Below are positions 1 to 64,000 of a stretch of 64,000 nt of DNA, piece after piece (within the stretch, counting starts at the first letter, position 1; each line of letters begins with the position of its first letter). Location: assembly GCA_029959085.1 (NCBI GenBank), contig JARWIR010000002.1, positions 76,970,224 to 77,034,223 on the forward strand, given 5' to 3'. The DNA comes from Nemophila menziesii (Eukaryota; Streptophyta; Magnoliopsida; Boraginales; Hydrophyllaceae). Position numbers and translations under genes: made by a program. Under the pieces are notes generated by a model. The model was not told the origin of the DNA and did not search any database. It saw only the letters and a list, made by a program, of their open reading frames with translations.

Positions 1-1
1 A

Positions 2-1658
2 AGCCGGAATCTTCGTGAACGAATAGGCGAGTTGAAGTCTTTGTTAGACACTTTGAGTAAAGATAGAAATGCTGCAGCTGATGTAGATAGAATTTTAGAA
101 AAGGAGCATAATGTGGATATATGTTTAGATGATTATCAAACTACTGAATTAAACACGGATGCTAGAGTAGATCTTACCAATACAGTTGACGATAATCTAC
201 CAAGCGGCTTTTCCTGTGATTTGAATTCACATACAATTGATCGTTCAGGCGTTTTAGATGACCAGTCGGAGGGTCCCACTGAAATCCCAGAAGCAGTTGG
301 TGCATGTCGGGAAAACGCAGTATTAGAGGATAATATTCGTACCGCGGAACCAGTTCTTAATGACATTGAAACTGAATTGCTGAAGCCATCACTGAAATGG
401 CGGATTTATCTAACCTTGATATTGATTTATCGGAACCTCATACAAAAGATTTGGTTTTAATGGGACAATTACCAGATTCTGCTGTTGGGACGGGAACGAG
501 TGTTGACACGTTGGACGATGACACACCTATAGCAACAATCTTAAGTGATAGGAAGAGAAGATATTCTCTGGTTAGTAGGGTGAAAAATGCAGATAGACAA
601 AACCGAAACAAGAAATTGGGTTCGGATTTCATTTCAGGCAATACTCGTAAACGTGTGGCAAGACAGGGCGTTCAAGTACGTATGGAGTCCGAAGAAGATT
701 CAGATGATTGTTACATATTAGCCGACGGCCCACCTAAGAAGACTGTATTATACAAACCTGACCGTCAAGTGCTTGATCAAATTTTGAACCAATTAGGCCC
801 TAAAACAGTCGTATGTAGTGCCACTGGATTTGACATAACAGCAGGTCAATGTATGATGGTTGGCGACCAGGATCGAATAAAATGGCAGGTGCGTTTAGTA
901 AATTTGTTCAAGAGAAGAACATATTAAAAAGTTTTACAACAACTGTATTTTTTTCAATTTGGCAGGTTATTGAGTATATTTTAAATCATTGGGATGCGGA
1001 GAGTAGGTGCGTTGAAGATGGTGTTACATGGGGTTATCTGCCTTGTAGAGGATATGTGAGTTTTAGCCTATATGTTGTAGTTTTTAATGTGCATATACTG
1101 ATAAATGTTTTGTTTTAGCATAAAAGGAAATCTGAAACATTGGATGAGTTCGAAATGCGAAAGAGGTTGGTTAACGACCTAAGTGGTAGGATACTGAGCT
1201 CGAAGCGGTTCTTATTGGTACCCCTGCTGACAAAGATAGGGATTGCGAAACTATGGTCAGCATTGATTTACGATGGTGATAAGGAGATTTTTCTACATGT
1301 CAGCAACGCACGGTGTAAAACCGGCAAGAAAGGCAACCCTTGCGTTATTGAATCTGATAAAAAGGCTAGGCTTGTGGCAGATATAATCATGGATAATTAC
1401 CTACCTGGTGCCACAAAAAAGAAATTTATAAAGTTTGATAAACCATTGCACAGTAGTACAACTAACTGGCGGGATTCGGGCATATATATGTTGCTCTGCA
1501 TGAATGAAGTTATTAGGAACAAATGCGATATTGGAGTATACATTATAAACAGATTCCGCATGTTAAGGAAGACATTGGTGAATACAATATTGGCGGACAA
1601 GAGCAAAAAGACGTTGTTAACTAAAGCTAGGAATCGTTCTGATTTGACCTTGGCGTAG
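2..1658 (+). CDS. Gene A: coiled-coil plus inactive Ulp1-like domain protein, 5' partial, one frameshift
   Basis: The reading frame is open to the left window edge, so the N-terminus is missing. The first part (2 to about 396) is charged and helical, followed in another frame by 397-888, so a one-base frameshift lies between about 375 and 397. Exons then follow with clear splice sites: 397-888 ending RIKWQ, 966-1055 (30 codons), 1119-1658. All junctions are phase 0. The last exon has the Ulp1/C48-like blocks, but the usual HW is LW (in KLWSALIYD) and the usual DCG is DSG (in NWRDSGIYMLL), so the catalytic His and Cys are absent. Gene B (14654-16934) has the same IKWQ/VI exon junction, so the two are homologues. 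Likely an accessory gene of a MULE; the frameshift suggests a decayed copy or a sequencing error. Confidence 0.7.
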
Positions 1659-1999
1659 TTGTCAGTTTTTTATCAAAATCTTTATGTTGCTGTCCATTTT
1701 GCCTTAAGACTTTATTTTATGTACTAGGGTTTATCTACTACAGTGTAGTTTGTTTGATTATATATTATCTATATAATGTTTTAAGGAAAACTCTATTTTG
1801 TTTAATTGATAACAACTCTAAGATGACATGGCCAATCTCAATAGACATTACCAACCCCATTAGTAATATATGTGGTGTGTGTGGGTAAATGTACGTCTTA
1901 TATACAGTAGTTGAAAAAAAAGTAGATATCAAAATGACTGCTTTAACAAGGGACAATTCTACCTATAGAATGCTTATCACATCTTATATCAAAGTACCT

Positions 2000-4900
2000 G
2001 CCCAACCTAACAAGTTATAGTTTGGGTTCTATGGACATATACCCAGTGTATACATAAGGGTTAATTTTCATTAATTATCTAAAACTCTAAATCAAAACAT
2101 TAGAATAAGGTTTATAAACATATCCGCATAATGTTTGGTAGTATAAAAATACCCCTATAGGGATATGATTGTTGTTATGTATATCTTATTATAGTGCACA
2201 AAAGAGACTTCAACTATTAAATGGATTGTCCTTTCCTTTAACAGTCACTCCTAATGCCCATTAAACAATATATTTGGCCATATGTAAAACAAAAGTACCT
2301 TCTTCTTTATTTAATATGGGGTAGACTTGTTTTGCCGATATGGTGTAGACTCAAATGCGTCGTTCATGATTTCGGGCGTATACACATTGTGTGGTGGGCA
2401 TATGTCCATCCATATTAACCTACCTACCCTTCTAACAATCTTGATAAACATATTGTAATACGGGTGAGGATTTGACATTATTGTTTAATGGACAATTATA
2501 CCTAGAGTATGCTTATCACATTATATATCAAAAAAACTACCCAACCTAACAAGTTCTAATTCGGTTTCCATGGACGTATACCCAGTGCATACTTAAGGGC
2601 GAATGTTCATTAATCCTTTAAAAATATGATTCAAAACATTTCAATAGTGTTTATCAACATATTGGCATAATGTGTGATAGTATAAAAATACCCCTATAGG
2701 GATATGGTTGTTCTTAGGTATATCTTATTATAGTGCACAAAATAGACTTTACCTTTTAAATGGATTGTCCTTTCCTTTAACAGTCAGTCCTAATGCACAT
2801 TATACAATATATTGTGCCATATGTAAAACAAAACAACCTCCTTCTTTATTTAATATGTGGTAGAATGATTTTTTCGATATGGTGTAGGCTAAATTGCGTC
2901 GTTATTGATGTTGGGCGTATACACATTGTGTGATGGGCATATGTACATCTAGGTTAACCTACCTACACTTCTCCCAATCTGGATAAACATATTGTAATAC
3001 GGGCGAGTATTTGACGTTATTTTTAATGGACAATTATACCTAGAGTATGCTTATCACATTCCATACCAAAAAAACTACCAAAAAAACTACCCAACCTACC
3101 AAGATCTAAGTTGTTTTCCATGGACATATACCCAGTGCATACGTAACGGCGAATGTTCATTAATCATTTAAAAAACTAAATCAAAACATTACAATAGTGT
3201 TTATAAACATATTGGCATGATGTTTGGTAGTATAAAAATAGATTAATGATATTTGTCACCCTTTTTGTATCACCCTTTTATCACCTCCTACGTGTATGCC
3301 TACATGTACCAATATATTGATTTCTCTATCCTATTTAATTTTTTTCTATCTTCTATTCAAGGAAATCAGAACATATATATAGAAGGGTGATAAAAGGGTG
3401 ACATAAAAAGGGGTGACATATATCATTACTCATAAAAATACCCCTATAGGGATATGGTTGTTGTTATGTATATCTTATTATTGTGGGCAAAAGAGACATT
3501 TCATTTTAAATGGATTGTCCTTTCCTTTACCAGACACTCCTAACGCCATCATACAATATATTTGGCCATATGTAAAACACAATTACCTCCTTCTTTATTT
3601 GATATGGGGTAGACTGATTTTGCTGATATGGTGTAGGCTCGATTGTGACGGTTTTGAATTTGGTTGTATACACATTCTGTGATGGGCATAGTTCCATCCA
3701 TATTAACCAACCTAAATTTCTCCCAGACTTGATAACAATATTGTAATACGGATGAGTATTTGACATAATTGTTTAATGTACAATTACACATAGATTATGC
3801 TTATCACATTCTATGTCGAAATAACTACCCAACCTAACAAGTTCTAATTGGGTATCGATGGACATATACCCAGTGCATACCTACTGGGATATGGTTGTTG
3901 TTATATATATCTTATTGTAGTGCACAAACATATTGGATTGTTATTGATTTTGGGTATGAACCCAGTGTGCAAGGTTTTACTTTGTGTATATACATTTAAC
4001 GTAGATCAAAACATTTGATATGTTAACACAATTGTGGGGCATCCGAAAAGCTTACAACACCTTAATGGACATATGTCAAAATATACAGACGGTATCGTAT
4101 ACCCATACGGAATATGCTTGGACTTATGTCCGAACATGGAAAATGGATGTCTTATACGTGCTGTTATTGTATATATGTCCGTTAATTACTTTCTCGACCC
4201 AATAAAGTTGGTCTATTACGAGTTCCATGCATCATCCGTATATGGTTGTATGTCAACCAGCATCGACATATATCGTAAACATTAAGCATACATTAAATAT
4301 GGTAGGGTAAATGTACATCGTCGGCATTGTGTACTTGTAGGTTACTGTATGAAACGGTTAACAATGATTATCTAATTGATATTATATTTGGTGAAGGTTG
4401 GCACGCTTACAATTGAAAGTTGTAACACTTTATAGCTTTTTTTTCTAACATTGAACAGTTTGATTGGGCATATGTACATTAGCCCCGTTCTACCTGAAAT
4501 TCGTTTGTGTATACCCATTGTGCGATGGGCATACGTCCATCCAGATTAACCTACCTAACCTTCTCCCAATATTGATAATCATATTGTAATACGGATGAGT
4601 ATTTGACGTTATTGTTTAATGGACAATCATACCTAGATTATGCTTATCACGTTCTATATAAAAATAACTACCCAACCTAACAAGTTCTAATTTGTTTTCC
4701 ATTGACATATACCCAGTGCATACTTAAGGGCGAATGTTCAGTAATCCTTTAAAAACCTAAATCAAAACATTACAATAGTGCTTATAAACATATTGGCATA
4801 ATGGTAGTCTACAAATACCCCTATAGGGATATGGTTGTTGTTATCTATATCTTATTATAGTGCACAACATAGAATTTACCTTTTAAATGGATTGTCCTTT

Positions 4901-7860
4901 CCGTTAACAGTCAGTTCTAATGCCCATTATACAATATATTTGGCCATATGTAAAACAAAACAACCTTCTTCTTTATTTAACATGGGGTAGACTGATTTTG
5001 CCGATATGGTGTAGGCAAAATTGCGTCGTTCTTGATTTTGGGCGTATACACATTGTGTGACGGGCATATGTCCATCTACGTTAACCTACCTAAACTTCTT
5101 CCAATCTTGCTAAACATATTGTAATACGGGTGAGTATTTGACATTATTTTTAATGGACAATTATACCTAGAGTATGCTTATCACATTATATATCAAAAAA
5201 ACTACCCAACCTAACAAGATCTAAGTTGTTTTCCATGGACATATACCCAGTGCATACGTAACGGCGAATGTTCACTAATCATTTAAAAATCTAAATCAAA
5301 ACATTAAAATAGTGTTTATAAACATATTGGCATAATGTTTGATAGTGTAAAAGTACCCCTATAGGGATATGGTTGTTGCTATGTATATCTTATTATCGTG
5401 GACAAACGAGACATTTCATTTCAAATGGATTGTCCTTTCCTTTACCAGACACTCCTAATGCCCATCATACAATATATTTGGCCATATGTAAAACACAATT
5501 ACCTTCTTCTTTATTTGATAAGGGGTTCACTGCTTTTGCTGATTTGGTGTAGGCTCGATTGTGACGTTTTTGAATTTGGGTGTATACACATTCTGTGATG
5601 TGCATAGGTCCATCCATATTAACCAACCTAAATTTCTCCCAAACTTGATAACAAAATTGTAATACGGATGAGTATTTAACATAATTGTTTAATGTACAAT
5701 TACACATAGATTATGCGTATCACATTCTATGTCCGAACATGGAAAATGGATGCCTTATACGTGCTGTTATTGTATATATGTCCATTAATCACTTTCTCGA
5801 CCCAATAAAGTTGGTCTATTACGAGTTCCATGCATCAGCCGTATATGGTTGTATGTCAACCAGCATCGACGTATATCGTAAACATTAAGCATACATTAAA
5901 TATGGTTGGGTAGATGTACATCGTCGGCATTGTGTACTTGTAGGTTACTGTATGAAACGTTTAACAATGATTATCTAATTGATAGTATATTTAGTGAAGG
6001 TTGGCACACTTACAATTGAAAGTTGTAACACTGTATAGCTTTTTTTTTTCTAACATTGAACAGTTTGATTGGGCATATGTACATTAGCCCATTCTACCTG
6101 AAAATCGATTGTGTATACCCATTGTGTGATGGGCATACGTCCATCCAGATTAACCTACCTACCCTTCTCCCAAACTTGATAATCATATTGTAATACGGAT
6201 GAGTATTTGACGTTATTGTTTAATGGACAATTATACCTAGATTATGCTTATCACGTTCTATATCAAAATAACTACCCAACCTAACAAGTTCTAATTTGTT
6301 TTCCATTGACATATACCCATTGCATACTTAAGGGCGAATGTTCATTAATCCTTTAAAAATCTAAATCAAAACATTACAATAGTGTTTATAAACATATTGG
6401 CATAATGGTAGTCTAAAAATACCCCTATAGGGATATGGTTGTTGTTATCTATATCTTATTATAGTGCACATCATAGCCTTTACCTTTTAAATGGATTGTC
6501 CTTTCCGTTAACAATCAGTCCTAATGCCCATTATACAATATATTTGGCCATATGTAAAACAAAACAACCTTCTTCTTTATTTAACATGGGGTAGACTGAT
6601 TTTGCCGATATGGTGTAGGCTAAATTGTGTCGTTCTTGATTTTGGGCGTATACACATTGTGTGATGGGCATATGTCCATCTTGGTTAACCTACCTAAACT
6701 TCTCCTAATCTTGCTAGACATTTTGTAATACGGGTGAGTATTTGACATTATTTTTAATGGACAATTATACCTAGAGTATGCTTATCACATTATATATCAA
6801 AAAAACTACCCAACCTAACAAGATCTAAGTTGTTTTCCATGGACATATACCCAGTGCATACGTAACGGCGAATGTTCACTAATCATTTAAAAATCTAAAT
6901 CGAAACATTAAAATAGTGTTTATAAACATATTGGCATAATGTTTGATAGTGTAAAAATACCCCTATAGGGATATGGTTGTTGCTATGTATAGCTTATTAT
7001 CGTGGGCAAAAGAGACATTTCATTTTAAATGGATTGTAATTTCCTTTACCAGACACTCCTAATGCCCATCATACAATATATTTGGCCATATGTAAAACAC
7101 AGTTACCTTCTTCTTTATTTCATATGGGGTACACTGCTTTTGCTAATTTGGTGTAGGCTAGATAGCGACGTTCTTGCATTGGGGTGTATACACATTCTGT
7201 GATGTGCATATGTCCATCCATATTAACCAAACTTGAAAACCATAGTGTAATACGGATGAGTATTTGACACAATTGATTAATGTACACTTACACATAGATT
7301 ATGCTTATCACATTCTATGTCGAAATAACTACCCAAACTAACAAGTTCTAATTGGGTTTTGTTGGACATATACCCATTACATACGTAGGGGCGAAGTATC
7401 ATTAATTATACAAATAACCCGACTGGGCTATGGTTGTTGTTATATATATCTTGTTGTAGTGCACAAACATATTGGATTATTATTGATTTTGGGTATGAAC
7501 CCAGTGTGCAAGGTTTTACTTTGTGTATATACATTAAACGTATATCAAAACACTGGACACGTTAACACAAATGTTTGGCATCCGAAAAGCTTACAAGACA
7601 TTAAATGTTATATATCCCGCAGATATATTGGTGTTAATGGACATATGTCAGAAGATACTGGCGGTATCGTATACCCATACGTAATATGCTTGGACGTATG
7701 CCCATTCATGGAAAATGTATGTCTTATACGTGGTATTAGTGTATATGTGTCCATTAGTTAATTTCTCGACCCAATAAAGTTGGTCTATTACGAGTTCCAT
7801 GCATCATCCGTATATGGTTATATGTCAACCAGCATCGACGTATGTCATAAACATTAAGCA
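2000..7860. repeat. Array of diverged ~540-bp and ~1.6-kb direct repeats
   Basis: Non-coding DNA built of direct repeats. A landmark CCCTATAGGG, followed by ATATGGTTGTTG, recurs at 2153, 2692, 3442, 4818, 5357, 6423 and 6961. The short spacing is about 539 bp; the 2692 to 3442 interval is longer because a MITE is inserted there. A higher-order unit of about 1600 bp is visible as 4289-5888 against 5889-7490, and 3800-4290 matches 7320-7860. Each unit carries one or more copies of the TGGRCRTATRYCCA motif. Small open frames in here are short, AT-rich and not conserved between units, so I do not call genes. Confidence 0.8.
3241..3431. mobile_element. MULE-type MITE, 191 bp, with 9-bp target duplication
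   Basis: The ends are inverted repeats: GATTAATGATATTTGTCACC at the left and the complement of GAGTAATGATATATGTCACC at the right. The same 9 bases, ATAAAAATA, flank it at 3232-3240 and 3432-3440. Paralogous repeat units without the element have a single ATAAAAATA at this place (for example just before 2692), giving an empty-site comparison. A 9-bp duplication fits the Mutator superfamily. There is no coding capacity. Confidence 0.85.
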
Positions 7861-8649
7861 TACCGTGACTGATTTTTCAAATACTCCGATGTATTACATA
7901 ACGTGTATCCCGTTTATGAGAAATTAATTTAGGTTGGTTAATATGGATGGACATATGCCCACCACAATGACTGATTTGTTTATATATTGGATTCATTAAT
8001 ATATCCTTCTTATTTAGTGGGTAAATATAAGGTATCATCTTCGTATAATCGGTGTTGATTATATTGAATGGGGAGAGAAATTATCGAATGTTTACGGATA
8101 TATGTCCAGCCATAATGAATGCATCTAAGGGTTAAGGGTTAGCAAAAATGTCCAACGTCTGAACTATGTACTTGTATTTGACTATATGAAATGTTTAGCA
8201 TCCCCTATCAAAATGATATTCTAGCTAGTACAGATTTGGACACTTACATTTGAAAGGTGGAAGAATATATATCATTTATTTGAAAATGTCCAATTAGATT
8301 TGCATAATGAAACCAATTAGTCAAATCCGGGATAACATATAAAATCCAGTTAGATTTGCTAGAATAATACCTAGTACATATACTATTCAAATCAATAAAA
8401 GTTGACCAAATTTATTGAGAGTGTCAGATTTTGGCCAATATTTATTTTTTTATTCAAATATTAAAATTAAAAAATGAAAATTTGTCCTACTGAACCCACG
8501 TGCCGTTTCTGATTTTTGGTGTGTCATCAGAACAAGATGGTCTGCGATTAGACTTATCATGAAGGCTTGCAAAATTGCAAAAGGGCGGCAAAAGAGGAGT
8601 AGCACGTTTACCCATGTATGCAATTACACCTTGTACCTATAGTACACGA
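7861..8649. other. Non-coding region upstream of gene C
   Basis: AT-rich. It contains two more TGGRCRTATRYCCA-like sites (near 7950 and 8098) and then motif-free DNA that probably holds the promoter of gene C. No gene, RNA or clear repeat end was seen. Confidence 0.5.
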
Positions 8650-9150
8650 AAGAAAAACAAATTTCCCATTTATTTTTCTTAAGCTTCAACCTAACAGGCA
8701 ACAAGACATATAAGCTAAAGGGGAAATCCCAATCAAACTCCGGAAGACACCAACAACACCGCCAAACATAGGTAAGAATCTCGTTAACTTCAATAGATAT
8801 ATAAAAGATGTCTATTAGAACAAGTAAAACCCTAGCTGATAAAACTGTACCAATCGATGTTCATTATTTGTCCATTAAAAATCTAGTTGTTTAACATAGC
8901 GTGATACAATATCATAAGGTGTTGTGTATGTATGTATACTCGTTTGTGGATATTATAGCAAATCATTCGTTTGACAAATATAGTTAGTTTATGTAGTTAA
9001 TCAGTTAGTAATATTAGTTGAAAATATAATTGTGCTTCACGGTTTAATATAGTTAATCAGTTAGTTGCTTTAAACCGAATAAGGTTTTTGCTACATGATC
9101 AAAATTTGTTTCTTAACAACATGTTTTAATACAGATACTAGGCCAGGACA

Positions 9151-10227
9151 ATGTCTGAGTACAGGTGCACACTCCAAACAGTTTTCACTACTCTTTCAGA
9201 CAAAAACCTTACAACAGATGATATAGATGCACTAAACAAATCGCCGTTTTACGGATTGTTACTTGGGCTTTATAACCATGAAGGGGAAAAGGGGTTCTCT
9301 AAGTCAGATTCATTGATTAACGATATTATATCGACCTACGATGAGACGACCCAGTGTTTTATACTAGGTGGTAAGAAGAAAAGAATTACAGCAACAGATA
9401 TGAAGTTGATAATGGGGGTTGAAGGTGGTACAGCTAGGGTTCCAAATTATACACAATCACAAATGAAGGCATCGCCTTGGTTTAAGAAAAACTTTCCTGG
9501 AGTAACTACTGGCACCTTGTCTCAAAAGGCTGTTAAAGACAAAATAAAGGAAGTTTTGCAGAACAGGAAGCCTGGGGGAAGGCGGACACTATTCAAATGC
9601 ATCAACATGTTGACTATGTCAACAATTTTCTACCCCGCGTCTTCAGGCAGGATTACACAGTGGCATGTAAAGGTATCTTTAGTTGATGATACTGTTTTGT
9701 ATTGTATATGATAGTGTAATAGACAAGGTGATGTAGACGGGGAATTTTCAATTTCAAAGCCTCTTTTCGATGCAAACAGTGTAGTGGTTATCCCGAACCT
9801 AGCCATGGTAGATGCATACACCTTTTGGAGCTTGATAGTTTACACAAAATCACATGACACTTTTGAGCACTACACTTCTATCAACAGAAGTAGTCACATC
9901 CGTCTAGCCATTGAATCACGATACCATGCAGAGCGGATTGTTCAAGTACTGTGCGAGAAGTTGTGGCCGGAATTCACTGAATACGGGCAGAAGAGACTTT
10001 TTCCGAAGAAGATTAAGCGTAACGAACAACCTAATGAGTGGGAAGATTCGGGTATATACGTTCTACAATTGATGTTTGATATAGTTCGTCGTAAGCCGAT
10101 AAATACGGCATACAAGAAACGTGAAATTAGGGGAATGCGTCAGTATATTATTAACCTTCTACTTAATGACGAGAATACTGATGACGTGGTTTCTCAGGCA
10201 AGGAAGCATCTGCAATTAGTGATTTAA
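9151..10227 (+). CDS. Gene C: DUF1985-like N-terminus plus inactive Ulp1-like C-terminus
   Basis: A 5' leader exon ends at about 8771 and an intron (8772-9134, GTAAG..ACAG) precedes the ATG at 9151. Residues 1 to about 110 have the layout of DUF1985/plant-mobile-type N-terminal domains (compact KSPFYGLLLGL block, then FILGGKKKRITATDMKLIMGVEGG). The C-terminal part, 9784-10227, has Ulp1-like blocks with F in place of the catalytic His (YTFWSLIVY) and S in place of the Cys (EWEDSGIYVLQLM). The two halves are in the same frame, separated only by tandem stops TGA-TAG at 9709-9714. The region 9673-9714 looks like a very short intron (GTATCT..GATAG, 42 bp), at the position equivalent to the IKWQ intron of genes A and B, but the small second exon found in A and B is missing. 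It may be a broken gene. DUF1985 assignment is from pattern only. Confidence 0.6.
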
Positions 10228-13200
10228 AGTATCAGGATGTGAATTCTATCTTGTTTTTTATTGGCTATGTATTATTCTGTTTTGTAAGCGGATATTGAAT
10301 GCTTTTATATGTTTCTGGAAATGGATAAACATGCATTGTGCTTATTATTGATTGTTTTCCATTTGATGGTTATTAATTGTGCACACAGACATTTAAATAG
10401 GTATGGCATGATAGGGAGGAAATAGTTGAGTACGTGATTATTAGTGTATACCATTATAAACAATATATTGGAACATTACATGTAATAAACCTAACTACTA
10501 TATTAACACAAACAATAGATGTACATATACCCGTAATTCAATAATAATTGTGTTAATGTACATATACCCAATCAAACTTAAAGATGTTAGAATCAAGCAA
10601 ATTCTATAAGTTGTAACATCTTTCAAATGTAAGGGTGCCAATCTTTAAAGCAAGTATATGTTAGATTATATCAACATTAAGTGTAACGCATTATTTAAGC
10701 AAGTATATGTTATACTATATGAATATGGATCAACCCCTATAATGAATGAATAACATACTAAACACACCTAATACATGACAGAATATTTTAGTGTGCGTAT
10801 GCCCAAACGAACTGAAAGACGTTGGAATAAAAAAAGTATATAAAATGCTACACCTTTTAATTGTAAGGGTGGCAATCATTACTAACTAGCCTATTCTTTT
10901 GCTTAACCTTGCTAAACATTTCATACAATCAACTACAAGTAGACAATGCCAGCGATGGACATTTACCCAACCCATATTAATGTTTGAATAAGGTATACAA
11001 TTTATGAAGTTGCAAGTGTACATATACACATACATGTCTAATGCATTAAACCCGTAAAAGAACTTTATTGTTGAAAAAAAAAATATTTGTATATTTGTAT
11101 ACCCCTTGAGTATATTTGTATTTGGACTATGATGGTGTTGATGGATATATGTCTAAGTATCGGAATCTGTACAATGCACATATACCCAGATAGACCGGAT
11201 GAATTAATATCAACAAACACAAGTGTCATTCATAAGTGATGTTATTTGTTGACAGATGCCCATTGAATTTGATATTGAATGAATGTTTAATATAAAAACA
11301 TCTATCCTTCATTTGTGCATATAATATTGTAGGTCCCCCATACTATAGGATGGGCATATACTATAAAATGCAATCAAGTAGGTCCCGAACCATTTTATCG
11401 GTGGATATATGCCCATTGAGATACAATGATTGTTTTATAAAAAACCATCACCCATGTATGTCTGCACGCCATATAGATAGACTGTTAGTCATAATGTCAG
11501 CATTTATGGGTATATGTCCAACCACACTATCACATACAGTATATAAATGTAAGAATTGCCATTCTATATCGGTATATATCCGTTAGCATGTTGTTCTGCT
11601 AGAAGTATTATTTGCGTTGGTCAATCCAGATAATACCATCCCCTTATCTTACCCCCTCTTATATTTCTTACATGTTGTATCATGGGTGTTTAGTTTATAA
11701 GGAGTGAATTAACACATATGGAACAACACAACTAATTGTTTAAAGACATCCGTAATAACTATGCTATGATTCCCACACAGATTGATAAAAACTGCAAAAA
11801 CATATGTTCGAGAGGGAGATGATGATGATGGATATATACCCAGATGAACCAAATGAATGTATAACAATGAATCAATGTGTAATAATACACATCTATTCTA
11901 AAATTGTGCATAGGATATTACATATATTCATGGACATATACCCGTATGGGCGTAATGCACAAAAATCATAATACAATTATGTAGGTCACAAACCATGTTA
12001 TTGGTGGACATATGCCCATTGACATTGAACGATTATGATTCTACATGTTTGTCATAAATTCTACATGTATGCGTATATGCCCGTCCACACTATCATATAT
12101 AGTATATAATAGTAGACATGCCTTTATGTATCGGGATATAGCCGTTCGCATATTTGTCTGCTATAAGTAGTTTATATGTAAGATGATTGTATGTAATATC
12201 AATAGTGGTTAGTTTCTAAGAAGTGGATTAATGCTTGTGATTGACATATATGGTAAAACACAACTACTTGAATAAACACATCTAAAGTAACTAAGATATG
12301 CTTCCCCCACAAATTGACAAGAATTTCAAAGACATAGATCCGAGCAGGATATGATGATGATGTACATATACACATGAAAATGATTGGATGATTATTAGGA
12401 TCGACCGAATGCATGAATATGAAAATACACAAGTGTCGGTCACAAATGTTGTTATTCGTGGACATTTAATGAATGTTTAATAAGAGAACATCTATCCTTA
12501 ATGTATACGTATAATTGTATAGTGCAATTATATTATAGGATGGGTATATACCAAGATGTGCGTAACGCATGATTATTATAATAAAATCATGTATGCCACA
12601 ACCCATGTTATTGGTGGACATATGCCCATTGACATTAAATGACTATTTATTAAAAAAACATTAAGCCTATATGTGTTGTGAATAAATTTTATTTATAAAA
12701 TCATGTTGTATGTGTATATGCCCATCCACACTATCATATATAGTATTTAATATTGGGCATGCCTTTTTTATCGGTGTATATCAGTTCGCATTTTTGTCTG
12801 CTAGAAGTAGTTCATATGTAAGACAATTGTATTTAATAGCATGAGTGGTTAGTGTCTAAGGAGTTGATTAATATAGGTTCTGTGTAATCAATACATATAT
12901 GGTAAAACAAAGCTACTTGTATGAATACATCCGTAGTAACTAAGATAGGCTCCCCCCATAAATGGATAAAAAATTAAAAAGCATAGAATAGTGTAGGAGA
13001 TGATGATGATGTGCATATACCCGTGAAGTTGTTGTTGAAGCAAAACTAAGTGCAAAATACGATGAAAATGATTGGATGATTAGTAGGTCCCATATACTAT
13101 AGGATGGGCATATACCCAGATGGGCATATACTATAAAATGCAATCAAGTAGGTCCCGAACCATGTTATTGGTCGATATATGCCCTTAGTCACTTTCTAAG

Positions 13201-14653
13201 GAGGATAATAATATAGGTTGTGTACACACATCTGTGTTAGCTAAGATGTGCTTCCAGCACAAATTGATAAGAATATAATAAACATAGTTTCGAGCCGGGA
13301 ATGATGATGACGGACATATACCCACTTGGAGAAAAGGTATATGTTGGCGAGGCTATAGTAAGTATTGATAAAATCATTAACATTGAAATACACACTTGTG
13401 GTTTGTAAATCATTAATATATTAAGCACTTTGTGCAAAATACGATGAAAATGAATGGATGATTAGTAGGATGGACATATACCCAGATAGGTCGAATGGAC
13501 GTCTAGCAAAAAACAAAAAAATACGTGTCATATACCCATTAACATTGACCATGCATGCATACAAAATTATAAGTCAAATCTACTATAGGGTAGACATATA
13601 CAAATATGGTCATAATGGATGAATACCAAGATAGAACTTTGTAGTTCACGAACCATGAATGTATTGGTGGACATATGCCCATTTACACCAGACTATTGTT
13701 AAATAAAAAAAATGAAGGTATATTGTAATTAATGTGTCAATCTTATATTTATGCGCACCAAAAAGAATGAATGTATGTCGTAAGTTTAGCATGTATGGGT
13801 ATATGTCAACCAGCACTATTTTATATATTATACGCTATTAGACCTGTATTTATGTGTATGTGTGTATATGTTAGTCTCGTTGTCGGCTACATGCCGTTTA
13901 TATGTAAGCCGAACAACAATACTATTATATGAGGAAAGGTATTCAGCAATTGTTCGTGTTCATGGATATATGGCCATACACCTTGAACAATAATACAAAC
14001 CTAACATATATACGTATATTGATGTTCTTATAAACAGCCACATACTATTAATGATTTGAATTTACGTACCTAAAGGTATTAATGGTTATATGCCTAAACA
14101 TATATAAAACTACCAAATAATTTCAGTACAATTTAAACAAGTAGACTTTTGAAGTAGAAGCCGTTTTTTTAGAGTACGGATGATATAGCTTTTTCCCTAA
14201 CATATCATTACCACAAAAAAAAGTTAAACACTACCTATAGAGAACTTCGATAATTAAATGATGCTAAGGGATTTACACAAACATGAAAATTGAGTTTTAG
14301 TAGTCCATACTATATGTAATAATTATGATGGCCATATACCCATATGTAACGAATGAATGAAAAACATATTACAACTAGGTAGTTTGCTGATGATGGTGTT
14401 GGTTGACCTAAGACAACTAACATTGGAATAGTTAAGTATAATAAAACATGGTAAACATAAACAAAAAAGTCGAGTATTTGCATAAATTGGAAAATTACAC
14501 AATGTACCAACAAACGTTCAGGAGCGACCGATAACCCAAATTATACATATGATGAAATATTGTTTGTTATCAAAACCAATCGTTTTACCCAATATGATGC
14601 CAAAAAAATGAAATTCCTTCCATGCATACACTGCGTGCAATGTGGTTGGGTTT
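10228..14653. repeat. Non-coding repeat array between genes C and B
   Basis: Direct repeats of about 600 bp, visible at 11350-11600, 11930-12180 and 12540-12800. Each carries in order a TGGACATATACCCA-type site, a TGGACATATGCCCATTGA site, and a TGTATATGCCC site followed by a conserved ATATATAGTATATAATATTAGAC-like stretch. The same unit recurs in 18.3-18.8 kb (and its two tandem copies) and in 25.8-28.6 kb. No credible coding region. Confidence 0.7.
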
Positions 14654-16934
14654 TTAATGTTGTCTGGATTGCTTGATGGTCACGGTACTATGTTCATGAT
14701 TTAGAAGTTTCTCAACCATTATACACCTCATTCTCTTAAATTCAGCTACACTATAAAACCCCCTAACGTAACCTCCATCATATATATCCTTAGCACACAA
14801 CATCACATATACCCCTGAGTTTTCAACCGTACACCTGGTTTGTATAATTGTAGAAGTCCGGTATTTTTCAGAATTTTCAGTTAAAGTAACTCCCTTCTCT
14901 TGATAAATGCTATGCAAAACATTTTTATATATGTAGTTATACATCTTTTTCGCATTCGACTCCGCCAGCTTAGCACAAATGTTACCCGTATCAGCTTTCA
15001 AGCAACTAAAGTGTTCGAAGGCATCAACCTTCCTTGTGTCATAAACTAATATACTCCAGAAAGTTGTTGATGCTATTTTACTCATAATTGGAATCAAAAC
15101 TACAGTGTAATCATCGAAGAACTCCGTGAATGCATCGACAACATGTTCTTTAACAAGATCATCCTTACCTTTGTTATAGTAATACTACATTAAGTAACGT
15201 TTAGGTAGTACATTTTAATCCCATCATACAAATAATATAAAAGACTGCATTACCATTGCACGTGCTTTTAGTCGTTGACACATCCCTAATACAACATGAT
15301 TATTAATAGGTGGATTCTTTGCAATACTTGCCGCTGTCCAACATAGCAACATCCCATCAATAACCTAAATGGAGAAAACATTCAATTTACAAATACATTG
15401 AATAACAAGGAGGTATACAAAACACTTGATAGTTACTAACCTGCCACTTAATACGCCGTTGATGAGCCACATCAAACACATGAATTGCTTTGACTTCTAT
15501 GTGTGCAAAACTCCATACAATGGTTGATTCTGGCATATTTTTAAGCAATCTGTCTAATGCCAAATCATCTACTCTACGCGCAAGTGAAACTTTCATGATT
15601 ACAGCCCGCGCATCATTCGGTAAGATATCTCTCACCATGTTCGCATCACGGACAATTGGTTTTTCAGCTATAAAAGTTGGAGCTGACAATTTACGACTTA
15701 CATTACGGGAAAAAGTACGCGGCTTGCGTGGGATCCAGTTCTTTCGCTCCCTACGTTGCGCTAGAATAATCGACAATGGGACGTTATCGTTATCGAACAA
15801 CCGAGATTCTATAATTCGTTGACACTCCATAATCTCCGCTGAAGTTTGTGAAACGTCTACCTGATCCTTGTTGATCGCATTTGATGAGAGTTTGATATCA
15901 AATCCTGATGTATCATATCCAACACCTATTCGCAATTGGTTACTGTTGCTCAAGTCAGATGCCTCTGAAACACCACGAAGATTAACATCCTTCTGTATAA
16001 TAGATAACAATTCACTAAAAACCGCCACTTTCGTTGAAGGTCGATGCACACGACCATCCCCGTCAATAGTTTGATTATCGTTTAAATCGAACGAAACCTT
16101 TTTCCTCTTCTTCAAGCAATTAACTGCCGTCTTCTCTGGCGGTGTGATAACGCCTAAGTCGAAATTTGGTGACGTCAACGAATGACGAAAAGCTGGCCGT
16201 TGAGTACCACCATCTTCATCTTCAAACTCATTACCAAAGCAACGGAACAACGCCTTGGGTGTTATGCAACCAACCTCGACAAATGAACCTTTCTTATTGA
16301 CCGCGATATCTTCAGTATGTTCATCAACTGGACCATCGAATCCAATAATACCTTGAGGCTGGATTAACAAGTCTGGAACAGTATCACATACAGTTTCACC
16401 AACACCCTTTACTGCAGCTAAGTCTTTTGCCAATGATGTGGCTACTAATGTTTGTGAATAGTCCTTAGCAAAACCAATCTCATACACATCATCAGCATTC
16501 CGAATATTCGTGTATCCCGATGGTTTCCGACTAATGAAAGACTGAAGAATGTCATCTTGTTGTCTGCATTTTCTGCCAAGTACATCGTTTTTTATTTTCT
16601 CTTGTTCCAGCTCGAGTAGTAATATATTTCTCTCTTTACTTTCATGACTGAATTCCTTTTTCATGCTATTTATTTCGGTCCTTATAGTATCTCTTATGTT
16701 CTGCAGGTTAACTTGACTTATGAGATTTTCAGATGTAAGAGAACATTGGGTTTGGCATGAAGAATATTCTTTTTCTTGACTAGTAGCTATTTGACCCGGC
16801 TGGACAAAGTATTCCTGACCCTCTAAGCTAGGCAGCTCCAAATTAGCAGGCAAAGTATTCACCATATTAGATTCAAGAGGGAAATCATCCCCAAATAATG
16901 GTGTTGTATCAAGTGACAACTCATTTTCTTCCAT
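14654..16934 (-). CDS. Gene B: coiled-coil protein with inactive Ulp1-like C-terminal domain (711 aa)
   Basis: Exons on the minus strand: 16934-15441, 15364-15254, 15184-14654, all phase 0. A leader exon and a 251-bp leader intron (17197-16947) lie upstream of the ATG. Residues about 75-135 form a charged coiled coil, and a basic patch KKRKK (in NCLKKRKKVSF) near the middle could be a nuclear signal. The first exon ends RRIKWQ, exactly as in gene A. The last exon has Ulp1-like blocks with F for the catalytic His (TTFWSILVYD) and S for the catalytic Cys (TVENSGVYVMLC), so a protease is unlikely. Most of the gene is in a threefold tandem repeat; this copy alone keeps the C-terminus. Candidate MULE accessory (VANC/KI-ULP-like) gene. 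Function not shown by sequence. Confidence 0.75.
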
Positions 16935-17265
16935 ATCTTTATTAGCCTATACACATGAACACAAAAAAGATTTTATACCATATACATATATGAACATAAT
17001 AACAATCCAGCTATACGAAATAAAGTAAAATCATAACAGACTATAAGAACTTTCATATCAAACAATACACAAGTAAACCATATGCATAAACCAAACCTAT
17101 ATTGATATTATGTATACTTGTATGCAAACAAAATAATAAACTATTTGCATACATTGAAAAATATTAGCAAAAGCACAAACGTGATATAGATAATTACCTT
17201 TTGATAGAAGCTTAATTTACTGTTGCAACATACAAAGTTATCTCCCCTATAGTGTAGTTGCTGTT

Positions 17266-17274
17266 TTAGGGTTT
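17266..17274 (-). promoter_or_regulatory. Telo-box (AAACCCTAA) in the gene B leader/promoter
   Basis: On the minus strand AAACCCTAA lies about 70 bases upstream of the leader intron donor of gene B. The same box is at 20684-20692 and about 24103-24111 in the two tandem copies. Telo-boxes are common near transcription starts of plant genes and are bound by TRB/Myb-type proteins. Use here is inferred from position. Confidence 0.4.
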
Positions 17275-19038
17275 TGTTGTCTTAACACATAACATTCATT
17301 GGATGATATAAAATTTATTTTCAAATCCGTATTACTTTTCACACATGCCATAGAGATGTATTACACGTTGGCCACAGTAAGGTACTCAAGTGTTTGTCAG
17401 TAATTGGAGAGGGAGTGTTGTATTCATGATTTGATATGTAGGAGTTTAAGTACATCACATGTTCAGTAACTTTTCTCTTTGTTATATGTCTGCAAATTAA
17501 TAATTTTATATTATGGGTTAATGTATCAATGCTTATCATGTAAGCTAATGTATTACCAATATTACACGACTAATATAAGTGCATCCCTATGTTGCGTTTA
17601 AAAAAACAAATCTCCCTTTCAGGGTGAAAAAATTGTCAACACAATAGATGAACACATATTGTATATATAATTTTCATATTTTTTTTGTACAAGTGACTTA
17701 TACTCAAATGTTTTGTGTACAATTATGAAATTAGTGTGACTATGAATATTTACATAAGGTCTCACAATATATGATGTTGATGTACATATGTCCTATGAAA
17801 GAACAAAAGTCTCTAAACACACACATGTATTTCACATGGTAGTGTGTATAATAATCCATACGCGTAATATGACTAGTAGTGGTGTTGACGTACATAAGCC
17901 CAAGTAATGGTGTTGCCACGGGCAACTAATTTTATTGGGGGAACCTCTTAATAAGGAGGCGTATGACCAATTACATTAAATGATTGAATAAAAAAAATAC
18001 AACTAACATAATATAATTTATATAATACTCCTAATTGTTTTAATCGTACAGAAAATCTGAGGTCGGTTATGGACTGTTCGTGTTCGTGTAATACGTGTAA
18101 TAAAAAGTACGATGCTTTTGGCCATATGCCCAGTCTTAATGAAGGAAGGAATAAGAAAACATTGTTGGACACATGCACATAGCATGCGCCCCGTACGACT
18201 GTGTATAACCATCAAGTAGTTTTATTTTTGGACTATGTACAATGCACATATACCCAGATGTACCGAATGACTTAGTGTCTTTCACAAATGACGTTATTCG
18301 TTGACATATGCCCATTGAATTTGACATTGAATGAATGTTTTATATAAAAACATCTATCCTTCAAGTGGGCATATAATATTATAGGTCCCATAGACTATAG
18401 GATGGACATATACCCAGATGGGCGTACGTCTGCACGGCATATAGATATACTGTTAGTCATAAAAGTCAACGTTAATCGGTATATGTTCAAATATCATAAT
18501 ACAATCATGTATGTCACAAACCATGTTATTGGTGGACGTATGCCCATTGACCTTGAACGGAAATCTAATAAAAAACCATCACTCCTATATGTGTGCACAA
18601 CATACCGAATAAATGTTAGTCACAAATTATACAAGTATGCATATATGCCCGCCCACGCTGTCATATATAGTATATAATATTAGACATGCATTTCTGTATC
18701 GGTATATTTTCGTTCGCACAGTTGTCGGCTAGAAGTAGGTTATATGTAAGATGATTGTATGTAATATCATTCGTGGATTAATGCTTGTGATTGACATATA
18801 TGTTGAAACACAACTAAATGAATAAACACATCTGTAGAAACTAAGTTATGCTTCCCACATATAGTGACAAATTATTCAAAAACATAGATTCGAGCAGGCT
18901 ATGATTATGATGTACATATACCCATGAAAATGATTGGATGATTTTTAAGATGGACATATGCACATTTACATTGTATGAGCACTTTATAAAACAAAAAATT
19001 CTATATGTGTGCACAACACATCGAATACTTGTTATTCA
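17275..19038. other. Intergenic part of the tandem unit
   Basis: Non-coding DNA between the promoter of one gene B copy and the 3' end of the next. It contains several TGGRCRTATRYCCA sites (for example 18403-18416, TGGACATATACCCA) and 600-bp-type repeat sequence. Present again at about 20693-22457 and 24112-25891. Small open frames here are preserved only because the copies are nearly identical. Confidence 0.6.
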
Positions 19039-20352
19039 TTAAATCATCATGTATATGTTCACATCATGGACAATTGGTTTTTTAGCTATAAAAGTTGGAG
19101 CAGACAATTTACGACTTACATTACGGGAAAAAGTACGCGGCTTGCGTGGGATCCAGTTCTTTCGCTCCCTACGTTGCGCTAGAATAATCGACAATGGGAC
19201 GTTATCGTTATCGAACAACCGAGATTCTATAATTCGTTGACACTCCATAATCTCCGCTGAAGTTTGTGAAACGTCTACCTGATCCTTGTTGATCGCATTT
19301 GATGAGAGTTTGATATCAAATCCTGATGTATCATATCCAACACCTATTCGCAATTGGTTACTGTTGCTCAAGTCAGATGCCTCTGAAACACCACGAAGAT
19401 TAACATCCTTCTGTATAGTAGATAACAATTCACTAAAAACCGCCACTTTCGTTGAAGGTCGATGCACACGACCATCCCCGTCAATAGTTTGATTATCGTT
19501 TAAATCGAACGAAACCTTTTTCCTCTTCTTCAAGCAATTAACTGCCGTCTTCTCTGGCGGTGTGATAACTCCTAAGTCGAAATTTGGTGACGTCAACGAA
19601 TGACGAAAAGCTGGCCGTTGAGTACCACCATCTTCATCTTCAAACTCATTACCAAAGCAACGGAACAACGCCTTGGGTGTTATGCAACCAACCTCGACAA
19701 ATGAACCTTTCTTATTGACCGCGATATCTTCAGTATGTTCATCAACTGGACCATCGAATCCAATAATACCTTGAGGCTGGATTAACAAGTCTGGAACAAT
19801 ATCACATACAGTTTCACCAACACCCTTTACTGCAGCTAAGTCTTTTGCCAATGATGTGGCTACTAATGTTTGTGAATAGTCCTTAGCAAAACCAATCTCA
19901 TACACATCATCAGCATTCCGAATATTCGTGTATCCCGATGGTTTCCGACTAATGAAAGACTGAAGAATGTCATCTTGTTGTCTGCATTTTCTGCCAAGTA
20001 CATCGTTTTTTATTTTCTCTTGTTCCAGCTCGAGTAGTAATATATTTCTCTCTTTACTTTCATGACTGAATTCCTTTTTCAGGCTATTTATTTCGGTCCT
20101 TATAGTATCTCTTATGTTCTGCAGGTTAACTTGACTTATGAGATTTTCAGATGTAAGAGAACATTGGGTTTGGCATGAAGAATATTCTTTTTCTTGACTA
20201 GTAGCTATTTGACCCGGCTGGACAAAGTATTCCTGACCCTCTAAGCTAGGCAGCTCCAAATCAGCAGGCAAAGTATTCACCATATTAGATTCAAGAGGGA
20301 AATCATCCCCAAATAATGGTGTTGTATCAAGTGACAACTCATTTTCTTCCAT
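19039..20352 (-). CDS. Gene B copy 2: C-terminally truncated (437 aa)
   Basis: Near-identical to the first 427 or so residues of gene B, with the same upstream leader intron (about 20365-20615) and telo-box. The tandem junction replaces everything after SAPTFIAKKPIV with a short new tail (HDVNIYMMI) and a stop. It therefore lacks the IKWQ exon end and the whole Ulp1-like region. The frame is intact with only a few substitutions, so it could be expressed as a coiled-coil-only protein. If the N-terminal part mediates binding or dimerisation, it could compete with the full protein; that is inference. Confidence 0.7.
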   Translation of the reverse strand: MEENELSLDTTPLFGDDFPLESNMVNTLPADLELPSLEGQEYFVQPGQIATSQEKEYSSCQTQCSLTSENLISQVNLQNIRDTIRTEINSLKKEFSHESKERNILLLELEQEKIKNDVLGRKCRQQDDILQSFISRKPSGYTNIRNADDVYEIGFAKDYSQTLVATSLAKDLAAVKGVGETVCDIVPDLLIQPQGIIGFDGPVDEHTEDIAVNKKGSFVEVGCITPKALFRCFGNEFEDEDGGTQRPAFRHSLTSPNFDLGVITPPEKTAVNCLKKRKKVSFDLNDNQTIDGDGRVHRPSTKVAVFSELLSTIQKDVNLRGVSEASDLSNSNQLRIGVGYDTSGFDIKLSSNAINKDQVDVSQTSAEIMECQRIIESRLFDNDNVPLSIILAQRRERKNWIPRKPRTFSRNVSRKLSAPTFIAKKPIVHDVNIYMMI

Positions 20353-22457
20353 ATCTTTATTAGCCTATACACATGAACACAAAAAAGATTTTATACCATA
20401 TACATATATGAACATAATAACAATCCAGCTATACGAAATAAAGTAAAATCATAACAGACTATAAGAACTTTCATATCAAACAATACACAAGTAAACCATA
20501 TGCATAAACCAAACCTATATTGATATTATGTATACTTGTATGCAAACAAAATAATAAACTATTTGCATACATTGAAAAATATTAGCAAAAGCACAAACGT
20601 GATATAGATAATTACCTTTTGATAGAAGCTTAATTTACTGTTGCAACATACAAAGTTATCTCCCCTATAGTGTAGTTGCTGTTTTAGGGTTTTGTTGTTT
20701 TAACACATAACATTCATTGGATGATATAAAATTTATTTTCAAATCCGTATTACTTTTCACACATGCCATAGAGATGTATTACACGTTGGCCACAGTAAGG
20801 TACTCAAGTGTTTGTCAGTAATTGGAGAGAGAGTGTGGTATTCATGATTTGATATGTAGGAGTTTAAGTACATCACATGTTCAGTAACTTTTCTCTTTGT
20901 TATATGTCTGCAAATTAATAATTTTATATTATGGGTTAATGTATCAATGCTTATCATGTAAGCTAATGTATTACCAATACTACACGACTAATATAAGTGC
21001 ATCCCTATGTTGCGTTTAAAAAAATAAATCTCCCTTTCAGGGTGCAAAATTTGTCAACACAATAGATGAACACATATTGTATATATAATTTTCATATTTT
21101 TTTTTGTACAAGTGACTTATACTCAAATGTTTTGTGTACAATTATGAAATTAGTGTGACTATGAATATTTACATAAGGTCTCACAATATATGATGTTGAT
21201 GTACATATGTCCTATGAAAGAACAAAAGTCTCTAAACACACACATGTATTTCACATGGTAGTGTGTATAATAATCCATACGCGTAATATGACTAGTAGTG
21301 GTGTTGACGTACATAAGCCCAAGTAATGGTGTTGCCACGGGCAACTAATTTTATTGGGGGAACCTCTTAATAAGGAGGCGTATGACCAATTACATTAAAT
21401 GATTGAATAAAAAAAATACAGCTAACATAATATAATTTATATAATACTCCTAATTGTTTTAATCGTACAGAAAATCTGAGGTCGGTTATGGACTGTTCGT
21501 GTTCGTGTAATACGTGTAATAAAAAGTACGATGCTTTTGGCCATATGCCCAGTCTTAATGAAGGAAGGAATAAGAAAACATTGTTGGACACATGCACATA
21601 GCATGCGCCCCGTACGACTGTGTATAACCATCAAGTAGTTTTATTTTTGGACTATGTACAATGCACATATACCCAGATGTACCGAATGACTTAGTGTCTT
21701 TCACAAATGACGTTATTCGTTGACATATGCCCATTGAATTTGACATTGAATGAATGTTTTATATAAAAACATCTATCCTTCAAGTGGGCATATAATATTA
21801 TAGGTCCCATAGACTATAGGATGGACATATACCCAGATGGGCGTACGTCTGCACGGCATATAGATATACTGTTAGTCATAAAAGTCAACGTTAATCGGTA
21901 TATGTTCAAATATCATAATACAATCATGTATGTCACAAACCATGTTATTGGTGGACGTATGCCCATTGACCTTGAACGGAAATCTAATAAAAAACCATCA
22001 CTCCTATATGTGTGCACAACATACCGAATAAATGTTAGTCACAAATTATACAAGTATGCATATATGCCCGCCCACGCTGTCATATATAGTATATAATATT
22101 AGACATGCATTTCTGTATCGGTATATATTCGTTCGCACAGTTGTCGGCTAGAAGTAGGTTATATGTAAGATGATTGTATGTAATATCATTCGTGGATTAA
22201 TGCTTGTGATTGACATATATGTTGAAACACAACTAAATGAATAAACACATCTGTAGAAACTAAGTTATGCTTCCCACATATAGTGACAAATTATTCAAAA
22301 ACATAGATTCGAGCAGGCTATGATTATGATGTACATATACCCATGAAAATGATTGGATGATTTTTAGGATGGACATATGCCCATTTACATTGTATGAGCA
22401 CTTTATAAAACAAAAAATTCTATATGTGTGCACAACACATCGAATACTTGTTATTCA

Positions 22458-23771
22458 TTAAATCATCATGTATATGTTCACATCATGGACAATTGGTTTT
22501 TTAGCTATAAAAGTTGGAGCAGACAATTTACGACTTACATTACGGGAAAAAGTACGCGGCTTGCGTGGGATCCAGTTCTTTCGCTCCCTACGTTGCGCTA
22601 GAATAATCGACAATGGGACGTTATCGTTATCGAACAACCGAGATTCTATAATTCGTTGACACTCCATAATCTCCGCTGAAGTTTGTGAAACGTCTACCTG
22701 ATCCTTGTTGATCGCATTTGATGAGAGTTTGATATCAAATCCTGATGTATCATATCCAACACCTATTCGCAATTGGTTACTGTTGCTCAAGTCAGATGCC
22801 TCTGAAACACCACGAAGATTAACATCCTTCTGTATAGTAGATAACAATTCACTAAAAACCGCCACTTTCGTTGAAGGTCGATGCACACGACCATCCCCGT
22901 CAATAGTTTGATTATCGTTTAAATCGAACGAAACCTTTTTCCTCTTCTTCAAGCAATTAACTGCCGTCTTCTCTGGCGGTGTGATAACTCCTAAGTCGAA
23001 ATTTGGTGACGTCAACGAATGACGAAAAGCTGGCCGTTGAGTACCACCATCTTCATCTTCAAACTCATTACCAAAGCAACGGAACAACGCCTTGGGTGTT
23101 ATGCAACCAACCTCGACAAATGAACCTTTCTTATTGACCGCGATATCTTCAGTATGTTCATCAACTGGACCATCGAATCCAATAATACCTTGAGGCTGGA
23201 TTAACAAGTCTGGAACAGTATCACATACAGTTTCACCAACACCCTTTACTGCAGCTAAGTCTTTTGCCAATGATGTGGCTACTAATGTTTGTGAATAGTC
23301 CTTAGCAAAACCAATCTCATACACATCATCAGCATTCCGAATATTCGTGTATCCCGATGGTTTCCGACTAATGAAAGACTGAAGAATGTCATCTTGTTGT
23401 CTGCATTTTCTGCCAAGTACATCATTTTTTATTTTCTCTTGTTCCAGCTCGAGTAGTAATATATTTCTCTCTTTACTTTCATGACTGAATTCCTTTTTCA
23501 GGCTATTTATTTCGGTCCTTATAGTATCTCTTATGATCTGCAGGTTAACTTGACTTATGAGATTTTCAGATGTAAGAGAACATTGGGTTTGGCATGAAGA
23601 ATATTCTTTTTCTTGACTAGTAGCTATTTGACCCGGCTGGACAAAGTATTCCTGACCCTCTAAGCTAGGCAGCTCCAAATCAGCAGGCAAAGTATTCACC
23701 ATATTAGATTCAAGAGGGAAATCATCCCCAAATAATGGTGTTGTATCAAGTGACAACTCATTTTCTTCCAT
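22458..23771 (-). CDS. Gene B copy 3: C-terminally truncated (437 aa)
   Basis: Same structure and same new C-terminal tail as copy 2, 3419 bases further on, differing by few residues (for example Ile for Asn in the LQNIRDTI stretch). Leader intron at about 23784-24034. As in copy 2, the Ulp1-like exons are absent. Both extra copies keep open frames, which shows either that duplication is recent or that the truncated product is tolerated. Confidence 0.7.
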   Translation of the reverse strand: MEENELSLDTTPLFGDDFPLESNMVNTLPADLELPSLEGQEYFVQPGQIATSQEKEYSSCQTQCSLTSENLISQVNLQIIRDTIRTEINSLKKEFSHESKERNILLLELEQEKIKNDVLGRKCRQQDDILQSFISRKPSGYTNIRNADDVYEIGFAKDYSQTLVATSLAKDLAAVKGVGETVCDTVPDLLIQPQGIIGFDGPVDEHTEDIAVNKKGSFVEVGCITPKALFRCFGNEFEDEDGGTQRPAFRHSLTSPNFDLGVITPPEKTAVNCLKKRKKVSFDLNDNQTIDGDGRVHRPSTKVAVFSELLSTIQKDVNLRGVSEASDLSNSNQLRIGVGYDTSGFDIKLSSNAINKDQVDVSQTSAEIMECQRIIESRLFDNDNVPLSIILAQRRERKNWIPRKPRTFSRNVSRKLSAPTFIAKKPIVHDVNIYMMI

Positions 23772-26700
23772 ATCTTTATTAGCCTATACACATGAACACA
23801 AAAAAGAATTTAAACCATATACATATATGAACATAATAACAATCCAGCTATACGAAATAAAGTAAAATCATAACAGACTATAAGAACTTTCATATCAAAC
23901 AATACACAAGTAAACCATATGCATAAACCAAACCTATATTGATATTATGTATACTTGTATGCAAACAAAATAATAAACTATTTGCATACATTGAAAAATA
24001 TTAGCAAAAGCACAAACGTGATATAGATAATTACCTTTTGATAGAAGCTTAATTTACTGTTGCAACATACAAAGTTATCTCCCCTATAGTGTAGTTGCTG
24101 TTTTAGGGTTTTGTTGTTTTAACACATAACATTCATTGGATGATATAAAATTTATTTTCAAATCCGTATTACTTTTCACACATGCCATAGAGATGTATTA
24201 CACGTTGGCCACAGTAAGGTACTCAAGTGTTTGTCAGTAATTAGAGAGAGAGTGTGGTATTCATGATTTGATATGTAGGAGTTTAAGTACATCACATGTT
24301 CAGTAACTTTTCTCTTTGTTATATGTCTGCAAATTAATAATTTTATATTATGGGTTAATGTATCAATGCTTATCATGTAAGCTAATGTATTACCAATACT
24401 ACACGACTAATATAAGTGCATCCCTATGTTGCGTTTAAAAAAATAAATCTCCCTTTCAGGGTGCAAAATTTGTCAACACAATAGATGAACACATATTGTA
24501 TATATAATTTTCATATTTTTTTTTGTACAAGTGACTTATACTCAAATGTTTTGTGTACAATTATGAAATTAGTGTGACTATGAATATTTACATAAGGTCT
24601 CACAATATATGATGTTGATGTACATATGTCCTATGAAAGAACAAAAGTCTCTAAACACACACATGTATTTCACATGGTAGTGTGTATAATAATCCATACG
24701 CGTAATATGACTAGTAGTGGTGTTGACGTACATAAGCCCAAGTAATGGTGTTGCCACGGGCAACTAATTTTATTGGGGGAACCTCTTAATAAGGAGGCGT
24801 ATGACCAATTACATTAAATGATTGAATAAAAAAAATACAGCTAACATAATATAATTTATATAATACTCCTAATTGTTTTAATCGTACAGAAAATCTGAGG
24901 TCGGTTATGGACTGTTCGTGTTCGTGTAATACGTGTAATAAAAAGTACGATGCTTTTGGCCATATGCCCAGTCTTAATGAAGGAAGGAATAAGAAAACAT
25001 TGTTGGACACATGCACATAGCATGCGCCCCGTACGACTGTGTATAACCATCAAGTAGTTTTATTTTTGGACTATGTACAATGCACATATACCCAGATGTA
25101 CCGAATGACTTAGTGTCTTTCACAAATGACGTTATTCGTTGACATATGCCCATTGAATTTGACATTGAATGAATGTTTTATATAAAAACATCTATCCTTC
25201 AAGTGGGCATATAATATTATAGGTCCCATAGACTATAGGATGGACATATACCCAGATGGGCGTACGTCTGCACGGCATATAGATATACTGTTAGTCATAA
25301 AAGTCAACGTTAATCGGTATATGTTCAAATATCATAATACAATCATGTATGTCACAAACCATGTTATTGGTGGACGTATGCCCATTGACCTTGAACGGAA
25401 ATCTAATAAAAAACCATCACTCCTATATGTGTGCACAACATACCGAATAAATGTTAGTCACAAATTATACAAGTATGCATATATGCCCGCCCACGCTGTC
25501 ATATATAGTATATAATATTAGACATGCATTTCTGTATCGGTATATATTCGTTCGCACAGTTGTCGGCTAGAAGTAGGTTATATGTAAGATGATTGTATGT
25601 AATATCATTCGTGGATTAATGCTTGTGATTGACATATATGTTGAAACACAACTAAATGAATAAACACATCTGTAGAAACTAAGTTATGCTTCCCACATAT
25701 AGTGACAAATTATTCAAAAAAATAGATTCGAGCAGGCTATGATTATGATGTACATATACCCATGAAAATGATTGGATGATTTTTAGGATGGACATATGCC
25801 CATTTACATTGTATGAGCACTTTATAAAACAAAAAATTCTATATGTGTGCACAACACATCGAATACTTGTTATTCATTAAATCATCATGTATGTGTATAT
25901 GTCCAACCACACTATCACATATAGTATATAATTTTAGACATGCCTTTTGTATCGGTATATATCCGTTCGCATGTTTTTCTGCTAGAAGTAGTTCATATGT
26001 AAGAAAATTGTATGTAATAGCATTAGTGGTTAGTGTCTAAGGAGTGAATTAACCACCGGTTTCGTGTAATCAATACTTGCGATTAACATATATGGTGAAA
26101 CACAACTACTTGCATAAACACATCCGTATTACCTAAGATAGGATCCCCCCATCAATGGATAAAAAGTTAAAAAGCGTAGAATCAAGTTGGACATAATGAT
26201 GATGGACACATACCCGTTAAGGTGTTGTTGGAGCTAAAATATGTGTAAAGTACTACAAAAATGCTTGGATGATTATTAGGATGTACATATACCCAGATGT
26301 ACCGTATGATGGTATAGCACAATACTAAAAAACCGGTCACATATACGCATGTCGACCGAATGCATGAATATCAAAATTCACAAGTCTCGGTCACAAATGA
26401 TGTTATTCGTGGACATTGAGTGAATGTTAAATAAAAAAACACATATTTTTCATGTATGCATAGTATATTACAGGTCACTAGTATTATACGATGGACATAT
26501 ACACAAATATGCGTAATACATGCATATTACAAGACAATCATGCAGGGCATACTCCATGTTACTGGTGGACGTATGCCCAATGAAATTGAATGATTATTGA
26601 ATGAATGACTAATAAAAAAACACCTATACTTCAGGTATGCATAGTATATTATAGGTCACTTATATTATAGGATGTCCATATACACAAATATGCTTAATGC

Positions 26701-27038
26701 ATGCATATTAAAAAACAATCATGTAGGTCCTACTACATGTGGCTGGTGTACATATGCCTAATGAAATTGAATGATTAATTAGTAAAATACATCACTCCGA
26801 TATGTGTTCACAACTTACGGAATTAATTTTAGACATAAATTCAGCATGTATGTTTATATTCCCAGCCACACTATCATATATAGTATATAATATTAGACAT
26901 GCCTTTCTGTATTGGTATATAGACGTTCGCATGTTTGTCTGTTTGAAGTAGTTTATATGTAAGAGGACTGTCTGTAATTTTTGGTAAGCAACTAGTGGGG
27001 CCTAGGGTGTGATGAAATTATATATACAATAAGTGCAG

Positions 27039-27167
27039 AAACACCCTAGATCATTCGGGTCCATAGCTCAGTGGTAGAGCAATTGACTGCAGATCAATAG
27101 GTCACCAGTTCGAACCTGGTTGGGCCCTAAATTGTATGATCAAAAAAAAAAAAAACACCCTAGATCA
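27039..27167 (+). mobile_element. Retroposed tRNA-Cys insertion with target duplication and poly-A tail
   Basis: A 15-bp direct repeat, AAACACCCTAGATCA, lies at 27039-27053 and 27153-27167. Between them are TTC, a complete tRNA, a 13-base trailer AAATTGTATGATC and a run of A. The paralogous segment near 28660-28690 has no insertion (GCAGAAACACCATATATCTACAC). Target duplication, 3' poly-A and an A-rich target start are hallmarks of LINE-driven retroposition. Confidence 0.85.
27057..27128 (+). tRNA. tRNA-Cys (anticodon GCA), 72 nt
   Basis: Complete cloverleaf. The acceptor stem GGGTCCA pairs with TGGGCCC (one G-U), D stem GCTC/GAGC, anticodon stem ATTGA/TCAAT with loop CTGCAGA, T stem ACCAG/CTGGT with loop TTCGAAC. 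A-box (TAGCTCAGTGGTAGAG) and B-box (AGTTCGAACCT) are present, and no intron. It sits inside a retroposed insertion. No T-run terminator follows immediately, and the nearest TTTT is about 70 bases downstream, so normal expression is uncertain. Confidence 0.9.
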
Positions 27168-29369
27168 ACGATGTTCTGCAAGTATACAAATCGTATACAA
27201 GTTTTAGATAAAGATTCGTTCCGCATATATCCCAGAGGTTATAGGGATCTTATGCACATACCTAGTGCAACTGATTAAAGGTAGAACAACATGGCACCTA
27301 GTTTTTTGAACAAAGTGTTGGACGGACGTATGCCCATTGAAGTGTATTTGCGCCCATACGAAAATGATGGCAATTGAAAACGTATTAACACATGCCTTAT
27401 TCTTGTTGTCTAACAGTTGTTGATGTATATATGCCCAACTACATACATTATAGTACAGCCGATAAATTTATTTATATTTACTAAGCAAGCCAGCTCACCA
27501 TACGTTATTGTATTTCAAAAACATAGATTCGAGCAGGCTATGATGATGATGTACATATACCCATGAAAATGATTGGATGATTACTAGGATGGACATATGC
27601 CCATTTTTATTGAATGATTATTTTATAAAAAAAACATAAATCCTATACGTGTGAACAACACACCGAGTACTTGCTATTCATAAAATCATCATGTATGTGT
27701 ATATTTCCATCCACGCTATCATATACAGTGTATAAAATTAGACATGCCTTTTTTATTGGTATATATTCGTTCGCATGTTTGTCTGCTATAAGTAGTTCAT
27801 ATGTAAGACATTTGTATGTAATAGCATGAGTGGTTAGTGTCTAAGGAGTGCATTAATATAGGTTCCGTGTAATCAATATTTGCGATCAACATATATTGTA
27901 AAACATAACTACTTGTATAAACAAATCTGTAGTACCTAAGATAGTATCCCCCCATAAATGGATAAAACTTTAAAACACATATAATCAAGTAGGAGATGAT
28001 GATGATGGACACATCCCCGTTAAGATGTTGTAGAAGCAAAAATATGTGCAAATTCATATGAAAATGATTGGATGATTATTAGAATGTACATATACCCAGA
28101 TGGACCGAATGCGTATAGAAAAAAACTGGAAAATCGGTCACATATACACATGTGCACCGAATGCATGAATATCAAAATTCACATGTCTCGGTCACAAATG
28201 ATGGTATTCGTGGACATTGAATGAATGTTTAATAAGAAAAAACCTATAATTCATCTATGCAAAGTATATTACATGTCACTTGTAGTAGAGGGTGGACATA
28301 TACACAAATATGCGTAATGCATGCATATTAAAAGACAATCATGTAGGTCCTACTACATGTGGCTGGTGGACATATGCCCAACGTAATTGACTGATTAATT
28401 AGGAAAAATGCATCACTCTTATATGTGTGCACGACTTACAGAATTAATGTCAGACATACATTTTTCATGTATGTTTATATTCCCAGCCACACTATCATAT
28501 ATAGTATATAATATTAGACATGCCTTCCTGTATTGGTATATAGCCGTTCGCATGTTGGTCTGCTAGAAGTAGTTTATACGTAAGCCTAGTGTCTGTAATT
28601 TTTGTTACGCAACTGGTGGGTCCTAGTGTGCGATAAAATCAGATATACAATCAATGCAGAAACACCATATATCTACACGGTTCCGCAAGAATACAGATCG
28701 TATGCAAGTTTTAGATTAATCTTCGTTCTGCAGAGACTTCAGAGGTTAGAGGAATCTTATTCAAATACCTAGTGCAAATGATTAACGGTAGAACAACATG
28801 GCACCTAGTTTTTTGTACAGGCGATGAATCCATTTATATTTACTAACGTACGTATACCCAATTCGCTGAAAACAACCTCTAGAACAGTCACCATACGTTT
28901 TGGCATTTCAAAAACCAAAAAAACGTCATAGACTAAACAAAATCGCATTCCCAAAAGACATGTACCTCAATTATGAAAACCAGGCATTGGTAAACAAATA
29001 TATATGTGACATTTTATAGTTGTAAATAGACTCAGATGTACATATGCCAATTTACACAGAACCGGCGAATGCCGAATTTTATTGTCAGATCTAACCCGAT
29101 ACTAGCAATCTTATGAGAACATGAATAATAGTGTAGTTTCACACTTTTACATCTTTTGCAATACTACGTAATTGAAAACATGAATGTGCATGGTACCAAA
29201 CGTGAAACGTCCAACTATGAATTAAGCGAATCCATGTGTCAACCGACGTATACCCAAGTAACCAAATAAATATCTATGTAATTGATAAATTGAATGGTCA
29301 TAGGACCAAACAATATAAAGCTGTACGCATACCGTGTGACATATAAACATACAAAGTCATAACAATTTT

Positions 29370-30790
29370 ATACCCACCTACTAAAAAATATATACGTGGC
29401 CATACGGGCGGTTTTATATAACGAGCAGAACACGTCTCTAGCAACAATAGCCACCTTATTCTGGTATGCAAAACGATATAACACATGATACAAAACAATA
29501 TTTTTATATGATTTCCAACGACGTGGGCTTTCTCAAACCCTACATAGAGTATACCGTATATTCCTTGGATATTTTTTACTGTAAACGTGAGTGGGTATCG
29601 TTCTAACCAATATACAACTATAATTAGAATGTGTGACATATAAACATAAAAGATAGCCTGTATATTGAAATAAACTTTTGATGGTTCTTTTTAAAAAGTT
29701 TTTGACGGGCGTATGTCCATTTACGTGCAATTGCGTATATACGGGCACGAGGCCAATTGAAACATGATACATAATTGACCTTGTTATGCTGTTGAATAGA
29801 TGTTGATGTACATGTGCCCAATAAAAAAGTTGGTATTTCATATGTCAGACCTTTTAGACAATTGACCTGATGGGCGTATACCCAATGGACGTATACCCAT
29901 TTAGGTAAACTATTTTTCGTCCACCGTATAGGACGGACATGTGTACAAGTACGTGTAGTTACATAAAAAAAACTTGTTACCAAATTAAAAAGGGTACAAA
30001 CATGCAATTTCTTTGATTTTAAACAGATGTTGATGTACACGTGCCCAATTACACATATTCGAAAACATCCGAATTTGATTTATGTATCCTTAGCACGCCA
30101 GATCATTACCTTGATATGCCAATGGACGTATACCCAACTACTAAAAAATATATATGTGGCCATACACACCGTTTTATAGAACGATCAAAACACATCTATA
30201 GCAAGAATAGCCACCTCATTCTGGAATGCAAATCGATATAACCCATGATACAAAACATTTTTTTGATATGATTTCCAAGGACGTGGCCTTTCTCACACCC
30301 TACATATAGTATACGTATATTACTAGAATATTTTTTCCTGTTATATGCACCATCCTAGAAAATGGTGATCCAAATATCTGCGTAATTGAAAACGTGAGTG
30401 GATATAGTTCTAAACAATATACAACTATAAATAGAGTGTGTGTCATATAAACATAAAAGATAGACTATATATTGGAATAAACTTCACACGTGTTATCCGG
30501 GTTTTTTTAAAAAGTTTTCGATGGGCGTATATACGTTGAAAAAGGATACACACTTGACATTGTTATGCTGTTAAATAGATGTTGTTGAACATGTGCCCAA
30601 TGAAAAAGCTGGTATTTCATATGGCAGACCTTGTATACAATTGACCTGATGGACATATACCAATAGACGTATACCCACTTAGATAAACTGTTTTTTGAAA
30701 TACTGTGGAATGTTATCTCTATCAACAATAGTAATAGTAAACTATTTTTTGTACGCAAATCAGTATAACACATTAGACAAAACAATAGTG
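29370..30790. repeat. Direct duplication with ~765-bp offset
   Basis: 29374-29553 matches 30139-30312 (landmark CTACTAAAAAATATATA, then AATAGCCACCT and GATTTCCAA), and flanking stretches near 29700-29900 match 30500-30690. Two tight motif pairs occur here: 29871-29884 with 29886-29899, and another near 30650-30680. Non-coding. Confidence 0.65.
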
Positions 30791-31054
30791 GATTGACATA
30801 TAACATTTTACATAAACATGATTTTTTGTTTGCGAGGGATATTGGATGATGGGCATATACACGGAAACATAGAATGTAATACGCACGAAATAGAATTTAA
30901 ACATCCGTATCAATCGTACCGCATCAAATGATATGTCGATTTACATATACGGGATTACATAAGTTGACTGATACTTTCATACACGGTAGTAAGATAACAA
31001 AAAAACTATCCAGTAATCCAAAATACACACACATGTTACTAAGTAAACGCAAAC

Positions 31055-33290
31055 TCACAAATTTGCGGTGCATGTTTTCTTGTTGTGGAAGCCCATCAAG
31101 TGACATCGTCCGCATCGTATCTTAGGCCGAAGGAGTTCAAGTTGAGATAACTTACGTTTACTTTGTGGCCTGCCACGAGGTATTTTGCATATAGGTGGCA
31201 ATATATAAGTATCTTCTGTTGGCTTCGTTTGAATACAAAAAGTCGTGAGCGCCGGTATTTTACTTGCATATATTTCTCTAACTCTAGCAACATGGAAAAA
31301 CGTTTCAACATAGTCGTATTTCGTGTCCGGCTTAGCATAGGACAAAGCTCGTACGGCATGTTCACAAGGAAAACCATCTATTTTCCACTTTCCACGTGAA
31401 CATCTCCTACTATCTATATCAACTATCATAGTTGGATCGCACCTAACTTCAAAAACATTAGGGGATGAACGAGATACCTCCCACGTGCGGGACATCTGGT
31501 ATTTCTCGTTATACTCTATCTGTCTCCTAGGAACTAAGACAGATGTCCACGTATCACATAACACAGATTTGTCATATATATTTTTCATCATCATAAGCCT
31601 GATTTTGTCTATAAACTGAGCAACAGGGAGTTCCCGTAATTTTAAAATCTGGTTATTAAATGATTCAGCCGCGTTTGATGTCAACTCCCCATAACGGCTT
31701 CCGGGAAAGTGAACATTTGTGAAGTTCTTAAAGGGTAGTGTATCTAGGAAACTAAAAGCATTTTCACAACCAAGCCTCAAAAACTCCCCAAGGTGGAAGT
31801 CAAACAATTCGACATTAGGAGCTTTAGTCAAATACTCAAATGACAGTAGTGCAGCCCTTCGGTCGTTACCGGTCAACTTTGAAATCAAATTGCCCTTAAT
31901 GTGACGGAAACAAAAAGAATGATAGGCTTCCGGGAAAATATTCCTCACCCCATTTAAAAGACCAGGGTGTCGGTCAGATATGAAGACCAGCTGCCGGCCA
32001 GTTACAAGAGGGCGTAAAAATTTCATGAATGCAGCCCAGTTTTCGTTATCTTCGCCTCGGACGATAGCAAATGCAACCGGCACAAGGGCTGCGGGATAAT
32101 ATATTGAACTACTTAATTAGTAATAAATGAAAAAATAGCGAGTTTGATGGTTTGTTTTACTAACCGTTGTTCCCATCCTTCGCTACAGCTGTTAGAAGTG
32201 TGCCTTTGTATTTGTTCTTCAAAAATGTCCCGTCCATAAAAAGCATTGGGCGGCAGGAACGAAAAGCATCTAGGGACGCACCAAACGCAAAATGTGCACG
32301 TTCAAACGTACCATGTATGGGACCAGTCTCTAGTAGAACGGAACCTGTAGGATCTGCTAACTTTAGTTTCTGAAAATATTCCTCAATTCCTTGATACGAT
32401 CTTCCTGGGTCTCCGCTTATATCAATTTTAGCACTGTTCAAAGCATCATAAGCTCTCTTGTACTCTATTGTGAATCCATAGCTCTCACGTATTCTGTGAA
32501 TAATCTCTTTCGGCTTCATGTCTAGACGTGATCGGGCATCATCTATTATTAAATCTTTAACTAACCCGAGAGTCATGCTACTGTTTACCATTTTACGCTC
32601 CGGGGTCATGCAACTATGAACGTTGTAGAAGGTCTTTATATACAAAAGACCGTCTTTAGAAGAAATGGAAGCAAAAATCCACCATCTGCAACCGGTCGAT
32701 TTACGGTACAAGCAACATGCACCGTATTTCGAATGATTGTTGTGGGTTGGTTTTGTACGGAAACCAGTTTCACACTGGTACTTGCATATAGAATTTCTTA
32801 ATTCTGGGAACCCACCCGTGATGCATTTACCAACATCCCCTAGATAATCAGGCCAGTCCCGACTAAGCAATATCTTTTCCCGATGAACAAAGAAAGCAGG
32901 TTCCGAGTCAAGGGCATCTGTTAAGTGTCCCTCATCTGTAGAATTTATACGATCTGAACCTGTTTGGTGACGCACAAACCCCTTTATTTCACCACTTACC
33001 AATATATCTACCTGAGTAGCTTCGTCACGCTTTATAATCCATACTAAACCTGAATAATCTACCTGTGAATCAATTTTGCAATTCAAATGTTCCCCAATAG
33101 AATAATGGTAAACAATCGATGATTCGTCCAAATGTTTCCATTTATTAGAAACGTATAATACTAATGATGCGAATGAATCAAACAAACTAGTTGGAGCCAT
33201 ATACTTGTCTTGTGCATATTTGAAAATGAAAACACAGTTATCCATATTAACTCTGCATGTAAAGGACAAAAACATGGAACTGAGATTCAT
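31055..33290 (-). CDS. mudrA: MULE (MuDR-type) transposase, 2 exons, up to 719 aa
   Basis: Exons 33290-32165 and 32088-31055, joined by a 76-bp intron (GTTAGT..CCGCAG); the joined frame is intact. Residues about 160-230 are the MuDR-type N-terminal zinc/DNA-binding domain (C..C..HSC pattern). The MULE DDE domain has D353 (FMDGTFLKNKY), D414 (FISDRHPG), the C-x2-H signature C435/H438 (SFCFRHIKGN) and a candidate Glu at 517 (NAAESFNNQ). A SWIM zinc finger follows (605-619), but its second Cys is Arg (RRCSRGKW). A CCHC-like knuckle (CGRCHLMGFHNKKTC) ends the protein. A more likely start is Met16 (33245), because an acceptor-like TACATGCAG precedes it. It could still be active for transposition; the SWIM change is the only visible defect. 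Confidence 0.9.
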
Positions 33291-34792
33291 ATAAACAAGT
33301 TATGTACATATTTATTGAGAAAAACAAACTACTTTAACGGACTATGTGTATATGCCCATTCATCGGACATGACCTACTGTGACAGCTATAGTGTTTGTGT
33401 ATATACACATACATGTCGTTTCAAATAACATTGATACAAAATCTGTGTATATGCCCACTCATCAATCTTATTATGACTTTAACATACTATGTGTATATGC
33501 CCACTAATAAATCATGCCCTACTGTGACAGATTTCAGTAGTTTGTGATCAAATATGACTTTTCACAAATCGTATTCTAGGTTACTATTATATATTATGAT
33601 CAATTATTTAAAAAACATGTTAAACACGCTAAAAAGTTTTATTACAATCAAACAAATAAAACATTGATCATGAGCCACAATTAAACCATCGTTCTGAATT
33701 TACACTAATTAAACCAAATCAAACATACCTATATCATAGATGATGTTTATGGCCTTATGGATAACCTGTCACTTAAACCAATATGTGATCTGTAATGGGT
33801 ATATGTAACAAAGAGAGGGAATGAAATGAATTCAAATTTGATTTCAGAATAATTGTTTAATATTATACTGTTTATTCACGAATTAGATTTGCAGCCACTT
33901 TTGAATGAGAGAGAAATGTGTATACGTTGTTGTAATAGGCATTAATGAGGATGGACATGATGGGACTCTAATTTCTGTTACAAACCATGCACGTCTAAGG
34001 TGTCAGATACGTGATGATGCAATACAACTATTATTTTATTATATTAGAAGTATAAAGTTGCTGGAGGCCTTTAAAAGTATTATTATCTAACCAGGATTTA
34101 AAACATAAGTTTTAGTTATAGTTGGGCTTTTAAACGTAGTTTTCTCATACGGTTTTCCCATTTTTCATAAATGAAAGAAATTTAAATACAAAAATATCCA
34201 ATAACTTTTGTTTAAATTTCTAGTAACTTCGTTTTCAACCAGTAATAATAGATATTACTTAAACCATATCATCTTTTTATCGCTTTTTATATGAATTAAT
34301 AAAAAAGATAGAGTATATTAAATAAATTAAAAAATTATATGATTAGTTCATTTAAAATTTACTAGGAAGATGAAAATATGATATTATTTAAAATAGAAAA
34401 ATTCTTCCATCCAATATTGGTTGATCTTATGCTAATAATATTAATACACATAACTCATGTTTTAAACTTACAAAAGTAACTAACTTATTAATCTAATGAC
34501 ATGTGTTTTGTTATAATTATTAATTGTTGAATATTGGACCATCCAATATTGAATGAAGTGTTACCTATTTTTTTAACAAATTTATTGGATGAATCTTCAC
34601 CTTCACGCTCCCAAAATCAAAGATTAGCCCATTTGGTTTTGTTTATAATCCCGTTCCGAGAATGGGCCGAAAATACAATCCAATCCAATCTAACCCGACC
34701 CAATCCACTTCTCATCATCATCAACATCAAGAGCGAGAGTGTCTGCAAACTATTGGTTCAATAGAAGAAGAAGAAGAAGAAGAAGAAGAAGA
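33291..34792. other. Boundary between transposon domain and host genes
   Basis: 33291-33810 holds the last motif copies (33345, 33447, 33489 and a weak one near 33797), in the region upstream of the transposase. I could not find terminal inverted repeats marking the element end. From about 34100 the DNA is AT-rich and unremarkable. An (AAG)n microsatellite at about 34764-34791 sits directly in front of the next gene's ATG. Confidence 0.5.
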
Positions 34793-37507
34793 ATGGCAAT
34801 TGCAGCTGCTCAAGGACTAGCTTATACAACTCATTTTACTTCATTTCATCGTCCTCTTATTTTCTGCGTTCAAACGGTAATTATTCTAACATCCTATTAT
34901 TCATTGTTTATCAACATATTCTTTTATACCAGCCATTCATTTCACTTACACAGATTCGTAATAGCACCTCCATTTCATCAGCACTAGAATCTCTTGTCGA
35001 ACCCCAAACTATTCCCATAGATAAAACAATTCGACTTTCAACCACTTCATATGGTAAAATTCCTTTTTAATTTCTTCAACGTGTTATTAAATTAGCCGTA
35101 AATTTATCTAACATTACTCATTGTAAACGTTGTAGGTGAAAAAGATTACAGTAAGGTATCAGAATGGAAGAAATTGAATTCCGAGGAGCTTGGAATTCGT
35201 ACCTCCATGATTGCAAAGCCTACTCGAGTGGTTCTAAATGGCCTTAGAAAAAAGGGTATGCTCTATTTTCTAGTGTTTGTGATTGGCGAATGGGCCCGAC
35301 AAGAGCCCGCTAATGAATTCTCGGGCTGTTATTATTTTCCAATGTTGCAGGATATTCTGTCTACCTAGTAGGAGGTTGTGTTCGAGATCTCATACTACAA
35401 AAAACTCCAAAAGATTTCGATGTTATTACATCTGCTGAACTTAGAGAGGTCTATATTCTGAATTTATAAATATTTCAAAGATACAATTTTGATTCGTCAA
35501 AAATAATCAAAACATCGAATACTATAAAACCCATATCCCAAGTTTCAAACTTTTTTAGATCAAATAGTTCAATTATGAATTATCTTCACCCAGTTTCAAA
35601 TATACTCTTTTCAGGTACATAGAACATTTCATAGATGTGAAATAGTAGGAAGAAGATTTCCTATATGCCATGTTTATATAGACGATACACTTATCGAGGT
35701 AAATCATAAAGCTTTATATCACATTCTTTCAATTTTTCATAAAATTTATTTTGAACCAGGTTTCAAGCTTTAGCACCTCAGCAAAAAAGTTCGGAAGATA
35801 TACTCACAATTCCATTAGAAAACCTACTAATTGCAGTAATGCTGATTTTACTCGCTGGAAAAATTGCATGCAAAGAGATTTTACAATTAATGGGTGTGTT
35901 ATTTATTTATATATATTTATTATTTATTTTTAGAAGTGAATGATTAAAGTTTCTTGGTTTTACAGATTAATGTTTGACCCTTTTGAAAAGATAGTTTATG
36001 ATTACACGGGTGGATTAGAAGATATTAGAAGGGCTAAAGTGTGCATGTATCTTTTGTAATTTATGTTATATAAATTACTATTAACTCGTGTTTTATGTAT
36101 AATATTTTTATTCTATTTGCTATTTATTTTTTTAGGTTCGTAGTGTAATTCCTGCAGCTACTTCTTTCAATGAAGATTGTGGTGAGTACTGAGCAATGTC
36201 TTTTAAAATTGCACAATAGGTCCCTATATAATTCGAATTCATAATTTGCAGCTCGAATCTTACGAGGAGTTAGAATTGCTGCTCGTTTAAGATTTCGTTT
36301 CGCTAAAGAAACGGCTCATTTTGTACGAGAATTATCAGACTCTGTTTTAAGACTCGACAAGGTATTGATCTTTTTTATTTTTATTTGTTTTTTAAGTTAA
36401 AAATTGTTTATTCATATCATATTATTCTCGATTATGAAGGGGAGGATTCTTATGGAAATGAACTATATGTTAGCTTATGGATCTGCGGAAGCTTCTTTAA
36501 GATTAATGTGGAAATTTGGACTTCTTGAAATTCTTCTACCTATTCATGTATGACAATTACAATTTAAACCCCTGAAATATTCAAAAAATCCTAAAATACC
36601 CGTTACTTTTATTGTAGGCAGCTTATTTTGTTTCACAAGGGTTTCGGAGGCGTGATAAGAGATCAAACATGCTTCTTGTAAGTCCCTATATATTTTAGTT
36701 AATTGCAATATTAGTCCCTAACTCCCTATATTAGGTCACTAACTCTTGTGTCTCGCAGACTCTATTTTCCAACCTGGATAAACTTGTTGCACCAGACAGG
36801 CCATGTCATAGTAGTTTATGGTAAGATGAAGGACCATTATTGAAATATTAGTTTTTAGAAATTTAAAGGACTAAACTGTAAAAAAATGTTGTAGGGTAAG
36901 TATATTAGCGTTTCACAAAGCTATAGCAGATAGACCTCGAGATCCTTTAGTAATAGCTGCATTTAGTATTACGGTTCATACTGGTGGATCTTTAGATGAT
37001 GCAATAAAGATTGTTCGAAAGATGTCTCAACCACACGATCCTCAGTTTAATGAATTATCAGCCGTTAGATTTGACGGATCAGATGAGAAACTTATGGATG
37101 AGGTCATTAATCTTGGTGTCTCTGTTAAAGTTGCGTTAAGAAAAATGACGGATGAGTTTTTTGTTTCTCAAGCATTGATTGAGTATCCACAAGCTCCACA
37201 TTCTGATCTCGTAAGAAATTAATTTAAGTTAATTGCACTATAAGTCCCTAAGGGATGAATTTATAGATGTTTATTTGATGTACAGGTGTTTATTTCGTTT
37301 GGATTATCGGAAAAGGTAAATGGAGTGTTTGATTGTGTTAAAAGGGGTAAAAATGGGGGGTTTATTGGAAAGAATGGGGGTAATATTGACTATGAAGCGT
37401 TAGCATTGGGAAGACAACATGAGATTAGGCATTTATTTGGAAGGATTGTTTTTGATACTGTTTACCCTCCTTCATTATCTGAACAAGGGTATAATTTTGT
37501 CAATTGA
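34793..37507 (+). CDS. PcnB-like class II nucleotidyltransferase family protein (538 aa, 14 exons)
   Basis: Exons: 34793-34876, 34954-35053, 35136-35255, 35351-35448, 35615-35698, 35760-35893, 35966-36038, 36136-36181, 36252-36361, 36440-36547, 36618-36677, 36759-36820, 36895-37210, 37286-37507; the sum is 539 codons. The head domain has VGGCVRD at 108-114 and DFD at 123-125 (the two metal-binding Asp), then QRDFTING and the [14 protein letters not shown] block. These are shared by bacterial-type poly(A) polymerases and CCA-adding enzymes. The N-terminus is Ala/Ser/Thr-rich with few acids, like a plastid or mitochondrial transit peptide. Related plant proteins are annotated as polynucleotide adenylyltransferase family; the sequence does not tell poly(A) from CCA activity. 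The ATG follows an AAG repeat. Confidence 0.9.
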
Positions 37508-38660
37508 ACTATGATTAGATCATTGTTATTAATTATTAGACAAAAACAAATCTAATTCATTCTTTTATGGACATTTCTTTTTGTTTTATCATTATGTACT
37601 TTTTTTATTTGGTATCGAAATTTCGAAAAGCTAAAAAAACGATGACAAATAAATGAATTCTTTTGAATATTGAATGTATTATTCGCATATTACACTTGTT
37701 TTTGTAAAATAAAGAAATTACGCTTGTTTTAATTAAATTAAAATAATGTCATCAATTTTAGGGCATGTCTATTCATCGACCAACAATTTTTTATTTTCAT
37801 AGTTGATTTCTAATTTACAGCGATTAGTATTTGCCCTCAACTCAGATACGAAAATGTAGTTGATGAATGCATCCGTTAGGTAATGGAGTCAAAACTTTGT
37901 ACCTTCGAAATAGCATGTCCAGTTGAGTCAATTTCATTTCTTTTCTTTTACTTTTACTTTTAAAAAAACAGCAAAAATTATAATTTTATTTCAAGTTATA
38001 AAAGATTTTTTTCTTAAAAAAATGTGAGAATCGAGGTAAAAATCACACCAACATTAAATGAGTACAATAAGATATATATATATATGAATATTATTAGGAA
38101 AAATAATTTGTAGCTATCTAACAGTATGTTAATTAATTAAAGAAGTACTTATACTTTCAATTATTTAACATTTTATTTTTGCTTAATCGTTAATTTTACG
38201 TTAAATACTTACAAGATAGATTTAGGGAAAAGAAATGAAGGTGTATCCAAGAAAATTGGTAAAAAACAAATAGGTGTCACATATAGCTAATAACTGAATT
38301 AGCGGTGAGTATCAAAAATTGAACCAATATTAAAATGTTGGTTATTGCGTTGTTAAAGTTGACAGTATAAATATTTATTCATTCAAAGTGAAATATGGCT
38401 TGTCAATTTCTCATATTAATATTTATTTGGAATTATTTTTGTTCATTATTCGAAATGAACCTGGGCAATGGGTACAAGAAATATCCAAATAGATGATGAG
38501 ATCAAGGCTCATCAATATTCACTCCTTTCACAATCAATAATACTAAACCTTATCCATTTCAATAAAATTGCCACCTTATCTTATCTTATATAAATCACAT
38601 CTTTACTCTTCTTCATAATCCATCACTTACTCTTTCTACTTCACTAAATCACACAACAAA
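37508..38660. other. Intergenic: 3' region of the nucleotidyltransferase gene and LIR1 promoter
   Basis: AT-rich with short (TA)n near 38070. The last 150 bases before the LIR1 ATG contain TATATAAATC (38586) at a fitting distance for a TATA box. No other gene seen. Confidence 0.5.
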
Positions 38661-39226
38661 ATGCAAGCAGTTTTACACATTGCACCATCACCCCTTCTTC
38701 CTCTCCGATCCTCCACAAATCTCACACAACCATGGAGATCCATTCCCTTCAAACAACCCTCATTATGTCCACACATTAAAGCAACCGAATTAACTAACGA
38801 TAACTTAACAGTTGATTACAGTTCCGTAATCTCGTATGTACATTTTACGATCATGCCCTTAGTTTCGAAAAGTTTTGATTCATGATCTTATATGATTTAT
38901 ATTTGGTTTCAGTGTTTTTCCAGCTGAAGCTTGTGAAACTATTGGAGGAGAAGCTTGTGATGTTGAAATGTATCCTGAAGTGAAGCTCAAACCCGAGGCA
39001 AAAAGCGATAAACCCAAGACTTCTGTAGAGGCGTCAGAACGAGAATACCTCGAGTATAATGACCCTAAAACGTAGGAACTTTATCCATAATATGAAAGGT
39101 TATATTATAAGTGTTTTAAGTATATGATCTTTGACTTTATGAATGTGCAGGGTATTCCTGGGAGAGGCATGTGATGATCTTGGAGGAGAATTTTGTGAGC
39201 CTGAGTTTCAAAGCGGAGTTAATTAG
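38661..39226 (+). CDS. LIR1: LIR1, light-regulated chloroplast protein (135 aa)
   Basis: Exons 38661-38833, 38913-39071, 39151-39226. Residues 1 to about 40 look like a chloroplast transit peptide (Ser/Pro/Arg-rich, few acids). The mature part has the two family repeats: FPAEACETIGGEAC at about 59-72 and FLGEACDDLGGEFC near the C-terminus. LIR1 proteins bind leaf-type ferredoxin-NADP reductase and help its tethering to thylakoids; expression is light- and clock-regulated in known cases. A TATA box at about 38586 and AATAAAATT at 39301 fit a short transcript. Converges with the gene at 39399-40544. Confidence 0.9.
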
Positions 39227-39398
39227 AAGTTTATGTAAATTCACTAATTTTTATGTTCTCTCTTATTTTATCCTTGTATATTCATCCTTGTACTGTATCT
39301 GAATAAAATTAACTAAAGTTGGAGTACCAAAGGATTAAAATGTTACATTTACAAGGTAAGGAATAAGTTATTAAATAGATTATAAAACATTCTTATTG

Positions 39399-40017
39399 TT
39401 AACTTTGATATTCAGAATCTTCAGTAATACCCTCCAAAACCAAGTATTGGAGAGCTATAGAGTACTTAGCGGTCCTTGATTTCTTGTTTTCATTCTTAAG
39501 AAGAAACGAACCAAAGGGATCATTTTTTATAGTGTAAATAGATGAGACCCATCTTTTGTAAATATATAACAATCTGGGGGAATCTCCATGATGTGTATCG
39601 GAAAGCAAAAGCTTACATGATCCTGTTTTACTGCAGCAAAAAGATGCCCAGTTTTTCAAAGGTTATAATGGTCAATTATATATCAACCAATTTTGATCAA
39701 AAGAAGCATACTTGGCATGATTAATCGCATTTTGACAAAGAGCTAATATTCTAACCATTGCCAAGTCCCTTCCTCGAGGGTTATTGTATCTTTCTCGACA
39801 TTTTCTGTAACATAAATTTATAAATCAAAACTTTAACGTAATTTAATATTAACCAAAGCACAAAATTAACAAAAAATATCTGACATTAGAATATTACCCC
39901 TCATCAAAGAAATCTGCAAAATTATCAACAACAACCAAAACAGGAAATACATCATGTAGGTGAAAAGCAGCAAAGTAATTCTTGATTGCTTCATCATCAT
40001 CTACATACCTATTTTAA

Positions 40018-40057
<40 letters not shown>

Positions 40058-40544
40058 ATTATTACAGGACAATTATTTACTATAATTTTAATCCATAAAC
40101 ATGGGTTGTGCTTACTTGATATGAATTCGTTGAAACGACTCAGAAGATGGATCAATACCCTGAAATTTATTCCTCAAAGTGTTGAATAATTTGAATGAGA
40201 AACAATTTACATGAGTGTTTGAGAGAATACCTGAGAGAGAAAAGGGGGATTTGTTTCTAATTTTTGGCGGTTGCAAATGAATACGACAGTACCATTGCTT
40301 TCCAACGCAGTATTGAAGGCATACTGGAAAAGTAAAGAGGTTTTCCCACTGCACACATAGAATTTTTTACGTTTCATAGTAATTTAAGGTAGCTAAAAAA
40401 TTAAAAGGTAATTGTTTGAAGACTCAGTGAGTTTGGGGCATTGCCCGGAAATTACGAGGAAGGAGGGCCAGAGAGAAGTAGTACTGAATCTCCTTTTTCG
40501 TTCTGAGGGATTTGCCCAACTGAGAAGAATCTCTCCACCGCCAT
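39399..40544 (-). CDS. RecA-like P-loop ATPase, SWSAP1-like (228 aa, 6 exons)
   Basis: Exons on the minus strand: 40544-40456, 40348-40231, 40159-40116, 40008-39898, 39804-39712, 39630-39399; the sum is 229 codons. Walker A GPPSSGKTS is split by the first intron (residues about 27-35), and a Walker B-type strand VLVVVDN lies near residue 110. The C-terminal half has LLLSDTHHGDSPRLLYIYKRW. The size and layout fit the small RecA/RAD51-paralogue-like ATPases; I think of SWSAP1, partner of the Zn-finger protein SWS1 in homologous recombination, but the match is from memory of the pattern. Ends 173 bases from the LIR1 stop, tail to tail. Confidence 0.75.
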
Positions 40545-41524
40545 TTTTAACTGAGACTGTTCTTGGAGCTTCAGTAGTCGCGGGAAAGATAGTTAATATA
40601 TATAATGGGATACAGAATACCCCTGTTGCGTATCAACCCCTCTATTTTAAGAATACGTTATATTTAACACACCCGCCACTTGTATCTAGGGATATCTATC
40701 AATAGGCACCCGCCTCAGCTCATTTTAAATAGGACAACGGATTTTAAGGTACTAAATAGGATTTGAAGTGCTTGTAGATATTTTTATAACACATACAGTT
40801 TTAATTATTCAAATCAAAATGCGATTCCGAGAAAAGAAGTTGTCTAAATATCAAAATACAAATACAATTTCTTTTTGTGTTACATAGGAGAACCACTTTA
40901 GACTCGCTTCGGAGCTGTATCATTAGATTGGATGACCAAGACGCTGACCAGTAAGCTAATCCCAATAGGTTGCAAATACAAATTTTAAATAATGGAATAC
41001 TATTTAATGATAAAATTTGTAGTATAAAAAAAAATTAAACGATCAAATTGAAACAAGCGGGTAAAACCCACACCCCGCAGGGATTTAAAGAGCAGGGCGA
41101 AGCGTATTGTAGGAAAGAACAACGTGGGAGCAGAACAGGACATTGGGCTTCTTCTTTTTTTGTGGTGGGGAGGGGATTAGGTAAACCTGCCCCATTGACA
41201 TCCCTACTCATATCTATATGATTTTCTATTTTTTAATACACATACAAGATAAATCGTATCTGACGTCATTAAATAAACATAAATTAAAAGATAATATGGG
41301 TATGGAATAATTAAGATATTTAGAAAATGTTTAAATTATTAAAGGATAATAAATAATGTTAATATATGAAGTGTTATGTGTAAATTGTTTACATTATGAT
41401 CTAAATTAGTATTTGACACTTAAATGGATCTCATATTTTAAAATCGTCATGTTATTATGATGGTGGGGTGATGTATTGGCACACGATCGTGAACATGCAT
41501 AAAAGGATTCGATTAAAATTTTAT
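40545..41524. other. Intergenic, no feature recognised
   Basis: AT-rich DNA upstream of the SWSAP1-like gene. An open frame across the promoter (40412-40705, plus) is antisense to its first exon and not supported. Confidence 0.4.
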
Positions 41525-41530
41525 AAGTTC

Positions 41531-41909
41531 AAGAGTAAAATTCATTTTAGGCATTATTTATGGTCTAAAAATAAGTCAAACATTTTAAAATACTCATTTT
41601 TAGGTCAAAAGTTTTAAAAATGCCCCTTTTTAGGCCATCTTATTAATTTAGTAAGATATTTCATAGATTTTAAGGGTACTTTGGAAATTTTAAACTGAAT
41701 TCCTAGTTTATGATGCAGTCAAATAGTGATATAGTTTCATTGAAATGACCAAATTATCCTTAAAATCCATGAAATATCTCACCGAATTAGTGAAATAGGT
41801 TATGAATAAGCATTTTTAATATGTTTAGCCCAAAATTGAGCATTCTAAAACGTTTCTCTTAATAATATTTTAAAACCATAAGTAATGGTCTAAAAATAGA
41901 ATTTGCTCT
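41531..41909. mobile_element. Fold-back MITE, ~380 bp
   Basis: The ends are imperfect inverted repeats: AAGAGTAAAATTCATTTT at the left against AGAGCAAATTCTATTTT read from the right. Inner parts pair as well (AAGATATTTCATAGATTTTAAGG with CCTTAAAATCCATGAAATATC), so most of the element can fold into one hairpin. AAGTTC flanks it on both sides (41525-41530 and 41910-41915). Superfamily uncertain. Confidence 0.6.
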
Positions 41910-42169
41910 AAGTTCTATATAAAAGGTTTGTCTTTTTCAACCAACATATTATCATTCTTCTTTTTAGTCTCTAGATGTCTCTTGTCTCATTCATAACTCT
42001 GTAAAACTAGGATTTCACATTTAGGCTTAAATTTTTAAGATCTTTTTAATATTATAGCAAATCATACTTCTTAAAACTATCTTAATTCTATATTTAGATT
42101 ACTTAGTGTAGTTAGTTAGAACTTAGTGATTATTTTATTGAGGGTTGGTTGGGATTATTTTGTTGAAAT

Positions 42170-42784
42170 TGGTAATATCAACTTTCCGCGAAGTACTGGT
42201 AATCAGGATGAGTTATCGTGGTAAAATGAATCTAATGGGGTGTATACAGTAAAGTCCAATTTTAAGGAAGTGACATCAGTAGAGAAGGGTGAGGACTTTA
42301 GCTTGGGGAAAGTTTGGAAGCTCCGATATCGCAAATGACGAGGGTTCTAATTTGGCGGGCAATACAAGAGCGGTTGGGTACAGGTCAGAACCTAGTTCGA
42401 AGGGGAATGGAGGTGTCGAGTAAATGCTACTGGTGTGAGACGAGTGAAGAAAGTGTGCTCCGTTTATTTCGTGATTGTCGTATGGTGAAGGAGGTGTGTA
42501 ACTTAATTAAAAAGGAATTTCGGTTGGGTTGGGCGCATGGGGGCCGGACTTCAGGAGGATCTCTGATCGGGAGATATGGTCAGGTGGATGGGTCTGAGCA
42601 AAGGAGGGTTGAGTCAGGAGTTTGGGTGGGGATGAGGTCACATGCAGCAGGTCAGACATCAGTGGAAGATCAAATTGATGTTGTTCGAAATAATACACCA
42701 GGGACTAGCTCGTGCAATTATAATAAAGTAGCAGGGCGGATGGAATTGGAAAATCGGGTTGTTTTCAAATCAAGGGGTGTATAG
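42170..42784 (+). pseudogene. LINE remnant, zf-RVT part
   Basis: Around 42230-42490 the frame reads as the zinc-binding reverse-transcriptase-associated domain (NGVYTVKSNFKEV, then KVWKLRYRK, VLIWRAIQERLGT, and CYWCETSEESVLRLFRDC). This domain lies downstream of the reverse transcriptase in plant LINEs. The upstream reverse transcriptase is missing and the following sequence is degenerate. It continues after an insertion at 44400-45176. Confidence 0.7.
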
Positions 42785-42865
42785 TGATTGGGAGAATCTC
42801 ATGGGAAATGATGGAGGGAGCTTTCCAGCAGCAGGTAGCGGTTTTGTGGCTACTAAACTTCGGTT

Positions 42866-44345
42866 ATTGATGTCTCCTCATTTGTGATAGATTTATATTA
42901 GGATGAGACGTCATTTTTAGTAATTTAGAAGTCATAATATTCGATTTTCTTGAGAATTAGTGCACTTTCCTATTTTGAGTCTTGATTTAGTAAAATAATA
43001 CTTTTAGAGCATATTGGATTTAATTGTTTATTTAGTGTGAAGTTTTAAAGATAATTATGGAGATTAATTAGATTCCAAGTCAAAGACTACAAGATATGGA
43101 AAGAGATGAGCATGGTAATTGGAGATAAGGAAACAAAAGCTAAAATTATGGAAAAGTAAAAGGAAAAGCTGCCTTAATCTGAATTTCTGCAGCTACGCCT
43201 AAAGAAGTGGTGATAACTCCAAAACCAAGCCGATCTTGAAAGATTCCTTTCATAGGGACGTAGATAATTCTTTGAGGATTCTTTTGGTATATTGTGGAGC
43301 AAAAACCGACCAATAACGAAGAAGATATGCTCAAAATAGTTCAGCAGTAATTATCTTTATTTCCATACGAATTTAAGTTGGGCTTGGAGTCCATTACTTA
43401 ACCTCTTCCTCAAGAAAACGAATTAGGTCTTCTAAACACCTATAAATACACCCTTATATCACTTGTAAATCGTCCTTGCCTCATAGTAATTAGTTCTTAA
43501 GGTTTTATTCTTCCAGTTTATTGTAGAGAGCAAGATGATGTCTTTCGTAATTTCTTTTAGTTTGTTTCCATCAAGTATGAACTAAACTCCCCATAGCTTG
43601 GGTTTTGCATCATGTATAATCTATGATTCTAATTCTTCTATCTAAGTTTCTTTGGGAATTACATGTTTTAAATTGATATTAGCTGCTTACTCTTATATTT
43701 GTTTATGTGTTTTGATTTAATGACTGTTTTCCTTGCGGTGTGCAACGTTTAGGATTACCTTAATAGTAGTTAGATGATCGCCTTAGCTGGGTGTCTAATT
43801 ATTGAAACACCACATAACGTCTAGTGTCGATATTAGTCCTGACAAAACTGATTCTAACTAGATAGTCATTAGGGTATAATTTAATCACCATATCACCAAT
43901 TGAAGGAATTGTTTGCTTAGAGCCTTAGTAGCGTTTGATAACCCTATTTGAAATAGCCCCTTGGTTGTGCCGTAGCCCCCTTAGTCGCTCTCAAGGTCTA
44001 AGGAATGAGAATTTAGAATCCTGACTAAGTATACAAGAGCTAATATTCTCCCTTATTAACTAGATCTAATAGAAAGAATTAGAAGGATTAGTGCATACTA
44101 GCAAAACCTAAGCTATATTTCTCATCTCATATTCTTCGTATTTTATTTTATTGTCTTTATTTTCTTAGTTTTAATTCTTAATTTCGAAATTCTATTGCTT
44201 TTATTTTCTGTCTTTTAATTAATTATTGCTTACTCGTTATTGCTACCCATCCGACTAGCACACTTAAGTCCCTGAGAACGAACTCAACTTACTAACTAAA
44301 ACTTGCATACATCCTGTAATACTTGCAGTACTGTGTCTGTCTAGG
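42866..44345. mobile_element. Non-coding LTR-like element (copy 1), inserted in the LINE remnant
   Basis: It separates the zf-RVT and RNase H parts of the LINE remnant. It begins with an inverted pair (ATGTCTCCT...GATGAGACGTCAT). It shares layout with 46183-47735: hairpin at the start, a CAAAGA-rich leader, a TATA-like stretch near the middle, a series of TCCTGAC-type blocks, and an ACTTGCAGT end. That end resembles the end of LTRs of plant Ty3/gypsy elements. No coding region. Borders approximate. Confidence 0.4.
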
Positions 44346-44399
44346 GAGAGAGTGCGTAGTTTTCTAGACTGTATTTTATCATATTTTTATCACACCCTT

Positions 44400-45176
44400 A
44401 GGCGACACCAGTTATCTCAAGATTTCGTCCATCATCAGGGGCGCCACGAAGCGGAAGATGGCGAATGGACAGGTAAGAGCTGGTGGTTTAAAATTATTGA
44501 AGCTAATGGTTTTTTTGTAGGTCAAAATCGGGAAGTGTTTTTTCCCCTTAATTAATGTGATATGGACGGAAAGAAATTTCGTGGTCTTCAAGAATGGCGA
44601 GTTCTCGAGAGGTTACATCATAATCCGAAAGGCCAAAAGCGGGGCCTTAGAGTTCATGAAAGCATGGAAGTCATATCATGGAAAAGTCGAGATGATCAGA
44701 AGCCGTGTGGAATGGGTTGGATGGAATAGGCCTACCAGGGGCTTTAAATAAACACATATGGCAGTTTTATTGATCGGCTAGGTAGAGGTGGTGCTGGAGG
44801 ATTAATCAGAGATCCAGAGGGCAACTGGACAAAAGGGCATTACATGAGTTTAAGGTGTCAAATGACTGTAACTGCAGAACTTTGTGTGTTATATGAAGGG
44901 CTTAAATTGCCGATTGACCTGGGAATTCGGTATCTTAGTGTGGAAGTCGACTCGGAAGAGGCTTTATGTATGCTTAATTCGAACAGTGGGGACAGAGGAC
45001 CGACTGGAGAGTGGGTTTTCAAAATTAGAGAAATACTACCAGAGAACAGAGGATTCACGATCACGCATATCTATCGGGAAGCAAACATGAGTGCTGATTT
45101 TTTAGCTCGGTTGAGCTTAAAGTTAGAAAGGGATTTAGTTATTTTGGTAAATCCACCAGATAAAGCGTGGAAGTGA
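44400..45176 (+). pseudogene. LINE remnant, RNase H part
   Basis: Fragments IWTERNFVVFKNGEFSRG (44560 onwards) and then a plant RNase H (RVT_3-type) domain at 44760-45176 with GGLIRDPEGNW, AELCVLYEGLKL, VEVDSEEAL and HIYREANMSADFLARL. The catalytic-type D, E, D positions can be recognised, though the first block is degraded (TYGSF in place of TDGSF). Frames shift between parts, so it is not functional. An A-rich 3' end follows near 45290. Confidence 0.7.
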
Positions 45177-45180
45177 TCAA

Positions 45181-46182
45181 TAAAGATCGCTTTGGTTACA
45201 AGGTTCCGAGAAGGATTTACACGAGTGACCTAGCCATCTTATGAATTGGCAATATGTTGTTTCTAAACCCGGTCTTATGACCTCCATTGTAACAAAACAA
45301 AAAACTTAGGGATTTACAAACGGAAGATCTTTTCTACAGAAATGCATTAAACATCCCATATTTATTTTAGAAAAACAGTATAACTCCTTAACTTTCAATA
45401 AATTAAAATAAACAAATTAAAGATTAACAAAAAAAAAACCTCACCTTTTCCACCATCATCCATCACGCTTAATTTTTCCACTACCATCTTTAACCATCAT
45501 ACAATCATCTTCTCCATAAACAACAACACCATCATCATAATCACAACCTCTACGATGAAAAACAATACACGACATATTCTCCACGTTTCCTCCATCTATT
45601 TTCACCATCACCACCACATCGACCATCACAAAAAATCACAAAAATCTCCATTACCATATTCAAATCAACACATCATCTCCACAACTCCAAATTATTAGGA
45701 TCTCGAACTCCAAATTATCTTCACATCACCATCAACATTTGTATAATTGTCCATCCCCAAATCAACATCACCATAACATTAAAAAAACAACATCCTATAT
45801 AAAAAGTCAATCACACATTGAAGACAAATGTTTACTACCGAAACCATCACATATATGGTGATCTATTTTTATATGGTGCTTTATTTTTAGGTAGAAATAG
45901 TGTCCTTCTTTTAGAAAAAATGAGTTAATTCAAGTAATAAAAAGAATTCCTCAAAAATTAAATTTTACTAAAGAAAACCTATTATATTGTTTATTTTAAT
46001 GAAAGAATATACTCATGTAATCAATCCATGACATGTAACGTGAAAATTTAAAGATTAATGAAAAATACAAAGTTATCGCACGATATATTCAAATACCTTT
46101 AACATGGCGCCAGACCATACGCGAAAGACGAGATTGTTTCGGGTACTTAAAATTTTGACGTTTTTAGGATCCTGTTTTGATA
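45181..46182. other. Intergenic, CA/ATC-rich low complexity
   Basis: 45440-45790 is a degenerate ACC/ATC-rich simple sequence on the plus strand; the rest is AT-rich. Nothing coding seen. Confidence 0.5.
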
Positions 46183-47735
46183 ATAGAAGGTATGATGATG
46201 TCTCCTTAAATGTTCTTATTTTCGACCCTTAGGAGACATCATTTTTTGTGTTTATTTAATTAATTCGATAGACTTTTGGACTAAATATGCAATAATATGA
46301 TTTTCCTCTTTTATTTCTAGCATTTTTGATTTATTAAGCTTTTGCGCGTAATATTGGTATTTTTAGTGAATATTTTACAGGTTTTAAATGTTAGCTAGAA
46401 GAGGAATCTAAGGAGAAAGTCAAAGATCAAAAGATAGAGTCAAGACTTGAAAAGAAATCCCGAAGATATTATTTTTAGAGCTGAAAATCCATTTTCCAGG
46501 CCATAGATTGCTGATTTCGAGGTGCTTAAGCGATGATCTAGCTGTTGACCTTTGAAGAGAAATCATTCCTTATCAAGTTACGGAACTTTAGCAACTGGAA
46601 TGAGGTCAATCGGAGTCATAACGCATCGGGAAAAGCCGTTTTAGTGAAGGTGTATCAGCAGTTACGGGATTTTGGGCTTAGAAAGTGAGCTTGGACATTT
46701 AATTAATATTCTATTTTCTGGTCCAAGCCCTAGAACGAATTTGCACTTATAAAAGGAGGTCTGGACTTCTATTTTACACACAATTCACATTCTGCAAGAT
46801 TAAAAACACCAGAGAGAAGCAACTAAAGGAAGGAGAAGAAGCTACAAGAGCTGGAGAGGGTCTATATCTCCGTTCGTAGTCATTCCGATTCCGGAAATTA
46901 GGTTCTTTTATCTTTTTAATTCTGTAAACAATATGAATTCCTTTATTTTTAATTTCGTATTCCATTTTAATATGGGCTAAGTTTTATTTAGTGCTTGAGA
47001 ACAAACAATGGGTGAATCCCAATTCTTATTAATTAACGAATGTTGAATTTGGGTTTTTATTGAATTAAACTAAATTAGGGCTTTTACTCTTTTCGATAAA
47101 TTATGAATATTTACTGTTTTTAGCGTCATGAACTAGGAACAGGTAATAGTATTTAGGCTATTCCAATTAGTGGCAATTGGATCATCCTGACGGAGGGTTT
47201 AAATACGGAACCATTTATTCAATCTAGGATAGAAGTTAATGATTCTGACGAGCTTAGCTAATCCTAGGGCCAATGAGGTAATAACACTTAATCATCCAAC
47301 GGTGGATCATATTTACCCTGACGGGACTAGTGACACTTTAGGATCGCCTTATAGTCCACCCTGACGGGGGTATAAGGAAATTAGAATCCCGACCATTGTA
47401 ATTGACTAATTTAGCCCTTAAACAACATAAGTTAAGAAATAGGATAGGGAGGATCCTTGCGTTCTCAAGTGCTACTTCTCATATTGCGTTTTACATCAAT
47501 TTACTTGCGTCTTAACTTTTATTTGCATTTTAATATTTGTCTTTCATTCATTAGCTTTAATAACAAAAACCAAACAAACATATTATTATCTTTTATTTTC
47601 ATAAGTGCATCAATCACTATTTGCTAGACATTGTGATCAACCATTCCGTCCTTGGAACGAATCTGTATTATCAGAAATACTACTTGGGACAACCGTACAC
47701 TTGCAGTTGTGGTTCGATTATTTATTGCATTATTT
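46183..47735. mobile_element. Non-coding LTR-like element (copy 2)
   Basis: Opens with the hairpin GATGTCTCCT...AGGAGACATC (46196-46252) and has several CCTGACGG blocks (47187, 47318, 47370). It ends near GGACAACCGTACACTTGCAGT (about 47688), like LTR ends of plant Ty3/gypsy elements. Organised like 42866-44345. Probably a solo LTR or non-autonomous element. Borders approximate. Confidence 0.4.
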
Positions 47736-48432
47736 TTAGAACACACAAAGGACCACCATATGTATCTATATATTTGTATTCAGTAAAGAGACATGAATAA
47801 TGAGTTGGTTAGTTGAAGATATGTTTGGTAAAATGAATTAGAGAGAAAATCACTAAAAAAGATAATAGAAATCTTAGATATATAATTAAAAAAGTTATAG
47901 AAAATAAATATTTATATAAGAGAAATCTATTTTAAAGTTTTGTTATGGGTCTCAATATAAGCTTGTCCTTTAGTATGCATAAGTCTTATCATGAAAACCT
48001 TGTACACCTGATGGTAGGGGTGGGTTTAGGCGAGTTGCAACCCCCCTCCCCGAGGTGGATGCCGTAAGAATTTGTCCAAAATATTTTTAAGTGAAAAACG
48101 TTGATAAAAATATATAAAACTAAATATTAGGTGCTAGAAATTAATCTCAAATTTTTTAACATTTCTTAATTAACTTTTAAGATGTCCGAATTCCTTACTT
48201 CTCCCTTGCTTGATGGGAAATTAAGTGAATTGTTCAACAATAATACAAACAAATGTTACTAGTAAGGGAGAACCTAGCGATAGTAAAAGGTGAAAATCTG
48301 GGAGTTATTTCAAATTCAATCATCGTTTTGGTAATGTTACCCGTGGGGCTTGAGTAAGCAATAATATAGCAAGAATGTAATAATTTGATCAGCAGAGTTG
48401 AACCTCCAAAAAAGCGTCATTGTTGATTGTGA
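47736..48432. other. Intergenic, no feature recognised
   Basis: AT-rich DNA downstream of the NET3-type gene. I see nothing in it. Confidence 0.4.
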
Positions 48433-49122
48433 CTATCCAAAGAAAGCACCTTTAAATTTTGACATACGAGACTTTTTGTTGTGAGTAGCTTCTGCTAGTG
48501 AATCTTTCAACATTCTATTCTCTTCCATCAATCGAATTTTATCCTTAACTAGCTCCTTAATTAGCTGTCTTTTCTCGTCATTTCTCCTTATCAACTCAAC
48601 TTGCTTTTCCAAGTAATCATCCATGAGCTTTGATACCTCTTTTCCCAGCTCGTTAAACCTCTTTTCCCTCTCCAAAATATCATCTCCGAGAGGTACAACT
48701 TGTCTGAATGAATTTGACAATGAAGTTACGTTGGATGATGAACGAAACTGATCATACTTATTGGCTAAAACACAATATGATTTGTGCAAATCTTCAACCC
48801 TTTTAATTAGTTCAGGCCTTTTCTGGTAATACATTTCAGCCCTCTTTGCAAATGTGTCTCCATTATCATCTATTATATCCAAAACCATCTTCGTTTTCTT
48901 GTCCAAATCTGCATCAGACGTTTACTTAATTACGGATTACATGAATATATTCATCAATTTTAACTACAAATCGGGGTGCAAAATGCAAAATCACTAAAAG
49001 AAATTAAAAGAATAGAGGGATAGACCTGTTAAAGTTGACTGAAGCCATTGAGATTGATGTGAACGATTATGGTTATCCAACCACCATGAATATGAAGCTT
49101 GATTATCATTGTGCTGCTCCAT
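48433..49122 (-). CDS. NET3-type (NETWORKED) actin-binding protein, 190 aa
   Basis: Exons 49122-49026 and 48908-48433; the joined frame is 191 codons. Residues about 11-88 form the NAB (KIP1-like) actin-binding domain: SYSWWLDNH, then QWLQSTLTDLDKKTKMVLDII, FAKRAEMYYQKRPEL and the Y-rich ANKYD end. Residues about 100-175 are a coiled coil. The short length and single coiled coil fit the NET3 group, which links actin to endomembranes such as the ER and nucleus in known members. The donor of the first intron is GTCTAT, not ideal but supported by the conserved join T-D-L-D. Confidence 0.87.
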
Positions 49123-49366
49123 TATAATCACTCTGATATGCTAAAACTTTCTCGTTTAATTTTAATAAAGAATTATTGTTTAAGAATTCTAAATACAATA
49201 TAACTCCTATACTTTAGCTACGTCCCTTAATGAAAAAAAAAGATTTACTTTCTTATTTATTTTGATATAGCAATTAAGGATTCTTTTCCATATTATTTAC
49301 AAAGTTATTAAGGTAACTTGGCTCTTGTTAGACAAATAAACAATATGGGTTGATAATTAAATTTAA

Positions 49367-51322
49367 GAGTAAATACCATTTTTGCCTTCTGGGTTTTGAC
49401 CTAATTGACGGGTTGCCCTCTAAGCCTTAAAAAGCGTCTTCTTGCCCCCTAAGTTTTACTCTTGTTCCCCGTTACCCCCTGGTCATGTTTTCCGTCTATT
49501 TTTTCCGTTAACTCTGACGTGGCATTTCCATGTCAGCTTTTTTTTTTTAATCCTAATTCTAATTAATCATTTAATTAAGTTAACCCTAAGGGTAAAATAG
49601 AAATTTGATAATAATTTTAATATTATTAATAAAAAAAATTAAAAAAACCCCCACCCCTCACCCCCCCCCCACCGAGACCCCCCACCCCCCCTCTTCCCCT
49701 TCTTCTTCTTCCCCGTTTTTCTTCTTCTTCCCGACCTGGTTCTTCTAAAAAAAAAATCAAGCAAACTCCCATTGAAGTTTGACTCCATAGCTTGATCTAG
49801 ACATCAAACTATTTCAGAGCTTAGTGAAAAGATTAAGGTTTTGGAGGGTGAGAAAATGAAAATGTTAGAAAATTTGGGGAAGTTATTTGAAGAATTAATG
49901 GTGAAAAAAAGAGTGTTGAGGAGAAGAATCAAATGCTTATAATGTTAGAGACGGAAAAAGAAACTTTATCTTTAATATTTATTTAGAAAATTCAAGGTTT
50001 AAAAAGGGAAACTCAAGAAATGGAGGAAAAATTTAATGATGAAAAGAAGATATCTGAGGATACGCTTATAGTGATAGAGATGGAGAAAAATCGAATTGTT
50101 TTAGAGCTTAGTGAGAAGATTTAAGGTTATAGAGGGTGAAATACTTGGAAGAGAAAAGGTTGTTTTGTTGAAATCGAAGGACTTAAAAGAAAAAGGAGAA
50201 GCTAATGAGCTAAACAGAGGTATATACTAATCTGCTGTTTTGCTATAAAGTTAAATTCTTAATTTTAAATATTTGATAGTAAAATAGTACATGCTTATTC
50301 CAGGTTCATATCCTAAAATTAATGCTCCAGTAATAGATCTCACTGTAAGAGATGATGAATTGATATTAGAAACTCCATGTTTTTCAAGTAATGAAGCAAT
50401 TGAGATGGTTAAAAATGAGAAAATAATTGAAAAAGATGTCATAAAAACGTGTCTGAAAAGGAAAAGAGGTGCAAATGAAAGTGAAGAAGAAGAAGATGGA
50501 AATATAAAGACACTTAGATTTATTAAGCCATGTGAGACTTCAAAAAAGGATAATGAGAATATATGGATTAATGGATCTGATATGCTCTCAGCTTTTAAAA
50601 AGGACCCCCACTCTATTATTAAAATGTGGATTGTATTGATTTGCTGTATTTCTAGTGTTGTGAAATAGAAGAAATTGATTGGACGAGTTATGGGGGTGCT
50701 ATTGACTTAGCCGACTTGTTTAGGAAGGCAAGTTTTTTTCGTTAAAAAGATCGGACCAACTCCAATTTCAAGTTGATATATGAGGTGGAAGAAGAGCTTA
50801 ATAACCAGATAGAAGAGTTTTGTGATCATTTCACGAAGAAATAAATTACCCCAGTAGTGGTCGGGGAAGATATAAATCTAGCTATGGAATCTGAGTTTGA
50901 TGTCTAGATCAAGCTATGGAGTCAAACTTCAATGGGAGTTTGCTTGATTTTTTTTTAGAAGAACCAGGTCGGGAAGAAGAAGAAGAAGAAGAAGAACGGG
51001 GAAGAAGAAGAAGGGGAAGAGAGGGGGGAGGGGGGTCTCGGTTGGGGGGGGGGTTATTATTTTTATTAATAATATTAAAAGTATTATCGAATTTCTATTT
51101 TACCCGTAGGTTAACTTAATTAAATGATTAATTAGAATTGGGATTAAAAAAAACTGACATGGAAATGCCACGTCAGAGTTAACGGAAAAAATGGACGGAA
51201 AACATGACCAGGGGGTTACGGGGCACAAGAGTAAAACTTAGGGGGCAAGAAGGCGCATTTTAAGACTTAGGGGCAACTTGTCAATCGGGTCAAAACCCAG
51301 GAGGAAAAAATGGTATTTACTC
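49367..51322. mobile_element. Pack-MULE, 1956 bp, ~440-bp TIRs, 9-bp target duplication
   Basis: Left TIR 49367-49810 and right TIR 50894-51322 are long, near-identical inverted repeats beginning GAGTAAATACCATTTTT. TAAATTTAA flanks both ends (49358-49366 and 51323-51331), the 9-bp duplication expected of Mutator-like elements. There is no transposase inside; the 1.08-kb interior carries fragments of a cellular gene. The TIRs contain mirrored C-rich/TTC-rich (left) and GAA/G-rich (right) tracts. Confidence 0.92.
49811..50893 (+). pseudogene. Captured host gene fragments inside the Pack-MULE
   Basis: Two coiled-coil fragments (around 49830-50215, broken by stops and frame changes, with a repeated AGAGCTTAGTGA unit at about 49817 and 50103). 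Then an apparent intron ends at CCAG (about 50304), followed by a 50305-50668 frame with SYPKINAPVIDLTVRDDE, the basic KRKRG and an acidic SEEEEDG. The parent gene is not recognised; the pattern suggests a nuclear coiled-coil protein. It is not a complete gene. Confidence 0.6.
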
Positions 51323-51331
51323 TAAATTTAA

Positions 51332-54300
51332 TAAATTCAATGAATCAAGACTGTTCAATGAATCAAGACAATTCATTTTACTTAAGAGTAGTTGTGGATA
51401 TCAAGAGTTCATATCTTTATTTATAGTTCCTAAGTAGTATGTTTAGTATTCTCCTAGTATAAATAGTAGTAGTATCATAGTTCATTTGGAAAGAGAAAAG
51501 TGTAAGAAAAAAACAAGTATATTTATAGTCTTGATTGAGTAGAATTAAAACTATATTATCTCCTCTCCACCTACTTGTTTGGATGAAAACCACGCGTGAC
51601 CCTTTATGTTTAGGTAAAATGCGCTGGCGTTCCCTAAATTAAGAATTGCAACGAGATGGTCACGCATCTTTCATCTTGAGACGATAGTGGCCCTTTTTTT
51701 ACGGAATCGTCAATTGACCGTAGGTCAACGCCGCGTGGGGCCAACTCAGCGCCATATGTCGGTGCCACGTCATCATGATATCATCACCAACTGAGATTTT
51801 TTTCTTACGTTGCAAGGAAAAATTTGTCATTTATCTCTTATAACACATTTACACATACACACAAACAAATCAAAATGCACACACTAAAACACACACATTC
51901 TTGGAGTTCTTCGTTACAATTAAAAGAACAGTATAACACCAAATTGCTCACTCGAATAGTTACAACATCAAATGTGTTCTTCAATACAATTCAAAAATAC
52001 ATTATAACACCAAATTGCTCACTCCATAACAATTCAAAAAATAAAGTATAGAACCACATCATGATGACTTTTTGCTCGATGTCGACCTTGATCAGCTTTA
52101 AATTTACAGGCCTTGATTGAAGAGGTCAACTATTAAGTTAACCCCCTATCTACGTAGTATGTTGTCTACCTTCTTAGATACAAATAAAGAGAACCATTAT
52201 CATCACTTAATATAGTTCAAAAAGGCATGTCAAGCTATTAAGTTTGAAGTTATGTTTGAAAAAGAGAAAATGTTATAATTATTCCAATTGTCCCATATAA
52301 ACAAAGCCGCACAAGATGGTTTCATGGGGAGACCTTCTGAATAAATTCTCAATTGGATATTATGTCGTTGGTCGCACTAAAGTTTTAAGATTGAACTTAA
52401 AATTTTAATTCATAATGATAACGAGGAAATGCATGAGGCATAAGATAGTTATCTAAAATTTAAAAGAGTTGTCCACGCTATAGTCTACCACATGGTTAAC
52501 TCGCTCATGCATTTAACCAATGACTAACCAATATGAGTAGAAATATTGTAGATTCTACATGTATAGTAAGATTTACGATAAAAATTGAGAAAGATGCATT
52601 GGTGGATAACTTAAGACTTAATGTACTATCATCCACCATGAATGCCATGATATGCAAATCATAGCCTAATAAGGTATCTATGAAGTAAGTCAGGATATGG
52701 ACTAGCGTTAAAGTTCAAAATGATCTCAAAATAATTGAAAGACTTGCAGCTTGCACAACAAAATCTCATCCAAGCGATAACACACAAACCTAATCCTGAA
52801 TAATGTGCAACTTGTGGCACAACATAGCACATCCAGGTTATGGATGTTTATTTTATGATACTAATAATGATAATGTGCAACCACAAGAAGAGACGCCTTA
52901 TACCAAATTTGTTAGGTTACAGATAGGGCTATAAATGAATCAAATCGCTCATGAACAACTCACCTCAAAGAAAGCTCGTGTGAGATCATTCATTACACGT
53001 AAAACATGAAAAACCAAAAGGCATAGTGTTATACTTCATGGATTGAAGAAACAGGGACTTCTATGCATATGTAAAAATGGGAATTTTATGTGGTTTTTGG
53101 GTGGTGATTAGGGAAAACACGCAAGGTTCGGTGGAATAAAAAACCATGTTTAAAGGTGATAGTGGTATGGGATTTTGGGACTTCCACTTCATGAACCAAT
53201 CTCTCTTTTCTCGGATGCCTAGAAAGTCCATGATCCCTCCCAAATTTGATTCTTAACGAAAGACATCATTATGACTCAATTTTTTTCTATACTTCCCTTG
53301 GTACCTCTCCATCTTAGAGGATAGAGGAGTCTTATCATTGTAAAGAATTTTTTTCTAAAATAGCTTAATCGACATATTGGAGATGTTATTGATATCAAAA
53401 TCTAAAATTACTATTGGGTTATTGGTGGCCCTCTTCTTCCAAACAAACGGGGTGGGAGGGGGTTACACTTAATATGGGTTAAGAAACTTTAGATTAAGGA
53501 CGACACTAGTTGGAACCTTGATATTCTAAGTGTCATATCCTCCCTTTGATTCTTTTTACCATCTCTACAATAGTCATTCCTAACTCTATTTGTAATGATA
53601 CACCCTCGTGAAAGTTATCACCTGGAGAGGATGTCATATTAAAAAAAACTATCAAATTATGAAAGAAGCCCATAAGAACCATTTAGCTATCTTACATGAT
53701 TTTATGGTCTAGAAAATTCTCCGAAGAAGCACTACAAAATCTAGTCTTTGACCAACCCCCCCCCCCCCCCCCCCCCCCCCTCCCACCTAAAGTTCAAGAT
53801 TTTATGGGGAAGACTTGGAAGACTTCAATGACAACATAAGAGAATAGATCCTAAAGATGTGATAATGAAAAATAAACATTTGAGCATCTTCTTTTTACAT
53901 ATGTATCTACTTGGTTTGCTAGCTTTATTCAATTTCTTTCTATAACAACCCTACCGATTGAGTTTAATACTGGTTTTGGAATCTTTTTGATATTTGTGTT
54001 TAACATATTTGGAAAAAAATAGAGCAATACACCATGTAACATGGCAAAAGAGAGTAAAATTATATTGTGTTTAATGGCACTACTTTTGATCTATTGACAT
54101 TGATAGTTTAGGCTATCTATGCAAAGAACGAATATATGCCAATAAATTGAGAAAGGGCATATGAGGGTCACAATATCATAATACTAATATTTAATATGGC
54201 ATTACTATTGATGATATTGTTATTTAAGATATATTTGTGCCCCGCTCATTGCCAGGATATGGGATACATATCCTAATGGTAGGCTATTGGATACTGTAGA

Positions 54301-56549
54301 TGCAACTCTCCTTCCTACAAGACCAAATTGTTGCAACCTCTCATTACCTCCCATAATTGTTATAAACAGAAGATTATTACCCAGCGGATCTTGAAAACCT
54401 CTTCTCAAAGCCCAAACAATCCCACCTAATCTATTCTTTTTACTAAAGGTCACAAATAAGATTTAACACTATACACCTATTTTTTCACTACCCATTATAC
54501 TTTATTTTTTCCCTACTATATATACCAATTGTACACCCCCTAAAACTAAACACCCTCCCTCTCTCCCTCCCTCCCTCCCTCATATTTTCGCAACAAACAG
54601 GGTGGGAGACGAAGATGAATCAGATCTTGGTTCAGAGATTCAAGTTTTGGTACGTTGAATCATTGTTGGCTCTTAGCTTCGAGCTTCTTTTTCGAGTTTT
54701 GCTTTCGAGTTGCTATAGAACGGATGAGGAAGACGAAGTTGGCTTTCCGCTTCGCAGACATAAGCTTTGTTTGGGTCGTTGGAAAACGTATCAGAAGCTT
54801 CGTTCGAGCTACTAGATCTGATTTCTTTTAAACGGCGAAGACGAACAACGTTAGTTGCGACGTCAACAGAAGAGTTTTTTTAGATTTTATTGTAATTATA
54901 ATTATTATTTTTATAATTTTAACTTTTTATTAAATTTTTTTATTTTTAATTATTATTGTCTTTTTCATTGTTTAGGTATGTTATTATTCTGATAATGAAA
55001 ATGAAATTTTATGTTCTATTTTTATTGTATTCGGTGTTTTTTGCTGAATAGTCAGTGTTTTTTACTAAGTACTCAAGGTTTTTGCTAAACATACTAAGGT
55101 AATTTTCCATTTTTCAAAAAGTTTTCCAATATACTCTAATTTTCGATAGCGGCACTGGTGCTGGTTGAAAATGAGTAGTAATATTTAGTGACTTTGTGGT
55201 CTTTGTTTTTTGTCTTTATATAATTTTTTCCACTTCCTTTTGCAATTTTTATTCTTTAAAGGTATTTTGTATTTAAGTTTTTTTTCGACCTATTTAATAA
55301 AGAATCTAACAATTTCCCTATAAGCCACGAATTTATATCCAGTACCTCATAGGTCAATCACCCTATAAATAATAAAGATTGAGATAACCAATTGACCAAT
55401 TGGGTAGAACCTAACTATTTATTCTACATTTAAAAGATATGAACAAAAAATTCAAGGTTTGAATTTTCTCCTTAAACATAAGTAACATAATTTTGATTTA
55501 GCTAAAAATATACATAGAAAAGCATACATAATGTCCTTGAGATAAGTCATGGTACGTGAAAACTCAGATGATAATAATTTTTCTATTTATATTTTGAAAA
55601 AGATCACTTATTCGTGTAAGTCCGAATTGCTTGGAAAACAGATAGTTATATACCAAATTAGGTGACAAAACAAAAAATTAACGACATTTTGGTTTAATTT
55701 ATGGCATGTTTCTCCATTGCTGCACTTAACAAGTCTATTGTTTTAAACTCTTGGGGTCGAATGATCTATGTGGAACTTAAAAAACCTGTTTTCCTTTTAC
55801 TTACTTTTAAATAATTAGAATCCTCTATCATATAACTTCCCATGATTTTTTTTTCTTTTTAAAGTCTTTAAACTTCAAAATCAAGTTATAATTGCTTTTA
55901 TAGGGAGACCAACTCTAAAATTTATCCTCTCTCAGAATACTATTGTTACAAGTTATAGAGAAATATTATCATAATTGGAGACGGTCTTAAGGTGTGTTAC
56001 TAACCCAAATTGCATATTAGATCTTGTACTTTTGCGACGTGAAAACTTAAACAGGGCTCAACCACCAGAAATCTATAAATTCCAAATCCAAGCATATCTA
56101 AGTTTTAACTTAAAAACGAAAAGATCACAAAAAAGTCAAATCAAAAGCATAAATGATGTTACAAGATTTTTTTTTTCTTTCCTTTGCTGTGTCTATGACA
56201 TGACATACAGTCTTAGTCACACCTTATATTTTCTTTCTTTCTATGTCTGTTTCCCAAAAATAGTATTGATTTACCTTTATCCTCTAATAATTCGTATCTT
56301 TGAAGTCAAAATAAATACATCACTCGAGATTTAATTCCTCAACATTATCAGATGAGAATTATTCTCTCATCCTAAAAATGTCATCAAAGGAAGCAAAACT
56401 GGATGATTATTATTTCGACTTATCTCTCAAAACTGGAACCCTGTCATTCCCAAATCTTCTTTGTTTGTTTGTTTTAAATTTTTGTTTTTTCATGAATTAA
56501 TCTTATCCAATTTATGAAATTTGTCATGTGTATGTATATTAGATTTGAA
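51332..56549. other. Gene-poor intergenic region
   Basis: No credible gene. It contains a CT microsatellite near 54560-54585, a 25-base C tract (53756-53780), an unrecognised 66-codon frame at 54615-54815 and AT-rich DNA. 52500-53500 may be old transposon sequence but I cannot assign it. Confidence 0.45.
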
Positions 56550-59500
56550 TTATGGTTTAATAGCAAAATCATGCTCGTTTGCTCTCCTATAAAGCAAAGT
56601 AGAAGCCTCAAGCCTACAAAACAAACAAACAAAATCACAAAAACTGTACTAATAATCTACTCAACTCAACTTTAGTCTTACCAGCCCGGTGTAACAGCAA
56701 ATCTCCCTGTCGAATGAGCCCATAACACCTGTAAAATAATAATTTAATTATTTCTTTGTCTTAAAAATAAAATAAAATAAAGGTACTATATCATACCTTA
56801 TCAGTAAATCCAGGACCTCTAGCAACAACATGGGTAATATTATCATCCATGTGAGTATTAGTACAGGTGGCACCAAACTGTACAGCGGATTTCCATAATG
56901 AATGTGAAAGAGGATCTTCATTTAAAGGAATAACCCTACTAAATAATATATGACACCCAACTAATATCCTTCTTTGCATCTCACCTAGTATAACTCTTAC
57001 ATCACCATCATTATCTTCATCAACTTCATTTTCATCCATTTCCATATTTTCAAATAATAATTTATGTATTCTTTCAATCACACCCAATATTATAGCTAAA
57101 CTCCCATCTTCAGCTCTTTCATCATGATCTATTTCCATTAAAGACGGCCCACTTAACCCAAATTGTCGTCTACTACACGGAAAGTATATATACCTTTCGA
57201 CAGTGATTAAATTCATGCTATTAAAAGGCCAAACTTTGGGAGAATCATCAATAACAAGAACATCAGATTCTAAACCCAAAACACCAGCTAAATCTTTATG
57301 TGATGATGACGTGTCAATACTAGAATTATCATCTCCTCTAGCTATAACTCTTCCGTTAAACAATACACCTTTTGGATCAAGTACTTTCGCCATTTCTGTA
57401 GCGTAAAGTTTGTTCCCCATTGTACATAAATGCATCTCACATATTTTGCTAGCCTATATAATATACAATAATAATATTTATACCTTATCTCCCATTAAAA
57501 TATATATATATAAATTATTTTACCTTTTCCAAAAAATTCCAAACACCAGGACGTAACTTAGTCCACATTCCCATTTGAGGAAATCTAAAGAGATGCCTTT
57601 GAGGCTTTTCACGATCAATTTCCTCTTTTTTCCTCAATATTTCATCATCTGAAGCTTCAACTTCACTAAACTGTAATTTCAAAGGAGTTTTAATCTTCTG
57701 AAATAAAACATAATTAAAAGAGTTATAAGTAAGAAATAATTACCTTAGCTGAATTTAAAAGAGTATGATCAAGATCCAAGACAAGAGAGAGTTTACGCTT
57801 AGCACGTAACTCCTTATGTTCTTTAACTCTTCTAATCCTTTCTTCGTATAATTCTTGTTTATCCGCATCTTTAAACTTTTCATCAACAATCTTTTGCCAG
57901 TTTTTATGTGACCTAGATGGGCCCGGGGCTGGTCCCGGGCCCTTCTCAGGGCCCACATCTTCTACTGGTGCTGCTTGAGGAGGAGGTGGAGGAGGAGGAG
58001 AAACAGTGATATTATTAGCAATATTTTTCAAATTCTTCATGAATTCTGGACCGATATCTGGTACTGCTGATACTGCACCTTTACTTTTCTTTTCATCGTT
58101 TTCTTGAAGAGCACGTCGTGGGTCCCGCCTTTTCATTCTAATCTTTGCTGCTTCATCCTGAACAACCGTCTATAAAACAAAAAAAACTCAAATATTAATT
58201 TCGGGTTTTGAATATAAAAAATGAATAAGAAAATACTTACAGCTGTAACTTTTGGTTTCTGCTCAAGAACAGAAGTTTGCTCCGGAATTGGAACTTGGTT
58301 AGTACTTCCGAGGGGTAAAACAGACTTTTGTTGATCTTTAAGTATATTCATCCACATAGATGGATTAACAGCTATATCTTTCAAAAGGGATTGTATATTC
58401 GGGGGTATAATCGGCAAATTCTCGTTTAAATTATTATTAACTGTCACACGAGTGGGCCCACTAATACTACTAGTACCACCAACAGTCCCTCTATCCTCTA
58501 ACCAACCACCAATTCCATCTTTAGTCTCATTTCTTTGTCTCTTCAAAGCTGGACCTTCAATTTCTGGGGCTACTCTAAGTCTCGGATCTCTAACTCTAGC
58601 CCCAGAACTCAAAGGGTACCCTTGAACCATAGGTACAGTAGGTACAGTAGGTACAGTTGAAACAATAGGAACAGTAGGAACAGGGATAGAATTACTTATA
58701 ACCTCGCCTACACTAATATCACTTTCATCCTCATTATCACTGTTTTCCGAAGGAGTAGGACTTGGTAAATCACAATTACTCATAAAATACGAGTTTCTAA
58801 CAAACTTTTGTTGATATGACGAAACAGCTTTATCAGGATCAGTTTCGTAAGGATAAACAGGAGGGTCTTTTTCGACAATTTCAATTTTTTCAACTACTTT
58901 GCTAGGTAAAGGCCATTCTGGTTTCATATCAATAAAACTAGGTAAACATGGTGGTGCTTCACGTGTAGGAGAAGGAAGTGTATCTGCATCATGATCCATA
59001 TGAAGATCCAATAATGGAAGTGAAATTCCTCTTAATCTTGAATAATCAGATACTCTAGCTCCATTTTGATTTATTGATTCCATTGGAATATCATCTATAT
59101 CACATTTTTTCAGAAAAATCGAATCTTGATTCGTGTTTTCATGTGTTTGATCTTCGATATTTGTAGAAGCAGATACCATAAGCTCTATCTGTGATAAGCA
59201 AAGAAAAGATAACATCAAAACTCACGAACTGAAATAGATATTATTTTTATAAATGATGTGAAATCTCACCTCTTTTAATTGCTCAGGAGAGAAAAGAAGA
59301 GGCTTTTGATTGGTTAAATGATCAAGAAACCTGCCAAATGTTTTTGTGAGTACTATGATAAAACTCACTAATAAGGTTAATAGCAGTGTTGGTCCCTGAG
59401 TTATGGGAAAGGATAAAAAGGAAACCTTGATAAAATATCCCTGTTTTGCTCCTTTTTGCTTTCAATCATTGTACAAAATACCTGCAAAAAATTGATACTT

Positions 59501-60487
59501 CAGCTTAATAATTATATCCAAACCAGTGGCACAAACAGAAAATTCATCCATACACAATGTATTCAATTATCTTACATTATTAACAGTTTGAATACGTTCA
59601 ATCAAGAGATTAATTAGCCCATCTTTCTCAGACAAGGAAGCCTCCAAAACAATCTCATGTATATCATCTAACAATTTCCCCAATTTCGAACAAGTCTGTT
59701 CAAATGATCTACAAATAACAAAAAGAACTTTTTAATTAACAACAATGTTTAATCCATTAAACATATTCATTAAAAAGCTAAAAAGATTAAAAATTTAATT
59801 CACTACTCAATTAGTTACTTACTTTTCGGCATCATCAATAGTAAGACTTTCAAGCCCTACACGAATCAAATTAACCCTCTTCTCCAATTCACTTACTTTA
59901 ACCTCATTATCTGATTCTGAAACACTAATATCCATATCAACTTCTGAATCCAAATCAATCTCACCTTCTTCCAATTCACCATCTTCTTTTACGTCATCAT
60001 CCACGTCAATTACAACCCTTACATCATCACCATTACTCCCATTATTGTTATTACTCTGATCAGATGATTTTGAATAGTCCATGTTTAAAGCCTCGTTCAA
60101 TGGCTTATTCTGAACAGCTTGTGCCCACGCTAAATTGTACAATCCAGGCGAATACTTTGTCGAAACCTGATACTTGTACAAATCCTGCATAGTCCAAACC
60201 CTAGAACCAGCCGAACTACTCTGATTAAAATTATTGTTATTATTATTAAGTCCATTAATATTATTATTATTAGTGGACTTAATCATATTATTATCAGCAC
60301 CAGACGGCGTCGTATTTTGCTCTTGCCTTTTGAAATCTTCTTCAGTAATTTCTTCAACCGATGCTGAATCGGAGGAGATCTCTCCTTCTTCTACATCAAC
60401 CTCATCTCCTTCCTCTACATCAACCTCGTGAACTTCCACCCCTTGCAGTGGTTCCGAAAACGACGCCGTTGTACATTCTTCTTCCAT
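56550..60487 (-). CDS. CPL3: CPL3, RNA polymerase II CTD phosphatase-like protein (1067 aa, 10 exons)
   Basis: Exons on the minus strand: 60487-59823, 59708-59576, 59481-59426, 59330-59270, 59188-58241, 58169-57744, 57670-57524, 57453-56797, 56728-56682, 56613-56550; the sum is 1068 codons. The N-terminus is acidic and Asn-rich with the family block SRVWTMQDLYKYQ. The middle has a VPTVP-type repeat and a poly-Pro run. The FCP1 phosphatase domain carries the DLDHT motif (D753, D755, T757) and the DDSP motif (881-884); a BRCT domain covers about 973-1060. FCP1/CPL3 enzymes remove phosphates from the heptad tail of RNA polymerase II in the nucleus; Arabidopsis CPL3 modulates stress, ABA and immune responses. 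All residues expected for activity are present. The last two exons are short but give the expected VLWAHSTGRF..PGWLEASTLLYRRANE end. Confidence 0.93.
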
Positions 60488-60618
60488 CTTAGATCCTAAG
60501 GTTTTTTGCCCTCGATTACTTCAAATAAATAAGTTTTATTATTTGTTATAATAATTATTCAAATCAGACACCAGTATAAACAATAAGAGCAAAGATCTCA
60601 AAATAGATCTCACGCTAC

Positions 60619-60627
60619 TTAGGGTTT
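60619..60627 (-). promoter_or_regulatory. Telo-box upstream of CPL3
   Basis: AAACCCTAA on the minus strand, 132 bases upstream of the CPL3 ATG, typical for 5' regions of plant genes expressed in dividing cells. Position is the only evidence. Confidence 0.4.
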
Positions 60628-61393
60628 TTCAAAATCCTCAAATTAATTTCAAATTATCACAAAAAATCCTCGTTCAATCGAATAACGAGTCTTCAATTAA
60701 TAATTTTTTGAGATTAAATTGTATTTAAGCTTTCATTTTGAGAGCAAATTGAAGAAAAGAAGCTGAAGATTGAAGATGTCGAGAAATATGATGATATGAA
60801 TATTATATGAATATATAAAAAGAAGTTTGAAGGTGGAATCTACGATGAGATGATCTGGACCGTTGGATGAAGGATTTGGTGAGTAAGGTTAATGCCACCG
60901 AGAACAAAACAGCACGTTGGTTCAATGGTTGTAGTTGATTTGTATTCTTTGACAAAAAAAAAAAGAAAAAAGATTTGTATTCTGATGTGTATCGGATGGC
61001 CCATTAGCTGTCTAGTAATTAATTATTCTTTTCTTTTTCCCTGTTTTAAGAAAAGCAGAAAAGAGAGATAAAAATAAAATTAATGGGATAATGGATTTTT
61101 CTATTTTGGGCCAACACATATATAGGATAGTATTTCATTACTATAATTTGAGGATTAATACATTGAATATGGGTTTAGAGTGTCTTAATTGACCAGGTTA
61201 TCAAATGTAAATTAAACTAAATACTTTATTAGGCTTTTACAATTTTGGGAGGGTAAAATGACACTTGGAAAATATATAGAGCAAAAATAATTAAGGTAAT
61301 ACTTGATAGTATATGATTATAGGAAAACGTATAAATATAATAAGTTCATTAATATAATACGAATAGTAATATAAAGTGTGAAAATCATAAAGA
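60628..61393. other. Intergenic upstream of CPL3
   Basis: AT-rich promoter and spacer DNA. Nothing further recognised. Confidence 0.4.
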
Positions 61394-61500
61394 TATAAGT
61401 AATGATATTTGTCATCTTTTTTTTTTTTTTGACATTATTTGTCATCATTATTCTTTTCATCCTTTTGTCACCTTTTACATGACATGACATGTAGGGAATA
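61394..61500. mobile_element. Truncated relative of the MULE-type MITE
   Basis: AGTAATGATATTTGTCATC matches the terminal repeat of the 3241-3431 MITE, and CCTTTTGTCACCTTTTACATG resembles its inner part. A T-run splits it and no right end was found. Weak. Confidence 0.35.
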
Positions 61501-61516
61501 AAATAATTAAGAAAGA

Positions 61517-63060
61517 TTTTTTTTATCAATAAATCAAACTTTTTATTAAAATAAGCTCAAACATCAAGTAACATTACAACTTTGGCCCTACAAGAAACCG
61601 AGACAACATACTCGGCCTACATTACTATTACAAAGAAAGCCTATTACACTTTACTCCACTACTAAATAAAGCTAATCTATATATAATAAGGCCTAATAAC
61701 TAGTTGGACTCTATTTTTTTAATGAGAGAAACAGCTTCTTTAGTTTTGTAATTACTTCTTCCTACTTTCACATGGACAAGACTGAAGATTCTTTTCCAAA
61801 TGTGTTCTTCACTTAGACAAATCCCTCCATGCACCCTTTTATTTCTTTTCCACCAAACACAGTAAATATAAGTAGAATAAAAGTCTCCACCATATCAACA
61901 ACTTTTAAACTCGGTATAGACTTAACGATTTTGACCAACTCTTCTAAATCTGCAGGTGTAGCTTTTATATTACACAATTAAGCAGTTTTACCAAAATTCT
62001 TTTTGTAAAGGAGCAGCTAGTGAATAAGTGATTAACATCCTCCAAACTTGCATTACAGAAACAACATAGTGAATTGACCTGTAAACCCCAACTAATCATT
62101 CTGGCCTTGGTTGCTAATCTATACTGAAAACACAACAAGCTATAAAAACACATCTAGGTATACATGTCTTAGTCCGCACTATTTTCCACCATTCTACTAC
62201 ACTCTTTACATCTTCAATTTGCGCCAAAGTCTTTTTGAAAGAGAAGCTTTCTTTAGTGCTTTCCTTCCACACAATAATGTCTTCTCCATTAGTAAGCTTT
62301 ATATTGCTGAAGTGAGGAAGAAGTTTACCCACTACAGGAGGTAATCTCCATCTATTACCCCCATATAATGAATATACAGTCTTATTACTATTAATATCAT
62401 CTCTCAGAATATCAATACCTAATAGTTTTTGTGGACTTTTACCACTCAACCATTTATCCCAAATCAGATATGTATTCTTGTCATTCTTAAAATCATGAGT
62501 AATAAGGTTGTAAGCAAGTTACCTGGTCTTCAAAATTTGCTTCCAAATCCAAGTATGAGCTTGCTTTACATCCAGGCTCCAAATACACCTGTCTTTAATG
62601 ATGTTATGATGAACCCATAAACTCCAGAGATTGTGCTTTTGTGAGTACATTCTCCAAAAAGTTGCTAGAAGGCAGACTTTATTAATATCTTCAATATTGG
62701 GATGCCAAGTCCTCCATACACTTTACTGGAGCATATACTTTTCCATGACACTTTTGCCCCCATGTCACCATCTGAGTTACCTCTCCATAGGAAGCTATCC
62801 ATTTTTTTATTAAGTTTATAAATAACTTGTTTTGGGAGTAAGAAAACCCTGCACCAAAATAATATTTTCCTGATGAGGACACACCTGATGAGTTCAGCCC
62901 TCCCAGCATATGACAATAGCTTTGATGACCATTGATTTATACAGCTGCAGATGCTTTCTATTAATTTGTTTCCATCTGAAACTAATAGTTTTTTAGAGTT
63001 TAGTGGGACCCCAAGATATCTAACAGGCAATGTGCCTATTTTGATATTCAGAATTGTTGT
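61517..63060 (-). pseudogene. 5'-truncated LINE (non-LTR retrotransposon) remnant
   Basis: Minus strand. From 63030 the end of the reverse transcriptase (VRYLGVPLNSKKL, then WSSKLLSYAGRAELI, SFLWRGNSDG and VYGGLGIPILKI). Then, in another frame, 62449-62114, and the zf-RVT end at 62120-61965 (RLATKARMISWGL, then CCFCNASLEDVNHLFTSCSF). Frame changes and stops show it is dead. An A-rich 3' end lies at about 61520 (T-run on the plus strand). Nothing upstream of the late reverse transcriptase is present, as usual for 5' truncation. Confidence 0.85.
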
Positions 63061-64000
63061 GTAGCTGCTTTAGCTGCATGGGTTGAAGACATGGTGACAA
63101 AAGCCAAATCACTACTTTTTCCTATAGTTTTTTCATATATAACATGTAAAACATAAACAACAAAAACACCATGTAGTGAAATCAAACATATTTAACCGTT
63201 ATATATGGCAATACATAGAACATGGTGATATAAATTGATTGACCAAAGTTCAAATTTTGAATTTGAAAATCAAAAATAAAAAATAAGCTTACATATCTAT
63301 TTATTGTATTTTTGAAATACATTTAGAACATGGTGATATAAATTGATTGACCATTTTATGACAGTTGGAAGCCTTTTAGCGTATGAGAAGTGATGCGCTG
63401 AGAATAACATATATGTGGAAGGGTGGTGGTTGGGGATAGTGGTAATGGTGGTGGGGGTGGGGGTGGGGTAGTGGTGGTGGTGGTGGCGGAAGAGGGATGG
63501 AATGGTGGTGGTGGGAAGAAGGCGTGGTCGTGGTGGTTTCTAATTAATGGTTTTTATTATGTAATAGTTAAAAATGTAGGTGAACTTTCACATTTATGAT
63601 AACGTTTAATTTAAATTGGAATAGATATTTGGTCAAAATGAACGATTATAATAAGGGTATTTTTGTAAAATTTAAAACTAAAATATTGTGTAATCTAAAT
63701 AGGAAGTTAGTAAATTATTTTAATTCAAATCGGAATTAACCTTTTAAATATTAAATCTCGTTTTTTTCTTTTGAGTCATTTTAAAAAGAAAAATAAAAAT
63801 TCCTTTCGAAATGAACTATTTTATCAATAAAATAGTCTCAATTGTTGAAAAAATTCCTCAATCTGTGTGAGAGATTCGTTTTATCTTTATCAAACTTTAC
63901 ATAGAATTAACAAACCAAAAAGAAAGAAAACAAGAAAAAGCATCAAGACAATTTGAGTTATTAGAGTTGGCAAAAGAGCACTTTATGATACAAGATTAGA
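63061..64000. other. Intergenic with a G-rich simple repeat
   Basis: 63420-63530 is a degenerate GGT repeat including three G runs of 4-5 separated by single T (about 63450-63470). No gene seen up to the window edge. Confidence 0.5.

Follow-up and report, generated by a model that had tools for sequence, protein, structure and literature searches.

A near-palindromic 14-bp motif spread through the non-coding DNA of a Mutator-like element of Nemophila most likely serves as operator for a VANC-type protein that the element encodes

Why should one near-palindromic 14-bp sequence, TGGRCRTATRYCCA, occur again and again in the non-coding DNA of a transposon, and what reads it? The question is raised by a stretch of 64,000 nucleotides from Nemophila menziesii (the window, numbered from its first base), and the answer that we favor, with a probability of roughly 0.7, is that the motif is the operator of a sequence-specific anti-silencing system encoded by the element itself, of the VANDAL/VANC type. 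The original prediction placed the motif in a transposon domain at 2032..33805; the transposon context was right and the limits were too narrow, as the domain belongs to a single Mutator-like element (MULE) of 36,159 bp that runs from -2012 to 34146 (left end at C110:76968211). The right end coincides with a common break of two related copies, and the whole is flanked by a perfect 9-bp target-site duplication, ATACGGTTT, whose left copy lies at -2021..-2013. Two copies that lack intact genes resemble the element at both the left end (GGGTAAATTA) and the right end (AAACTAC inward / GTAGTTTTCTC), and each has a perfect 9-bp duplication of its own (TTATTTTAA and ATCTAGAAA). When the right end was locally aligned to -15000..+500 in search of terminal inverted repeats, no left-end match was found, and the two ends resemble each other weakly and by eye only; such repeats are absent or degenerate, as in a VANDAL-type MULE. 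Excerpts of two papers describe VANDALs as making 9-bp duplications and as having terminal repeats that are short, degenerate or absent (PMC6446971, PMC10398659).

With the strands merged, the window holds 34 exact matches to the motif and 86 with at most one mismatch, rising to 128 and 190 when two and three mismatches are allowed. At zero and at most one, two and three mismatches, the 24,786 bp of non-coding DNA in the element contain 34, 86, 127 and 183 sites, the 9,360 bp of exons (with limits estimated from open frames and similarity, without transcripts) contain 0, 0, 1 and 2, and the 29,854 bp of window past the element contain 0, 0, 0 and 5; the means for 60 first-order Markov sequences derived from 1-34146 are 0.00, 0.28, 3.12 and 25.08. 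The 30 kb of genome upstream of the element hold none at up to one mismatch. The predicted enrichment in the transposon domain is thereby confirmed (128 sites at up to two mismatches in 1-34146, against none in the next 29.9 kb and the Markov mean of 3.12), and so is the predicted absence from the ordinary DNA alongside, which has no site at up to two mismatches. Two further claims stood in part: exons are free of the motif at up to one mismatch and have a single site with two, at window 114, and the motif is found through most of the non-coding DNA rather than all of it, as 4.0 kb separate the first exact site from the left end, and 0.6 kb the last site (at up to two mismatches) from the right end. 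Across the 1.517-Gb genome there are 1689 exact matches on the forward and 1649 on the reverse strand, sites that match on both being counted twice, versus 44 and 18 for a control in which the motif pattern is read backwards. Sites in the window are sparse, with a median spacing of 120 bp, no clear signal of 10.5-bp helical phasing and no preferred orientation among neighbors (33/51 versus 31.5 in permutations). Orientation is strongly biased within the arrays of copies A2 (35/38) and G (20/25), which tandem copying can explain. CpG depletion was uninformative as a mark of the element's methylation history.

Short sites in non-coding DNA with a half-site that resembles TGGGC words might attract a transcription factor of the host, of the TCP/site II kind or another, and act as an enhancer for the element's genes. 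The specific link to the site II/TCP element TGGGCY, raised in the original prediction, is rejected by hexamer counts: TGGGCC and TGGGCT are not enriched, occurring at 0.06 and 0.29 per kb in the element versus 0.30 and 0.33 in the flank, and the motif carries R, not Y, at the position of the Y. The hexamers TGGGCA and TGGACA occur at 1.61 and 1.96 per kb in the element versus 0.13 and 0.37 in the flank. A host factor of any kind would leave unexplained why elements with transposases about 50% identical carry another word in place of the motif, and why 60 kb of flanking DNA contain no site at up to one mismatch. We therefore consider a host transcription factor quite improbable, and a transposon-encoded anti-silencing protein with its operator seems the closer parallel.

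A simpler possibility is that the motif is a functionless by-product of tandem and segmental duplication. The region is rich in repeats, and the 86 sites at up to one mismatch can be sorted by relatedness of their flanks into no more than 23 groups, of which 14 are singletons and the largest has 29 sites, so many copies must have been made by duplication. In the window's own repeats, however, which cover 65 of the 86 sites, the rate of change relative to the local one is 0.53 for motif columns and 0.46 for fixed positions, compared with 1.02 +/- 0.08 for random 14-mers, none of 1000 being as low as the motif. The same was true, again with 0/1000 random as low, for the window to A2 (0.65), A2 with itself (0.45), D1 with itself (0.64), D3 with itself (0.66), copy G with itself (0.69), G versus A2 (0.49) and A2 versus G (0.53), and the ratio for D2 to D3 was 0.72 (13/1000). 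Three comparisons gave no significant difference, as passive copying would have it: A2 to the window (0.74, 100/1000), D1 to D3 (1.40 on five sites, 902/1000) and D3 to D1 (0.74 on four sites, 258/1000). Where many sites could be compared, the ratio to the local rate is about one half to three quarters in the core and 0.84-1.34 in the 15-base flanks; alignments above 95% or below 70% identity were left out (97% and 65% in parts of the R/Y analysis). Substitutions at the variable positions stay mostly within the R/Y code, with 112 of 135 changes doing so among repeats within the window, where transitions make up 0.37 of the background, and 41/58, 34/51 and 151/161 in three other comparisons (background 0.33-0.39 overall); the comparison of the window with copy B, of 28 motif columns only, has 0/2 R/Y changes within the code. 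Moreover, exons are almost motif-free though part of one gene was triplicated too. Duplication has multiplied the motif, but it does not explain its conservation, and on these core-versus-flank tests we reject the passive reading as extremely improbable. The original prediction had taken a constant core among variable flanks as a sign of selection and named a core no better conserved than its flanks as the result that would speak against it; the core proved better conserved, which supports selection acting on the motif over and above its duplication.

Besides the gene for a MULE/SWIM transposase, the element has three paralogous VANC-type genes (Table 1); all three contain an Ulp1-like domain and two contain a DUF1985-like domain as well. 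The transposase matches the Pfam families PF10551 (42.5 bits; cut-off 27.6), PF00872 (36.2; 21) and PF04434 (21.2; 19.6) at 31058-32116, and its first exon finds three database proteins at E 0.001, the best from Raphanus sativus (29% over 46% of the query, E 6.5e-12); a scan of viral contigs gave no match for it. The left gene, the second gene and the transposase have the same order and orientation, by eye, in the window and at least 10 other places in the genome, where family searches scored the best candidates only (the best 115 of 4297, 150 of 1211 and 150 of 755). The second VANC-type gene is without the middle exon that copy B has (L032 533-1891), no DUF1985-like exon was found for the third, and the three near-identical 3.42-kb units are a recent expansion. 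The window's own exons have no match to DUF1985 or Peptidase_C48 in Pfam. DUF1985 (PF09331) matches one of seven exon-1 sequences weakly, under the cut-off (E 0.0039), and 21 other loci in the genome, and DUF287 had no match in Pfam scans of the element proteins and their relatives, which could miss a weak relative. Two of the 11 last exons, those of families E and F, exceed the cut-off of 20.7 bits for Ulp1/C48 (PF02902), with 21.2 and 29.4. In a profile search of solved structures, the 11 last exons together reach SENP8 at E 1.5e-4, and in this alignment the positions of what we take to be the SENP8 catalytic triad are replaced in all 11: His by F, L, V, M or C, Asp by S, T, C, K or W, and Cys by S. 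The exon-1 profile had chance matches only among solved structures, neither profile search found a VANC, and residues 1-215 of the spliced family-E protein had no protein-search match at E 1. Predicted structures were poor, with a pLDDT of 44.3 for the Ulp1-like exon (three window sequences) and 43.1 for the DUF1985-like exon (a single sequence).

Table 1. Features of the element, in window coordinates
Feature	Position	Strand	Remarks
Element, window part	1..34146	.	Right-end break and 9-bp duplication
Left VANC-type gene, first exon, DUF1985-like	about -1222..-582, outside window	+	Frame change near -780
Left VANC-type gene, middle exon	1..914	+	Open in two successive frames, 2-457 and 376-924
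Left VANC-type gene, last exon, Ulp1-like without catalytic triad	1119..1658	+	At least 150 genome matches scored
Direct-repeat region with motif	1948..8108	.	Units about 82-94% alike
Second VANC-type gene, first exon, DUF1985-like	9142..9678	+	
Second VANC-type gene, last exon, Ulp1-like	9715..10227	+	
Intergenic repeats with motif	10520..14342	.	
Third VANC-type gene, last exon, Ulp1-like	14654..15184	-	
Third VANC-type gene, long variable exon	15411..16946	-	
Three 3.42-kb units, 99.2-99.6% identical	15637..25896	.	Each is part of third gene plus motif-bearing stretch
Repeats with motif, including tandem 181-bp and 15-bp motif-containing units	26082..30863	.	
MULE transposase, second exon (MULE, Transposase_mut, SWIM domains)	31055..32100	-	
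MULE transposase, first exon	32160..33299	-	
Last motif copies (two mismatches allowed)	33345..33503	.	0.6 kb from right end
Target-site duplication, right copy ATACGGTTT	34147..34155	.	

The motif changes with the element. A search without a preset pattern returned RATGGACATATRCCCA in A, TGGGYATATRTMCAT in B, TTGGGYATACRCCCATY in D and GTMCRGAC-like words in families E and F, each represented by one element; elements with transposases about 65% identical have a shifted motif, and in the two at about 50% the motif is absent and another word is found instead. The A and D motifs do not occur in 34 kb of E and F, and GTMCAGAC occurs 29 times in E, 14 times in F and no more than three times in any of the nine remaining sets. 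The words of E and F are less strict, as 6/30 and 6/18 lie in exons. By eye, 18 of 100 listed places of an E-type word (180 in the genome) are beside a listed relative, and 15 of 32 places of a 17-base form of the A motif (2 in the window) are at most 26 kb from a listed coding relative. In two relatives that lack intact genes and have perfect 9-bp duplications, 37 and 6 motif sites are retained, suggesting a protein that acts in trans; in copy G (10,690 bp) the sites span 2239-9969 and both ends are free. Retention of sites in copies without intact genes is also what would be expected if the motif were a target of the MULE transposase, or of a helper like TnpA, in transposition itself, for example in synapsis of the ends, and the element does encode a transposase with whose family the motif varies. 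Site placement nevertheless disfavors this, as the sites are neither terminal nor subterminal at either end of the element and the ends of G are free of them, and a transposase would hardly need about 100 sites across 30 kb; we regard a role in transposition as improbable.

Since the anatomy of the element is that of the VANDAL/VANC anti-silencing elements, the likeliest role of the motif is that of operator for a VANC-type protein. The identity of the binding protein, its dimerization and the demethylation are what we infer. The reader of the 14-bp site would be an element protein, most likely one of the paralogous VANC-type proteins, the candidate layout being a DUF1985-like N-terminus (in two of three), a fast-evolving middle and a triad-less Ulp1-like C-terminal domain. 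It would bind the near-palindromic site, probably as a dimer, and repeat amplification would spread sites through the non-coding DNA such that bound protein covers the element, where it would remove or block DNA methylation, and would do so in trans on related copies, with the result that the element genes stay expressible. The sites could instead be read by the host, as a silencing target or by a demethylase, and in Arabidopsis RdDM is described, in an excerpt of PMC10398659, as acting on the same non-coding VANDAL regions. However, conservation of the motif would be odd if the site served silencing only, and the motif differs by element family, which makes a host reader very improbable.

It is tempting to speculate further about the VANC-type protein, and possible, though clearly on the doubtful side, that a clade of MULEs turned a captured SUMO-protease fold into a dead, dimeric, sequence-specific reader of a 14-bp two-fold symmetric operator, the two co-diverging across families. 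Rather than cleave SUMO or a silencing factor linked to it, the dead Ulp1-like domain might then bind it. By eye, the B half-site (and that of A, as TGTCC), the E/F word TGTMCAGAC and the VANC6 motif AGTTGTMC share a TGTMC core, which would be the ancestral recognition unit, doubled to a palindrome in A, B and D, and the gene-less copies would be pure operator arrays riding on the system. At the least, the element adds another example of a transposon that marks its own non-coding DNA with conserved putative binding sites, here in a plant genome of 1.5 Gb, far larger than that of Arabidopsis. As several related families with sites that differ step by step are present in one genome, co-change of reader and site is directly testable, and the mode of binding of such proteins can be probed through two concrete features, the symmetry of the site and the Ulp1-like domain that lacks the triad. 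A known pair of reader and operator could serve to lift silencing at chosen loci.

Eudicot-wide, VANC systems have reportedly gained and lost DUF1985, DUF287 and Ulp1, and their target motifs are said to diversify fast and to have non-autonomous copies as targets. Helical periodicity of the motifs is reportedly important in them, whereas none is clear in the Nemophila element. The En/Spm protein TnpA offers a likeness in being element-encoded, in its short repeated motif and in its link to methylation loss, but En/Spm belongs to another superfamily and TnpA sites are subterminal, whereas those of the Nemophila element are internal and avoid the ends. TnpA-linked demethylation is mentioned in an excerpt of PMC10398659. 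A literature text search with five motif strings returned nothing related, and the eudicot-wide work (Sasaki 2022, EMBO J) lies outside the comparison; a passage of a review citing Sasaki 2022 has it that Ulp1 is present in some of the VANC genes of VANDALs (KIU), which recognize motifs in their own kind. Kaonashi MULEs likewise have, from what excerpts of three papers describe, an Ulp1-like domain in MULE-borne genes opposite to the transposase (PMC6117577, PMC2528002, PMC13317346), and KIU genes are termed Ulp1-carrying VANC genes in part of the last. The KI-MULEs are described in those excerpts with intact C48 domains, whereas here all three catalytic positions are replaced in 11/11 exons. 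A VANC21 crystal structure is mentioned as unpublished in an excerpt of PMC8756742.

The closest likeness is to VANDAL21 (Hiun) with VANC21 and VANDAL6 with VANC6, the anti-silencing systems of Arabidopsis (Hosaka 2017, PMC5735166, in the sections consulted here, as for the comparisons that follow). These too have a transposase and divergent extra genes, and a short motif in introns, spacers and terminal non-coding DNA, mainly outside exons, that spreads as repeats form and is not the same from one related family to the next. The Arabidopsis protein contains DUF1985, to which the first exons from Nemophila have at most a weak match. The Arabidopsis VANC motifs, YAGTATTAY and AGTTGTCC/AGTTGTAC, are 8-9 bp long and form dense same-orientation arrays, whereas the motif here is a sparse 14-bp near-palindrome; the Arabidopsis VANCs compared hold DUF287, which was not found in the Nemophila element proteins (PMC5735166). 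Unlike VANDAL21 and VANDAL6, the Nemophila element, known from its sequence alone, is 36 kb long and has three paralogous VANC-type genes. The kind of system is thus known from Arabidopsis, where the words are different and non-palindromic, and the near-symmetric 14-bp site and the apparently triad-less Ulp1-like domains are what set the Nemophila element apart from the VANDAL/VANC anatomy.

The element carrying the near-palindromic 14-bp motif TGGRCRTATRYCCA is a single insertion of 36,159 bp, because the similarity of two related copies to the window ends at exactly 34146, the nine bases that follow, ATACGGTTT, are found once in the 10 kb upstream of the window, and element-type left and right ends also flank two further insertions, copy G and a copy of 3,019 bp. 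The left copy of ATACGGTTT immediately precedes GGGTAAATTAATTA. Neither of the other insertions has an intact gene: none of 25 exon queries matched the smaller one, and in G they matched only 37 residues of the transposase start, adjoining the right end. Between its ends G (L024 and L025) consists mostly of motif-bearing repeats, with 37 sites at ≤1 mismatch; the 20 kb fetched around it also hold 17 non-overlapping AGTCGACT. Within the window element, three tandem 3.42-kb units, 99.2–99.6% alike and each with much of the third gene's variable exon, represent a recent internal expansion. In the host flank, an inverted pair of ~460 bp, 88% identical, is perhaps a small inverted-repeat element.

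Coordinates of the insertions and other features (window positions unless a contig or fetched piece is named; negative values lie upstream of the window)
Feature	Position	Length	Duplication	Remark
Window element, family A Mutator-like element	-2012..34146	36,159 bp	ATACGGTTT	left copy of duplication at -2021..-2013
Copy G	C1:11403090-11413779	10,690 bp	TTATTTTAA	ends match window element
Smaller copy	L026 3546-6564	3,019 bp	ATCTAGAAA	ends match window element
Tandem units	15637-25896	3 × 3.42 kb		
Inverted pair	49356-51332	~460 bp		host flank
Left gene, first exon	-1222..-582 (L011)			frame change
Left gene, overlap of the two open frames in the middle exon	376-457			open in two frames
Second gene, gap where the middle exon is missing	9678-9715			absent, present in copy B
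Lone motif place	C1:3829701			
DUF1985 match	C200:32185052			one of 21 loci

Within window positions 1-34146 the motif occurs 34 times exactly and 86 times at ≤1 mismatch, where 60 Markov sequences of matched dinucleotide make-up give means of 0.00 and 0.28. At ≤2 mismatches there are 128 sites, against none in the 29.9 kb of window beyond the element and a mean of 3.12 in the model sequences. The original observation that the motif is missing from both the exons and the adjacent 30 kb is borne out for the latter, but one of these 128 sites lies in exon (9.4 kb), the other 127 being in non-coding DNA (24.8 kb). Genome-wide (1.517 Gb) the motif matches exactly at 1689 forward and 1649 reverse places; reading the pattern backwards gives 44 and 18. 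The 100 matches listed are all confined to the initial 11.5 Mb of contig C1, where they cluster as islands. The islands that were fetched contain relatives of these transposon families; one lone listed place is at C1:3829701.

A simple expectation-maximisation search with no preset motif, extended to other copies as had been proposed, returned RATGGACATATRCCCA for family A and differing words elsewhere: B gave TGGGYATATRTMCAT, D gave TTGGGYATACRCCCATY, and both E and F yielded words resembling GTMCRGAC, with low-complexity words only in a 30-kb control. The A and D patterns (≤1 mismatch) are absent from the 34 kb of E and F, and GTMCAGAC occurs there 29 and 14 times, respectively, against 0–3 times in each of nine other sets. 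Compared with the window copy, the transposase is 93% identical in A2, 83% in B, about 64–67% in D1 and D3, 54% in E and 49% in F; D2 is represented by VANC-type exons only (58–66%) and assigned to D by them. Taken together, the motif is therefore slightly altered where transposases are about 65% identical, and a different word stands in its place in the two elements at about 50%. In E and F the words keep less strictly to non-coding DNA (24/30 and 12/18 outside exons), and an E-type word is less specific genome-wide (98 forward and 82 reverse, control 27 and 20). By eye, the TGTMC of the GTMCAGAC-type word (E, L028 and L029; F, L030 and L031) resembles the VANC6 motif AGTTGTMC and the family B half-site, a likeness that is only a lead.

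Whether selection acts on the motif was assessed by setting sites (≤1 mismatch) in one sequence and scoring changes in aligned repeats or copies, base-corrected and with alignment ends trimmed. For repeats within the window, which cover 65 of the 86 sites, the rate of change relative to the local rate is 0.53 for the motif and 0.46 for its fixed positions, against 1.02 (SD 0.08) for random 14-mers; 0/1000 draws were as low, although these are not independent events because the repeats share history. The same 0/1000 was obtained from window to A2 (0.65), within A2 (0.45), within G (0.69), for G against A2 (0.49) and A2 against G (0.53) and, with the D motif, within D1 (0.64) and D3 (0.66); D2 to D3, again with that motif, gave 0.72 (13/1000). 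Not significant or not decisive were A2 to window, at 0.74 (100/1000), and, likewise with the D motif, D1 to D3, at 1.40 on five sites (902/1000), and D3 to D1, at 0.74 on four (258/1000). The 15-base flanks change at 0.84–1.34 of background, so that the core is indeed the slower part. At the four R/Y positions 112/135, 41/58, 34/51 and 151/161 of the changes respect the code, with a background transition share of 0.33–0.39; window-B comparisons gave 0/2, on just 28 motif columns. Selection as well as copying is thus supported, but duplication is also real: grouped by their flanks, the 86 sites form 23 sets, of which 14 have a single member.

The best reading of the motif is as the binding site of an anti-silencing VANC-type protein of the element, because the window element has most of the VANDAL/VANC anatomy. 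One of its VANC-type proteins would bind the 14-bp site and, once bound, would shield both the element and its gene-less relatives from silencing. The near-symmetry of the motif (mean self-complementarity 0.69–0.77, partly given by the pattern itself, and seen also in the preset-free motifs) suggests that the binding protein may act as a dimer. Were the motif instead the target of the transposase, that would have to be squared with sites that avoid the element ends, which speaks against it.

The transposase gene, at the right end, is split into two exons and encodes MULE, Transposase_mut and SWIM domains, and the other three genes are mutually paralogous. Two of these have a DUF1985-related first exon, and no DUF1985-like exon was found in the third gene of the window copy; across the window and related elements, 1/7 such first exons reaches PF09331 (E 0.0039). 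DUF1985 matches also occur at 21 separate genomic loci, eight of them over the Pfam cut-off. All three paralogues contain a long variable part and end in an exon akin to Ulp1/Peptidase_C48; the Pfam cut-off is passed by 2/11 last exons, from families E and F, and a profile built from the 11 matches SENP8 (E 1.5e-4). At the positions aligned with the SENP8 triad, the catalytic His, Asp and Cys are replaced in 11/11, always with Ser for Cys (alignment A1 of these exons; window, L018, L028–L032), which suggests a conserved non-enzymatic role. The window copy itself is probably not fully functional, because the left gene has frame changes in its first and perhaps its middle exon, and the second gene has lost its middle exon. 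At least 10 other genomic places carry, by eye, relatives of the left gene, second gene and transposase with order and orientation unchanged.

Systems of this kind are already known. In Arabidopsis, VANC21 binds YAGTATTAY in VANDAL21 non-coding DNA, both in vivo and in vitro. VANC6 has been associated with AGTTGTCC/AGTTGTAC, and in vitro it bound a region dense in motifs. Under either protein, elements with its own motif lose DNA methylation, and the motifs expanded through repeat formation (PMC5735166); RdDM works on the same VANDAL regions in the opposite sense (PMC10398659). The window element has most of the same anatomy. A recent review describes Ulp1-carrying VANC genes as KIU and gives the role of the domain as unknown (PMC13317346), and whereas another describes the C48 domains of KI elements as intact (PMC6117577), the whole triad is lost in the 11 last exons compared here. 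What looks distinct here is a 14-bp near-symmetric site that is sparse and gives no clear signal of helical phasing, together with the lost triad, three paralogous VANC-type genes and a size of 36 kb.
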